64,000 nt of DNA from assembly GCA_018806915.1 (NCBI GenBank), contig JAGKQI010000022.1:62001-126000 (forward strand), written 5' to 3'. The DNA comes from Phytophthora colocasiae (lineage: Eukaryota > Oomycota > Peronosporomycetes > Peronosporales > Peronosporaceae). Below, piece after piece: positions 1 through 64,000 of the stretch. The translations under genes were made by a program, and so were the position numbers. Position 1 is the stretch's first letter; the number at the start of each line of letters is the position of its first letter. Under the pieces are notes generated by a model, which was not told where the DNA came from, made no database searches, and saw only the letters and a list, made by a program, of their open reading frames with translations.

Positions 1-1297
1 TATCGGACTCACGTAGTCGAACCTGAAAAAATCCCCAGAGCAGATCAAGCGCCGAGAACAGTCGACCTTTAGCCATGGCATCGTAGATATCTTCCTTTCG
101 CGGAATTGGAGTGGCGGGAACTCTCACCCGAGCATTGATAGCCCTGAAATCGTGGACAATCCGCCAACCGACTGCCTTCCGCACGCAGGGAACGTAGGTG
201 AGGAGAATGGTGATTTTGACGGACGGATCATTTTCGCGTCCAGCATCTCCCGCGTCCACTTCCGTACAGCTTCCTTTGCTCCTCGCTCAGTCGGAATTGC
301 TTCCGTGCCACCGGAGCTGAATCACTCAGCTCGATCTCTGCCTCGACGTCGATTGAACGATTCGGCGGCACGCTTGGCAGCTCGGTCACGAATACTGTGC
401 CCTTGTACTTCAGGATAACCGGCTCAACCGGGTGGCCACGAAAGGCTTCCCAATCTGTGGACAATTGACGCGCCGTCTTTTCCGATGCAATGCGAACGAA
501 AAAGCCGAAGTCTCCCTCAGCAAGCTTCATCTTGTGTAACTCCTTGGCGGGTACGACTCGAGTCTCACCTGTTGACGCGCGAGCAAGGTGTGTTTCGTGT
601 AGTACATCGCAGAGGTCACTGTGTGCTGCTACGGGTGACTTCGAGCTCTTTTGTTTTCGGGAAATTCTTGCTCCGGCGACTCGAACAGCGGGGCCCTCGC
701 GTACACACTGGTGAAAAGGCGAGGATTCTTGAGAGTCACGGTGCTTGATGCGTTTTTCCTTCCAGTTGATCTCGGGGTTTACCTCCTCTAGCCACGGCAT
801 CCCGAGCAAGATGTTCTGCTTCTCGGGTATCTCCATGACAAATGCTTCGGTATGATACACGGGGAATCCGTTAAGGATAATGTCCAGCTTGGCAATTCGG
901 CGGGGATTAGGACTCTGTTGTTCATCCCAAGAGTTATCTCGAGGGGCTTCGAGCTCTCGACCACCTTCAGGTGAAGACGCTCGGCTGCACGCGGACTGAT
1001 GGCGTTGAAGCTGGCACCACTATCAATGAAAGCACTCACTTCAACATCAGCAATTGTACCCGCGTGGGATAGATAGCAGTAAATATTTTCCTGACGGCGA
1101 CACAATACCGGATTTTCGTCATGGTAGTTGAAAGTGTGGCGCGTCTGGTCATTTTGGCCGGCGGAGAGATTACTGCCAGTTCTCTTCGTGGGTTCCGGCT
1201 CGACAGGTGGCCGACCTACCGAGCCGCGCCGTTTTTTGGCGGATCGGGACTTGCTGGCCGTGGCAGCGTGACTATCGCGCTTCCGGGCACGGCACAT
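1..1297 (-). pseudogene. pol: aspartic protease and start of reverse transcriptase
   Basis: Reads on from the zinc knuckle. The retropepsin active site is AFIDSGASFNAI at about 1030-1000, followed by the second protease motif NILLGMPWLEE at about 820. A basic linker leads to the first RT block; bases 200-60 read in the minus direction give VGWRIVHDFRAINARV and PIPRKEDIYDAM, which are RT fingers motifs. The catalytic YxDD box is expected left of base 1. Frames change near 790-860 and near 230, so there is no continuous ORF. Confidence 0.8.
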
Positions 1298-2269
1298 GTC
1301 GATCGTGTGGCCAATTTTCTCGCAGTAGCTGCAGGTCGGTTTAGCCCCGCCTCCTTCTGTGCTCCAACTTCCTTGTTTGCTGGATGCTGCTGCGGTTTAG
1401 TTTCCTTCTTGGTATCATTGTTACGGGCGGATTGAGCAGGTCGAGAGTCTTCGAATCGTTGCGCGAGTTCGATCGTGGCCTGTAGGCTATCAGGCACGTT
1501 CTGCGAGATAAAGCTGCTGGTCTCTGCGCGCAAATTTCGCTGGTACATCCAGCGCTTGACAGATTCCGGTAGCTCCTCGTCGAGCTGCGACAGGAGGTGG
1601 AGGAACTTCGTCGTATACTCCTGCTGAGAGCCTTGCCAGCGCAAATCGTGCATCGTGCAGCTTGGTGAGAACCTTTGCTGGAAATCGCGATCGCGAAACC
1701 GTTCGCGGATCTTCGCTTTGAAAAGATCCCATGTAGCTGGCTGATCGGGTCCTAAGGAAAGCTTAAAATCGCGAAACCAGGTCTGAGCTACGGTGCCAAG
1801 GTTTGCGAAAATTGTGTCAACAAACTCAGACGAGTTGCGACGCATTTCTTCTCGGTGCTGGGCATAGTACTGCTCCGTACTCAATATCCACAGCTCTAAA
1901 TCTTCCGAGGCGTTTCCGCGAAAAATAGGCGGATCTCCCTTCTTTTCTGTGGCAGTCGTAGTTGCGTCTGCTGCGACAGTAGCTGCTGCTGGAAGGCGAG
2001 TTGCTGGGCCATCATTTCACGCATCTGCACCTGCTGTTGCTGCTGTGAGTGCATCATGAACTGCATCATCTGGGTCAACATATTGGCGTCGGGTGCTTGC
2101 GCTTGAGGCTGCGACTGCTGTTGCTGAGCAGCGCCTTCGCCTTCATGGCCAGTCGAGGGTTCCTGAGCATCCACTGGCGGTTCCGGGCCGGATGAGATGT
2201 AGCATCGTCTTCGTCACGAGTACGGCGTGTACGACGTGGCCTTGGGTTCGGACTCTCCTGTCCTGACAT
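1216..2269 (-). pseudogene. gag: gag of Gypsy fragment, frameshifted
   Basis: The start MSGQESPNPRPRRTRR (2269) is basic. After one frameshift near 2170 comes a Gln/Met-rich stretch (2100-1920, runs of Q), then after another break the capsid-like domain (1884 to about 1440) with WDLFKAKIRERF and a QEYTTKFLHLLSQL segment typical of retrotransposon gag. A CCHC knuckle (CSYCEKIGHTIDMC) is readable at about 1350-1300, but only one base out of frame with the capsid block, pointing to an indel in the C/G-rich run near 1350. Family assignment is firm. Whether the frame breaks are real mutations or sequence errors cannot be told from this copy. Confidence 0.8.
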
Positions 2270-2426
2270 GACTTGAGGTGAGACTGGAGGGTCAACCCGC
2301 TTGCTTCTTAGCGTTTCTTTAGTTAATTAACTGTCACGCTCTTGGGCGGTTGAGACTCGACTTAGTCAGAAAGCGTGTAAACTTGTATTGACTTGTTGTA
2401 GAGAATGAAAAATCGAGAATGAAAAA

Positions 2427-3395
2427 CTACCGAGTGTTCATCGGCGAGTGCCGGCATGCGCTGAAGGCGCGTTGAAGTTCAGCTTGCACTTGAAGTTGCC
2501 TTTGTCGTTGGCAGATCGCCATTCCTATCGTGGTGCACGGCTGTAGCTGAGGTGTAGGTGGTGCTAGCATTACAATCGGCGACGCTAGCTCCTTGTACAT
2601 AGGACTTTTCACAGGTACAACACCGCTTGAAGGTGAAACGACGATCGAAATCTGCTTGCTCGTAAGCGAGAGCCCGTCATCGTGGGCGGTGGCCCACTTG
2701 TTCGGTCGATAGCGCATGTATACTGTGATCTGAGTGACCGCGAGCAGAATCCCCAGCGACATAATGATCCCATCGTTGTCCACGATAGACAGCGTCACCA
2801 CTACAGAATCGTATTGAATAGCAGCATGATGCTGATGTTGATTGGTAAGGAAGCAGCGGATTTGGTCTTGATGACATGGCGAATAGTACCCAGAGGAGAC
2901 GCGTACATCCAGAGGTTAGTGACCAAAGCTCCGTAGCCCAGTGTTGTCCCCACTTGATCGTCGTTCTGGTTCGTGACACCCGCGACACCGAGAACGATAT
3001 ACAAAGTGACAAACGCACAGAGTAGCAAACCACCAACGAGCAGTCGGTTGAGAGCGGGGCGATCTACAGCCCAACGGTAGTATACTACGGTGAACACAAT
3101 TGCAGCGATCATGCCAAAGAGCTGGGTCGCCATGAGCGGGAAAATGCTGTTGGTTAGATAACCGTACACCGTCCTGGGTAGAATGAGAGTTAGAAGTGGT
3201 AGATGTAAATGACGAGAAGTATCGAAGACTCTACCAGAGGTAGTTGTTGATGATCATTGCGACCAGAGGAAGTGCTGCCATGTCACCGGTCGTTTTGTTC
3301 TTGTAAACCTTGATAATATCGGGCCCAGGGCTCAGGATCATCCCACACTGGACAATTGCAGTCGCCACTCGAAGTAAAGTCACCCAAAATCCCAT
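2427..3395 (-). pseudogene. SWEET/MtN3 sugar transporter, one frameshift
   Basis: A bidirectional sugar uniporter of the SWEET family, expected in the plasma or vacuolar membrane. Exon 1 (3395-3235) starts at ATG 3395 (MGFWVTLLRV) and carries the family signature SPGPDIIKVYKNKTTGDM and PLVAMIINNYLW. A 61-nt GT-AG intron (3174-3234) follows, and exon 2 resumes with TVYGYLTNSIFPL. The second triple-helix bundle shows LWMYASPLGTI and the KSAASLPINISIMLLFNT motif. At about 2801-2803 the frame hits TAG where the family has a Trp; one missing base would restore LWVVTLSIVDND, and the rest (TM7, QITVYMRYRP, hydrophilic tail) is intact down to 2427. The stop codon upstream of 3395 in this frame means a short extra 5' exon is possible. 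Either a recent pseudogene or a sequence error. Confidence 0.85.
3174..3234 (-). other. spliceosomal intron in SWEET gene
   Basis: 61 nt on the minus strand. The donor is GTAGAG after CTCTG and the acceptor is CCCAG before GACGGTG. Joining restores LWTVYGYLT, the conserved SWEET sequence across this junction. Confidence 0.85.
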
Positions 3396-3688
3396 GGCCA
3401 CTTGGAGAAGGATGCTGAACTGCTTGAAGAGAGTTTAAAAATGAGATCGAAAGTTTTTCCCCATTATTGATTCGTCCTACGGTAACATATTCAATCAGGA
3501 AAGGTCGCAGTCGTGGTCGGAGTTGGTTGTCTAAACTCCAGGGCCTTCCCATCAGAGTGTACAGCGTAACGGGAATTGCATCTCCTATTCAACCGCTTGT
3601 TCCGCTAGTCGCCAGTAGTGCAACAGATTCAATGTTTTATAGATGATTCAAAAGTTTAGTTGCATTTATCAAAAAAGTGTACAACTCC

Positions 3689-3895
3689 TCAGGATCGTGT
3701 GTTCTCGACTGGAGATGCCAGAGTCTGGTAGACGGGATTCTTGGCCGTTCCGAGCATGCCCTTGGGCGATATAACGATGGAAATGTGCTTATCGACGAAC
3801 TCGAGCGCCTCCTCCTGCGCAACCGCAGGCTGGCGTGGTCGGAAGCGAATGTACAGCGTGATCTGGATGATACTTAGGATAACCCCCACACTCGT
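3689..3895 (-). pseudogene. C-terminal fragment of a second SWEET paralogue
   Basis: Reads GVILSIIQITLYIRFRPR (end of TM7 and the basic turn) and then a hydrophilic tail with HISIVISPKGMLG and KNPVYQTLASP, clearly related to the tail of the neighbouring SWEET gene (QISIVVSP, SPMYKELASP). The first six membrane segments are absent: upstream sequence changes at about 3895 to a CAACTTC repeat. It is a truncated tandem duplicate in the same orientation, about 300 bases upstream of its intact-length neighbour. Confidence 0.75.
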
Positions 3896-3897
3896 TA

Positions 3898-3990
3898 AAG
3901 CAACTTCTTTTTAAGCAACTTCTGCAACTTTATTATCAGCACCTTCTGCAACTTCCGCAACTTCCGCAACTTCAGCAACTTTCACAATTA
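3898..3990. repeat. short tandem repeat, about 9-bp unit GCAACTTCY
   Basis: Repeated GCAACTTC/GCAACTTT units (for example TGCAACTTCCGCAACTTCC) fill the gap between the truncated SWEET fragment and the FAR1-like gene. Its position at the exact truncation of the SWEET fragment suggests it marks the deletion or rearrangement junction. Confidence 0.7.
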
Positions 3991-4014
3991 GTTCCGAACA
4001 TATCTTTAACCGAA

Positions 4015-5120
4015 GTGAACCGCAGAACCGGACCGCGGTCAAAGATCGGAATCAAAAGTCGTGCATTCTTGAATTTGCAGCGTAAGGGGAAATGGAGCAG
4101 CAAGGCAAGAGGCAGAAAAAACACAAGGGCAAGAAAGCCGAAAAAAAAGAGCGCAAAAGACGTAAGATTTAAACGGTACATTCAAAATATCAAATGTGTA
4201 CCTGAACAAGTCGACTTTATACTAGGCGCTATGCAAGCGAAGATGAATCGGATTCGTCTGGATATGGTCCCAAAAGGACGGATAAGAGCAAGAAGAAGAA
4301 AACGAAGAAGCACGCTAAACACAAACGTGGGTCGTAAACGAAAGATTCCTATAGTTATTGTTCCTTACTTTTCTGTATTGATTGGATTCGAAGCATCAAC
4401 TCCAAGACGCACCCTGACAGCCGATGAGCACGAATCCGAAGACTCAGAGAACATACCTCCAACACAACCGACCATTTTGCCATGTAACTATCATGATGAT
4501 TTTTTTTACAAATGCTCACGTGAATCTGACAATTTGTACTTTCTAGCTGGTGAAGTCATCCCACAACCCATTCGAAATCTAAAACCATCCGTTGGCGGAC
4601 TGGAATTTGATTCTTGGGATTCTTTTGAAACCTACTGGAATCAGTATCAAGAGGAGAATTTGATTTCGTATCGTTGTCGTGATTCGGCAACAATACAAAA
4701 CTTCAATAGCCGTCATCCCAACAATCAGATTCCTGTAGGATTCAGGTACGCATTCAAGAAATATGCCTGTAAGCTAGGCTGTCGACAGAAATCAAGAGGA
4801 ACAGGAAAACGGACACCCCGTAGTGATCGTTTCCGCGGCTGCGTCGCAAAAATTCGAGCTGTCGTAAGACCTTCCGCTGAAGATTCTGGCAAGTGGGTCG
4901 TAATGATCACCAATGAGGTACAGATTTTACCATTTTCACAATAGTTTGGAGTACTAACATTTTACAATTTGTATTACTGTTTTTAAGAACAACTGCCATT
5001 GTCACAACACGAACAAAGCACTGTATGCTGCCCTCAAGTCCTGCGGAGAAATTATTGACGACTCCATCCTGGACCAGCTCGATGCGTTTGCCGAGACAAA
5101 CACAAGTACCAAACACATTA
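4015..5120 (+). pseudogene. FAR1-like / MULE-derived DNA-binding gene, 3' truncated
   Basis: From ATG 4015 the protein has a very basic N-terminus (about residues 10-120, many K/R, nuclear-localisation-like), then FDSWDSFETYWNQYQEEN, the usual beginning of a FAR1/WRKY-GCM1-type zinc-binding domain found in MULE transposases and their domesticated relatives. Cys residues follow at YACKLGC and FRGC. The exon ends at GAG 4917; a 70-nt intron (4918-4987, donor GTACAG, branch TACTAAC at 4952-4958, acceptor TTTTAAG) is followed by NNCHCHNTNKALYAAL, which supplies the His/Cys end of the zinc site. Coding continues to about 5120 (FAETNTSTKHIT), where the sequence changes abruptly into the adjacent Gypsy element. 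No DDE domain is present. The function, transposase or host factor, cannot be decided. Confidence 0.65.
4918..4987 (+). other. spliceosomal intron in FAR1-like gene
   Basis: 70 nt, GTACAG to TTAAG, with a perfect TACTAAC branch-point sequence 29 bases before the acceptor. It lies between complete codons (GAG / AAC). Its presence shows that the gene is not a recent retrocopy. Confidence 0.75.
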
Positions 5121-6900
5121 CTGAGTCTACTGATCCTTGTTGGAGGCGTGTTGGCGTAAATATCCCATCCTCAGTCATGTATGACTGGGATTCTTGGCTC
5201 GTCCGAGCAAGAGCCATTTGCCAGAAGCTCTTGATAAAGTCCACTGTCTGTTTGTGGCGTTTCCCTTTTGCATGGTGCAAGCGAGAGTTCAAATTAGGCA
5301 TTCCACCAGCAAGAGGCAACACCCTAGCGTTCGGTCGTCGGAGGTCCACAGCTTGCCGAAGTCCTCCTGATTTCCCAGGTTTCTTCACAGGTCTGGCAGG
5401 ACTGGCCCAACGACTGGAATTGTTTCGGTATACCCAGCCAAGTTCAACTAACGCCTCATTAAACCCTTTCATCCATTCCCGCTCTGCAGGTGCGTAAGTG
5501 CGTAGCTTGCATCGCACTGGTTCCGTTCCATCCTTGAATCGTATTTGAACGGTTCAATCTTCGACGGCGGATCGTTCCCAATGATAATGCGCCAAATATC
5601 ATAACGGGTTACTACATCGAACAAGTCTCGCTTCCGATCTGCAGGAAATCCATTAGCCACTGCATCGTTAATCAATTCGCACAATCGACCAACCGTTTGC
5701 TGTTTGTCAGGGGGATTGAAAGTATCAGGAACTTCAGACTCGAACGGATCAAAATCACACAGCTCCTTGTTCGCCAGTGCAGCCAGTTGTTCATCAACGT
5801 CAATACCAAGCTCCTTCAGAGTTAGTTCCCCCAAAAGGAACTCTGTCCTCTTCCGTTTCCGTGATAACACAAGTCACATTGCGCATTCTGACTTTTCCGG
5901 CCATCGTTAGTAGCTGCAAATCCAATTGAATCGACTCGTTGCATCTGATGATAGCTCCGCCCACCGCCTTTCCATCGATAGGTTTCGGTAGTCGCCGAAC
6001 AACCACATCAGGACACGCTTCACGAATTTGCTCAACTATCTTCCGGGGTATCACATTGTACTTAGTTCCATTATCGGGGTGATACGGCATTGCCACCACG
6101 CCATTGAAAGAGACGTGCTTCGCCTCCAATTCTTCCTCAACTTGCAAAAATCTCTTCATTTTAGAAGCTTCGCCACCACGGCGTTGCTCCGTAAATGACT
6201 TTATGGCTTGTTTTTTCTGCTCGTCCGTCGCACTCGGGCAATTCACAACCCAGTGGGGTCCCTTGCAATGCAAACAACCTTGTGCAGGGACTGGATCACG
6301 TTTACGATTCGCTGGTTGTTCACTGCGCCGTTCATCCTGCGCCTGACGCGCATTCTCACTATTTTGCTGTTGCTTATAGCTAGATGGAGTCGTTTTAGTC
6401 GCACCCGGGGTAGATTTAGTTGTCTTAGGTTTGCTCCAGTTATATAAATCAAATGACTGCTGATTCTTTAACGCTTCAGCTTTGACAACGTCAAAAAGCC
6501 TGGATACACTGATCTTCACGGTCGAATCCAAGTCCTGGTACAGTTGGATCTGCTCCTTCAGACTAGTAGGACGCAAATTTTCAATCAAAAGTCTACACTT
6601 CAACTTTTCATTGCTATCCAAGGCAATACTCAGTCCATATTCTTCAATAAGTTCGTCAAACCGATCGAAATAGTTAATCACGCGTGCCTTGACATCCTTT
6701 TGTCGAAGATCCATATTCAAATGCTGACTCATGATTGCGTGCACATTCGGGATCTGGTCGTTTAACATGCTGGCGAGTATCTGGTCAATAGCAAGTACCA
6801 ACTTCTCGTTCGTCATTTTGTCAACTGGAGTCTTAAGCTCAAGTTCACAGAATGTTTTCAATCTGCGTCGATTGATGGTGTTGATCGCAGGAATCATCAC
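5121..6900 (-). pseudogene. gag-protease-RT, copy A, truncated in RT
   Basis: The capsid block LKTFCELELKTPVDKMTNEK starts near 6870. A CCHC-like knuckle (CLHCKGPHWVVNC) lies near 6280-6240. The protease region reads KYNVIPRKIVEQI near 6060 and the linker follows with ELGIDVDEQL. RT begins with KIEPF near 5560 and AEREWMKGFNEALVELGWVYRN, and continues to QGSVDS at about 5121, where homology to copy B stops and the FAR1-like gene begins. The protein lacks its RT active site. Frame breaks occur near 5545, 5850 and 6490; each falls at a base run that has a different length in copy B. Confidence 0.8.
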
Positions 6901-6901
6901 G

Positions 6902-8745
6902 TGACACGTTGCTAATTACGATTTTTCGAGTGGATATGGACGTTACGCTGTGATATGATTGGATGTATACTGGGTTGTGGGAGAAAGGAGATGTGGGACG
7001 AGGTTATGTCCCGTACGACAATGATGGATCTGTGGAAGAAATATATATATTAACCTTCACCTGTACTGCAAAGGGGCCCAAGAGATCAGAAGTGTTCCTC
7101 GGAAAGTGCACAAACTCCGAGAGACAACAACACTCAGTCTGATCACCGGACTTTCCCCGACGATGAGTGCCTAAAGGTTGGCAGAAAGTCTCTCAGAAGA
7201 ATGTATCTCTGAGAGACCTCATCCCGTTGCCGTCCTGTGTGACGATGATGGTTCAAGGAATACAGTTATACCCACAAGATACCAAGTATCGCGCACCGGA
7301 CGTAGCGCACCCCGCGCATATCCCAACTGGACTTCGTGCGTTGTAGCATACGTGCTCCGCACCCTAAAAACATTCATGGATTTCTGGTATCACGTATGGA
7401 AGCTCTGATATCACACCAAGAAGTCTGACGTACATGAGTCTGACGTACATGAAGTCCGACGTACATGAAGTCCGACGTACATGAAGTCCGACGTACATGA
7501 GTCTGACGAACATGATTCTGGTAAACAAGTCTGATGTGTCCGGCTTATACAAGCAATATTCCAGACATTTACCAGTTTCCGATGAACAGACTCCGACGTA
7601 CAAGACTCCGATGAACAGACCCAAGTGTCACGACTTTGGTATTTATGACTCTGATGTACATGATTCCGGAGTACATGGTTCCGATGAACATGTCTCCGAC
7701 GTACATGATTCCAGACCCTGATGAACAGGATACCAGACTCTGACACTCTGAAGTCCACCCCATACTGAAACCAAGTGTACCCAACACGACCTCACGCAAT
7801 CAAGTGAAACGCAACCTGCTCATCCCTGTAATGACATCATTAAGTGTCGACTCAACAAGATCCGCTGTACCGACTACCATAGTGAGCCCAAGTGAAAGTT
7901 CCTGAGTTATACTGAGACCAAGTGTATATGAGAATATGGAAGACAGAAGACAGAGAGATACGAGATAGATAACCAGAGTTCAAATTGCTCGGTACCCCCG
8001 AGTTCAAATTGCGTTATAACCCCAAGGTCGATTCTTCGGTTCTTTGGAAAGTGTAAGGCCACGACAAAGCTTTGAGTCGTGTGATCTCTCACCTATCAAG
8101 CCCCTTTAGGTGGAGATCAGCGTAACGCAGAGACCTGAGAGGACCCACCTATTCCATTTACTAGTTGGGTCGTTTGTTTTGTCTCAAGCGGTAGCCCATT
8201 TCATATTGTACGTTTGGACAGGTTTTGGGAGCTAGACAGTCGCTCTCAAGACGCTCGGTAGACTGTTATATAACTGATAGTGTATTGGTTTATTTTCCCT
8301 CTATATATTAGAGGGTGGTGCGCGAAAGTTACGGGAATACCAGACAGACCAGGTGTCTGGTGAACATTTCCCTAGTTGACCTGGAGAACTAGCCCACTGC
8401 TCAAGGGCCAGGAAAGAATAAGAGCAGCTACATATTTGTATATCGGAACTCTATATTGCGGTTATCTCGGGAGTCTAATTACTGGACTTCCCACTGTATT
8501 AATTTCTCTTTTACCTTCAGAAATCTCTGGTGTACACAAGTGTTCACCGGAAAACGTTCGACTCCCAAGCGCTCCTGTGAGGACCGGAAGGACATCCGAC
8601 GGTCTACGCAAGGAACCCTCACTCTCACCAACACTCTCACGACCCCGGCGAGGGTCTCATTACCAAGACAACGAACCTACGAGGACAGCACAAGGTAACA
8701 CACGCCCACCTTGCTGTGCGACTCTGGTATAATTACCAGTAGTCA
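6902..8745. mobile_element. Insertion in gag, solo-LTR-like, copy A
   Basis: 1844 bp beginning TGACACG and ending AGTCA, so the ends are TG..CA with a TGAC/GTCA inverted match. CAC at 6898-6900 and at 8746-8748 is a likely 3-bp (or decayed 4-bp) target duplication. It holds no convincing gene. It has a minisatellite at 7419-7730, a TATA-like ATATAA at about 8270, and a 3' third (about 8040-8697) that is also found at 52070-52717. A solo LTR is the best guess, but this length and duplication size leave other classes possible. The same insertion occurs in copy B, so it predates the tandem duplication. Confidence 0.65.
7419..7730. repeat. minisatellite, about 15-16-bp unit, copy A
   Basis: Six clear units of the type GTCYGACGTACATGAA at 7419-7520, followed by decayed units (CCGATGAACAGACT, CCGACGTACATGATT) to about 7730. 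Copy B has five clear units, so the array changed length after duplication. Confidence 0.8.
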
Positions 8746-9024
8746 CACTTCCAGGTTCACTGTACGCCCCTGCACCGCGGTAAAAGTTGCACCGACTTCG
8801 CGACACACGACTGTCGCTGACTCGCCGGATTCCTGGCAACGGGCTCGAACAGCTGACTCGTAGAGCTTTCTCTCACGTCTCCACTTGACCAACGCTTCAT
8901 GCGAGAAGCACACTATCTCTGGTGGCTCCATCGCTGTCCAGAGCTTGGTCGTCGTCCGTCTTGCAGGGTCTCCGTCTTCTCCTTCTGTGTTGACCCGACT
9001 GCGTTTCTGCTGGGGACCGCTCAT
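8746..9024 (-). pseudogene. gag: gag N-terminus, copy A, separated from the rest of gag by an insertion
   Basis: Starts at ATG 9024 with MSGPQQKRSRVNTEGE and continues through VCFSHEALVKWRRERKLYESAV to CREVGATFTAVQGRTVNLEV just before the insertion. If the insertion 6902-8745 is removed, the reading frame joins exactly: NLEV is followed by MIPAINTINRRRLKTF at 6900. This shows that the two blocks are one gag. Confidence 0.8.
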
Positions 9025-9161
9025 GACACCCAATGCTGGATCGTTGTCACAGCTAAAGTTAACTTTGTAGTGGGCTTCGACCCAATGCTGCTTGAGAACC
9101 CGTGTAGTAGAAAGTAAATCGAATTCTGTCTTGAATGTAGCCGCTGCGGCAAAGCCGCATT

Positions 9162-11902
9162 GAGACCTTACCCGAAGTTCTCTTCTTTGGCCCACGACGA
9201 CGCTTTGCCGTTGTTGAAGCTGCAGCAGTCGTCGAAAAAAAACTCGGCCGGATTTCAATTGCAACACGTAAGACTTCAAGTTAGAGTCGTCGACCGTAGA
9301 TAGATAATCCTGAACTTTCACTGGAACATCCTCAACCATCGTCTTAATCGGCTCCCAAGAGGCTTCAACGTTTTCTAATCCTTCCCATCCAACCAACACT
9401 TCGAATGTGTAAGTGGGATGCTCACGATGCTGCTTAATCTTCTCCACTGTGAGGAAAATGTCTTGGTTCGCGATGTGTTCATAGATTTCATCATTCACAT
9501 CTAGACTGCTGTCGGCGTACAGCTTCAACCTTGAAGCGTGCACATACCGCGTTGCACCAGTCAGTAAATGTTCAATCTCAAAGGAGTTGACATTAGCACC
9601 AATAACAACGAAATGGCCCAATCCATTTTACTGCCAACTTGTTGATATGCACCTTCGAATCGACACGAGACCATAAAACAACATCTCCAATGTGAAAGTT
9701 GATGCGTTGAGTCCCACGCTGATTCTTCTTGTTGCGCTGAGTTTGGTCATCTTTCGCTTTCACGATGTCTCGATGCATGTCCTTGATTGACGTTCTCAAC
9801 TGTTCAACCACGGCCGTAACGCTAGGCGGTGGCTCACCAACCGTCAACATGCTGGAGTGTACTGCCTCACTTCCGACAAGCACCTTCTGCAAAGGTGTTG
9901 CAGCGTTCACACCAAGAAACACTTCTGCGGGGGCATGATCGGCAAGCGAAACACTGGACTGTGATTTAGGTTGGCTTGGATGAGTGGGATGAGCGTTGCT
10001 CAATTGGCCTGCTCGATCTTGTACTCAAGCAACATTACGCGAATCGCTTGAAGAATATCTCGATTCAGCCGCTCAATACTGCCATTAATCCATGGACAGT
10101 ATGCGAGTGTGAAACTCTGTGTCATTTGCGTCTTGTAACACAATTCATCTAAAAGCTGGTTCTTGAAGTGTGTTGCGGTATCACTGATGAGTAAACTGGG
10201 CGGTCCATACCTACTGTTCCACTCAAGAATTGCATTTGCAGCCGTTGCTGCATCAGGACTCGTGCACTTGATCAACTCACAGAAGTGCGAAAAGTCATCC
10301 TTGAGAACCAACAAATAGTCCTTGCTACCGTTGTATTCACCGATGTACAAATAGTCCATGTGCAAGGCTTCATTGCGCTCCTTGGAACGATATGTTCCAA
10401 CGATATGTTTCTCCCCATGGTCGTAGGATGATACTACCACCCTTTACATGTCTGCATAGCAAGCAGTGTGTGCAAAACTCCCGTGTTTTCTGCTCCAACT
10501 TTGCGATATTGAAGTGCTTTTTGAGGTGGTTGACCATCACTCACCTCGATGGCCCATGGTTCCACAATGGGCGATCACCATCAGCCTCGTCAACAACACT
10601 TCAGCCTCTGCAGGAATCCATAGGCGATGGTGTTTGTCTCGCCACCCTCCATCTGCATCTTGAGCTAGATGCGTTGGTCGGTCACTCGAAGCCATAGCTT
10701 GGGATTCGAGAATGTCACTGACCTTCGGCCATTGTGAGTCAGGTCCAAGCGGACGAAGTAGCGATACTTCACCTTCATCCTCCACTTGCCACCGTTTCAT
10801 TGTCGTAGTATCAGGTGACGCGACAAATCCAGCCCATCGAGGTAACATGTCCGCCCAAATGTTGTCAGAACCGCTTATATGCTCAATGGTGTAGCGTAAT
10901 TCGGTTAGCTTCAAGCTCCATCGTTGCAATTTTCCGCGAACATGTTTCTTGATTTCTTCACCTGGAGCGAACAAATACACCAAGTTGCGATGGTCGGAGT
11001 ACAATCTGAAGCCTTTGTTCCGGATTAGCAAATAGTCAAGGTCGGTCGCTGCCTTTATTATCGGGAAACCTTCCTTTTCAGAGACGCTCCAATGCTGAGA
11101 AGCTCCCTTGAATGTCCCGCTCAGGCATTGCACAAGCTGATGATGCTGCTCCGTGATATGAGCTGCAGAGTCCCAGTCGGACACAATCGTCAAAAGTATA
11201 CTCCATCCACGATCGCTCGCATCCGTCATGAGAATTAGCTCGTCCGACTCACTCGGAGTCGTTAGAGTCACTGAGTTCACCAACAAACGCTTCACTTGCT
11301 CATGCTATCACGTTCGCTCGTCGAACGTAATCGAGATTCGACTTGCTGCCTGTTTGGTGCGTTTTGTCCCGTTGAGTGCTGCCTGCGAACGGTCTTGCAA
11401 AGGAGAGGCCACTCGTGCAAAATCAACTAACGAGTTCCTCATCCAACCTGCCGCACACAGGAACTGCTGTAACTCCACAGCAGTCCGTGGTTCAGCATGT
11501 CAACCAGGGTTTGTATCTTTTCCGGGTCATACGAAACTCCTTCGGGTGAAATTACACGGCCACACCACTTGGCGTTCTCCGTGTATAAGCACACCTTTGT
11601 CTAAACTCCAGCAAAAGACCCTATTTCTCCAATGTGCAATACACTCGGTCGAGTACGGATAGAAATTCATCAATAGTGTCCGCATAGATTAACAAATCAT
11701 CCACCCAAGCAAGTACATGTTCGTACAAAAGTCCTGCTTCACGTAACACATTCTCCACAGATTGCTGAAAATGGATAGATGAGTCTACTGATCCTTGTTG
11801 GAGGCGTGTTGGCGTAAATATCCCATCCTCAGTCATGTATGACTGGGATTCTTGGCTCGTCCGAGCAAGAGCCATTTGCCAGAAGCTCTTGATAAAGTCC
11901 AC
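9162..11902 (-). pseudogene. pol: pol 3' part of element B: RT, RNase H, integrase, chromodomain
   Basis: RT palm with the catalytic box AWVDDLL at about 11700 (residues FQQSVENV before it). Frame breaks lie between 11620 and 11295. RNase H reads LILMTDASDRGWSILL near 11230 and FRLYSDHRNLVYLF near 11010, and ends with SDNIWADMLPRW near 10840. The integrase zinc-binding His residue region is near 10550 (MVIAHCGTMGHRG). The catalytic core lies at 10440-10000 (DYLYIGEYNG, LLISDTATHFKNQLL, GSIERLNRDI), giving the D,D,E residues. The C-terminal domain follows, and then a chromodomain at about 9460-9300 (ILTVEKIKQHRE and VLVGWEGLENVEASWEPI, with a conservative change at the first residue) that would target insertion to marked chromatin. 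Small overlaps and frame shifts (10000, 9600) break the polyprotein. Confidence 0.85.
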
Positions 11903-13556
11903 TGTCTGTTTGTGGCGTTTCCTTGTGCATGGTGCAAGCGAGAGTTCAAATTAGGCATTCCACCAGCAAGAGGCAACACCCTAGCGTTCGGTCGTCGGAG
12001 GTCCACAGCTTGCCGAAGTCCTCCTGATTTCCCAGGTTTCTTCACAGGTCTGGCAGGACTGGCCCAACGACTGGAATTGTTTCGGTATACCCAGCCAAGT
12101 TCAACTAACGCCTCATTAAACCCTTTCATCCATTCCCGCTCTGCAGGTGCGTAAGTGCGTAGCTTGCATCGCACTGGTTCCGTTCCATCCTTGAATCGTA
12201 TTTTGAACGGTTCAATCTTCGACGGCGGATCGTTCCCAATGATAATGCGCCAAATATCATAACGGGTTACTACATCGAACAAGTCTCGCTTCCGATCTGC
12301 AGGAAATCCATTAGCCACTGCATCGTTAATCAATTCGCACAATCGACCAACCGTTTGCTGTTTGTCAGGGGGATTGAAAGTATCAGGAACTTCAGACTCG
12401 AACGGATCAAAATCACACAGCTCCTTGTTCGCCAGTGCAGCCAGTTGTTCATCAACGTCAATACCAAGCTCCTTCAGAGTTAGTTCCCCCAAAAGGAACT
12501 CGTCCTCTTCCGTTTCCGTGATAACACAAGTCACATTGCGCATTCTGACTTTTCCGGCCATCGTTAGTAGCTGCAAATCCAATTGAATCGACTCGTTGCA
12601 TCTGATGATAGCTCCGCCCACCGCCTTTCCATCGATAGGTTTCGGTAGTCGCCGAACAACCACATCAGGACACGCTTCACGAATTTGCTCAACTATCTTC
12701 CGGGGTATCACATTGTACTTAGTTCCATTATCGGGGTGATACGGCATTGCTACCACGCCATTGAAAGAGACGTGCTTCGCCTCCAATTCTTCCTCAACTT
12801 GCAAAAATCTCTTCATTTTAGAAGCTTCGCCACCACGGCGTTGCTCCGTAAATGACTTTATGGCTTGTTTTTTCTGCTCGTCCGTCGCACTCGGGCAATT
12901 CACAACCCAGTGGGGTCCCTTTGCAATGCAAACAACCTTGTGCAGGGACTGGATCACGTTTACGATTCGCTGGTTGTTCACTGCGCCGTTCATCCTGCGC
13001 CTGACGCGCATTCTCACTATTTTGCTGTTGCTTATAGCCAGATGGAGTCGTTTTAGTCGCACCCGGGGTAGATTTAGTTGTCTTAGGTTTGCTCCAGTTA
13101 TATAAATCAAATGACTGCTGATTCTTTAACGCTTCAGCTTTGACAACGTCAAAAGCCTGGATACACTGATCTTCACGGTCGAATCCAAGTCCTGGTACAG
13201 TTGGATCTGCTCCTTCAGACTAGTAGGACGCAAATTTTCAATCAAAGTCTACACTTCAACTTTTCATTGCTATCCAAGGCAATACTCAGTCCATATTCTT
13301 CAATAAGTTCGTCAAACCGATCGAAATAGTTAATCACGCGTGCCTTGACATCCTTTTGTCGAAGATCCATATTCAAATGCTGACTCATGATTGCGTGCAC
13401 ATTCGGGATCTGGTCGTTTAACATGCTGGCGAGTATCTGGTCAATAGCAAGTACCAACTTCTCGTTCGTCATTTTGTCAACTGGAGTCTTAAGCTCAAGT
13501 TCACAGAATGTTTTCAATCTGCGTCGATTGATGGTGTTGATCGCAGGAATCATCAC
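11833..13556 (-). pseudogene. gag (C-terminal part), protease and RT start, element B
   Basis: Near-identical to 5121-6900. The capsid block runs 13556-13242, then a one-base break near 13245, and 13110-11833 is one open frame through protease, linker and RT start up to QGNATNRQW. That frame continues where copy A is broken (for example near 12490, TGATAACACAAG in an EETDEFLLGELT context), while B is broken where A is open. Each copy therefore corrects the other, which argues that at least some of the breaks are recent or artefactual. Confidence 0.8.
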
Positions 13557-13557
13557 G

Positions 13558-15383
13558 TGACACGTTGCTAATTACGATTTTTCGAGTGGATATGGACGTT
13601 ACGCTGTGATATGATTGGATGTATACTGGGTTGTGGGAGAAAGGGAGATGTGGGACGAGGTTATGTCCCGTACGACAATGATGGATCTGTGGAAGAAATA
13701 TATATATTAACCTTCACCTGTACTGCAAAGGGGCCCAAGAGATCAGAAGTGTTCCTCGGAAAAGTGCACAAACTCCGAGAGACAACAACACTCAGTCTGA
13801 TCACCGGACTTTCCCGACGATGAGTGCCTAAAGGTTGGCAGAAAGTCTCTCAGAAGAATGTATCTCTGAGAGACCTCATCCCGTTGCCGTCCTGTGTGAC
13901 GATGATGGTTCAAGGAATACAGTTATACCCACAAGATACCAAGTATCGCGCACCGGACGTAGCGCACCCCGCGCATATCCCAACTGGACTTCGTGCGTTG
14001 TAGCATACGTGCTCCGCACCCTAAAAACATTCATGGATTTCTGGTATCACGTATGGAAGCTCTGATATCACACCATGAAGTCTGACGTACATGAGTCTGA
14101 CGTACATGAAGTCCGACGTACATGAGTCTGACGAGCATGAGTCTGACGAACATGATTCTGGTAACACAAGTCTGATGTGTCCGGCTTATATAAGCAATAT
14201 TCCAGACATTTACCAGTTTCCGATGAACAGACTCCGACGTACAAGACTCCGATGAACAGACCCAAGTGTCACGACTTTGGTATTTATGACTCTGATGTAC
14301 ATGATTCCGGAGTACATGGTTCCGATGAACATGTCTCCGACGTACATGATTCCAGACCCTGATGAACAGGATACCAGACTCTGACACTCTGAAGTCCACC
14401 CCATACTGAAACCAAGTGTACCCAACACGACCTCACGCAATCAAGTGAAACGCAACCTGCTCATCCCTGTAATGACATCATTAAGTGTCGACTCAACAAG
14501 ATCCGCTGTACCGACTACCATAGTGAGCCCAAGTGAAAGTTCCTGAGTTATACTGAGACCAAGTGTATATGAGAATATGGAAGACAGAAGACAGAGAGAT
14601 ACGAGATAGATAACCAGAGTTCAAATTGCTCGGTACTTCCGAGTTCAAATTGCGTTATAACCCCAAGGTCGATTCTTCGGTTCTTTGGAAAGTGTAAGGC
14701 CACGACAAAGCTTTGAGTCGTGTGATCTCTCACCTATCAAGCCCCTTTAGGTGGAGATCAGCGTAACGCAGAGACCTGAGAGGACCCACCTATTCCATTT
14801 ACTAGTTGGGTCGTTTGTTTTGTCTCAAGCGGTAGCCCATTTCATATTGTACGTTTGGACAGGTTTTGGGAGCTAGACAGTCGCTCTCAAGACGCTCGGT
14901 AGACTGTTATATAACTGATAGTGTATTGGTTTATTTTCCCTCTATATATTAGAGGGTGGTGCGCGAAAGTTACGGGAATACCAGACAGACCAGGTGTCTG
15001 GTGAACATTTCCTAGTTGACCTGGAGAACTAGCCCACTGCTCAAGAGGCCAGGAAAGAATAAGAGCAGCTACATATTTGTATATCGGAACTCTATATTGC
15101 GGTTATCTCGGGAGTCTAATTACTGGACTTCCCACTGTATTAATTTCTCTTTACCTTCAGAAATCTCTGGTGTACACAAGTGTTCACCGGAAAACGTTCG
15201 ACTCCCAAGCGCTCCTGTGAGGACCGGAAGGACATCCGACGGTCTACGCAAGGAACCCTCACTCACCAACACTCTCACGACCCCGGCGAGGGTCTCATTA
15301 CCAAGACAACGAACCTACGAGGACAGCACAAGGTAACACACGCCCACCTTGCTGTGCGACTCTGGTATAATTACCAGTAGTCA
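13558..15383. mobile_element. Insertion in gag, solo-LTR-like, copy B
   Basis: 1826-bp counterpart of 6902-8745 with the same ends (TGACACG, AGTCA), the same flanking CAC and the same position in gag. It differs mainly by short indels and by one fewer unit in the minisatellite (14073-14370). Confidence 0.65.
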
Positions 15384-15661
15384 CACTTCCAGGTTCACTG
15401 TACGCCCCTGCACCGCGGTAAAGTTGCACCGACTTCGCGACACACGACTGTCGCTGACTCGCCGGATTCCTGACAACGGGCTCGAACAGCTGACTCGTAG
15501 AGCTTTCTCTCACGTCTCCACTTGACCAACGCTTCATGCGAGAAGCACACTATCTCTGGTGGCTCCATCGCTGTCCAGAGCTTGGTCGTCGTCCGTCTTG
15601 CAGGGTCTCCGTCTTCTCCTTCTGTGTTGACCCGACTGCGTTTCTGCTGGGGACCGCTCAT
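15384..15661 (-). pseudogene. gag: gag N-terminus, element B
   Basis: ATG 15661, MSGPQQKRSRVNTEGE, same as copy A. One base is missing in the A-run near 15420 (three A instead of four), so the frame ends in GATLPRCRGVQ instead of running to the insertion. The sequence upstream (15662-15800) reads open through KQHWVEAHYKVNF without an ATG and probably contains the LTR end and leader. Confidence 0.75.
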
Positions 15662-15888
15662 GGCACCCAATGCTGGATCGTTGTCACAGCTAAAGTTAAC
15701 TTTGTAGTGGGCTTCGACCCAATGCTGCTTGAGAACCCGTGTAGTAGAAAGTAAATCGAATTCTGTCTTGAATGTAGCCGCGGCGGCAAAGCCGCATTGG
15801 TTTCTGTTAGTTTCGCTACGCTGTATGCTAGCTAGAATATGCAATATGCAAAGGTTAAGTCTGAATAACCACCTTCAAGTACCATCGG

Positions 15889-16335
15889 TTACCTACTCGT
15901 AGTCTCATCCGTTGCATGCGCAATGGTTGCTTGAGATGCAGTACGCCGTGGCGTCACTACAATTCCGCGTAACAAGATAGCGTGACTAGCGTTCACACCC
16001 GGATCGTACCCTGCTGTATTACGGTGATACCACCGCACTGCACACAGTTTTGTGCAAATTGTAGAATAGGTATTTCCCACCCGCTTGCGGTTCATTCCGT
16101 ACTTCCAAAGGTAGACTGCAAATGCACCGAGCTGTTCGGCGTTGCGGTCAGTGTCTGTTGCTGCCAACCACGGGCTCATGCGCATCATTTCGCACCATGC
16201 AACCCACTGAGACCATGCCCTTGTATAACTCTTTCGTGAAGTCTGCGCTAAAGCCCCTGCTCGCAATAGTGCTCCCAAAGCTGAGAGAGATTCCGCGAGC
16301 CTGTCGGAAGCAGAACCTGCATCCATCCAACACAC
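15889..16335 (-). pseudogene. tyrosine recombinase, N-terminal part only
   Basis: 148 codons. The core-binding SAM-like fold is recognisable from SRKSYTRAWSQWVAWCEMM, followed by LGAFAVYLWKYGMN and the linker with ILLRGIV. The catalytic half (R..H-x-x-R..Y) that should follow is missing: the frame ends at 15889 and the remaining 90 bases to the Gypsy boundary carry stops in all frames. The encoded enzyme would have integrated a circular DNA copy of the element; this remnant cannot. Confidence 0.7.
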
Positions 16336-16366
16336 AAATTAAAAAATTTTCCTTCAAAGTTGGCGA

Positions 16367-18209
16367 CTACCACACCCTGCTTCCTGCATCCGCCATTGTG
16401 TTGTCCGCTCCAGCAACATGAGATGCAGTCGTATAAAATCCATGTCGCACTTCGTGAATAGCGAGGATCCGCAACAGCATTTGAGCGGACTTATTCCTGC
16501 TTGACTTCTTGTTGCTCCATGCTACGGCAGAGGTATTATCGATCCAAAACTTAACGTGGATATCCGAATCGTGATCCAAACTGGACCACAACTTCCCCCA
16601 ACAGATCGCCGCGAATACTGCGCTCATTAACTCTCTAACATTGATGCAAAATTCGATGTCGCTCTCACGATTGCAACGCTCGATCATATCCCGCTCAGTC
16701 TCACTGAACTCCACCTGCAAATATTGCTGCTGAGCAGGAAATAGTGCGCACAAACCCCGATCGCTAGCATCCATTTGAAAGTGACTGTCTGGCTCGTGTC
16801 TGCACACGAAACGTGACAACGGAATCCGGTTTAGTCGGCCAATTGCCAGAATGACAGTAAACCAACGGAGATCTTCCTTAACATCTTCCGTCACCTCTGT
16901 AGATCCAAAACGAGGTGCAGTTCTTGCTACAGCAGCTACACGCTGAAAGAACGAAGTTGCAGGTCGGATACAAGTAACGACGTGACGCAAGCTCCCTAAA
17001 AGCTTCTGAAGCTGCGTACGTGTAGTTGTAACCCGCTTGGACACGTCCGAAGCGCGATGGAGAGCTTTCGAAACTTTTGCTGCCGGCATCGAAACTGTGA
17101 GAGCCTCCAGGTCCCAATCCAATCCGAGTGCTCTCCCCCGCGTAAACCAACCGGAAAACTTTTTCTCATTGCATGCATTGGGCCCTAGCACAGACACCAT
17201 GGAACGGCGTAAAGCAATCTCTGCCTCAGCCAAACGAGAGCCAGTGTCAGGTTCGATAGAGATATGGTCATCGCACCACGTTTTTCCATCGAAGTTTTCA
17301 CGAGCAAGAGCTGGTTGTAGCTGCCATTCCGGTGCGGAATTGGCATAAAGATGACCAATTGCAGCACCTGCTGTCCAATAGGAAGATGGTGAATTCTTCC
17401 AACCAAACGGACAACACAAGTCTATCACCAAAATTCCCAACTCGGGTATCGTACCAGCAAACCGACCAACATGATCAGCAGATATCGGTATGTTTCGGAA
17501 TGCCCCATTCACGTCGCCGGTCATCATCTGCTGCAACTTCGGGAATGTTTCTGCTACATCCAGAGCTCCGGTTGGAAAGTGCCTCAGCACCGTCGTACGA
17601 TACCTCAATGTCCACATCAGGTTTGGTATTATCGTTCACTGATTCTCCCTCTGGGAACGACAAGTCGTGAATAATACGAGCATCCACAGTCAAATTGACC
17701 TCTCCCTTTTCTACGGCTCCGAATGGACTGCAAGTTATACCTTCCAGTGTAGGTAGAAGATCCAAATCAAGGATGAGATATCGGTTGGCATCCTGCCCCG
17801 CGCGGAGATGTTTAACAATAATATTTAGAGCGCGCTTGGCAGGTCCGTGGTTCGCCGGCGGTTTGTCTTGTCGCTTGAATGGTGCTTTCCACTCTGGTTC
17901 TACGCCATGATGCACAATAGAATGCCACCGTGAACGGTATCGATACTTTTTCCAGGATGTGTCACGTGAAGGAATTTCAAGAGCTTTGTTGGGTCTAGAG
18001 TCCAAGCTTGTTTCTCCTCGTAGTAAACGGACGAACTCTGGTATTTGACATCCAGACCGACGAAAAAATGTGCTATACACTGCTTGTTTTTGCCTGTCAA
18101 TCAAATACTTGGGGTTTCCGTCTAAATCCACAGACACCGGCGTTAGCTTTGGTGGTGACAGTCCCTGTCGAGCCAGAGCCCGGTTGAGTTCGGCCGTGGC
18201 ATACTGCAA
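16367..18209 (-). pseudogene. DIRS-type reverse transcriptase and RNase H
   Basis: The N-terminal block (18209-17475) ends with SPFGAVEKGEVNL and RIIHDLSFPEGESVND, which are RT fingers motifs with the PEG-xSVN signature seen in DIRS RT. A frameshift near 17600 leads to the second block (17617-16367): GDVNGAFRNIPI, CPFGWKNSPSSY and the active site KTWCDDHISI, a WCDD variant of the usual YxDD. The RNase H follows with FQMDASDRGLCALF, ELMSAVFAAICWG, FWIDNTSAVAW and GADNTMADAGSR. The frameshift is the only defect seen in the catalytic part. Start codon uncertain; the frame is open upstream of 18209 only in other phases. Confidence 0.8.
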
Positions 18210-18235
18210 ATTTAATTCTGCTAGGCGCTGTCGCG

Positions 18236-18823
18236 CTAGGAGGGTTTTCTTGAAGTGCAGTCGTTTCTGAAGAATAAATTCCTTGAGATCTGGTACATCG
18301 GTGATGGTAGCGCCAGGTATTTGGCCTTGCGAATCTTTGCCAGACGGCGATGACCCGGTAGTGATCGAACTGCCATATCCGTAATCGATCTAACATGTCT
18401 GGGCTCTGCGTTAGCCAAAATGGATGGGTTTTCTTCGTCTGGAGAATTTTTGACGGACTGACTCGGTAATTTCTCTTCTTCACGTTGCGAGGGCAGACTC
18501 AAACGTTTATGTTTTACCTCACTGGGTGGCCTAGGCCGGGACCTCCTTTCAAGTTTCCACTGGCTGAGTGGACCAAGGCAGGTCTTCTTCGAGACATTCC
18601 ACTGGTTGAGTGGCACAAATGTGGACGGGCTCGAGAGCTTTCGCCGGTCGAGCGGCCCGAGGGTGGACGGGCTTGCTGATTTAATTACAACAAGCGGTCC
18701 GATAGCGGGTGAAACTGTACTCCTGAATTGAGCTGTCCGCGTGAGACGTTGAGGTTGTATCCCGTCCAGTAGTATGGGTTTACCAAAGGAGTTCGCTCTA
18801 CCCCGCGAACATGTCGTCGACAT
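18236..18823 (-). pseudogene. linker region of DIRS-like element with short protein repeats
   Basis: Between gag and RT. Reads MSTTCSRGRANSFGKP and then three imperfect repeats of about 15-17 residues (GPLDRRKLSSPSTF, VPLNQWNVSKKTC, GPLSQWKLERRS), followed by a basic, Ser/Pro-rich tract. In DIRS elements this could be the N-terminal extension of the RT protein. It is out of frame with the RT block at 18236. No domain recognised. Confidence 0.5.
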
Positions 18824-18877
18824 GTGCAGGTCCTTTGCCTTTGGGATGACCAGACCTAGATTCGTTCCCAGGCTCCA

Positions 18878-19855
18878 TCACTTCATGTCTACTGACATAC
18901 CACCGTAGTTCTTTTCAATGAATTCGCGCACAATGTCAGGCAATGTAGCCGGCTTGAAATGGCAAAGATGTTTTATCAAACAGTTCCTATTCTCTTTGCA
19001 ACCTTGAACGGACAGGAAACGAAGACACATCTCCTTCTTGCCTTGTTTAGGCAGGGCATTACGGACTTCAAATGGTATTGACACTCTCTTGTTCACTTCT
19101 GAACCACGGTTGGGCCTGTCCGAGCGCACCAATGTTGTTTTAGCAGTTCTAACAGCCGAGATTATGTCCTGCCGGAGGATTAATTGATGTACTCGCACAA
19201 AGGACTCGTGAGATGCGCTGAAATGACTCTTGATTGTCGAGGCTTGCTGCCAATCATCATCGGCAACATGTACTCTAAACAATTCCAACTGGTCATCGAT
19301 CCTCGCAGTTACTTCCGCCAGTGCTTCTGTAGAGGTCGGCAGCTCAGTTACACGTAGCTCACTGAGAAAGGCTGCTGCGGCATTTAACGTTTCATGGACG
19401 ACAGGTTGATAAAGGTGGCGTGTGATGTTACACAATTCTTCCACGGCACCAACAATAACAGAGAAACTTGTCGCATCGGGCGCAACGGGTAATGTGTTCT
19501 TCTTTGAGAAATTGCTCATATCGCTCTTTCTAACCAGGGACCTCTTCTCCAGTTCCGTCACACGACTGAAGTGCAAGATGGACAAGCCTCTCGTACCGAA
19601 ATCCCAACAAAATAAGCCTCGTAGGACAGCAGGGTGTGGAAAGAAGCCAAACTTTCTCCAAGATACCTGCACATATTCCACAAATCGTTGGGCCGTCATT
19701 GACGCGTACTTACCGTTTACGAGAGTGAGATGGATTGAATTCTGCATCCCGGAGGGTTGAAATTGAGTATTTCCGGTACTCTCATCACCACGTCTTGATA
19801 CTAGTTGAATGGAGCTACCCGGCCCCTCTGTCGTCGCTCTATGAAGCGAGATCAA
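18878..19855 (-). CDS. DIRS-like gag, C-terminal part with CCCH finger
   Basis: 325 codons. The helical middle (residues about 110-250) has no recognised domain. The C-terminal end contains CLRFLSVQGCKENRNCLIKH, that is C-x8-C-x5-C-x3-H, a CCCH-type zinc finger that probably binds the element RNA. The frame overlaps the upstream one (19852) by four bases, so the two are probably one gag protein broken by an indel, or joined through -1 slippage; no slippery site is obvious. Confidence 0.65.
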   Translation of the reverse strand: MISLHRATTEGPGSSIQLVSRRGDESTGNTQFQPSGMQNSIHLTLVNGKYASMTAQRFVEYVQVSWRKFGFFPHPAVLRGLFCWDFGTRGLSILHFSRVTELEKRSLVRKSDMSNFSKKNTLPVAPDATSFSVIVGAVEELCNITRHLYQPVVHETLNAAAAFLSELRVTELPTSTEALAEVTARIDDQLELFRVHVADDDWQQASTIKSHFSASHESFVRVHQLILRQDIISAVRTAKTTLVRSDRPNRGSEVNKRVSIPFEVRNALPKQGKKEMCLRFLSVQGCKENRNCLIKHLCHFKPATLPDIVREFIEKNYGGMSVDMK

Positions 19856-20847
19856 TTGATCAACGTCTTACACACTTCCGCGACGGCCTTGTATTGGTGC
19901 GAACTCCGTGGGTGATCGACTAGCTGCTGGAACCGACTCCAGCTTGCTATTTGCGAGACGCCTACGCTTAGATTCAGGTTGATCGGTTGTACGAGTAGGT
20001 CTCTGTGCTTCTTTACTTTGGTCATTCGATCCAACGTCGTCATCGGAATCGCTGAGGCCGTCACCCAAAACGAACTCATAGTCGAGGGTTGTAGAACGCT
20101 GTACCGGAGCATCTGACTCGGTTTGATTGGGAGCTTCATCAAATATTGAGTCACCAAAGACCATACCAGTAGGCGCCGTTCGACCCCTTCCTTATAGAAC
20201 ACGTAATCTAATATGTTCCGTACGGCTACTTGAGAAATCTCAAAGCTTGATATATCCAGCAATGGTAGCATTCTTGATTCGTCAATCTGTTTACCATCGA
20301 GATCGCCCAGTAACATTCTTGGATCGCGGGTAGCTGTTACGCCAATGCCATTGAATTTATTGTACACATTCTTGTGTAGCTGCATCATCTCCTGCAACAT
20401 CACGAGACTTGTACTTCGGCCTCTGCAAGGTTGTAATGCATAGATCTCAACGGCTATGTCTTGAGTCAACGTTGGGTTGTACACAATAACTGTGTCATCT
20501 CCACCAAAGTTGACGTCTAGTTGCCCTTGATTCTGATCGACATCCCAACGGTAACCAACGACCAGCCCATAATCCCACACGCGAGCACCTCCTTTGCGAA
20601 TACGTGCGGTGCATATCACACCACCGACAAAAGTGCCGGCACCATCTAATGCTTCGCCTTCTGTCACCGCTCGAGGGAGGGTTTCCGCTTCGGATAACTC
20701 AACTGTCTGCATCGCTTCATCCACCCATCTTCCACTAGCAACCAGTCTAACCTTCACGTTTCCGTTTCTGGGGCAGCTTGACCTTTCCGTACGCAAACCC
20801 AACAACGTTGAAGACCCTGGTTTGAGATAATAATAGGTTGCCGTCAT
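19852..20847 (-). pseudogene. DIRS-like gag, N-terminal part
   Basis: Begins MTATYYYLKPGSSTLLGLRT at 20847. The first 215 residues look like a real protein (VWDYGLVVGYRWDV, VYNPTLTQDIAVEIYALQPC). From about 20165 the acidic tract SDSDDDVGSNDQ and PESKRRRLANSK, a nuclear-localisation-like motif, are readable in another frame (20164-19868), so a one-base shift lies near 20160-20200. No known domain recognised; its position and the CCCH finger in the following frame make gag the likely role. Confidence 0.6.
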
Positions 20848-20850
20848 AAT

Positions 20851-21291
20851 TGGTGGTTACCCTGAGAAGGTTTCCTTGAGGCTCTTATCTGCGGCGCGGA
20901 GAAATCGAGAATGAGCGACACTTGTGCGTGCTCCTCGATCTCTCGCCGATTCTATCTATAGACTTACAACGGCATCGGGAAACTACGCTTTCCTCCTCTA
21001 CCTGACTAGCTCTGCTGTCCTGTATCCTCGGCAACCTTCAATGAATAACAGGTGCCAGACACCGTCGAAGCCAAAATTTCTGAGTGAGCGAGCGTTTGCA
21101 ATTTGTATGATGGGGTGTTGCTGTAATTCTTCAACAGGCTATATGACTTTCGTCCAGTCTGTGGCTTTGAGGCCAGGAAAGAATCGAGACCGTGATCCTT
21201 TAGGAGTGTTTTACAGCCACCGCCACCTAGAGATGGAGGTGTTGCACAGCTAACTCTCTTCGTAGCCCACCCGCTTCCGGATGAATTAGTT
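20851..21291. other. no gene seen
   Basis: 441 bases between the DIRS-like gag start and the pogo-like element. It may hold the 5' terminal repeat and leader of the DIRS-like element, but no repeat partner is present in the window. A small inverted match CACCTAGAGATGGAGGTG lies near 21225. Confidence 0.5.
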
Positions 21292-21293
21292 TA

Positions 21294-21321
21294 CCGAATT
21301 TCCTATCTAATAGGGCGCACC
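21294..21321 (+). repeat. left terminal inverted repeat of pogo-like element
   Basis: 28 bp beginning CCGAATTTCCTATCTAATAG and ending GCGCACC. Exact reverse complement of 22059-22086. Confidence 0.95.
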
Positions 21322-21482
21322 TGTCAAATCTCTAGATAGAGGCATTAGCCAATAGCGTGCCAATGTGCTGATAACAGGATAAATCTTTCTCAAAGGGCAC
21401 ACCGTAGAAAAGGTCCTAAATCTGGCTCTCCTGATGACTGCTGGACGGGAAGCATTGCCAAAATGGCCTCGAAGCTCCACCC

Positions 21483-21977
21483 GTGGGGCGCATCAGCATC
21501 AAGGGTGTCCGCAGCAAACCGTGCGGTGATCTGCGCGATAGCGTCACCAACAGCAAGAAGGCGCACATAATGGCGTATTACCACGAGCACGGCATGCACA
21601 AGACAATCAGAAAATTCTACGACAAACTGCAGACAACCCAGAAAAGGAGTAAAAAGCGCTTAATATACAAGTGGCTTAAGAAAGAGGACGAAATTGTTGG
21701 CGCAGTGGCAAGTGGTCGGGGGAGTTTGCAAAAAAAACGACCTATGGGGCTGTCAACTGTGCTGGAGGAGGAGGAGGAAGACATGATTGCACGCTGGGTG
21801 AGAGATCTCCGCCGAGAAGGAGTGCCTGTCTCGCCGTTCATGCTGCAATCGCAAGCCAAAGAGGTAGCCGAAGATGCTGGGATTGCTGTCGGCAGTTTTG
21901 CAGCATCACAACCTCGTTGGCAGATTAGAAGCTCTCGATGTAGCTGTAGACTTAGGTGTAGATTTCGCTCTTCTTGA
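21483..21977 (+). pseudogene. N-terminal fragment of a CENP-B/Tigger-type transposase
   Basis: 164 codons from ATG 21483. Residues about 28-60 (KKAHIMAYYHEHGMHKTIRK) form a first helix-turn-helix of Psq/pogo type. Residues about 95-135 (EEEEDMIARWVRDLRREG, VSPFMLQSQAKEVAEDAGI) match the CENP-B-type second helix-turn-helix that binds the terminal repeats. The protein then ends in an unrelated Cys/Arg-rich tail at the internal deletion, without the DDE nuclease. If expressed it could bind the ends and act as a repressor; that is inference only. Confidence 0.75.
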
Positions 21978-22058
21978 CTGAAAGCAATACATGATTGGCT
22001 GCACGTTCTATTCCTATGTAATTCAAATCCTTGCATGTTTTATTGAGCTAACAGTAAT

Positions 22059-22086
22059 GGTGCGCCCTATTAGATAGGAAATTCGG
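22059..22086 (-). repeat. right terminal inverted repeat of pogo-like element
   Basis: 28 bp, ending TAGATAGGAAATTCGG. Exact reverse complement of 21294-21321, with TA immediately outside. Confidence 0.95.
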
Positions 22087-22088
22087 TA

Positions 22089-22476
22089 ACCGCGAACGCT
22101 GAAAACTGGCTTCGCACCCACAGTTAGTGTGTCTCATAAGTAGATAGAGGTCTGACTGAAACAAAAATATAACTCGGGCTGAGATTTTCCCGCTCCTGTC
22201 TGCGAGACTATTTGAGTCCAGTTGTGGACTGGTGATCAGATTTGACAAGTACCTCTCCCTACTCTCCGGAGACCAGCAGTATTGAAAACCACAGCGTGTT
22301 GCACTACTAGGTCTGGCCAGTATCCTTTTTCGAAGGACGCAACTTCTCGTGGAACGTTGGACGAGTGACTCAGCTCCTTCGGTAGTTTTTTTCTCCCTCG
22401 TTCGGTCCACAAAGCGCCTATTCTAGGCACTGACCATCTGAAAGAGTTCCGTGGCCCGTCGCAACTCGAATTCCAA
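22089..22476. other. no gene seen; upstream region of the next gene
   Basis: 388 bases with no supported coding sequence, upstream of ATG 22477. It should contain the promoter of the plus-strand gene. No clear TATA or oomycete initiator-like core was identified with confidence. Confidence 0.4.
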
Positions 22477-24974
22477 ATGGTTCGAGTGGTGTCATGCCAG
22501 TTCTTGCGGTTGAGCTGCAGTGAAGAAGATCACCCACTGTTCCGCCGATACTACGCCCGGTAGGACTCTATCACTCCTTCTCCTGTCTCCGAGATGACGG
22601 TCTCACCGTCTTTTATTTCTACAGGAGCAACCGAGAACGTGGCGTCAAGGTGAGCTCTCACCACAATCTGTCTACTTTTTCTTAACAGAGTCTAAAACAA
22701 ATGCATTTTATTAGCTCCTGCGTTGCTTCCCGCATTGCTGTCCGGAACACGTCCAACGCTGCTACTGCGGCTCCTCCATCCACGTTCAAGTAACATTCGC
22801 GTCGGAGCTGCCTCCTGCTGTCCAAGCCAATCTCGTCGTGTGCGGTCGTTTTGAACCGTCACGTGTTGTTCCTCTATGGCCGACCAACCTAGCTGAGGTA
22901 CAGGGGTATGAAGGCGAAGAGGACGTGAATCTGGACCACTACCGTAAGATCCATCCTGGAGAGATCATCTCACTGCCCGAGGACGTTGTATTTGCTAAAA
23001 CTCGCAAGCCAAAGCCGTCGATGTGGGTTCGAGCCGACAGAGAAGGAGCGTCCAAACAGACATTCAAGGTGCTGGGTCTCTTTTCAGCTTATTAAGACAA
23101 AAGTGAGCATGTTTTAACTGTTTTGTTACGTGCAGAACGCCACGTTATACGTCCTCAACAACCACCGCTTCCCCAAGTGGCTCTACAGCTACGACAGCAG
23201 CGTCACCAGGACACAGAGAGAGATGACACATCACTTGGTCGTCTATGTCTGCCAGATCACAGGCTCCAGGTCTCAACAGGGAGAGGAGATTGACGCACTT
23301 GTCCTTGCGCGTCACGAGTCGCCCGCTTTTTCGCTCATTTCGTACCGGCGATCGGGCAACAACGCGAGTGACGCAGGCTGTGATCTCCCGGCGGTACGAG
23401 TCTCGTCCGGTAACCAGTTTACAGCCGTGACAGTTGACACTCCGTCGCCGTCTGAGGACATGGAGATCGATTCATATGCTTCGACTTCAACTGCTGCTCA
23501 ACGGCGGCGCATTGACACGAGACACTTTCAATGGACGGGAGCGAAAGCTGACGCGAATGTTGTTCAGCAGGAGAAGACGGTGGAAGCAGACGAATTCTTA
23601 TGGCAACAGGAGGCGGAGACTCGAGAGCCTGGTTTCCGTGAGAAGGCTCAGCACCTGCTCATTCTGTGGCGCTTTCTACAGCACGTTTCGCTCCGGGATC
23701 TTCATCTTAGCTCAAGCTCAGTGGCGACGTACATCCATCCGCACTGGTTGCGAGCTGCTGCAGTTCTTCGACGACCTCCAGCACATTTTCCTCACAATTG
23801 AGAGTATATTGGCCTCGTTTTGAGCAACGTCTTTGAAAATGAGTCAGCAAGTGAATCTTCGACCTACGCTGATCGAAATCAAGCTGACCATACGGACAGC
23901 TGGACGTCTCTTTTGAGCGCAGTAGCGTCTCGATCGATCCAGTATTATTTACGCCATGCTTGTCAGCTCCAAAGTGGCGCCATGAACATAAATTCCATGC
24001 GCAAGCGATTTATTTCGCTTGTTCTAAGACTTTACGACAGTCTCAACGATATGTTGGGAGCGTGTGGACAGATGCCGTCTCTCGAGACGCTTATGGACGA
24101 TATTTTATCAGTAATTTACGGCCAGACAAGCTTTCGTGTCCTCCGAGACGAAGTGTCCTCTTTTCTTCTGGACCGCGAGACACCAAGTTCGCTCTTCCAG
24201 GAACTAAACGAAGCCTTTCGAGTCTTTATGGCGCAGTCACAGGAGTCTAATGTGGCGCAACAACGGCAAAGGAAGCAGCTTTTGACTGATAAAACATTGC
24301 ATAACGCATGGAGTCGTCGGTGGCTTCTGGACCCTGGATCGGTGCATTTCATCGCTCTCGACAGCTTTTCAAAGCGAGATGCTCGGCAGGATTCGAGTCT
24401 GGTGGCTGTGGCTCAGCTCGTCCAGGAATTTGGCTGTGTGGACATGACTGTAAATCAAGAGGAAGCCATCTGTATGTCGCTACAAGCAGCTCTGACTCTT
24501 GGTGGAGGTATGACAGCACCTATGGAGCTCGTACTGGACGGGCGGATGCGTACGTTCCGAGTGCTGCCGAGTGGCAGATCGTCTGTGGTTGCCACGGCCG
24601 ATGGGTGGTCACTTGGAGACTATGAGGCTTCGCTTTCTGAGGACGGAAATTGTCTGAGCGTCCACTTCTTTGCTTTCATAGAGGAGAGTCCGCGTGTTAA
24701 CCGGTCAGCTGGACGGGAGAGTCTGGAAACAAAGATCCGTCGAGTTACGATCTCCCTCACGCTAGAGCAAGCGTCTCAACAGGAAGTGGGAGGCTCCGAC
24801 TGTTTTACTATTGTGCATGGGACTGTGTATGGCTCGACTTTCAGTCGCTTTGACGGACTTGGTCGTGTTAAACCGAAGTTAGGAACCATGACGAGTGGAG
24901 GTCGAAGTGCTGTGTGGAATGAGGTGAAGTGGGATCCGTTGTTTGAAGTACAAGCAGGTTATGTCGCTCTCTAA
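22477..24974 (+). pseudogene. oomycete paralogue-pair gene 1, four exons, one in-frame TGA
   Basis: Function not recognised. Exons 22477-22559, 22625-22649, 22715-23068 and 23136-24974, all with GT-AG introns; the boundaries are confirmed by the identical structure in the convergent paralogue (exons 1 and 2 have the same 83 and 25 nt). Start at ATG 22477 (MVRVVSCQFLRLSCSEEDHP). Residues about 37-52 read LLRCFPHCCPEHVQRC, then YCG; the Cys/His spacing suggests a metal site. Next come FEPSRVVPLWP, HPGEIISLPE, NHRFPKWLYSYDSSVTRTQR and MTHHLVVYV. The C-terminal half is helical, then beta-rich (VLDGRMRTFRVLPSG, FTIVHGTVYGSTF). The frame is open for about 766 codons except for TGA at 23799-23801 (about codon 376), where the paralogue reads on. 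Either a nonsense mutation or a sequence error. Confidence 0.7.
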
Positions 24975-25253
24975 AATATATTTGAAGTATATCGCTCGCT
25001 CATGAGTTAACTAATTGAAGTGTATTGGCTCGCATCTTGCGTCCACTTGAGTTGAACAGTTAAGCGAACGAACGTTTTAACATTGATGACCTGGCGCTGG
25101 AAATGGAAAGGCCAAGTTGCAGCTGTTCGTGGGGTCATGACGTTTATGTGGACCTCGAACGCATCAAGTTGAAGGACTGCAGTCCATTCCTGCATTTCTG
25201 TTATATTTGAGCGTCCATGCGCTTCCTATCACTATTTTCTCATTTCAAACTAT
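24975..25253. other. intergenic gap between two convergent paralogues
   Basis: 279 bases, AT-rich at the left end. It should hold both polyadenylation regions. No gene or structured element seen. Confidence 0.5.
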
Positions 25254-27896
25254 TCAAAGACGCTGCAAAGCAATGAATCCTGCCCATTTGGCCTGCTTCC
25301 AGATCTCAGAGCGGTCCAAACTCGAATCTGAGAGCGTCAACCTTTCCGTTTGCTCATCTGTACAGTAAAATGTCGATCCGTACACAACTCCGTGCACAAA
25401 AGTGAAGACATCACTCGATCTCGGGTCTTCGTCGTTGTTGAATTCTTCTTCCAGCTTCATTGACATGCTAATTCGGCGTAGAGGGATGTGGCCGCTGCGT
25501 CTCAGTCCTCGGATACGGTCGCCATGATTCATTTGAGCTTCAGAGAAGCCAACAAAGTGAATTGAAACCGAACGACAGTCCTCGGAAAGCCGAGTATTCG
25601 CTGGCAGTCCACCCTCCAATTGTTGATGAAATGCCACTAGGAAGCACATTCAACGCTCGAAATTTCCCATCTAGCTCCAATGTCATAGGAACAGCAACTG
25701 AACCGTCTAAAATCGATAGCACAGAGCGTATCGACATGCACGCCGTATGCTCTTCAATAGCGACGTCGAAACAGCCGAACTCGTAGACAAACTGTGCCAT
25801 GTCCAACAGATTTAGGTCCTCCACATTTTTATTTTCGCCCGAAGAAACGTCAACCAGTTGCAACGAACCAGGCTCCAGCAGCCACCGCTGGTTCCACAAC
25901 CTGCTACTCTCCTTGTGTCTGAGCTCGAAAAGCTGCTGTCTCCAGTGACTTGGCGCAAGTTCCGCCTTACGCCTAACAGCTGACAACACTAAAGCGTAGT
26001 CACTCAACGCACCAGACAAAGTCTGGTGGTCCAACAACAAGGCTGATAATTCCGCCTTCTTCTCTGCAAAATGAGGTTGAGTGTACACAATGGACAGCAC
26101 CTCATCAACGAGTTGGCCCACCGAAGCCACTTGGTTTTCAAAAGGCGCTGGTCGCATTTCTCTTGAAATTTCCCGTAGAACATCACTGAAGGTATCGTAC
26201 ACGTGTGAGACCAGCAGCACGAATTCCTCCTGAACGTGCGTTTCACCCATTGCGCTACATGCAGAACGCACACGTTCCTGCACAGAACGGAGCGAAAATA
26301 GTCGCAGAAAGAGATACGCTGTCACTCGAAGCACAACTCTCTCTCGATCTGAAGATGCTGTAGCTGTAGCTGCTGCTTCGTGATTCTGTTGCACGACGAA
26401 CGTGCTGCTGAATAACCCGCTCAGGAACGAGGACGTCACGCCTTGGATATTTCCACAGCTGGTCGAAGCCGCTGCTCGAAGCACGGACGCTGCACGTAAC
26501 CAGTGCGGACGCACGTGCTCATCGACAACGTCGGGTCCGAATCCGAGGTCACGTAATGAGACATTATGAAGGAAACGCCACAAAATGAGCAATTGCTGGC
26601 CCTTCTCTCGGAATCCACACTCACGTGCGGTCCGACCTCGCTGCCATGATGACTTATCTTGAGCTAAGTCATCGGATCGTTCTGTCCACTCATAAGAATC
26701 GAGGCGTAAACTGCGTGATTTTGCGTCTTTTGTCTCTTCATGATGCAGTTTCTGCTGGAGAAAACCTGCCGGAGGCACATTCTGCGTGTCACGTGCACTG
26801 AGGCGTTTGTTTTCGTACGGAAACGGTTCTTGCCATTCGGGAGAATCAATTTCCATGCCATTTGACGTCGCTGGAATTTCGTGAGGCAAATCTCCAGGTA
26901 GAGCAGCGAAATTACCATCATTGGCCACTTCAAGTCCTGGGAGATCGCATCCTGCGTCGCGGGCATTGATCCCCGAGCGCCGGTACGAAATGAGCGAGAA
27001 CCCAGGCGACTCGTAACGTGCGAGAACTGCTGCGTTGACGTGACCAGGGTCAGATCTGGAACCTGTGAGCTGAAAGACGTAGACCACCAAGTGGTGCGTC
27101 ATCTCGCGTTGCGTTCTGGTGACGCTGCTGTCGTAACTGTACGCCCACTTGGGGAACCGATGGTTGTTGAGTACGTACAGCACCGCGTTCTTCACGAACA
27201 GGTTCAGTCGGAAGATACATGAAGCAAATTAACTCTTACGTCAAAACTCATTGAACAAACAACTGAAGTGTCAAACCTTTGTCGTCTGCTTGGACTCCCC
27301 CTCTCGGTCTCCTCGTATCCACCCCACCTGCTTGGCCTTCCTGTTTCCCGAAGGCAGGAGAGTGGCTGGTATCGATACTACTTCTCCTGGATGCAGTTTG
27401 CGCTCGTTGTTGTTCTCATTATCGTCCTCCTGGAACCGCTGAACGTCCACCAAGTTGGCTGGCCAGAGTGGCACCACTCTCGACGGCTCGAAGCGAGCGC
27501 ACACGACCACATTGCCTCGATCTGCAGCAGGAAGCTCCTCCGCGAAGGTCACCAGCACGTGGATGGAGGAGCCGCAGTAGCAGCGTTGGACGTGTTCGGG
27601 ACAGCAATGTGGGAAACAGCGTAGGAGCTGGAAGGATTAGAAAGAGAGACTGTTATTTCTTGGCTGGCGAAACGAAAGCCTTTGGACAGTCAGTACCTTG
27701 ACGCCGCGTTCCCTGTTACTCCTGAATACTCAACGTCGTAGGAGGGCCAACGTGTTCAGTTCGATTGTGAGTCCACCGCTTGGACAAAATGGCTCAATGT
27801 GGACGCGTCGTACCTGGCGTAGTAGCGACGGAAGAGCGGATGGTCGTCTTCACTGCAGCTGATGCGTAAGAAGCGGCAAGCCGTGACTCGAACCAT
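25254..27896 (-). pseudogene. oomycete paralogue-pair gene 2, four exons, one frameshift
   Basis: Convergent paralogue of the plus-strand gene. Minus-strand exons 27896-27814, 27721-27697, 27627-27277 and 27189-25254, joined by GT-AG introns. It starts MVRVTACRFLRISCSEDDHP and shares the Cys/His cluster CFPHCCPEHVQRCYCG, FEPSRVVPLWPANL, NHRFPKWAYSYDSSVTRTQR and the tail HGVVYGSTF. The middle region (about residues 200-330) is longer and more diverged than in gene 1. The frame is open from exon 1 to about 25590, where one missing base shifts it after GWTASEYS; the correct continuation (LSEDCRSVSIHFVGF) is in the next frame and runs to the stop at 25254. No signal peptide or membrane span seen. 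Unknown function. Confidence 0.7.
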
Positions 27897-29136
27897 GGGG
27901 AGTCTTACGTGGTGTTGCGGACCTGTATTTGCTGTCCTTTGACTGGTTTAATCAGGACAAAATCTGGATGAATTTTGTGCTCGTAGGGGACAGAGTGAAG
28001 GAGAAGTCACGACGAGATGAGATTCCTCCGGGGGACGCTTACGCGGAAAAACTGCCATCAGGTCCCACTTGCCTCTAAAAGGCTGCACAAGGAGCTCTAT
28101 AGGTGGCATATCGGTCGGAAGATGCCGTTGGCTCAGCGACCTGCTGGCCTGCAAAGTGCGAGTTCGGCACTCGCTCTAAAAGTCATTGGCTAATTTTGTT
28201 TCAATTGCTGGTTGTATGTAGTGACATCGCTTGTATAGTACTATTTGTTGAGGCAGAATACAGGAAAATTACACGTGCTATGCACCGAAAGAGCACCTCG
28301 ACTTCTTTGGTATATGCAACAGCTCAGCTCTCTACCGGACACTCCAGTACTCTCCACTGGAGAAGTCTCCAGTAGGGAACAAACTGCTGGGCTGTAGCGC
28401 TCATCTGGACTGCAACCTCCTGTTTGTCTCGTTACCAACTTGCTCCTTTCTCAGTGCAGATGCAAACATTTTTCTTCACGAGAAGGAAGCACCTCGGTGA
28501 CATGCAAGACTGTCCGTTTAACCTTTTATTAGCAGTGAGCCGTTGTTTCTTCCGTCGAATCACTGAATAACTTATGACGCGTATACTGTCGTGAGTTTCA
28601 ACGCCCAAGTCGCGGTTAGGAGCAAAGGGCTTCGTAGAGGAATTGCACGGTCGTGGTCTTTGCCGGACACAAACTGTTTCGCAATAAAATTATTGCAATT
28701 TCCCACTTATTGAGAATGACATACAATTGACACAATTTGATTGCGTCAATATCAACATAATTATCACTACTTTATTAGGCGTACGTAACACGGTTACAAT
28801 GAACTGAATGGAAACAAAATGCACGTAGATAAATCGACCCACTCTCACTACGCAACACTTATTAGAGTCAACTATCCGCCGACATGTAGCGCAACAGTCA
28901 TAGTTGTCTCTGGGTGAGTGAATTTTTCGGATAAATAAAACATATGGACTTTGGTCTGTTACGTACAATCTGACTCGATTAAGTTCGAAATTGAAAGAAG
29001 GTAACAACGGTTGGTTCTAAAGGCTTCGTTTGGCTGATGCAACACGAGTACGAACGACAGTGTATTTCTACTCTGTCAGATTTAATTTCGTCGCAGATCA
29101 CTCTCTGAATCCAAGTTTTCCTCGCTACACTCAATC
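27897..29136. other. about 1.2 kb without a supported gene
   Basis: Contains the upstream region of the minus-strand paralogue (27897 onward) and, from about 28500, AT-rich sequence leading to the hAT-type gene. Short frames here (for example 28690-29007 minus) show no protein-like composition or recognised motif. Confidence 0.5.
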
Positions 29137-30019
29137 ATGGCATCCAGCAAGGACACTCCAGCTTCGCCTCCTCAACTCCAGCACAATTCTCCCGCTTCAT
29201 CCACTCTTCGTCCCGGTCGCAAGCTTGATGCTGCGTGAAATAAGGTCGACATTGACCCACAGGGAGGCGTATGGTGCAAGAAATGCAAGGCGCTGCTTCA
29301 AACTACCGGCCGCAACCACGTTGAGCGCATCAAGCACCACCTGGCAAAGCGTTGCACCGCTAAAAGAACCACTACCCTGATTACGGACACGTATCGACCC
29401 CGAATTAAGTCCGAGCGGACCAAGAAGTTTCAAGAACAGTTGGCGTGGTGGGTGTACCGCACTGGGATGGCCTTCTACAAGACCGGTCACAGCAGCTTAT
29501 TGGATGCCCTGCGACTGATAAATCCTGGTGTTGAAGTGCCAAGTGCTGACTAGCTGTCAACGACACTACTGGATAAGGCGTACACGAAGTCACTGAGAGC
29601 CATTGAAAAATCTCTCTCAGGAAAAGTGGCTACGCTCATTACGGACGCTTGGACGGATATTAACGGCCAACCTGCGATGAATTACGTGGTCGTGTGCGGT
29701 GAAAACACCCACTCTCTGGAGTCCGTGTACACTGGTGCACAAGCACATGATGCCGAGTATCTTGCCATTGACATTGAACGTGTCATCACCAAGTACTCCT
29801 TTCACAAAATTGTTGCTGTGGTAACGGACAACACGCGTGTCAATCAAGCGACCTGGAAAGCCCTTAAAGCCAAGTTTCCCAAGACCTTCTTTCACGGGTG
29901 CGTATGCCACACGATGCATCTTTTGGTGAAAAACATCGTGGTGAAGCTCAAGTGGGTCTCAACGCTTCACGATGGGTGCAAGCAGCTGGTTGCGTTTTTC
30001 AGGAACCATCACAAGATGT
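29137..30019 (+). pseudogene. BED/hAT-type transposase-like gene, 5' half
   Basis: ATG 29137 (MASSKDTPASPPQLQHN). A BED zinc finger follows (WCKKCKALLQTTGRNHVERI, then KHHLAKRC), then the DUF659/hAT-like region with VATLITDAWTDINGQPAMNY, VVTDNTRVNQATW and FFHGCVCHTMHLLVKNI. One frame is open except for two stops: TGA at about 29236 where Trp is expected (DAA-W-NKV), and TAG at about 29551 where Gln is likely (SAD-Q-LSTT). Both are G:C to A:T transitions. At 30019 the gene is interrupted by a 21.55-kb LTR element; the rest is at 51570. Joined without the element and one ATGT copy, the frame reads HKMWTSLSEQ. Confidence 0.8.
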
Positions 30020-31407
30020 TGTGGTGGAGCGGATCTGGCCAAAATCTGGTTGAGGCCGATCGCGATCGCCACTTGCGCCCAGACACCGACTAACGGAGGG
30101 GTCCCCGATGATCCGTGATCTTGTTGAGTGTAGTGTTCACCTTGTGTACCCGTCGGTAGGCGGGTTACGCTCTTCCAGGTAACTTCTGAAGATGTCTTGG
30201 GACGAGAAGAATGTCTTGGGTGACGCAGTGGTAGTGAGATAGCGTGGGAATACTTCACTCTACCTCGAAGGGGTTGATCCGGGTCACAGGCGAGTTCTCG
30301 AGCCTTGATCCGGTCGCCTGGTCTTCGATCCAGGTCTTCCAAAGGTCCAATGTTGGGGATCTGATCCCTTCCTTTACGATGCTTGCCGCTTCCTATAGCG
30401 GGTGTCTTGATGGGTTGAGAGTCGACGAGATCGTCAGGCCAAGCAGCCAATTCCTTCCGATCCGTAGTTCGCACGTAAAGGATAGATCACTAGATAGGGT
30501 AAAACTGGCCAATGTATTATCCAGAATTAACCTCTATGCTAGATCTCTTCTCCTTACCTTCTTGATGCTGGTGGGCCAATGTTATTCCCGGTTCCAGTCT
30601 TGGATGAAGGCACTTGTGAGGTCCAGAGCAAATTCGATTCTGTTTATGATTATTCCTATGTCTACTAGTCCCATCCTCATCCGCTATCCTACGATTACCT
30701 GACATCCGGCTACACAGCTGCCCCTCCGATCTTCGATCTCGATCTCACCTAACCCCTGATCGCGATCTCGATCTACCGATCTACCGATCTGCCGATCTGT
30801 CGATCTGTCGATCTGCTGATCTGTCGATCTGTCGATCTGCCGATCTCGATCAGCCGATCTGTCGATCTGTCGATCAACCATCTCGATCATCGATCTTGGT
30901 CCACCGTCTTGAACACTGATCTCGATCAGCAACCTTCATACTTGATCTCGCGTGCCTGTGTCGTCGACATACCAGATCTTGATCTTCCTGGACTTGACCA
31001 CCGCTCCCCATGCGACCAACGCTGCCATCATGCCCCCTCGGCAGCATCTCACGGTTATGTTGTCACCGGCCCACCATAGATCGCACCGGTCCCGACCCTC
31101 TGCTGCCTTGATCTCCTTCTCATGCGGCCTCAGGCAAGGCGCCCTTTTCTCCTCCGACCCTAAGCCGCTACGCGGGACCGTACGGCGGTTTCTCCAATCA
31201 CTTAGTCTCACTCGACCAAGACGCCATCCATTCATCGCTGGCGAGATCGAGACGAACATCGATCTGGATCCATTCGTCAGCCATCGTTCGCGCAATCTGG
31301 GGTCATCAACTGACATCTTGCTTCGCCAGAGGCCCCTGTCGCTTGATCCGACTCTCTCTGGGCCTGACGTTGCCTTTTCTCGGATTTCTTATTCGCGCTT
31401 CACCACA
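30020..31407 (-). repeat. 3' LTR of the 21.5-kb element
   Basis: 1388 bp. Ends TGTGGTGGAGCG and CGCTTCACCACA are inverted matches. The left flank is ATGT. A G-rich stretch on the minus strand (GGCTGGGGGCGGA, 31408-31420) immediately precedes it and fits a polypurine tract. Its first about 100 bases (30020-30130) differ from the other LTR more than the rest does. Confidence 0.9.
30762..30874. repeat. simple repeat CGATCTGT in LTR
   Basis: About a dozen imperfect 8-9-bp units (CGATCTGT, CGATCTGC, CGATCTAC). The same array occurs at 50924-51036 in the other LTR. All units contain GATC. Confidence 0.85.
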
Positions 31408-31533
31408 TCCGCCCCCAGCCTGCAAGTTGGTCCGTCTCGGTCCACTTCAGGTCTCATTCTCCAATCTTCAGCCCAAGGCACAAGTCACCCCGACAACACT
31501 TCGACCACCATCAACGGATCCCTTCCAGTCTCC

Positions 31534-33464
31534 ATGAGCCAGCAAGGAAGTGATCCCGGGAGCGATTATTTGCCTACACCTCCCGATTCCCCAAGATCTC
31601 CTGACGGTCCGCCATCTCCCCATTCCGACATCTCGCAACGTTCGTCGGGTCCGGCTCCAAACCACGCGCGCCCGCTCTCATCCGATGAGGCTGGGCCGAT
31701 GCCGGGCAGTCCAGGGCGGGATCGCCTGGTGCGCGAACGTGATCAGCTAAGTCGTGAAGCCATGGAACTTCGGGCGCATGTCGACGCCATGGAGCGGTTC
31801 CGGGCAGACTAGCAGGGCGAGATTGCGCGTCTGGAGCGCGAGATCGCTGATCTCGCGGAGGAAGCCTCTGATCTCGATGGATTGCGTATGCAGGTTCACC
31901 AGCTCCGATCGGAACGCGACGAGTTCGCGCGGCGTCTCAACTCTGCCCAGGCAGATCTAGATCGAGCTACAGAGGACCGAGATCGTTTGACTGAAGAGGT
32001 GGAACAAGCCACTAACGAGATCCAGGATCTCCAGGCGGAAGCCCGGATCCATGCTTGCGATCTGGCTGAGGCGAAGCAAGACTCCGTCACTGCCAAGGCC
32101 AGCTACAACCGGATCTCGGCTGATCTTGCACATCTCCAACTGGATTCCAGCCCCACGCCTTCGACAGGGGCTCCCACCCGATTGGCCCTGGCTGAGCGAG
32201 ATCGAGCCTTGGCGGACTCCGCCCGAGCGATCGCTTCCCTGACCAGTATCGCTGGTGAACGTGACCTAGCCACCGATCAACTCGCCCACGCTAACTCCGA
32301 ACTGAACCGAGTCACTTCGGAGCGGGATCGCCTACTCGTGGAACGAGACCAAGCGTTCGCAGATCGCGACAGAGCCCAGACGGATCTCAGCACCGAGCGA
32401 CAGCGATCCACTCGTCTAGGTACGCATATAGTCTAGATCCCCCTCCACCTGACCATGATCACTCATATTCTGTTTGTCGTAGAGGACGATCTGATCGGTA
32501 CCCATGCCGAAGTGCAGGAGTTAGAAGCGAGTCTTCAAGCACTGCAGGAGAACTACGATCAAGCGGAAGATAACATATCGGCGACTACCAACGTCCTGAC
32601 CGAAATGGTGTCTCGGCTCCGCGCTGCTCAAGATGAACGGGGGGTCAAACGTGCTCTCAGTCCGCCCCCATCTCCTGCTACATCGCCCCCGCACAAGACC
32701 TCGCGGACGGAGCCTCCCCCGACCGATCACGACGCGGCCCCACCTGATGTTCCCGCTGGAGACCAACCCGGTGGCCAGGCCCAGGCGACCGAGCTCGAAG
32801 AAAAGCACGAGGAAGGCCCAGACCCCTTCGATCTGGGTCCTGAACCCGCGATCCCGGCTGGGCCGGATGCGGAGGAAGCAGATCGCACCCAGGCCACCTC
32901 GCAAGTGACCGTGGAAGCACCTTCCCCGAAGAAGAGTGGCTCGGATCGGTCCAAACGCAAAACCGATCCGGAGAATGACGAAGACGAAGAGGATTCTGGC
33001 GCTGGATCCGACGACGCTCTTCGGGCTACGATACTCCGATCGCTGTCGTGGCACCGCCGGCATGAAAATCCTCCTCCAGCATCCGGTGATCAAGGGGGGT
33101 CTGCTCCTTCGACGCCTCCGGCGCAGCCGACACCTCCGGGCGGCAGTTCCCCACAGACTCCGATCACTTCTCCTCAGGGTCCCCGAAGGGTAGTCCAGCT
33201 GGCGGGAGCCCTCGGTGGGGATCTCCGGGTGGCAGGCTCCGGCGCCCCAGCTGCACCCTCCTCTGTTCGCGATCAGCTCGTCTATTCCCGGGTATGCGAA
33301 CGTCCGGCAGTTTGCGGCTGGTGATGTCTTCCCGTGGGATCCGATGTTCGTCGGAACTTTGGCGATCGTCGGTATGATCCTCTCCACATTGTCCAAGAGG
33401 CTGCTGCTACCTCCCGGATTCCTTTACCCAGCGAGATCACCGGCTAATCGCCCTTCCCGAGCCG
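31534..33464 (+). pseudogene. opposite-strand protein of the 21.5-kb element, N-terminal part
   Basis: Lies on the strand opposite to gag-pol, next to the 3' LTR. From ATG 31534 (MSQQGSDPGSDYLPTPPDS) a Ser/Pro-rich head is followed by about 200 residues of heptad-like coiled coil (RDRLVRERDQLSREAMEL, RLEREIADLAEEASDL, DLDRATEDRDRLTEEVEQ). One in-frame TAG lies at 31810-31812. The frame reaches a stop at 32434, but splicing a 63-nt GT-AG intron (32420-32482) continues the coiled coil in frame (TRL joined to EDDLIGTHAEVQELEASL). A Pro-rich and acidic segment follows, then a frameshift near 33280 and the start of a globular domain (IPGYANVRQFAAGDVFPWDP, GTLAIVGMILSTLSKRLLLP). It is interrupted at 33465-33469 by the nested element. 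No family recognised; a structural or gag-like role is possible. Confidence 0.65.
32420..32482 (+). other. probable intron in the opposite-strand gene
   Basis: 63 nt. Donor GTACGC after CTCGTCTAG, a CTGAC branch-like motif (CCACCTGACC) about 30 bases before the acceptor, acceptor GTCGTAG. Contains in-frame stops. Joining keeps frame and coiled-coil pattern. Its size is like those of the other introns in this window. Confidence 0.6.
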
Positions 33465-33469
33465 GGGTC

Positions 33470-33881
33470 TGCAGCAGGGCTGCGTAGGTGTGCACGGCAC
33501 AGAGGAAGTTGGGTTGACTCGTAGAGTCCTGCTTGCAAGGCACTAGCCTTCGGTTCTATACAAGAACCAAGTAGTCCACTAAATACGGGACTCTCACAAT
33601 CAGTGTCCCTATAATAAAGGAACTAACACTAATTATGTAAAATGCAAACTGATTTTTATTTATTTTATTGCCCTAATCCTGAATGTAACGGATTTAGTAT
33701 CTAACATACTAAATCCTAATCAAATGTAATGTGTGGCTCTGAGCTAACAGCCAGCAACTGGCTACATATGTGACGTGTGAGAAACACTATGTGTTGTACA
33801 CGGATCTGTGACTTGTGACCTGGATGGTGTATACCACACCTATTGTAGCCAAGGCGCGCAGCGCCGTGTAACCCCGTTACA
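33470..33881 (-). repeat. 3' LTR of nested element
   Basis: 412 bp, ends TGCAGC and CCCGTTACA on the plus strand. On the minus strand it starts TGTAACGGGG. A polypurine tract GGTGGGGGAGGG (minus strand, 33882-33893) sits directly against it, as expected for the 3' LTR. Confidence 0.95.
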
Positions 33882-33893
33882 CCCTCCCCCACC
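33882..33893 (-). promoter_or_regulatory. polypurine tract of nested element
   Basis: GGTGGGGGAGGG on the minus strand, immediately 5' of the 3' LTR; the expected primer for plus-strand DNA synthesis. Confidence 0.8.
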
Positions 33894-35810
33894 AAACCGT
33901 GGATACGGAGTATCTACAACTGTAGACATAACTGCCTTGTCAAGGCCTGTCACCGGCAACTTTCCGATAAAAGAATTCTCTCAACGAGAGTGCGCGGGTG
34001 CGCTGGCTCAACGAGCACATTCTCCAATTCTCCTCAGCGAGCCAACCGCTCCTGAGGTGTCCAGTGACCAGGCGTCTACGCCCCAGCGCCTCAGCGCTTT
34101 CCGGTCTGAGCCCTCGGCTCCTCTCACGCCCTCCGATTCGGAGTATTTCGCGGCGTCTCGCCTTCGCTATGGAGCGATGTTTAAGGCCAGCCCGACGTCA
34201 AGTGGTAGCGGTGGCTCACCCTTCGAGTACACGACAGCGTCGCCGACGCGCGACCCACGTCGCTCTCCTACAGAGGAAGGCGAGGTCGAAGTGGACTACG
34301 AGGAGTCCAAACAGGGCGATGCCCATGCGTCTCCTGCTCCTGCGAGCCCTCGGACGACCCGATCTGAGCTGCGCTCTCCACGCGATCCGCGTCGGTACTC
34401 AATTCCTCGGCAGCTGCGGCAGCCCAATCCGTTCCCGGAGGGACCTTCGAGCCTCGTGCTCAACGCGTTGCGCAACGCACCACCGCTTCCTGCTCGCGAT
34501 GAGCCAGAGTCACTCAAGGGAGTCGAAGACGCGATCACCAACCCTCTGGATGAGGCACAGGAGGCTTCCCTGAGCGGTGCTCCAGAGTCACGTCGACCGG
34601 TCCAACGGGACATCATGGGGACTTCTGTCGCGGCGCGACTACGGCTTCGAGCCTCGCGACCCTGCCGAGCAGGTGAAGCAGTTGATGGCGCAGCCAAACC
34701 TGCATGGTTACGCCATAGGCAATCCTCCACGTACGGTGGCTGAGACTCAGCAGCGACAGGGGCTCCATGAGCGTTTCCTGACCCCGCAGGTGTGCACACC
34801 TCGCCGAGTATCGGCAACGCTTAGATAAGCAACGGCGACGGGAGTCTGTGCCTCAGATGAGGACTTATCCACTCCTGCTCCAAACCGGAGAGCCCACCCG
34901 GGACTACATGGTCCATGTGGCCACCTGGGCCGAGGCTTCACGGAAGCTCGCGTCGTTTGACCGGCTCATGGAGAGCTGCGCCGAGGTGGACGTCCGCCTC
35001 GCCCGAGGTCTACTTCTTCCAGTATGCGAAGATACGCGTGCGGCCCGGCCGCTTTCCTCGTCACACGACGGCAGTGGCTCCCGCCTCTCAGGCCACTCAT
35101 CCCTGCTTCGCAGGATGCTCCTTCCAGTCTCCGAGGGGAGACTCGCTGGTTGTGCCAGCCACGGACCAGAGCCTGAGCTCGGCTGCTAGTCCGTCAGCTT
35201 CTCACACTAGTGGTGAGAAGCGGGTGTCGACCGAGTGGTCGACCCTTGAGCCCCTTCGGGCGCCCCCTGATCTTCGCGATCAAAAGCGTCCACGACGTCA
35301 GGGCAGTCCTGCCTCAGGGACCCTTCAAACCCCACGAGTTTTGGGAATGAGGATATCCACGCCACTTCACCAGATACTGGTTTTGACTACGGTGGCGACG
35401 CCGCGCCATCAGGCGCTCCACGTGGTAGTGGGGAGTCCCCTGCTCATCGAGCAACGGCGGAGGAGGCCGATTCGCTGCGGAACGCCGTACTCGATGAGTG
35501 TGACGAGCGCTATTTGTCGCATCGCGCCTGGTACCAACTCGATCACTCGATCGGTACTCTCCGGAGTCAGACTCAGTCCCTTCAAGGGAACGTCGAGAGT
35601 GTTTGGCATTCGCATGCCCGTCTCGCTCATGACATGGAGGAGATTGAAAGCCGGATGGCTTGGCTCGAAGGTCCTCAGTCCCTGACTGCTCGCCTGCACC
35701 AGCAGGAGCTTCAGCTCGCTGAGTTGCGAGGTCAGGTGACGTTGCTGCTGCAGATGACGCAGCCTGGGCACGTGTCGTCGGTGCCAGCGCCTCCGCGCTC
35801 ACCCCGCGGG
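33893..35810 (+). pseudogene. opposite-strand protein of nested element, several frameshifts
   Basis: A plus-strand coding series facing gag-pol. It is open from the LTR edge with a Pro/Ser-rich, acidic first part (RYGAMFKASPTSSGSGG, EEGEVEVDYEESKQGD). After a shift at a GGGG run (about 34617) it reads RRDYGFEPRDPAEQVKQLMA and NLHGYAIGNPPRTVAETQQR; after a shift near 34790, EYRQRLDKQRRRESVPQM and YMVHVATWAEASRKLASFDR; after one near 35005, EVYFFQYAKIRV; after one near 35340, DECDERYLSHRAWYQLDHSI and a coiled coil (RTLRSQ-like heptads, LHQQELQLAELRGQVTLLLQ). Composition and heptads argue for a real protein. No family recognised. The 3' part overlaps the chromodomain coding on the other strand. 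Start codon uncertain (ATG at about 34171 is a candidate). Confidence 0.55.
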
Positions 35811-36100
35811 GTCCCGATATGGCTTAAGCAAGCCGACGTAGAACACCGGGTGTGTTCGCATCCGCTTTGGCAAGTCAAGCGTGTATGCCAGGCCCTTCTT
35901 GGCCACGACCGTAAATGGTCCTGATGAAACGCGGACGCAATTTCGTCTTAAAGACATTTGACACTGCATGTGTAGGTAGGTTCTTAGCGTTTAATAAAAC
36001 CTGGTCACCGACCTTAAATTCCCATACATTGCTTCTACCTTTCGTATCCGCTTGTTCCTTCTGAACGTCTTGGCTTTCAGCCATCGCGCGTCACGTACAC
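35230..36100 (-). pseudogene. pol: integrase C-terminal end and chromodomain of nested element
   Basis: SH3-like integrase tail with VGDQVLLNAKNLPT near 36000, KLRPRFI, then after a shift FTVVAKKGLAYTLDLP and HPVFYVGLLKPYRDPA. After a low-complexity linker the chromodomain reads YHVERLMARRRHRSQNQYLV, KWRGYPHSQNSW at about 35430-35330, and its C-terminal helix LRQDCPDVVDAFD at about 35300-35260 in the next frame. Chromodomains of this kind guide integration to histone-marked chromatin. Confidence 0.8.
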
Positions 36101-38727
36101 GGCGTAATACGCTCAATCTCACCGAGATGAAGTCATCGACTTGTTTACGCCCAGCAGAAGGGCTGATATCAGCAAGCTCGGAGTCGAGCGACGGCACAGC
36201 CTCTCCCCCACCAAGCCCAAGGCTACCGCGTGGCGGAGTGAGCGGAACGCGCGGGTGCGCAAGGCCGTTCACGTAGAACGGGGTGAAGCCTGTCGAGGCA
36301 TGCACCGCATTGTTCATGGAGAACTCAACGAGAGGGAGCATAGCGCTCCAACGCTTCGGCGTTTCAGCGCATACGCTGCGGAGGATGTCCTCCAGAACGC
36401 GGTTCACGCGTTCGGTCTGACCGTCGGTCTGCGGATGGTCCGCCGTGGACATGTCCAGTCGAGTGCCCAGCACCTTGAAGACGGACGTCCAGAAGTGACC
36501 CGTGAAACGGGGATCTCGATCCGAGACAATGGTCTCAGGCAGCCCATGCTGGCGGAAGACCCGATCGATGAAGATCGTCGCTGTACCAGCACCATCGACG
36601 GTGTCCGGCACAGCCGCTAGATGAGCCATCTTGCTCAGACGGTCAACAAAGACCACCACGCCCGTGTTGCCTGCCGAGTCCTTCGGCAGGCCAAACACAA
36701 AGTCCATACTTATGGACTGCCAACACCCAGAGGGTACAGGTAAGCTCGCCAAAGGCGCAGCCGCATGCGGCGAGGGTTTAACCCGCTGACACGTCTCGCA
36801 CGTGCGCACATATGTGCTGACCCACTTGTACATCTTCGGCCACCAGTACATGGAGCTCACCGGAGCCGTACGTCTTCTCGCGACCGAGGTGGCCGCCTGT
36901 GGGTGTGTCGTGAGCCTCATAGAGGATACGGTACTTCAGATCCTCATCGTGAGGAACTACCACTCGTGGTGGGTCATCCTGACCCGTGCTGTAGTACAGC
37001 AGACCGCCTTCCAGGCTGTAGCGTTGGAGTCTCGCCTTTAGGCGTCGTGACAGAGTCACCTTTGAGTCTTTAAACTCATCGCTCCCCAGAGCTTGGAGCA
37101 ACGCGACACAAGAGTCGTCCTGAGCGTACGCTGCTCGAACCATGTCCGTCACGGACGACGTCACCGAGGTGACATGAGATAACTCATAGTCCGGGCGACG
37201 TGATAACGCGTCAGCGAGGACGTTCTGCCTGCCAGGCTTGTACTTCACCTCGAAGTTATACTCCGCAAAGAAGGAGAGCCATCGGGCCATCCTCTGCGAG
37301 AGGTGAGGCGACTGCGTCGCTGTGCGTAGTGACGCATGATCCGTGTAGATCACAAACGGCTTGGAGCCGAGCAGGTGAACCCTGAATTTGACGAGAGCGT
37401 ACTTCATCGCAAGTAGCTCCTTGTCATGAACTGGATAGTTCTTCTCAGCAGCCTTGAGCTGTCGCGACTCAAACGCAATGACGCGTTCGCGCCCTTCGGC
37501 GTCCGCTTGTAGCAAAGCACTGCCGATGGCAAAGTCCGAGGCGTCACAGACGACAATAAACGGACGAGCGGGGTCTGGCAGCGCCAGTATCGGTGCCTGA
37601 AGCAGGCTATCCTTGATACAAGTGAACGCATTCTCGTGCTCGGCACGCCATACCCACTCGGCATCCTTCTTACGGAGATCCGTCAGTGGCCGAGCCAACT
37701 CAGCGTAGTTCTCGCTGTACTTGTGCAAGTAGTTGGCCAAACCCAGCCACTTACGCAAGTCCTTCTGGTTCAAGGGAACCGGCCAATCCACAATGGCCTT
37801 GACCTTTGCTGGATCAGCACGAAGGCCATGCTTCCCAATGAAGCACCCTAGGAAGGGATTTCTTCCGCGCCAAAGACGCACTTGTCTGCGTTGGCGTACA
37901 GCTTGTTCGTGCGCATGCACTCGAGCACAGCTCACGTGTTCCACGTGCACCTCAACGTCAGTCTTGCCGTGTTCGGCCTGACTGTGGACGAACACGTCGT
38001 CAAAGTACGTTTGTGCGAATGCCCGTAGGGGCCTGAACAGCTGCGTCACTAGACGATTGAACGTTGCGGGCGCGTTCGAGAGCCCTTGGGGCATGACGAG
38101 CCACTCCCAGAGCATACCGCTCGGGGTGCTCACCGCTGTAAGCGGAATATCACTGGCTCGCATGAGCAGCTGATAGTACCTATCGACTAAGTCGAGTGCA
38201 CTGTACATGGTGCAACCCACCATGTTGTTCTGAAGAACATCCTTCCTAGGAATCGGCGTCTGCGCCGGAATCGTGGCAGTGTTGAGCTTGTTAAAAGCGT
38301 GAACGATACGCCACTTGCCATTCGGCTTTCTGACACAGAACGTTGGCGCGGAATGCGGAGACTTGCTCTCGCGCACGAGACCCGCCGCGTGCTTCGCACG
38401 GAAGAAGGCGTCAATGACGTCGCATTGCTCTTTAGGAAGAGGCCACTGTCGGGTCACGCAGTACTTAGTTCCGGGAACTAAGTCGATCTCATGACGAACG
38501 CCTCGGTCGGGAGGCAGGCCACTCGGTGGTTCCTTCGAGACAACGTCTCCATATTCCTTCAGCAAGGAGTGGAAGGGATCCGAGGGATTCTTGAGGATCT
38601 CCGATCCACTCCTGGCGTTCAACGCCTTCTTGACTTCGGCCAAGACGGACTCGTCAACGAGGGACGACGAGTTTAACTCCTCCTCAGGTCGAACGATGAC
38701 CACCTCGGCGAATTCGCCAGCCTTCAA
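35991..38727 (-). pseudogene. pol: RT, RNase H and integrase of nested element
   Basis: One frame is open from 38727 to 36778. RT starts with HEIDLVPGTKYCVTRQWPLP, WRIVHAFNKLNTATIP, then MPQGLSNAPATFNRLV and the catalytic QTYFDDVFVHS at about 38000. RNase H follows with VVCDASDFAIGSALLQ, YPVHDKELLAMKYAL and VIYTDHASLRT, ending NVLADALSRRPD. The integrase zinc-binding half has HDTPTGGHLGREKT and, after a frameshift near 36860, RTCETCQRVKPS. The catalytic core is VVFVDRLSKMAH, IVSDRDPRFTGHFW and DGQTERVNRVLE, so all three D,D,E residues are present. Apart from the frameshift and a rearranged RT segment near 37900 the enzyme domains look intact. Confidence 0.9.
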
Positions 38728-38895
38728 GGCATCGCCAAAGTCGGCGAAGGACAGCTCTTCTAGCTCAGGAGCTTGTCAACACTTGGCAAGTCGTCCAGCA
38801 GGACACTGCCTTCGGCACTACCGCCCACTCCATCAACCAGAGTGTATAGCTGCCCACAGCCCTCCGGTGCGTCGGCACTTGACGTCACGGATGAC

Positions 38896-39839
38896 TCAGA
38901 CGCAGAGCGTCTCGCCCGAAAGGGCCTTACGACGTCTTCGCCTAGCCGAAGATCGTCTACTCGACGGAGTACGTGCCGTCGCACAAGTTTCGGCCTCTCT
39001 CGGCCCAGTGTCAGGGACACTCAGCGATCCACTCGGTCGACGACCGATGCCGCTCAGCGGAGTACGTGCCGCTGCACAATCAATGACCGTAACAGGTCCA
39101 GTGTCAGAGACACTCAGCGATCGACTTGGTCCACGACCAGTATCACTCGACGGAGTACGTGCCGCCCCACAGTTCACGGCCTGGTAAGGCCCGATGCCAT
39201 CGGCATCCAGTGACGGTCCATGACCGGCGTCACTCGGGTTACGTGAGCTTTGCCCACACGTTGACTCACTGCCAACCAGCGCTATGCGCTCAACAGGGCT
39301 GCGATCCTCGCACTCGGTGCTGTCCACTAACTCGGACACACCGACTTCCAGCATCATTGCCGACTCGGCTCGATGCTCGCGCCAATAGCGCTTCTGCTTC
39401 CTAGCAGAGGTGGGTTCATGACTCGCCAAAGCTCCACTAGAGAGAAGTGCGTAGCACCTAAGGTCTTCGACCTCCAGTCGATCCATGGCTCGTGGCGCTC
39501 CAGCCACGCCATACCAAGGATGAGGTCGTACCTCGAATCCAGGTCCAAGACCAAGCAGCGTTCCACGCTGTCGAAGTCCAGGAACTTCAGCCGTAGGTCC
39601 ATGGGGACCTTGGCTGCCGTGACACGGACGCCCGTCGCTAGACGGACAGTGACGGTGTCACCTCTTCGCGCTCGAAGCGCCTCAGCATATTGCTGACTAC
39701 CCTCAACGGTGGAGCGTCTGACGTAGTTGCCAGACGCTCCTGAATCGATCAACACGATCCACGGCTTCTCGAAGCCCTTCACGTCCACATGGACGACCAG
39801 CAAGCCCTGCTTGCTCACACGTTCCGTGTTCAAGAGCAC
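38896..39839 (-). CDS. protease and repetitive linker of nested element
   Basis: Aspartic protease: [20 protein letters not shown] (active site DSGA) at about 39750, [19 protein letters not shown] at about 39520. In the next frame (39507-38896) an extended linker contains three repeats of about 35 residues ([40 protein letters not shown] and a first partial copy), encoded by tandem repeats of about 100 bp at 38945-39230. The linker ends before RT begins at 38727. Confidence 0.8.
38945..39230. repeat. about 100-bp tandem repeats inside pol linker
   Basis: Shared phrases GGAGTACGTGCCG, CAGTGTCAGRGACACTCAGCG recur at spacings near 100 bases (about 38964, 39060 and 39150), giving the repeated RTP-S linker peptides. 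Confidence 0.7.
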
Positions 39840-40697
39840 GGAGCTCTTCGGGGCTGAGCCCCAGTGCTCATACGCTGCACCGCAGCTCGTAGCTCGGCTA
39901 CTTCATCTTCAGCATAGCTGAGGTCCATGGGTTCGGGTCCCCCGGACCCTGTGCTATTAGCACCGACCCTCGACAACTTAAAGTTGTGTTCGGCATTCAA
40001 TGCCACGCTAACAGCGTCCTCGAAGGTGCGAGGATTCTGACGGAATGCCTCCGTCCTGGCCACGCCAGCTCTCAGACCTTCCATGAAGATAGTCACAGTG
40101 ACCACCTCAGGTAGAGGATCGGCAGCCATGCCGGCAATGAGCGTGCGCAGCTCTTGGACATAGTCCACCAGGTCCTTCTTGCCCTGTCGGCAAGCGAGGA
40201 AGCGTGACCGCACGCGATACGCCTGGTTAGGTGGAGCAAATACTTGCGTAAGTTTGGCCTTAAGCTCACCCCAAGTGGGGAAGGCCATTTCTACCGACGT
40301 CCCAGACGTCAAGGCCCATTCTCGTGCTCGACCTTCGAGCTTAGAGATGGCGAACGCCACGCGTTGGCCTTCCAACTGGAGCATAGCGGCCCCCATGGCC
40401 ATCTCGACCTCTCGGGTCCACAATAGGAGGTTCTCTCCTTCGTGCCCGTGAAAGGTCTTCACGCTGAGCGTGACGGGCTTAGCTCTCGGAGCGGGATTAA
40501 CTCCTTTTACATTCCGCTGAATGTGCTCAACGAGAGCGTTCTCGCACGAGGCAAATGCCTCCAGGCGCGGCAAGTTGACGGCCTCCGGCCCTTGAGACGC
40601 AAGGTGCGCCATACCTTCAGGGGCCCAGCAAGGACGTAAGCTTGTTAAGCGTGTCCCGCTGACTCAGAGTCAAGTGAGCGTATGCTTCTGGCTCCAT
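39830..40697 (-). pseudogene. gag: gag of nested element
   Basis: Starts at ATG 40697 ([20 protein letters not shown]). An extra C in a CCCC run at about 40625 shifts the frame, and the rest reads [17 protein letters not shown] from 40612. The capsid-like domain follows: [59 protein letters not shown] and [14 protein letters not shown]. The tail [17 protein letters not shown] is followed almost at once by protease; no CCHC zinc knuckle is visible, so an internal deletion in the nucleocapsid is likely. Confidence 0.8.
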
Positions 40698-40743
40698 TCT
40701 AACAGAGAAACAGTCATCAAATCAGGAGTTTGATTTACTACAA

Positions 40744-40752
40744 CTGCTACCA
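40744..40752 (-). promoter_or_regulatory. primer-binding site of nested element, initiator-Met tRNA type
   Basis: TGGTAGCAG on the minus strand, two bases after the LTR end. This matches the complement of the 3' end of eukaryotic initiator tRNA-Met (CUGCUACCA); the match stops after nine bases. Confidence 0.65.
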
Positions 40753-40754
40753 GA

Positions 40755-41165
40755 TGCAGCGGGGCTGCGTAGGTGTGCACGGCACAGAGGAAGTTGGGTT
40801 GACTCATAGAGTCCTGCTTGCAAGGCACTAGCCTTCGGTTCTATACAAGAACCAAGTAGTCCACTAAATACGGACTCTCACAATCAGTGTCCCTATAATA
40901 AAGGAACTAACACTAATTATGTAAAATGCAAACTGATTTTTATTTATTTTATTGCCCTAATCCTGAATGTAACGGATTTAGTATCTAACATACTAAATCC
41001 TAATCAAATGTAATGTGTGGCTCTGAGCTAACAGCCAGCAACTGGCTACATATGTGACTTGTGAGAAACACTATGTGTTGTACACTGATCTGTGACTTGT
41101 GACCTGGATGGTGTATACCACACCTATTGTAGCCAAGGCGCGCAGCTCATTGTAACCCCGTTACA
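40755..41165 (-). repeat. 5' LTR of nested element
   Basis: 411 bp, counterpart of 33470-33881. GGGTC follows at 41166. The primer site is two bases inside the internal end. Confidence 0.95.
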
Positions 41166-41945
41166 GGGTCGGTTGGTTGGTTAGCCTGATCGCTGGGCCC
41201 AACGTGCAGGCCCTACTTGCTACCCGACCTTGGGAGGTGCTCCGCAACCGACCGGCTCCCCTCACCTTCGATCTCGGTCTACATCGTCGTGCTGGAACTC
41301 TGCTGGGGCAGATCGCGGATGCCTACGCCACCTTCGAGTCAGATCACCCTGCAACGTACTCTATCTGCTGGCCCTGGAGCCGTGGAACGACTACGCGAAC
41401 CCGGGTCCCCTCACGTTCGACCTCAATTTGCATGAGAGGGAGGGAACACCCCTCGCGGCCGTGGCCGCCACCTATCGCGTCCTGGAGGAACGGCACCGTC
41501 AGGCGTTTTGGGAGTCCACCCATAACCTCGAGATCACCTCTGCCATGCAAGATGCGGATCTCGAACTGCAGCGGTATTACGTCGCTCGCAAGGCTAGGCG
41601 GAGTCGGGCTGGGTCTGCTTGGCGCCGATTCTCGCCTCCTTCCCGCCATGATGCGCGACCAGTGGTTCGATCTCGACATCCTGTTGGATCCGTTCTTCCT
41701 TCACCTCCCCATTCCGGCGAGTGGATGCGGTTCGTTGGTATCCCGGCGTGGTCTCGGCGTGCCAACCGGGCGGATCCCAACGCGAACGTCCCAGAGCCGG
41801 CGAACCTGATCGAGGCTCTGGAGGAGTGTGACGAGGCGGATCCGTGGCGCAACCAGTATCGGCAAGACCCGCTCAACCACCCCGCTACCAGGATCCCCCG
41901 CCTCATCGGCAAGTTCAATCCTCCTCCCGCTGGGGCTTCTCCGTA
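41166..41945 (+). pseudogene. opposite-strand protein of the 21.5-kb element, C-terminal part
   Basis: Continues the gene interrupted at 33465. It first reads VGWLVSLIAGPNVQALLATR and PAPLTFDLGLHRRAGTLLGQ (to about 41350), then a second, homologous version of the same stretch (LLALEPWNDYANPGPLTFDL, LHEREGTPLAAVAATYRVLE), and on through RQAFWESTHNLEITSAMQDA to IPRLIGKFNPPPAGASP. The second part is almost identical to the matching gene at 62261-63967, the first part is not: a recombination junction lies at about 41350. A frameshift near 41630 hides part of the C-terminal domain. Confidence 0.7.
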
Positions 41946-42299
41946 AGTCGTGCTAATCTTCGATCACCTGCAGCAAGGCACGGGGGCTTTTCCCCGAGTT
42001 CGGATTCGGAACCCCATCTAGGGCCGTTCTGCATTCTTCCATCTCCATTCCGTAACTCCCATAATCTCCACTCGTGATTCTCGTATTCTCCATTCCCACA
42101 GTCATTCCATCGTACTCCATCATTTTGAGAATGTGATCCCCTTTCATCTCCATCTCTCGACATCCCAGGATCACCATCTTCAACGTCAAATTCCCTACGC
42201 ACATGCATATACACAAATATAAAACTCTCGCTCTGATCTGGATTCTCCTCCACATCAGCTTCCTCGATCACGGCGAGGCAACCCTGTCACCTCGCCTGA

Positions 42300-44660
42300 C
42301 TCTCCTTACACCTCTTCATGCGACTGCATCACGCCGAACCGGTTCCGATTAGCGTGGTCACGTAGGAACGCGCTCAATATGGCCCCACAGTTAAGATCAG
42401 CTTCTGTCGACCCACGTTGGCTCATCATAACCGACCCAGTGCACCAGAAATTCACGATAGATCCGGCCGTAGCGAGTTCGTTTCCCACTTCGCATGTCCG
42501 AGATCCGTTCGACCTCGTACTCATCGGCATCCAGATCTGGGACTCCAACTGTCCTCCGGAAGGAGGATCTCATCGAAAATCGAGCCGATCTGCTTCATCT
42601 ACCGTCAACTCGATCCGCGGTCGATCCGGGAAACTCCGCACCAGCTTTAGCTTAGAAACATGGACCACTGGGAAGATATGGTAATCAGATCCCGCGATCT
42701 CCAGCTTGATCGTGAATTCATTGAGCTTCTCTGCAACACGGAACGGAGCCGTGCCAAAGGTGAGCGAGTTTACCCGCATATCCTTCCTTTACACGATCTA
42801 GATATAGCCAAACTCGTGATCCAGCTTCGATCTGATGCGGATCGACATCCTCATTGTGCCGATCGGCTCGGTCTGCAATCGCCTCTCGCAGCCTAGCGTT
42901 GACCTGTTCCGCGACTGCTGGTAGTATCTCTGAAACCCGATATCTCCACCGTCTTGATCGCGATCGTGGCGTCTGGTCGACCTGATCGGGATCGTTGCTT
43001 CCAACGTCGATCTCGGATCCCATCCGTGTACCAAATAGTGAGGGGTATCTCCCCGAACCCGATCGTGAGCCGTGTTAATAGCGAACGTCAGTCTCTCCGC
43101 GTATTCATCCCAGTCCTTCTGATCGAGATCTTGAACGTACATCTTGATCGCCCTAGTCGCCGTTTGTACCATCCGTTCTGCCGTCCCATTGGCTTGTGGC
43201 CGGTAGGCCATCGTCGCCCGTTGTCGCTGCCCCAGGATCCTATTGAACGATCTGAAGAAGTCGGACATGAAACCCGGTTCTCGATCGTGCCTGGATCATC
43301 TCGCTAGCACCAAATCTGCGGAACACGCATTCTTCATAAGATCTGCGACGGTCTGGGCCGATCGGGAGGAACTGGCCTTCGCGATCACATATCCCGTGAA
43401 CAGATCTACCCAGATCAGTAGTTCGGTGTTGCCTTTGTTAGATCTGGGCAGGGAGGGTTTGCAGATTCCCCGGCGACTCGCCCCGGAACGTGGGCCTCCC
43501 CTTTCCAGTCTCACAGTCTACACACTCGCCTACGTATCGCTGCACGCTCCGATATAATCCCTCCAGTGGAAATGATCTCGGATCCGCTGATAAGTGCGTC
43601 CGATCCCCTGATGTCCCCTTCCTGGGAGTCGTATGGTAGTGGTGGAGGACATCCTGCTGTAGCGTTTCTGGAACTACGCGTCTCATCAGGCGGTCGCGAT
43701 CACCACTTGATCTCGGTCCTGGTGGGCAGTAAAACAGCAGATCTTGTTCATCTACCTCGTACTCGGAGGCGATCTTGGCGTAGGATCCAGATTCGGCTCG
43801 AGTAAGATCCGCGATCTGCCCAGCCAGGTACTTCTTTAGTCCTGCGATCCAGACCTCCTCGTCCTGGGTTCGCCTGATCCGATCAACCCGCATCTCCCGG
43901 ATCAGTTCCTCTTGCAGGACAGCGGCACCAGGTCGCGCTCGGGCTGCACGCGTGGCTACTGCCGACACTTGTGCAGTTCGATCTTCAACTCGAGGGACCA
44001 ACACCTCATCGAGCCGATTTAGGGTGATCAGATCGCACCGATCTGCCTCATCGTGGACCTCGATCCCGCTTCCTCGCTGCAGTGCGGCACTCGCCAAGCT
44101 ATCTGCGCTCCCATTCCAGTCTCTCTTCACATGGACAAGCTCATGATCCCCCCAATTCCGCAAGTGATCCAGCACCTTCTGTTTCAGTAACGTCAATCCT
44201 GGCGCCTTACAGTCGATCTCGCCCCGGACTTGTCGGATCACCAGGTTTGAATCGCCACAAACGACCAAACGGCGGCGCTCTAACTGTGCGATCATGCCAA
44301 GACCTAGCAAGAGTCCACGGTATTCCGCTTCATTCACGGTAAGGCTTTCAGCATAATCCGATCTAGCCTTGATCACTTTCCACTCTGGTAAACTCCACAC
44401 GATCGCGCTGAAAGCGCCTCCTCCTCGTTTCACGCGTGCCGATCCGTCGAAACTTATAACCCACAACTCCTCATCTGGGTCTACGGTGGGGATCGGCATC
44501 TGGATCCGACGTTTTGGCTCCTTTCGTGGCGCGATCGCGATCAGAGCTTCGTCGATCTCCGATCTGGGCGTTATGTTAGCTGCGATCGCCCCCAGTATTT
44601 CATCCTCCCCCTTCGTACACTTCGTGATCTCGAGTGTCCACGGGGACAGAAGAGCAGACC
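42300..44660 (-). pseudogene. pol: second RNase H, integrase and chromodomain of the 21.5-kb element
   Basis: Minus-strand copy of 59554-61906. The added RNase H has WVISFDGSARVKRGGGAF, TVNEAEYRGLLLGLGMI, VVCGDSNLVIRQVRGE and DWNGSADSLASAAL. The integrase zinc region reads HHYHTTPRKGTSG (altered by a frameshift) and VGECVDCETGKGRP. The core shows LIWVDLFTGYVIA, NGTAERMVQTATRAI. Tail and chromodomain follow to about 42306. Frame breaks occur near 43580, 43440, 43310 and 42950-42750. The second catalytic Asp region (HDREPGF) is readable near 43280. Confidence 0.8.
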
Positions 44661-47600
44661 TGTCGAGCCGAGCAGCGATCGCATCCGCGGCGATCGGTCA
44701 AGGAGGATCGTCGATGATCCAGCGGGTCCGGATCTCAGCGATCTCGGATCTGAAAGATTTTGCGGGTAAAGATCTGGACGAAGATCGCGCTCGGGGCTGG
44801 ATCAGTAAGGTCAAGTCAGCGTTCCAGCGTGATCAGGCTACGGAAGAAGAAAAATGCCTCACGTTTGCAGATCTGATGGTGGGACCGGCAAAGAACTGGT
44901 ACAGGCAGCTCAGTCGAACGACGAACAAGTGGGCGGATCTGCTGGACAGTTTCCAGACCCAGTATTGTGGGTTGGGTATGTCGGTCGCGTGGCAATACTA
45001 TCACGCTCACAAGCGATCGGAAGAAACTCCCCTTGATTATCTCTACCGGCTCAACGTGGCGGCTTTACGTGCTAGACCGAAGATCAAGGATGGGAGCCCT
45101 AAGGCCCGCCGGGAACATGTAGACCACTACATCGAGACATTGGGAGATCCGGAGTTAGCTGATCGGCTGACCCTACTCCGGCTGAGCGACGTCGATGAAC
45201 TGGAGGAAGTACTTCGGGCCCGGGAACGGGCGAAAAGCAGACAGCGTAAATCTGCGTTTGGATCGAAGTACAGACAAAAGGCACCGGCCAGTGCCCCCGG
45301 CAGCACCCACCCGAGCGGCGGTACGAGCGATCCAAACCCAAGATCCGAGCTCGGAATCAGAGGAAATATCCGGATCGGACGTATCCGATTCTGGAAGGCG
45401 ATCTCCGGAGGATATATCTTGCCGCGTCGGAAGACAAGCAGATCGGCACTGGGGCGTTCCCCACCAACAGGATCAGTCGCGATCGCAGGTGAACGCGCAA
45501 GATCGAGCCCGGATCGTGGATCGCAGGGGTACGTCAGATCACGATCGAGGTCGCTGTTCACACTGTGGATCGCGGAAGCATACGGATCTGGACTGCTGGA
45601 GACGTCTAACCTGTGAAAAGTGCGGAAGAGGGGTCACCCAACGGATCGCTGTCTGTATACCTGCCGTGGTTGTGGGGAGATCCATGAAGCTGGAGAATGC
45701 CCCATGGAAGAATTCTACAACCAGATCCGCAAGTGGTACGATCCGGCTCGACACGCTGCGTTGTTCCCCGAGAAGGTGGAGAAGATGTTAAACTAGGACG
45801 CTCGCCGGTTTGGAAACCGGTACGAGCCGAGCGTTCTGAGTACTGCATCTATGCATATGTGAACAAGAAATCGAGAGATCAAGATAGGAGAATTCGGATC
45901 TGCGCGGTAATACATGTAAGTTGCATTCAGAGCATTAGCTAAGATCGCGAGTCTTCCCCGGATCGATGAGTTCTCGCGATCTGGTGCGGAAGTGGCTTTG
46001 GATCTCAAGGAAGGAGAATCCAGGGGGTATTGGAAATACCACGCACCAGGAAAATGGTTCCGCCAAGCCAAGATCTCAGGCAAGATCAATCAGGAAAGAG
46101 CGATCTTGCTCTGGACACTGGCGCCGAGGTATCCATCTTGGATACCGCCTTTGCTCGTAAGATTGGGTGCCACTTGACACTAGTCAGAGACAGGAATGTG
46201 TTGGGATCGGTGATAATGTGTACACCACCGAGGGAAGAACGAGGATCAAGATCACGCTTGCGGGATACTTGGTATACTTTTCGATATTTGGATCGGGGAC
46301 CTATCCGGACAAGACACCATCTTAGGTATGGATTTCATGATTCCGGCTGGGGTCCGGATGGATCTAGCGAAGGGATCGATGTGCTTACCTAATGAAGTAG
46401 GGATCCCACTTAGCGGTCGCAAGAGATTGTACGGGAGAAGGTAAGATCGGTAAAATTGGAGGAAGATCTACATATCCCAGTTGGGGATCTGAAGAAATCG
46501 CATCGAGAGTGAAATTATCGGCGACGGAGAAATTGTGGGTGACCAGAGGTGACCAATGGGTACCTACCGTGGTAAAACGGACCCGGCCGAACTCGGTACT
46601 TAGTGATCACGAATTTGAGAGAGAAGATTTTACGATTGGATCACAGATTACAGGTCGGAATGGTACTTGATCAAGAAAAGTGCCTCGATTCCCGGGTTTG
46701 TGTCGATCGGATCCCGACGCTACATGGAGTGGCAGAATCTAGCTCTAGAAGCGACTGTGGACGCAAGACCAGAACCTCAGGAATCCGTAGAGATCCCCTT
46801 ACCGTCGGTCGAACGGCCGACCTACGTTACGCCGCGATCCATACTCCGCCGAGGTGGGGCAACCAAGACCGACCCTGATCCTGCGCCAATATCGACATTA
46901 GAACCTCGATCACCAACCGATACGGTCGAAGTCAAGGTCGCATTCATCGATCCCCAACCGGATCCCATGGATACCCCACCGATTACGATCAGTTCCGACA
47001 AGACCCCGAGTGGCGAAGCTGGGGGCGGTGAGACTGAGACGAATGAGAGCTTGCCAGATCAGGCCCCAGATCGGACAGATCGGACATGCGGAAGAAGAGA
47101 TCGAGGTAAAAACAGAAAAACCAGATTTTCAAATCGAGATCAAACATGAATCCGACGCCGATGCCGTCCCCATGGTTATAGACACCCCGATCTTGACAGC
47201 CAAGGACGGTAGGCTGCGTGATCAATCAACGGATGAACCGGATCCGACATCTCTTGAAGGGATTGAGAACGCCGATCAGACCCACTTTACACGAAAGTGG
47301 CGACTTCTCGGCCGAAGCATCTAGCCGATAATCTCGCAGTAGTACCAGAGATCCAGATCTCCACCACCGAAGAGGTCAGGATTGAAGATCTGCAAGTAGG
47401 GAATCCGGGATCGGCTACCCCGGAGGAGATCGAGAAACTTCGACAGATTATTTGGAAGAAGCGACATCTCCTGATCGGGAAAGGAAACGCACTTCCTCCA
47501 GCGGCCAAGGGTGTTATATGCGATATCGACGTGGGTGATGCAAAGCCGATCGCACAACGAGTCCGAAAGGTGGCGCCACAGTTCCGCGAAAAAGTATCGG

Positions 47601-48996
47601 ATCTTATCAAAGGACTCCTAGCTGCCAAGATCGATTCGGCCGTCGACCTCGCCCTGGGCATCGCCGATCGTGGTGATCATCAAGAAGAACGGTGTAGACA
47701 TCCGACTATGTATCGATTATCGGCTGGTGAACGGTCTCACAAGGCTGATGATCTACCCGATGCCTCTGATCAATGACCTGCTAGAAGATCTTGACAAGGT
47801 TCTGTGGTATTGTATATTAGACATGGCGAGTGGATTCTGGGTCGTATCAATGACCGATCGAGCTCGCGCGATCTCGGCTTTCATCACTCCATTTGGCCTT
47901 TTCGAGTGGAATCGCATGCCGTTCGGGCTGAAGAACGCCCCTCAGATCTATCAACGTCTTGTAGACAATGCCCTATATGGATTTTTGAAGATCTCCCAGT
48001 CCGGAGATATGGAAGGCTCTGCGGATGTGTTCGAATCAGGAATCCCGGAAGATCCCGGTCGCCCGTCGGTGCTAGGACGGAGATCATACATCGACGATAT
48101 CTTGATCACGGCTGGATCATGAGATCAAATGTGCGATCGGGTGGAAGCGCCTATTGGAGGCCTGCTGATAAGTGGAATCTCTCGATCAGTGTGGCAAAGA
48201 GCTTCTGGGGCATGGATAAGGTGGAATATCTCGGACACAAAGTGTCGATCGATGGATTGGAAGCAAACCCGAAAGACCTGAAGTCTCTGACGGATCTACC
48301 ATTCCCTGGATCACTCCGATCCATGCAATCGTTCCTTGGAAGTTTGAATTACTATAGTCGGTTCATCGAGGATTACGCGATCTATGCATCGGTCCTATAT
48401 GAACTACGTGAGGTGGAGTTCGCAGAACTGAAGAAGCGACCAGATCTACGAAAGATCATGGATAGCATGGACCTGATCACTCAAGATCCCGTCGCGCTTA
48501 AGTCGGATCGGGATAGATCACTAGATATCCCGACTCAAAGAAGCGATAGTACACCGGATCCTGACTTGGGGGCGATGTCTTCACCCTGTTCAAGCGAGAT
48601 CGGAGCCAACCTGGGCCTAAAGACTGGTGACGAGAGGTGGGGTAGGGCATACAGGGCGTTTACAGCCTTGAAGACCAAGATCGCGTCGACCCCGATCCTT
48701 CGCCACTTCGACACGACGAAGTTACCTGTGGTGATCGTGTACGCTAGTGACTGGGCGATTTCCGCCGCACTAATGCACGAACACGACCAGATCTACCACC
48801 CGGTCGCGTTTGCCAGCCGAACCTTGAAGACCAACGAGCTGAATTATAATGTTGCCAAAAAGGAGGTGTTGGCTCTACTTCGGATCTTGGATCTACACTA
48901 CACCTTGTTGGTGGGGCGTCGGATCAAGGTCCTAACCCGACACTCAACGCTTGCCTGGCTGTTCAAGTCTGCCGGCCTCCAAGGACGTCTGGGACA
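44661..48996 (+). pseudogene. inverted block: gag C-terminus, protease, RT of the 21.5-kb element
   Basis: 4336 bp with the same content and order as 55265-59553, but placed in the opposite direction to the flanking gag and integrase segments. Capsid domain: SDLKDFAGKDLDEDRARGWI, AWQYYHAHKRSEETPLDYLY. CCHC knuckles at about 45610-45690, the second broken by a frameshift. gag ends at TAG 45796. Protease (WTLAPRYPSWIP shows the frame broken at the DTGAE site), PSVERPTYVT linker, RT with DIRLCIDYRLVNGLT, RMPFGLKNAPQIYQRLV, SYIDDILITAGS. A TGA replaces TGG at 48120. RNase H 1: VIVYASDWAISAALMHEHDQ. It keeps 22 bases (near 47670) that are deleted in the other copy. Confidence 0.85.
45789..45836 (+). 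promoter_or_regulatory. gag-pol -1 frameshift signal (copy in inverted block)
   Basis: GTTAAAC (45789-45795) directly before the gag stop TAG, followed by the same two-part hairpin as at 56391-56438. Preserved without change. Confidence 0.75.
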
Positions 48997-50180
48997 TCTG
49001 TCCACCGGAACTTGGTATGCCCATATCGTCCGGATCGTATTCCCATGCATCCGGATCCGAGGCCGTAACGGACTCCATTTCAACATCCAACTCCCCTTTG
49101 ATCGGCGATCGGGGCGTCGCGAGATTCCGTTCTTTTAAGAAACGATCCATCGCCATTTGAAAGTAGTCGTCCAACTTGTTGCTCGATCCAGTGGAATTAG
49201 TCGTCGGCGCGGTCTGGTCTGTCCGGATCCGGCGATTTTCTTGCTGATCGGGCGTCTTGACCTCCAGTTTCGCAGCCACCGATCGCGTATCTTGTTTCTT
49301 CATGCGCGATTTCAGGAATTTGGCGCCGGGGAGGCCTAACGACATGCGTTGCAGCCTTCTCGGGCTATCGGAGTCTGGTTCCGAGGTCGCTGACGCGTAG
49401 CATGACGATCCAGTCTGATAGCCTGGATCGGGCGTGTTCAGCGGGCGTTTCGCCGACCAAGATTCTGAGAGAGTCGAATAGATCATTGGTCGCCGATTGA
49501 AGTGCTTCCAGTTCCAGGTCAAATAGGGAGTTTGGGTCGAACTCTCCAGCCACTAAGCCAGCTTCTTGGAGTAGATCAAGTAGGATCTTCACCGCGTTCA
49601 GGCGGTCAGAGCTAGTCCGGGGCTTCGACACCGGGCCGGCAAGGTTAGCGGACTTGTATGATCGTAAGAACGGGATCGTTACGCAAGGTCTCATTTAGCA
49701 TCTTCCTGTAATAGGCCTGCTCGATCGCGTCCTTGGTGATCGTCGATCCTGGGTTGATCACATCTTCTGGCTCTGAGTCTGGAGCTTTCAATTTCGTCCG
49801 GGTGCTCTTGATCTTCTTTTTCTTGGTCGATCTTGAAGCAACAGTGGACTTGGTGAGCAGATTAGGTTTCGGCTTTGCTGATTCCTTATCAGCTCGTGTG
49901 CGGACCTCGATTCTCATCGAGATCCGCGGTGGCTGAAGGGGCCTTTGGGAGGAATTCGAGGTTTTCTTCAAGATCTGGATTGCGATCCAGGTCTGCCTCG
50001 TGCCTGTCAGTAGAGATCCTCCCAGAACTCTGCTGACCTGTGGATCTTTCTGTTTTCATCGGTGCCTCCGTCGATCCAACTTTCGTAGGCACTTCCCCCT
50101 TGTTCTTCTTTTACCTTGACATCTTCTTGGGACTCACGGTGATATCCGAAGTCACCAGAAGATCCGGGCACGCGCACCAT
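48997..50180 (-). pseudogene. gag: gag N-terminal region of the 21.5-kb element
   Basis: Minus-strand copy of 54081-55264. It reads from MVRVPGSSGDFGYHRESQED at the primer site, with a lysine-rich part (STKKKKIKSTRTKLKAPDSE), ITKDAIEQAYYRKMLNETL, and then, in the next frame, SANLAGPVSKPRTSSDRLNA, ILLDLLQEAGLVAGEFDPNS and the region up to the inversion junction at 48997. The frame change near 49650 is shared with the copy at 54600. Confidence 0.8.
50162..50179 (-). promoter_or_regulatory. primer-binding site of the 21.5-kb element
   Basis: TGGTGCGCGTGCCCGGAT on the minus strand, one base after the LTR. Its complement fits a tRNA 3' end with correct geometry: T-stem CCGGG, acceptor CACGCGC, discriminator A, CCA. 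The tRNA identity cannot be named from this. Confidence 0.7.
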
Positions 50181-51569
50181 TGTGGTGGAGCGGATCTGCC
50201 AAAATCTTGTTAAAGCAGGTCTCGATCACCACTTGCGCCCAGACACCGACTAACGGAGGGGGTCCCCCGATGATCCGTGATCTTGTTGCGTGTAGTGTTC
50301 ACCTTGTGTACCCGTCGGTAGGCGGGTTACGCTCTTCCAGGTAACTTCTGAAGATGTCTTGGGACGAGAAGAATGTCTTGGGTGACGCAGGGGTGGTGAG
50401 ATAGCGTGGGAATACTTCACTCTACCTCGAAGGGGTTGATCCGGGTCACAGGCGAGTTCTCGAGCCTTGATCCGGTCGCCTGGTCTTCGATCCAGGTCTT
50501 CCAAAGGTCCAATGTTGGGGATCTGATCCCTTCCTTTACGATGCTTGCCGCTTCCTATAGCGGGTGTCTTGATGGTTTGAGAGTCGACGAGATCGTCAGG
50601 CCAAGCAGCCAATTCCTTCCGATCCGTAGTTCGCACGTAAAGGATAGATCACTAGATAGGGTAAAACTGGCCAATGCATTATCCAGAATTAACCTCTATG
50701 CTAGATCTCTTCTCCTTACCTTCTTGATGCTGGTGGGCCAATGTTATTCCCGGTTCCAGTCTTGGATGAAGGCACTTGTGAGGTCCAGAGCAAATTCGAT
50801 TCTGTTTATGATTATTCCTATGTCTACTAGTCCCATCCTCATCCGCTATCCTACGATTACCTGACATCCGGCTACACAGCTGCCCCTCCGATCTTCGATC
50901 TCGATCTCACCTAAGCCCTGATCGCGATCTCGATCTACCGATCTACCGATCTGCCGATCTGTCGATCTGTCGATCTGCTGATCTGTCGATCTGTCGATCT
51001 GCCGATCTCGATCAGCCGATCTGTCGATCTGTCGATCAACCATCTCGATCATCGATCTTGGTCCACCGTCTTGAACACTGATCTCGATCAGCAACCTTCA
51101 TACTTGATCTCGCGTGCCTGTGTCGTCGACATACCAGATCTTGATCTTCCTGGACTTGACCACCGCTCCCCATGCGACCAACGCTGCCATCATGCCCCCT
51201 CGGCAGCATCTCACGGTTATGTTGTCACCGGCCCACCATAGATCGCACCGGTCCCGACCCTCTGCTGCCTTGATCTCCTTCTCATGCGGCCTCAGGCAAG
51301 GCGCCCTTTTCTCCTCCGACCCTAAGCCGCTACGCGGGACCGTACGGCGGTTTCTCCAATCACTTAGTCTCACTCGACCAAGACGCCATCCATTCATCGC
51401 TGGCGAGATCGAGACGAACATCGATCTGGATCCATTCGTCAGCCATCGTTCGCGCAATCTGGGGTCATCAACTGACATCTTGCTTCGCCAGAGGCCCCTG
51501 TCGCTTGATCCGACTCTCTCTGGGCCTGACGTTGCCTTTTCTCGGATTTCTTATTCGCGCTTCACCACA
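50181..51569 (-). repeat. 5' LTR of the 21.5-kb element
   Basis: 1389 bp, near-identical to 30020-31407 except at the primer-site end, where 50181-50280 instead matches the LTR of the element at 52718. ATGT follows at 51570-51573. Confidence 0.9.
50924..51036. repeat. simple repeat CGATCTGT in LTR
   Basis: Counterpart of the array at 30762-30874, same unit order, so no length change since insertion. Confidence 0.85.
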
Positions 51570-52028
51570 ATGTGGACATCGTTGTCAGAGCAGCTGAAGG
51601 CGAAAAAGCTTCGGCTACTGGCGAAACCTAGCGACACCAGATGGGGATCTTTACTGGAGTGCTTCAACACGATCTTAGCCGCCGAGAGTTTCCTGTACTC
51701 AGCGGTGTCTGCATGGGAGTTTCTTGCTGCCAAGAGGAAGAAGCAAAAGAAGAAGCGTCGCGAAGTCTACGATTTGGTCCGACACCTTCTTGCCTCGTCT
51801 TACGAAGGCCGTGGCTGTTCTTAAGCCCATTGGGAAGATACTGAGCGGAATGATACTCCACTCTCCGAAGTTTATCGCGAGTTCTGTGAACTACCTACTT
51901 GCATTGATGAGGCCGGGCTAACAGCTAATGACACGAAGGCAGTCAAGGCTCTGATAAAGAAGCGTCTCGAATTCGTGTACAACGAGGCTCATGGCTTAAT
52001 GGCTATTTTAAATTCTTTAATATAGAGT
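51570..52028 (+). pseudogene. BED/hAT-type transposase-like gene, 3' half
   Basis: Continues the gene broken at 30019: WTSLSEQLKAKKLRLLAKPS, DTRWGSLLECFNTILAAESF and RREVYDLV in one frame, then FLPRLTKAVAVLKPIGKIL and, after another shift, PLSEVYREFCELPTCIDEAG and KKRLEFVYNEAHGLMAILN, stop at 52023. The KPSDTRWGS motif is typical of hAT-like DUF659 proteins. The dimerisation domain expected further on is missing; LTR-like sequence follows. Confidence 0.75.
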
Positions 52029-52069
52029 TCAATTTACCTTGTTACGACAAGTGCTATCTGCCTGTTGCT

Positions 52070-52717
52070 TCTCGTAAGTACTAGGCCGCAGCAAGACTAA
52101 GTGCTGTGTGATCTCTCACCTATCAAGCCCTTTATGGGGAGATCAGTGTAACGTAGAAACCTGAGAGGACCCACCTATTCCATTTCATAGTTGGGTCGTT
52201 TGTCTTGTCTCTAGCGGTAGCCCATTTCATATTGTACGTTTGGACAGGTTCTGAGAGCTAGACAGTCGCTCTTAGGATGCTCAGTAGACTGTTGTATATA
52301 ACCGATTGTGAATTGGTTTATTGCCTTCTAGATTAGAGGGTGGAGCGCGAAAGTTAAGGGGATACCAGACAGACAAGGTATCTGGTAGACATTCCCTAGT
52401 TGACCTGGAGTACTTGCTCACTGCTCAAGGAAAGAATAAGAGCAGCTGTATATTTGTACATCGGAGCACTGTATTGCGGTTATCTCGGAAGTCTAGTAAC
52501 AAGGGCTTCCCATTGTATTTATCTCTCTTTTGACGACAGAAATCTCTGGAGAACACTAGTGTCTACCAGAGAACGTTCAACTCCCAAGCGCTCCTGTGAG
52601 GACCAGAAGGACATCCGACGGTCTACGCAAGGTACCCTCACTCTCACACACACTCTCTCGACCCCGGCGAGGGTCAATTTACCAAGGGAACGAACCTACG
52701 AGGACAGCACAAGATAA
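52070..52717. mobile_element. LTR-like block related to the insertion in the Gypsy pair
   Basis: Matches about 8040-8697 (and the copy near 14700-15330) over nearly its full length, from GTGTGATCTCTCACCTATCA to GAGGACAGCACAAG, with scattered differences. The left 1.1 kb of that insertion (including the minisatellite) is absent. The homology stops at CACAAGATAA 52717, exactly where the next LTR begins, so the element at 52718 probably inserted into it. Confidence 0.7.
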
Positions 52718-54080
52718 TGTGGTGAAGTGGACGAAGATCTTTCCCGGAGAGGCGATATCAGCCACGAAGCCGAAGAGAGCCAGAACAAGCGACAGGGGGG
52801 ACCTGTGATGCCCAGATCTGAGTCGAATCAGACGAGGGTACGATGGGTCCCGCCGGGGAACAGGCGGCGGAGACACCTGCGGAGGGTCAAGTGGAGCGGT
52901 GTTCGTTGGTGATCCGAGTTCTGCCGGAAGGAAGAATGGGGTGATCAAGGGTGCCCTTGCGCGATCGGCAATGGTGGGGTCCCAAGTACGGTCTTGGCTC
53001 ACGGTTCACCCCGGCACCCTGGAGCCTTCTAACAACCTGATCCTGATTCTCCGGGCGGCGACGAAGCGGGATCACGTAGCGATCCTCTCCCGTTTAAGTA
53101 CAAGATCAGCTCCGGATCAAGCTCAGCCCCAGGCCCGATGCAGACTCTTCTGGTAACCTGATCCTGATTCTCCGAACGACTACCAAGCGGTATCTGGCAG
53201 CGATCAAGTCCCCGACTAAGTACGAGATCAAGTCCCGATTAAGTACGACATCAAGGCTAGGCTAAGTACGAGATCAAGTCCCGATTAAGTACGACATCAA
53301 GGCTCGGCTAAGTGCGAGATCAAGCTTCGGTTAAATACGAAATCGGCTCACGATCAGGGTTAGGGGAGCCAAGCTAGGGATCAGCCATGTAGCCAGTGTC
53401 ATGTGATCGTAGGATAGTAAATCAGGATGGGACCAGTAGGCATAGGAATAACCATAAACAGACTCGAATTTGCCCTGAACCACTCAAGTGTCTTCGCTGC
53501 GCCTGGAACCGGGAACTACATTGGCCCTACAAGCGTCAAGAAGGTAAGGATACGTGACCTAGTGTAGCGGTTAAGTCTGGATAATATATTGGCCAGCTTT
53601 GCCCTATCTAGTGAACTATCCTTTAAGTGCACACATCGGATCGGAAGGAATTGGTTGTTTAGCCTAAAGTCCCGTCGAATCTCGCCCCCTCAAGACCCCC
53701 GCTATCGGAAGCGGCAAGCATCGTAAAGGAAGGGATCAGATCCCGAACATTGGACTATTGGAAGACCTGGATCAAGAATCAGGCACCCGGATCAAGACTC
53801 GAGAGTTCGCCTACGACCGGGATCAAGTACTCCGAGGTGGAGTGAAGAACTTCCACGCCACCGCAAACCCCTGCGTCACCCAAGACTTTCTTCCGACCTA
53901 CAAGACACCTTCAGAAGTCACCTGGAAGAGCGTAACCCGCCTACCGACGGGTACACAAGGTGAAACTACACACAGCTAGATCACGGATCATCGGGGGACC
54001 CCCTCCGTTAGTCGGTGTCTGGGCGCAAGTGGTGATCGAGACCTGCTTTAACAAGATTTTGGCAGATCCGCTCCACCACA
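52718..54080 (+). repeat. 5' LTR of the large plus-strand element
   Basis: 1363 bp, TGTGGTG ... CACCACA. The right half is similar to the LTR of the 21.5-kb element, while the left half is largely different and carries a 46-bp tandem repeat. The partner LTR is outside the window. The left flank is GATAA. Confidence 0.85.
53218..53345. repeat. 46-bp tandem repeat in LTR
   Basis: Two full units (53218-53263, 53264-53309) beginning AAGTACGAGATCAAGTCCCG and differing by one base, then a decayed partial unit. Probably in the U3 region, where it could alter transcription. Confidence 0.85.
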
Positions 54081-56400
54081 ATGGTGCGCGTGCCCGGATC
54101 TTCTGGTGACTTCGGATATCACCGTGAGTCCCAAGAAGATGTCAAGGTAAAAGAAGAACAAGGGGAAGAAGTGCCTACGAAAGTTGGATCGACGGAGGCA
54201 CCGATGAAAACAGAAAGATCCACAGGTCAGCAGAGTTCTGGGAGGATCTCTACTGACAGGCACGAGGCAGACCTGGATCGCAATCCAGATCTTGAAGAAA
54301 AACCTCGAATTCCTCCCAAGGCCCCTTCGGGGGCCACCGCGGATCTCGATGAGAATCGAGGTCCGCACACGAGCGATAAGGAATCAGCAAAGCCGAAACC
54401 TAATCTGCTCACCAAGTCCACTGTTGCTTCAAGATCGACCAAGAAAAAGAAGATCAAGAGCACCCGGACGAAATTGAAAGCTCCAGACTCAGAGCCAGAA
54501 GATGTGATCAACCCAGGATCGACGATCACCAAGGACGCGATCGAGCAGGCCTATTACAGGAAGATGCTAAATGAGACCTTGCTTAACGATCCCGTTCTTA
54601 CGATCATACAAGTCCGCTAACCTTGCCGGCCCGGTGTCGAAGCCCCGGACTAGCTCTGACCGCCTGAACGCGGTGAAGATCCTACTTGATCTACTCCAAG
54701 AAGCTGGCTTAGTGGCTGGAGAGTTCGACCCAAACTCCCTATTTGACCTGGAACTGGAAGCACTTCAATCGGCGACCAATGATCTATTCGACTCTCTCAG
54801 AATCTTGGTCGGCGAACGCCCACTGACGCCCGATCCAGGCTATCAGACTGGATCGTCATGCTACGCGTCAGCGACCTCGGAACCAGACTCCGATAGCCCA
54901 AGAAGGCTGCAACGCATGTCGTTAGGCCTCTCCGGCGCCAAATTCCTGAAATCGCGCATGAAGAAACAAGATACGCGATCGGTGGCTGCGAAACTGGAGG
55001 TCAAGACGCCCGATCAGCAAGAAAATCGCCGGATCCGGACAGACCAGACCGCGCCGACGACTAATTCCACTGGATCGAGCAACAAGTTGGACGACTACTT
55101 TCAAATGGCGATGGATCGTTTCTTAAAAGAACGGAATCTCGCGACACCCCGATCGCCGATCAAAGGGGAGTTGGATGTTGATATGGAGTCCGTTACCGCC
55201 TCAGATACCGATGCATGGGAATACGATCCGGACGACCTGGGCATACCGAGTTCCGGTGGACAGATGTCGAGCCGAGCAGCGATCGCATCCGCGGCGATCG
55301 GTCAAGGAGGATCGTCGATGATCCAGCGGGTCCAAATCTCAGCGATCTCGGATCTAAAAGATTTTGCGGGTAAAGATCTGGACGAAGATCGCGCTCGGGC
55401 CTGGATCGGTAAGGTCAAGTCAGCGTTCCAGCGTGATCAGGCTACGGAAGAAGAAAAATGCCTCACGTTTGCAGATCTGATGGTGGGACCGGCAAAGAAC
55501 TGGTACAGGCAGCTCAGTCGAACGACGAACAAGTGGGCGGATCTGCTGGACAGTTTCCAGACCCAGTATTGTGGATTGGGTATGTCGGTCGCGTGGCAAT
55601 ACTATCACGCTCGCAAACGATCCGAAGAGACTCCTCTCAACTATCTCTACCGGCTCAACGTGGCGGTTTTACGTGCTAGACTGAAGATCAAGGATGGGAG
55701 CCCTAAGGCCCGCCGGGAACATGTAGACCACTACATCGAGACATTGGGAGATCCGGAGTTAGCTGATCGGCTGACCCTACTCCGGCTGAGCGACGTCGAT
55801 GAACTGGAGGAAGTACTTCGGGCCCGGGAACGGGCGAAAAGCAGACAGCGTAAATCTGCGTTTGGATCGAAGTACAGACAAAAGGCACCGGCCAGTGCCC
55901 CGGCAGCACCCACCCGAGCGGTGGTACGGGCGATCCAAACCCAAGATCCGAGCTCGGAATCAGAGGAAATATCCGGATCGGACGTATCCGATTCTGAAGG
56001 CGATCTCCGGAGGATATATCTTGCCGCGTCGGAAGACAAGCAGATCGGCACTGGGGGCGTTCCCCACCAACAGGATCAGTCGCGATCGCAGGTGAACGCG
56101 CAAGATCGAGCCCGGATCGTGGATCGCAGGGGTACGTCAGATCACGATCGAGGTCGCTGTTCACACTGTGGATCGCGGAAGCATACGGATCTGGACTGCT
56201 GGAGACGTCTAACCTGTGAAAAGTGCGGGAAGAGGGGTCACCCAACGGATCGCTGTCTGTATACCTGCCGTGGTTGTGGGGAGATCCATGAAGCTGGAGA
56301 ATGCCCCATGGAAGAATTCTACAACCAGATCCGCAAGTGGTACGATCCGGCTCGACACGCTGCGTTGTTCCCCGAGAAGGTGGAGAAGATGTTAAACTAG
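54081..56400 (+). CDS. gag: gag of large plus-strand element, two overlapping frames
   Basis: The first frame 54081-54620 (MVRVPGSSGDFGYHRESQED, basic KKKKIKSTRTK, KDAIEQAYYRKMLNETL) overlaps by 50 bases a second frame, +1 relative to it, that runs 54571-56400. The second frame holds helical segments (ILLDLLQEAGLVAGEFDPNS), a capsid domain (DLKDFAGKDLDEDRARAWIG, NWYRQLSRTTNKWADLLDSF, DHYIETLGDPELADRLTLLR) and two CCHC knuckles (CSHCGSRKHTDLDC and CEKCGKRGHPTDRC). The downstream CRGCGEIHEAGEC is a third knuckle-like motif. Stop TAG at 56398. The same overlap exists in the other copy, so it is inherited: either an old indel or a +1 shift site. Start uncertain; ATG 54204 is an alternative. Confidence 0.8.
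54082..54099 (+). promoter_or_regulatory. primer-binding site of the large plus-strand element
   Basis: TGGTGCGCGTGCCCGGAT, one base after the LTR and identical to that of the 21.5-kb element. The ATG at 54081 overlaps it, so the gag frame runs through the primer site. Confidence 0.7.
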
Positions 56401-56438
56401 GACGCTCGCCGGTTTGGAAACCGGTACGAGCCGAGCGT
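56391..56438 (+). promoter_or_regulatory. gag-pol -1 ribosomal frameshift signal
   Basis: The gag frame reads ATG TTA AAC TAG. GTTAAAC (56391-56397) is a known slippery heptamer type, in the correct phase. After TAGG comes a structured region: ACGCTCG (56402-56408) pairs with CGAGCGT (56432-56438), and inside it CCGGTTT (56409-56415) pairs with AAACCGG (56418-56424). A -1 shift here moves into the protease frame (GTT AAA CTA GGA), which is open across the gag stop. Identical in the other copy. Confidence 0.8.
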
Positions 56439-57277
56439 TCTGAGTACTGCATCTATGCATATGTGAACAAGAAATCGAGAGATCAAGATAGGGAGAATTC
56501 GGATCTGCGCGGTAATACATGTAAGTTGCATTCGTATACTGCTAAGATCGCGAGTCTTCCCCGGATCGATGAGTTCTCGCGATCTGGTGCGGAAGTGGCT
56601 TTGGATCTCAAGGAAGGAGAATCCAGGGGGTATTGGAAATACCACGCACCAGGAAAATGGTTCCGCCAAGCCAAGATCTCAGGCAAGATCAATCATGAAA
56701 GAGCGATCTTGCTCCTGGACACTGGCGCCGAGGTATCCATCTTGGATACCGCCTTTGCTCGTAAGATTGGGTGCCACTTGACACTAGTCAGAGACAGGAA
56801 TGTGTTGGGATCGGTGATAATGTGTACACCACCGAGGGAAGAACGAGGATCAAGATCACGCTTGCGGGATACTTGGTATACTTTTTCGATATTTGGATCG
56901 GGGACCTATCCGGACAAGACACCATCTTAGGTATGGATTTCATGATTCCGGCTGGGGTCCGGATGGATCTAGCGAAGGGATCGATGTGCTTACCTAATGA
57001 AGTAGGGATCCCACTTAGCGGTCGCAAGAGATTGTACGGGGAGAAGGTAAGATCGGTAAAATTGGAGGAAGATCTACATATCCCAGTTGGGGGATCTGAA
57101 GAGATCGCATCGAGAGTGAAATTATCGGCGACGGAGAAATTGTGGGTGACCAGAGGTGACCAATGGGTACCTACCGTGGTAAAACGGACCCGGCCGAACT
57201 CGGTACTTAGTGATCACGAATTTGAGAGAGAAGATTTTACGATTGGATCACAGATTACAGGTCGGAATGGTACTTGA
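56391..57277 (+). pseudogene. aspartic protease of large element, one frameshift
   Basis: Follows the -1 shift: KLGRSPVWKPVRAERSEYCI, WKYHAPGKWFRQAKISGKIN, then the active site ILLLDTGAEVSILDTAFARK at about 56710-56770. One base out of place near 56775 moves the true frame to 56771-57277: GDNVYTTEGRTRIKITLAGY, FFDIWIGDLSGQDTILGMDF (second protease motif ILGMDF) and ATEKLWVTRGDQWVPTVVKR. Protease releases gag and pol products in the particle. Confidence 0.8.
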
Positions 57278-60200
57278 TCAAGAAAAAGTGCCTCGATTCC
57301 CCGGGTTTGTGTCGGTCGGATCCCGACGCTACATGGAGTGGCAGAATCTAGCTCTACCAGAACCTCAGGAATCCGTAGAGATCCCCTTACCGTCGGTCGA
57401 ACGGCCGACCTACGTTACGCCGCGATCCATACTCCGCCGAGGTGGGGCAACCAAGACCGACCCTGATCCTGCGCCAATATCGACATTAGAACCTCGATCA
57501 CCAACCGATACGGTCGAAGTCAAGGTCGCATTCATCGATCCCCAACCGGATCCCATGGATACCCCACCGATTACGATCAGTTCCGACAAGACCCCGAGTG
57601 GCGAAGCTGGGGGCGGTGAGACTGAGACGAATGAGAGCTTGCCAGATCAGGCCCCAGATCGGACAGATCGGACATGCGAAGAAGAGATCGAGCTAACAGA
57701 AAAACCAGATTTTCAAATCGAGATCAAACATGTATCCGACGCTGACGCCGGCCCCACGGTTGAAGGCACCCCGATCCTGACAGTCAAGGACGATAGACTC
57801 CGTGATCCATCATTGAACGAACCCGATCCGACATCTCCGGAAGGGATCGAGAACGCCGATCGGACCCACTTACACGAAAGCGGCGATTTTTCGGCCGAAG
57901 ATCTAGTCGATAATCTCGCGGTAGTACCAGAAACCCAGATCTCCACCACTGAAGAAGTCCGGATTGAAGATCTACAAGTAGAAAATCCGGGATCGACTAC
58001 CCCGGAGGAGATCGAGAAACTTCGACAGATTATTTGGAAGAAGCGACATCTCCTGATCGGGAAAGGAAACGCACTTCCTCCGGCGGCCAAGGGCGTTATT
58101 TGTGATATCGGCGTGAGGGATGCAAAGCCGATTGCACAACGAGTCCGAAAGGTGGCGCCACAGTTCCGCGAGAAAGTACCAGATCTCATCAAAGGACTCC
58201 TAGCTGCCAAGATCATCCGGCCATCGACCTCGCCGTGGGCATCTCCGATCGTGTAGACATCCGACTATGTATCGATTATCGGTTGGTGAACGGTCTCACA
58301 AGGCTGATGATCTACCCGATGCCTCTGATCAATGACCTGCTAGAGGATCTTGACAAGATTCTGTGGTATTGTTCATTAGACATGGCGAGTGGATTCTGGG
58401 TCGTATCAATGACCGATCGAGCTCGCGCGATCTAAGCTTTCATCACTCCATTTGGCCTTTTCGAGTGGAATCGTATGCCGTTCGGGCTGAAGAACGCCCC
58501 TCAGATCTATCAACGTCTTGTGGACAACGCTCTATACGGATTTTTGAAGATCTCCCAGTCAGGGAATGCGGAAGACTCTGCAGATGTGATCGAATCAGGG
58601 ATCCCGGAGGATCCTGGTCGCCCATCGGTTCTAGGTCGGAGATCATACATCGACGATATCTTGATCACGGCTGGATCATGGGATCAGATGTGCGATCGGG
58701 TGGAAGACTTATGGGAGGCCTGTGATAAGCGGATTCTCTCAATCAGTGTGGCAAAGAGCTTCTGGGGCATGGATAAGGTGGAATATCTCGGACACAAAGT
58801 GTCGATCGACGGATTGGAGGCGAACCCGAAAGACCTGAAGTCTCTGACGGATCTACCATTCCCTGGATCACTCCGATCCATGCAATCGTTCCTTGGAAGT
58901 TTGAATTACTATAGTCGGTTCATCGAGGATTACGCGATCTATGCATCGGTCCTATATGAACTACGTGACGTGGAGTTCGCAGAACTGAAGAAGCGACCAG
59001 ATCTACGAAAGATCATGGATAGAACGGACCCGATCACTCGAGATCCCGTTGCGCTTAAGTCGAATCAGGATGGATCACCAGACACCTCGACTCAAAGGGA
59101 GGATAGTACACCGGATTCCGACTTGGGGGCGACGCCTTTCCCCTGTTCAAGCGAGATCGAAGTCAATCTGGGCAAAAAAACTGGCGATGAGAGGTGGGGT
59201 AGAGCATACAGAGCGTTTACAGCCTTGAAAGCCAAGATCGCGTCAACCCCAATCCTCCGTCACTTCGACATGGGGAAATTGCCCGTGGTAATTGTGTATG
59301 CTAGTGACTGGGCGATTTCCGCCGCACTAATGCAGGAACACGACCAGATCTACCACCCGGTCGCGTTTGCCAGCCGAACCTTGAAGACCAACGAGCTGAA
59401 TTATAATGTTGCCGAAAAGGAGGTGTTGGCTCTACTTCGGATCTTGGATCTACACTACACCCTGCTGGTGGGACGCCGGATCAAGGTCCTAACTCGACAC
59501 TCCACGCTTGCCTGGCTGTTCAGGTCTGCCAACCTCCAAGGACGTCTGGGACAATGGTCTGCACTTCTATCCCCATGGACACTCGAGATCACGAAGTGTA
59601 CGAAGGGAGAGGATGAAATACTGGGGGCGATCGCAGCTAGTATAACACCCAGATCGGAGATCGATGAAGCCCTGATCGCGATCGCGCCACGAAAGGAGCC
59701 AAAACGTCGGATTCAGACGCCGATCCCTACCGTGGACTCAGATGAGGAGCTGTGGGTTATAAGTTTCGACGGGTCGGCTCGCGTGAAACGAGGGGGAGGC
59801 GCCTTCAGCGCGATCGTGTGGAGTTTACCGGAGTGGAAAGTGATCAAGGCTAGATCGGATTATGCTGAAAGCCTTACCGTGAATGAAGCGGAATACCGTG
59901 GACTCTTGCTAGGTCTTGGCATGATCGCACAGTTAGAGCGCCGCCGTTTGGTCGTTTGTGGCGATTCAAACCTGGTGATCCGACAAGTCCGGGGCGAGAT
60001 CGACTGTAAGGCGCCAGGATTGACGTTACTGAAACAGAAGGTGCTGGATCACTTGCGGAATTGGGGGGATCATGAGCTTGTCCATGTGAAGAGAGACTGG
60101 AATGGGAGCGCAGATAGCTTGGCGAGTGCCGCACTGCAGCGAGGAAGCGGGATCGAGGTCCACGATGAGGCAGATCGGTGCGATCTGATCACCCTAAATC

Positions 60201-60778
60201 GGCTCGATGAGGTGTTGGTCCCTCGAGTTGAAGATCGAACTGCACAAGTGTCGGCAGTAGCCACGCGTGCAGCCCGAGCGCGACCTGGTGCCGCTGTCCT
60301 GCAAGAGGAACTGATCCGGGAGATGCGGGTTGATCGGATCAGGCGAACCCAGGACGAGGAGGTCTGGATCGCAGGACTAAAGAAGTACCTGGCTGGGCAG
60401 ATCGCGGATCTTACTCGAGCCGAATCTGGATCCTACGCCAAGATCGCCTCCGAGTACGAGGTAGATGAACAAGATCTGCTGTTTTACTGCCCACCAGGAC
60501 CGAGATCAAGTGGTGATCGCGACCGCCTGATGAGACGCGTAGTTCCAGAAACGCTACAGCAGGATGTCCTCCACCACTACCATACGACTCTGGAAGGGGG
60601 ACATCAGGGGATCGGACGCACTTATCAGCGGATCCGAGATCATTTCCACTGGAGGGGATTATATCGGAGCGTGCAGCGATACGTAGGCGAGTGTGTAGAC
60701 TGTGAGACTGGAAAGGGGAGGCCCACGTTCCGGGGCGAGTCGCCGGGGAATCTGCAAACCCTCCCTGCCCAGATCTAA
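57210..60778 (+). pseudogene. pol: RT and two RNase H domains, integrase zinc region
   Basis: 57210-58256: acidic linker, then RT start (VRKVAPQFREKVPDLIKGLL, IIRPSTSPWASPI). A 22-base deletion at about 58250 removes the VVIIKKNG strand; the frame resumes with RLCIDYRLVNGLTRLMIYPM, then a TAA at 58433 (TCG in the other copy), then FGLFEWNRMPFGLKNAPQIY and the active site RSYIDDILITAGS at about 58645. RNase H 1 (59280-59530): VIVYASDWAISAALMQEHDQ, RHSTLAWLF. RNase H 2 (59755-60140): VISFDGSARVKRGGGAFSAI, NEAEYRGLLLGL, CGDSNLVIRQV, NGSADSLASAAL, all four acidic catalytic residues present. The integrase HHCC end (HHYHTTLEGGHQGIGRTY, CVDCETGKG) closes the frame at 60778. Confidence 0.85.
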
Positions 60779-61906
60779 CAAAGGCAACACCGAACTACTG
60801 ATCTGGGTAGATCTGTTCACGGGATATGTGATCGCGAAGGCCAGTTCCTCCCGATCGGCCCAGACCGTCGCAGATCTTATGAAGAATGCGTGTTCCGCAG
60901 ATTTGGTGCTAGCGAGATGATCAGGCACGATCGAGAACCGGGTTTCATGTCCGACTTCTTCAGATCGTTCAATAGGATCCTGGGGCAGCGACAACGGGCG
61001 ACGATGGCCTACCGGCCACAAGCCAATGGGACGGCAGAACGGATGGTACAAACGGCGACTAGGGCGATCAAGATGTACGTTCAAGATCTCGATCAGAAGG
61101 ACTGGGATGAATACGCGGAGAGACTGACGTTCGCTATTAACACGGCTCACGATCGGGTTCGGGGAGATACCCCTCACTATTTGGTACACGGATGGGATCC
61201 GAGATCGACGTTGGAAGCAACGATCCCGATCGGGTCGACCAGACGCCACGATCGCGATCCAAGACGGTGGAGATATCGGGTTCAGAGATACTACCAGCAG
61301 TCGCGGGAACAGGTCAACGCTAGGCTGCGAGAGGCGATTGCAGACCGAGCCGATCGGCACAATGAGGATGTCGATCCGCATCAGATCGAAGCTGGATCAC
61401 GAGTTTGGCTATATCTAGATCGTGTAAAGGAAGGATATGCGGGTAAACTCGCTCACCTTTGGCACGGCCCGTTCCGTGTTGCAGAGAAGCTCAATGAATT
61501 CACGATCAAGCTGGAGATCGCGGGATCTGATTACCATATCTTCCCAGTGGTCCATGTTTCTAAGCTAAAGCTGGTGCGGAGTTTCCCGGATCGACCGCGG
61601 ATCGAGTTGACGGTAGATGAAGCAGATCGGCTCGATTTCGATGAGATCCTCCTTCCGGAGGACAGTTGGGTCCCAGATCTGGATGCCGATGAGTACGAGG
61701 TCGAACGGATCTCGGACATGCGAAGTGGGAAACGAACTCGCTACGGCCGGATCTATCGTGAATTTATGGTGCACTGGGTCGGTTATGATGAGCCAACGTG
61801 GGTCGACGAAGCTGATCTTAACTGTGGGGCCATATTGAGCGCGTTCCTACGTGACCACGCTAATCGGAACCGGTTCGGCGTGATGCAGTCGCATGAAGAG
61901 GTGTAA
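60702..61906 (+). pseudogene. pol: integrase core, C-terminal domain and chromodomain of large element
   Basis: Core: LIWVDLFTGYVIAKASSSRS (first Asp) in frame 60702-60920, then from 60890 FRRFGASEMIRHDREPGFMS (second Asp), and PQANGTAERMVQTATRAIKM (Glu). A short frame shift near 60860-60890 separates the two. The C-terminal domain has IEAGSRVWLYLDRVKEGYAG, LWHGPFRVAEKLNEFTIKLE and VVHVSKLKLVRSFPDRP. The chromodomain follows at about 61690-61830 (YEVERISDMRSGKRTRYGRI, FMVHWVGYDEPTWVDEADL). The stop is TAA 61904-61906. Confidence 0.85.
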
Positions 61907-61915
61907 GGAGAGTCA

Positions 61916-61940
61916 GGCGAGGTGACAGGGTTGCCTCGCC
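61916..61940. promoter_or_regulatory. hairpin in the convergent gap
   Basis: GGCGAGG (61916-61922) pairs with CCTCGCC (61934-61940) around an 11-base loop, nine bases after the pol stop. The same hairpin lies at the equivalent place in the 21.5-kb element (near 42265-42290). It may mark transcript ends of one or both converging genes; that is inference. Confidence 0.45.
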
Positions 61941-62260
61941 GTGATCGAGGAAGCTGATGTGGAGGAGAATCCAGATCAGAGCGAGAGTTTTATATTTGTG
62001 TATATGCATGTGCGTAGGGAATTTGACGTTGGAAGATGGTGATCCGGGATGTCGAGATGGAGATGAAAGGGGATCACATTCTCAAAATGATGGAGTACGA
62101 TGGAATGACTGTGGGAATGGAGAATACGAGAATCACGAGTGGAGATTATGGGAGTTACGAATGGAGATGGAAGAATGCAGAACGGCCCTAGATGGGGTTC
62201 CGAATCCGAACTCGGGGAAAAGCCCCGTGCCTTGCTGCAGGTGATCGAAGTTAGCACGAC
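61941..62260. other. convergent intergenic gap, conserved between the two large elements
   Basis: About 320 bases rich in GGAGATGG/GAATGGAG-type purine words, with an AT-rich patch (TTTTATATTTGTGTATATGC) near 61990. Closely matches 41946-42265 in reverse. No gene seen; probably the 3' untranslated regions of the two facing genes. Confidence 0.5.
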
Positions 62261-64000
62261 TTACGGAGAAGCGGCCCCAGCGGGAGGAGGATTGAACTTG
62301 CCGATGAGGCGGGGGATCCTAGTAGCGGGGTGGTTGACCGGGTCTTGCCGATACTGGTTACGCCACGGATCCGCCTCGTCACACTCCTCCAGAGCCTCGA
62401 TCAGGTTCGCCGGCTCTGGGACGTTCGCGTTGGGATCCGCCCGGTTGGCACGCCGAGAGACCACGCCGGGATACCAACGAACCGCATCCACTGCCGGAAT
62501 GGGGAGGTGAAGGAAGAACGGATCCAACAGGATGTCGAGATCGAACCACTGGTCGCGCATCATGGCGGGGAAGGAGGCGAGGAATCGGCGCCAAGCAGAC
62601 CCAGCCCGACTCCGCCTAGCCTTGCGAGCGACGTAATACCGCTGCAGTTCGAGATCCGCATCTTGCATGGCAGAGGTGATCTCGAGGTTATGGGTGGACT
62701 CCCAAAACGCCTGACGGTGCCGTTCCTCCAGGACGCGATAGGTGGCGGCCACGGCCGCGAGGGGTGTTCCCTCCCTCTCATGCAAATTGAGGTCGAACGT
62801 GAGGGGACCCGGGTTCGCGTAGTCGTTCCACGGCTCCAGGGCCAGCAGATCGAGTACGTTCACGCCCGTGATCAACTCGTTGAGATAGCCGGTGCCGGGG
62901 GTCGGTGCGAGTCCAGCCTGCACCCGAGAGGGGAACAGCCAACCCGAAGGGATCAACAACCGTTTGCCCAAAGAATTGGCAATCAGACCCACGATCGAAT
63001 ACTGCCCGATCACCTGCGGATCCCACGGTTCGACGGCCGCGGCCGCGAAGGTACGCAGCCGATCGTACCCTGGGATGAAAGAGGCGACCGGGAATAGAGG
63101 GGGTTGGAGCCCGAGGGGCGGAGAACCGCCGAGAGGGGGTGACGGCGGTGCCGTGGAACCCGGAGGTGATCCCGGAGACGGTGGGCCTGATCCATCTGAA
63201 GATGGGCTTGAGCCGTCCGGAGGCCCCGATCCACTAGCGCCAGAAGATCGGCTTCTCGGAACCTGACCGGACTCGCGCCGGTGCGACGAAATAGATCGTT
63301 GGCGACCCATGCGTAGAGCATCGTCCTCCTCAGAGTCCTCCGTCTCATTGGAATGTTCCGACTCAGCCTCAGGACTAGTTCCATTGCCGGGTTCCGGACT
63401 CTCGTCCTCTTCGGACGGCGATGAGAATGGGTGGTTGGGATCGTAGTCGGAATCTCCTTCCTCTTCGTCCTGCGAGTCACCATTGGTTGGGACTGATCCG
63501 GGCTGATCAGCCGGTACCGGGGTCTGATCAGGGGCTGGAGTATCGGTTTCCTCCTCTCCGGCCTGCCCGGAAGCTTGATCCGCCAACAGATCCAGCGGGC
63601 TCGCCGTTTTATCCTGCTGGGGCTGGAACGGCCGCTGGCTGGGCGGGCTGGGCTGACCCGGCGGCTCCGGTAGCAGTGGTTCCTTGATCACGGGGGCTGA
63701 GGGCTCCGAGCCGGACGCTTGCGTGAAGAAGGAGGGACGGCGGGGAAGCGGAGGCGCTCCGAGATCTTTTGGTAGCGCGAGCCGCCCGTCGGTCCGCGAT
63801 CCACGAGGACAACCGAGCAGAGGAATCCTCGGCGTGATGCAGCTGTTGTTCAGCTTCAGCATAATCGGCGTCCAGCTCCTGGTGGGCCTGTCGGAGCTCT
63901 GAGTTCTGCTGATGGAGTTGGTTGAGCTCCTGTGTAGCCGCGTCCCGGGCAGAACGAGCCACGTCAAGGTCCGCGAGGGCCGACAAGCGATCTTGGGAGG
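62261..64000 (-). CDS. opposite-strand protein of large element, runs off window
   Basis: Minus strand, facing gag-pol. The window begins inside a coiled coil (LADLDVARSARDAATQELNQ, LRQAHQELDADYAEAEQQLH), then a basic spot (ARATKRSRSASAS). After a frameshift near 63770 a long Pro/Ser-rich and acidic part follows (GEEETDTPAPDQTPVPADQP, NETEDSEEDDALRMGRQRS). The C-terminal about 240 residues look globular: SFIPGYDRLRTFAAAAVEPW, YSIVGLIANSLGKRLLIPSG, LLALEPWNDYANPGPLTFDL, VARKARRSRAGSAWRRFLAS and DQWFDLDILLDPFFLHLPIP; it ends IGKFNPPPAGAASP at 62261. Clearly homologous to 31534-33464 plus 41166-41945. No known domain recognised; a second capsid-like or RNA-handling protein is possible. At the site of the intron in the other copy this gene reads through without a visible intron. 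Confidence 0.75.
   Translation of the reverse strand, partial: PPKIACRPSRTLTWLVLPGTRLHRSSTNSISRTQSSDRPTRSWTPIMLKLNNSCITPRIPLLGCPRGSRTDGRLALPKDLGAPPLPRRPSFFTQASGSEPSAPVIKEPLLPEPPGQPSPPSQRPFQPQQDKTASPLDLLADQASGQAGEEETDTPAPDQTPVPADQPGSVPTNGDSQDEEEGDSDYDPNHPFSSPSEEDESPEPGNGTSPEAESEHSNETEDSEEDDALRMGRQRSISSHRRESGQVPRSRSSGASGSGPPDGSSPSSDGSGPPSPGSPPGSTAPPSPPLGGSPPLGLQPPLFPVASFIPGYDRLRTFAAAAVEPWDPQVIGQYSIVGLIANSLGKRLLIPSGWLFPSRVQAGLAPTPGTGYLNELITGVNVLDLLALEPWNDYANPGPLTFDLNLHEREGTPLAAVAATYRVLEERHRQAFWESTHNLEITSAMQDADLELQRYYVARKARRSRAGSAWRRFLASFPAMMRDQWFDLDILLDPFFLHLPIPAVDAVRWYPGVVSRRANRADPNANVPEPANLIEALEECDEADPWRNQYRQDPVNHPATRIPRLIGKFNPPPAGAASP

What the first reader, a model, noticed from the sequence alone, without database searches (positions are those of the whole stretch)
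30020..64000. Ambisense LTR retrotransposons: a large second protein gene on the opposite strand
In three separate elements here (30020-51569, 33470-41165, 52718 onward) gag-pol runs from one LTR, and a long coiled-coil/Pro-Ser-rich/acidic protein gene runs from the other LTR on the opposite strand, so the two converge. In the two large relatives the opposite-strand protein is homologous, with a conserved C-terminal globular domain of about 240 residues. In the nested element it is a different sequence in the same position. Antisense ORFs between pol and the 3' LTR are known in some plant Ty3/Gypsy elements of the Tat group; I do not know a description for this oomycete family. It could be a second structural protein or a suppressor of silencing.
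Basis: partly seen in the sequence, partly recalled or inferred. Interest (0 to 1): 0.88.

Follow-up and report, generated by a model that had tools for sequence, protein, structure and literature searches.

The report
Retrotransposons with a selected antisense gene
Two kinds of jumping element in this water-mould (Phytophthora-type) genome each carry an extra protein gene on the opposite DNA strand, and the pattern of mutations shows that natural selection preserves that protein, although what it does is still unknown.

Summary
The finding is real. Two Ty3/Gypsy families carry a second gene, on the strand opposite gag-pol, between pol and the 3' LTR. Family A (outer elements; dual RNase H plus chromodomain, Chronos-like): at least 143 matches here, 28 of them open for 900 aa or more. 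In its C-terminal domain dN/dS is about 0.13. Relatives occur in seven named Phytophthora species. Family B (nested element) has a different protein, also selected. In family B about 614 nt overlap pol antisense; there shared variants indicate constraint on the antisense coiled coil but not on the pol linker beneath it.

Corrections: element 1 has its gag-RT core inverted, and all three window copies of the antisense gene are broken. The capsid idea gets no support; fold searches were uninformative. An oomycete-type initiator block lies just inside the LTR edge on the antisense strand in four of six family A sequences, suggesting an own promoter (unproven). Best reading: an accessory protein, probably nuclear and oligomeric, working like plant Grande/Retand antisense genes but without their TRP28 domain. 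New variant of a known kind; the open-access searches made listed no description in oomycetes.

The parts
30019..31407 (.). Element 1 left LTR (the 3' LTR in gag-pol sense; the antisense gene starts just inside it)
   Evidence: 98.8% identical to 50180-51569; TSD ATGT read by eye
50180..51569 (.). Element 1 right LTR
31454..31469 (+). INR+FPR-type oomycete core promoter block on the antisense-gene strand, 47 nt inside the LTR edge and 80 nt before the ATG
   Evidence: 1 mismatch to YCAYTYY-N2-MWTTTNC; motif definitions from PMC3599244
31534..33321 (+). Element 1 antisense gene, N-terminal part (Ser/Pro start, coiled coil, acidic part): one frame with in-frame stops at 31810 and 32434, ending at 33322
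41353..41943 (+). Element 1 antisense gene, part of the C-terminal domain, in element-2-like sequence
44661..48996 (+). Inverted gag-RT core of element 1 (flanks read on the - strand)
42307..44660 (-). Element 1 pol 3' part (RNase H, integrase, chromodomain region) in normal orientation, with frame breaks; start estimated from the alignment with element 2
33470..33881 (.). Nested element left LTR
   Evidence: 98.1% to 40755-41165; TSD GGGTC read by eye
40755..41165 (.). Nested element right LTR; gag-pol-strand INR+FPR block at 40921 (twin at 33637)
39833..40663 (-). Nested element gag
   Evidence: Pfam Retrotrans_gag and Ty3_capsid over cut-off
35317..38775 (-). Nested element pol (RT, RNase H, integrase, chromodomain), with frame breaks
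   Evidence: relative L046 has SH3_Tf2-1 and Chromo over cut-off
34177..35921 (+). Nested element (family B) antisense gene: conserved globular domain, then a coiled coil lying antisense to pol; broken between 34740 and 35271 in this copy
52718..54082 (.). Element 2 5' LTR
   Evidence: 93.8% to L009:1135-2445; TSD ATAA read by eye
54571..56400 (+). Element 2 gag (no Pfam match; CCHC zinc knuckles read by eye)
56292..61906 (+). Element 2 pol: RT, RNase H, second RNase H (RVT_3), H2C2 zinc binding and chromodomain over Pfam cut-offs; protease and SH3 below cut-off; integrase core read by eye
62261..64000 (-). Element 2 (family A) antisense gene, stop at 62261-62263; runs off the window towards an ATG at L009:1028-1026
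62264..63094 (-). Selected C-terminal domain of the family A antisense protein (277 codons analysed)
   Evidence: 143 matches; dN/dS about 0.13; relatives P0001-P0018

Best explanation
Two Ty3/Gypsy families of this Phytophthora-type genome carry a real accessory protein gene on the strand opposite gag-pol. SHOWN: the antisense frames are protein-coding and under purifying selection in both families; no relation between the two proteins was found; both combine coiled coil with a conserved domain and have relatives in several Phytophthora species; in family B the gene overlaps the 3' end of pol. INFERRED: host RNA polymerase II transcribes it from its own start site inside the 3' LTR edge, independently of the gag-pol transcript that starts in the other LTR. 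The protein oligomerises through the coiled coil and works in the nucleus as a regulatory or accessory factor of the element (transcription, integration or escape from silencing), the kind of role proposed for the antisense genes of plant Grande and Retand. My confidence: protein-coding and selected 0.97; own antisense transcription unit 0.65; nuclear accessory role 0.35. The figure below is for the chain as far as 'accessory protein from its own transcript'.
For: Family A: at least 143 matches, 28 stop-free and open >=900 aa. In 28 top-ranked copies the C-terminal domain has N/S observed/expected 0.20 in the antisense frame, against 1.9-2.9 in four of the other five frames; the fifth, wobble-mirrored frame scores 0.21 but holds five stops (p 7e-15 treating sites as independent). 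14 lower-ranked copies give 0.21; 42 copies give dN/dS 0.13. N-terminal part 0.42, pol 3' end 0.42, non-coding gap about 1. In 28 of 30 loci at least 300 of 375 pol residues lie on the opposite strand. Family B, 31 loci, shared variants: 0.29 outside pol; coiled coil over pol 0.27, with the pol linker there at 2.48. Relatives P0001-P0018 and P0019-P0032. Promoter block within one mismatch in element 1, element 2, L040 and L043; window-wide rate about 1 per 10 kb per strand. Basic Ser/Arg-rich stretch in family A; long helix 425-525 in family B.
Against: No transcript or protein evidence was available. The promoter block has two mismatches in family B and in L042 and was not found within two mismatches in L041; the family A sequences are homologous there, so not independent. 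With all variants counted, the family B coil signal weakens to 0.69 (pol linker 1.23), and the unsplit overlap gave 0.87 for the antisense and 0.72 for the pol frame. The basic KRPRRQ motif of family B lies antisense to the chromodomain coding part, where the antisense frame shows no constraint (2.33, 11 variants), so it cannot be counted as a selected nuclear signal. No fold match for either protein. All three window copies are broken. The DNA context of the relatives in other species was not seen.
Confidence: 0.62

Rival explanations
1. Second structural protein: the antisense protein is a capsid- or envelope-like particle component.
For: Large size, coiled coil and a conserved, predicted helical C-terminal domain.
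Against: The element already has its own gag; no profile similarity between the antisense family and that gag; no capsid among the few chains returned by the fold searches, but the model is only pLDDT 67.9, so this is weak evidence. No membrane-spanning stretch was noticed by eye; no predictor was run.
Confidence: 0.1
2. Suppressor of host RNA silencing: the protein protects the element from the small RNAs that convergent transcription would produce.
For: Convergent genes predict double-stranded RNA; P. infestans Gypsy elements are covered by sense and antisense small RNAs (PMC3522703, passages read). Family B genes overlap by about 614 nt.
Against: No suppressor family among the Pfam matches listed (one search showed 25 of 81 families); no functional data.
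Confidence: 0.15
3. The antisense RNA itself is the function (regulatory RNA), and the open frame is incidental.
For: Antisense transcripts of some other retroelements have no coding capacity and may act as RNA (PMC7264820).
Against: Codon-level selection in the antisense frame; protein relatives 33-78% identical in the family A C-terminal domain.
Confidence: 0.03
4. Captured host gene or a piece of another element, carried as a passenger.
For: No similarity to other known elements was found; origin unknown.
Against: Present, open and selected in many copies of this genome and with relatives in seven named Phytophthora species, so not a recent passenger. Whether any relative lies outside an element could not be checked.
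Confidence: 0.1

Closest known systems
Plant antisense ORFs between pol and 3' LTR (Grande gene23, RIRE2, Retand, PvRetro13; TRP28 domain PF04195 in Retand)
   Same: Antisense gene between pol and 3' LTR, present in most copies; SMC-like coiled-coil parts in some (PMC7264820 parts 1-2 of 3 read; PMC11963269 passages). Plant Tat elements also have a dual RNase H (PMC5348765 passages); that Retand belongs to Tat is recalled.
   Different: No TRP28 match over the cut-off in this genome and none seen in the proteins scanned; a second, different protein in family B, which overlaps pol.
Chronos LTR retrotransposons of oomycetes (Ustyantsev et al. 2017, PMC5348765)
   Same: Dual RNase H plus chromodomain, oomycete host.
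   Different: The main text has no occurrence of 'antisense', 'opposite' or 'additional ORF'; figures and supplements not seen.
Retroviral antisense genes (HTLV-1 HBZ; HIV-1 ASP, the latter recalled)
   Same: Antisense gene transcribed from the 3' LTR side; ASP (recalled) overlaps a sense gene, as family B does.
   Different: No bZIP or other shared domain seen; non-viral host; larger proteins.
Boty of Botrytis (antisense ORF, cited in PMC7264820)
   Same: Antisense ORF between pol and LTR in a non-plant element.
   Different: Sequence not compared here.

Membership tests
Chronos (oomycete Ty3/Gypsy) - family A / element 2 | Two RNase H domains, one of the RVT_3 type | tested here: met
   PF17917 E 2.5e-22 and PF13456 E 7.4e-13 in one frame
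Chronos (oomycete Ty3/Gypsy) - family A / element 2 | Chromodomain after integrase | tested here: met
   PF00385 26.7 bits, cut-off 25.1
Chronos (oomycete Ty3/Gypsy) - family A / element 2 | Catalytic Asp lost in the original RNase H, kept in the second | tested here: met
   Y and R where the nested element has D (alignment); acidic residues of the second domain read by eye, catalytic positions recalled
Chronos (oomycete Ty3/Gypsy) - family A / element 2 | RT places within the Chronos clade | not tested
   No reference RT sequences at hand
[quoted passage not shown]
   28 of 30 loci have >=300 of 375 pol residues on the opposite strand, and all 30 some match; start next to the LTR in 4 of 4 copies read. 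Copies of pol without the gene were not sought.
Plant Retand-type antisense gene (TRP28 type) | PF04195 domain | tested here: not met
   No match over the cut-off in the genome (best E 0.6, a 44-aa frame on another contig); none seen in the proteins scanned (one search showed 25 of 81 families)
Plant Retand-type antisense gene (TRP28 type) | Own antisense promoter and nuclear protein (reported for Grande) | not testable with these tools
   Only an INR+FPR block was found
Gag/capsid-like structural protein | Capsid fold or gag homology | tested here: inconclusive
   No profile match to the element's gag, no fold match, model pLDDT 67.9
HTLV HBZ-like antisense bZIP gene | bZIP domain | tested here: not met
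   No bZIP family listed in Pfam scans of the L040 and L041 N-terminal parts and L045 (E up to 5) or of the window frames (E up to 0.01)
Chromodomain Ty3/Gypsy (nested element, family B) | Chromodomain at the pol C terminus | tested here: met
   L046: PF00385 53.4 bits and SH3_Tf2-1 54.4 bits, both over cut-off
Chromodomain Ty3/Gypsy (nested element, family B) | RT within the chromovirus clade | not tested
   Only compared with family A: 24% identity over the RT-RNase H range

The most novel reading that the evidence does not exclude
Ambisense coding has arisen at least twice independently in oomycete Ty3/Gypsy elements, with unrelated coiled-coil proteins. In family B the antisense gene has overprinted pol: its coiled coil is encoded antisense to a long, selectively free linker between the integrase SH3 domain and the chromodomain, so the two strands divide the constraint between them. 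Together with plants, fungi and retroviruses this would make an independently expressed antisense accessory gene a recurrent solution to one shared need of large LTR elements.
Probability: 0.45. Interest if true: 0.75.

Novelty: new variant of a known kind. Interest (0 to 1): 0.63.

Why it matters
Antisense genes of LTR retrotransposons are known from plants but their function is open. Two further families in another eukaryotic group show that the layout recurs and that the protein is under strong selection, which points to a requirement of the element's life cycle and gives a comparative handle on it. The antisense overlap with pol in family B is a test case for how two strands share coding constraint. 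Practically, such proteins sit in Phytophthora gene sets as 'hypothetical proteins' and may need re-annotation as element-encoded.

Tried and rejected
Rejected: chance open frame (codon-level test); regulatory RNA only; conservation by overlap with pol in family A (no pol coding there; the 360-nt gap is neutral); the overlapping sense-strand frame 62255-63094 in family A (N/S observed/expected 1.3-1.9). Considered and dropped: KRPRRQ of family B as a nuclear signal, because it lies antisense to the chromodomain coding part.

Led nowhere: LTR-motif search of the genome; Rfam and tRNA scans (nothing); Pfam, PDB-sequence and fold searches of the antisense proteins (coiled-coil-type matches or nothing significant); viral contigs (no pattern match was confirmed). 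The viral structure library was never searched, because the machine was busy each time. Capsid fold and envelope: no support, not excluded. Literature searches bearing on antisense ORFs or oomycete elements listed, by title and start of abstract, no paper on an antisense ORF in an oomycete retrotransposon; the library is open-access PMC only, one search returned nothing, and (15 of 133; 10 of 69; 12 of 40) showed only part of their hits.

Limits of the selection tests: the first 30 family A loci were the best protein matches, so I added 14 lower-ranked ones (two of them hold a stop). L020 and L026 were left out of the C-terminal count because of length differences. One search had given 0.31, 2.03/0.75, 0.27/2.48 and 0.29 for the four parts; one search gives 0.29, 2.33/0.67, 0.27/2.48 and 0.22. 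The p-values for family B use the counts. Only biallelic columns were counted, sites were treated as independent, and most ratios use variants seen at least twice. All-variant ratios: family A C-terminal domain 0.32 and 0.34; family B whole 0.54 against 0.39 for shared variants; family B coil 0.69 with pol linker 1.23.
Full report
WHAT WAS CHECKED. The window lies in a 92.5-Mb genome of 105 contigs. Target-site duplications read by eye are ATGT, GGGTC and ATAA. LTR distances (Kimura, gaps left out) are 0.010, 0.017 and 0.023, which suggests young insertions.

ANATOMY OF FAMILY A. Element 2 has, on the + strand, gag (54571-56400, no Pfam match, zinc knuckles read by eye), then RT, an RNase H, a second RNase H of the RVT_3 type, integrase zinc binding and chromodomain over Pfam cut-offs; protease and SH3 matches are below cut-off and the integrase core was read by eye. 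This is the domain set published for Chronos elements (PMC5348765, abstract and passages read). The first RNase H has Y and R where the nested element has Asp, in line with the lost catalytic residues described there. On the - strand a frame ending at 62261 runs out of the window. In four copies chosen for long open frames the frame is about 1010-1023 aa from stop to stop, and an ATG shared by all four lies about 104 nt inside the LTR edge (L043 has another in-frame ATG further upstream, within the LTR). The protein of about 950 aa (L040) has a Ser/Pro-rich start, about 400 aa of coiled coil, a basic Ser/Arg-rich stretch, an acidic stretch, a Pro/Ser/Gly stretch and a C-terminal domain of about 250 aa.

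SELECTION IN FAMILY A. The C-terminal domain has 143 matches in the genome, a lower bound in which a few copies count twice; 28 of the 143 have no stop in the match and an open frame of 900 aa or more. For each polymorphic column I asked whether the change is silent in each of the six frames, against the expectation from the same mutation types. In 28 copies (variants shared by at least two) the antisense frame gives N 30, S 70 against 66 and 31 expected, ratio 0.20 (p 7e-15); with all variants 0.32. Of the other five frames four give 1.9-2.9. The fifth, the mirror frame that shares third positions, gives 0.21 but holds five stops. Fourteen lower-ranked copies give 0.21, and 42 copies together give mean dN 0.040, mean dS 0.311, ratio 0.13. 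The upstream 1.5 kb gives 0.42, the pol 3' frame 0.42, and the 360-nt gap between the two stop codons 0.87-1.09 in all frames. In 28 of 30 loci at least 300 of 375 pol residues lie on the opposite strand; all 30 have some pol match there, ending about 335-398 nt from the antisense stop.

RELATIVES OF FAMILY A. The protein database holds P0001-P0018 from P. sojae, P. megakarya, P. fragariaefolia, P. palmivora, P. fragariae, P. citrophthora and P. infestans, 33-78% identical in the C-terminal domain. The two P. infestans proteins read (P0015, 1047 aa; P0018, partial) have the same order of parts, and the P0015 cluster stands for 66 sequences. All 18 carry only names such as hypothetical or unnamed protein. 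Their DNA context could not be inspected, and selection was tested only in this genome.

FAMILY B, THE NESTED ELEMENT. No relation to the family A protein was found: hhalign aligns only coiled coil, probability 21%; the two RT-RNase H regions are 24% identical. There are at least 131 and 151 own-genome matches to its two pieces. Several relatives are open for about 680 aa from stop to stop, with the first ATG about 300 nt inside the LTR. Protein relatives P0019-P0032 occur in P. citrophthora, P. ramorum, P. fragariaefolia, P. capsici, P. sojae and Peronospora effusa; four of the 14 have no species name. AlphaFold (mean pLDDT 60, pTM 0.33) gives a confident part at residues about 160-288 and one long helix at 425-525.

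OVERLAP WITH POL IN FAMILY B. In L046 and L053 the pol frame (SH3 and chromodomain, for L046) ends inside the antisense gene, so about 614 nt are read on both strands. With 31 distinct loci split into parts and shared variants: antisense gene alone, ratio 0.29; part antisense to the chromodomain, antisense frame 2.33 and pol frame 0.67 (11 variants, too few); antisense coiled coil over the pol linker, antisense frame 0.27 (31 variants; p 3e-4 from the same counts) and pol linker 2.48, with no stop in the pol frame of the majority; pol alone 0.22 (10 variants). With all variants the coil part gives 0.69 and 1.23. The unsplit overlap in 11 copies had given 0.87 and 0.72. So each strand seems constrained where the other is not, but the evidence is moderate. 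The basic KRPRRQ motif of family B falls in the part governed by the chromodomain, so its conservation says nothing about the antisense protein.

PROMOTER. Phytophthora core promoters have an INR (YCAYTYY) and FPR (MWTTTNC) (PMC3599244, passages). On the antisense-gene strand, between LTR edge and ATG, a block within one mismatch lies in four of six family A sequences: element 1 (31454), element 2 (L009:1071-1086), L040 and L043; L042 has two mismatches and L041 more. It starts 46-49 nt inside the LTR edge. In the window such blocks occur about once per 10 kb per strand. Family B has a two-mismatch block at 34017, largely conserved in the 18 copies aligned. The nested LTR also has a one-mismatch block on the gag-pol strand (40921). 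My first scan used a recalled, longer pattern: 24 matches against 8.4 expected, most of them elsewhere. I take this as a hint of an own antisense promoter, not as proof.

COMPARISON. [quoted passage not shown] the Grande protein is nuclear and has its own promoter (PMC7264820, parts 1 and 2 of 3 read). In plant Retand elements 97% of clusters encode a TRP28 domain (PMC11963269, passages). No TRP28 match over the cut-off exists in this genome. So this works like those genes but is not a member of that protein family. Eight searches of open-access papers bearing on the point listed no report of an antisense ORF in an oomycete retrotransposon; three of them showed only part of their hits. The Chronos paper's figures and supplements were not seen.

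VERDICT. The gene is real and selected in two families whose antisense proteins show no relation. Its function is inferred by analogy. Most likely it is an oligomeric nuclear accessory protein expressed from its own antisense transcript; a silencing-suppressor role remains open and a capsid role has no support.

Noticed in passing
window 44661-48996: A 4.3-kb segment of element 1 (gag to RT) is inverted relative to its flanks; the break points share a short GGACA/TGTCC inverted match. It could be a real rearrangement (for example during reverse transcription) or an assembly error.
   Followed up: partly
window ~41353: Element 1 looks chimeric: right of this point it is 98.4% identical to element 2, left of it the antisense gene is diverged, and part of the C-terminal domain seems to appear twice.
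   Followed up: partly
window 5122-9162 and 11780-15799: Two 4-kb direct copies, 98.9% identical; a frame at 8743-9621 (- strand) has a chromodomain (27.2 bits, cut-off 25.1).
   Followed up: no
window 52106-52717: 86-87% identical to 8079-8698 and 14720-15336; element 2 sits at the edge of another copy of that repeat, and L009 continues it after the 3' LTR.
   Followed up: no
window 29554-30018 and 51570-51821: Element 1 splits a frame that reads like a hAT-type transposase (recalled, not tested by a family search).
   Followed up: no
window 4015-4944: Frame matching ZSWIM3_N (29.7 bits, cut-off 27.8).
   Followed up: no
L046 oriented 2924-3537: The family B pol has a long linker between SH3 and chromodomain, without constraint in its own frame on shared variants but free of stops in the majority, where the antisense coiled coil is encoded.
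   Followed up: yes
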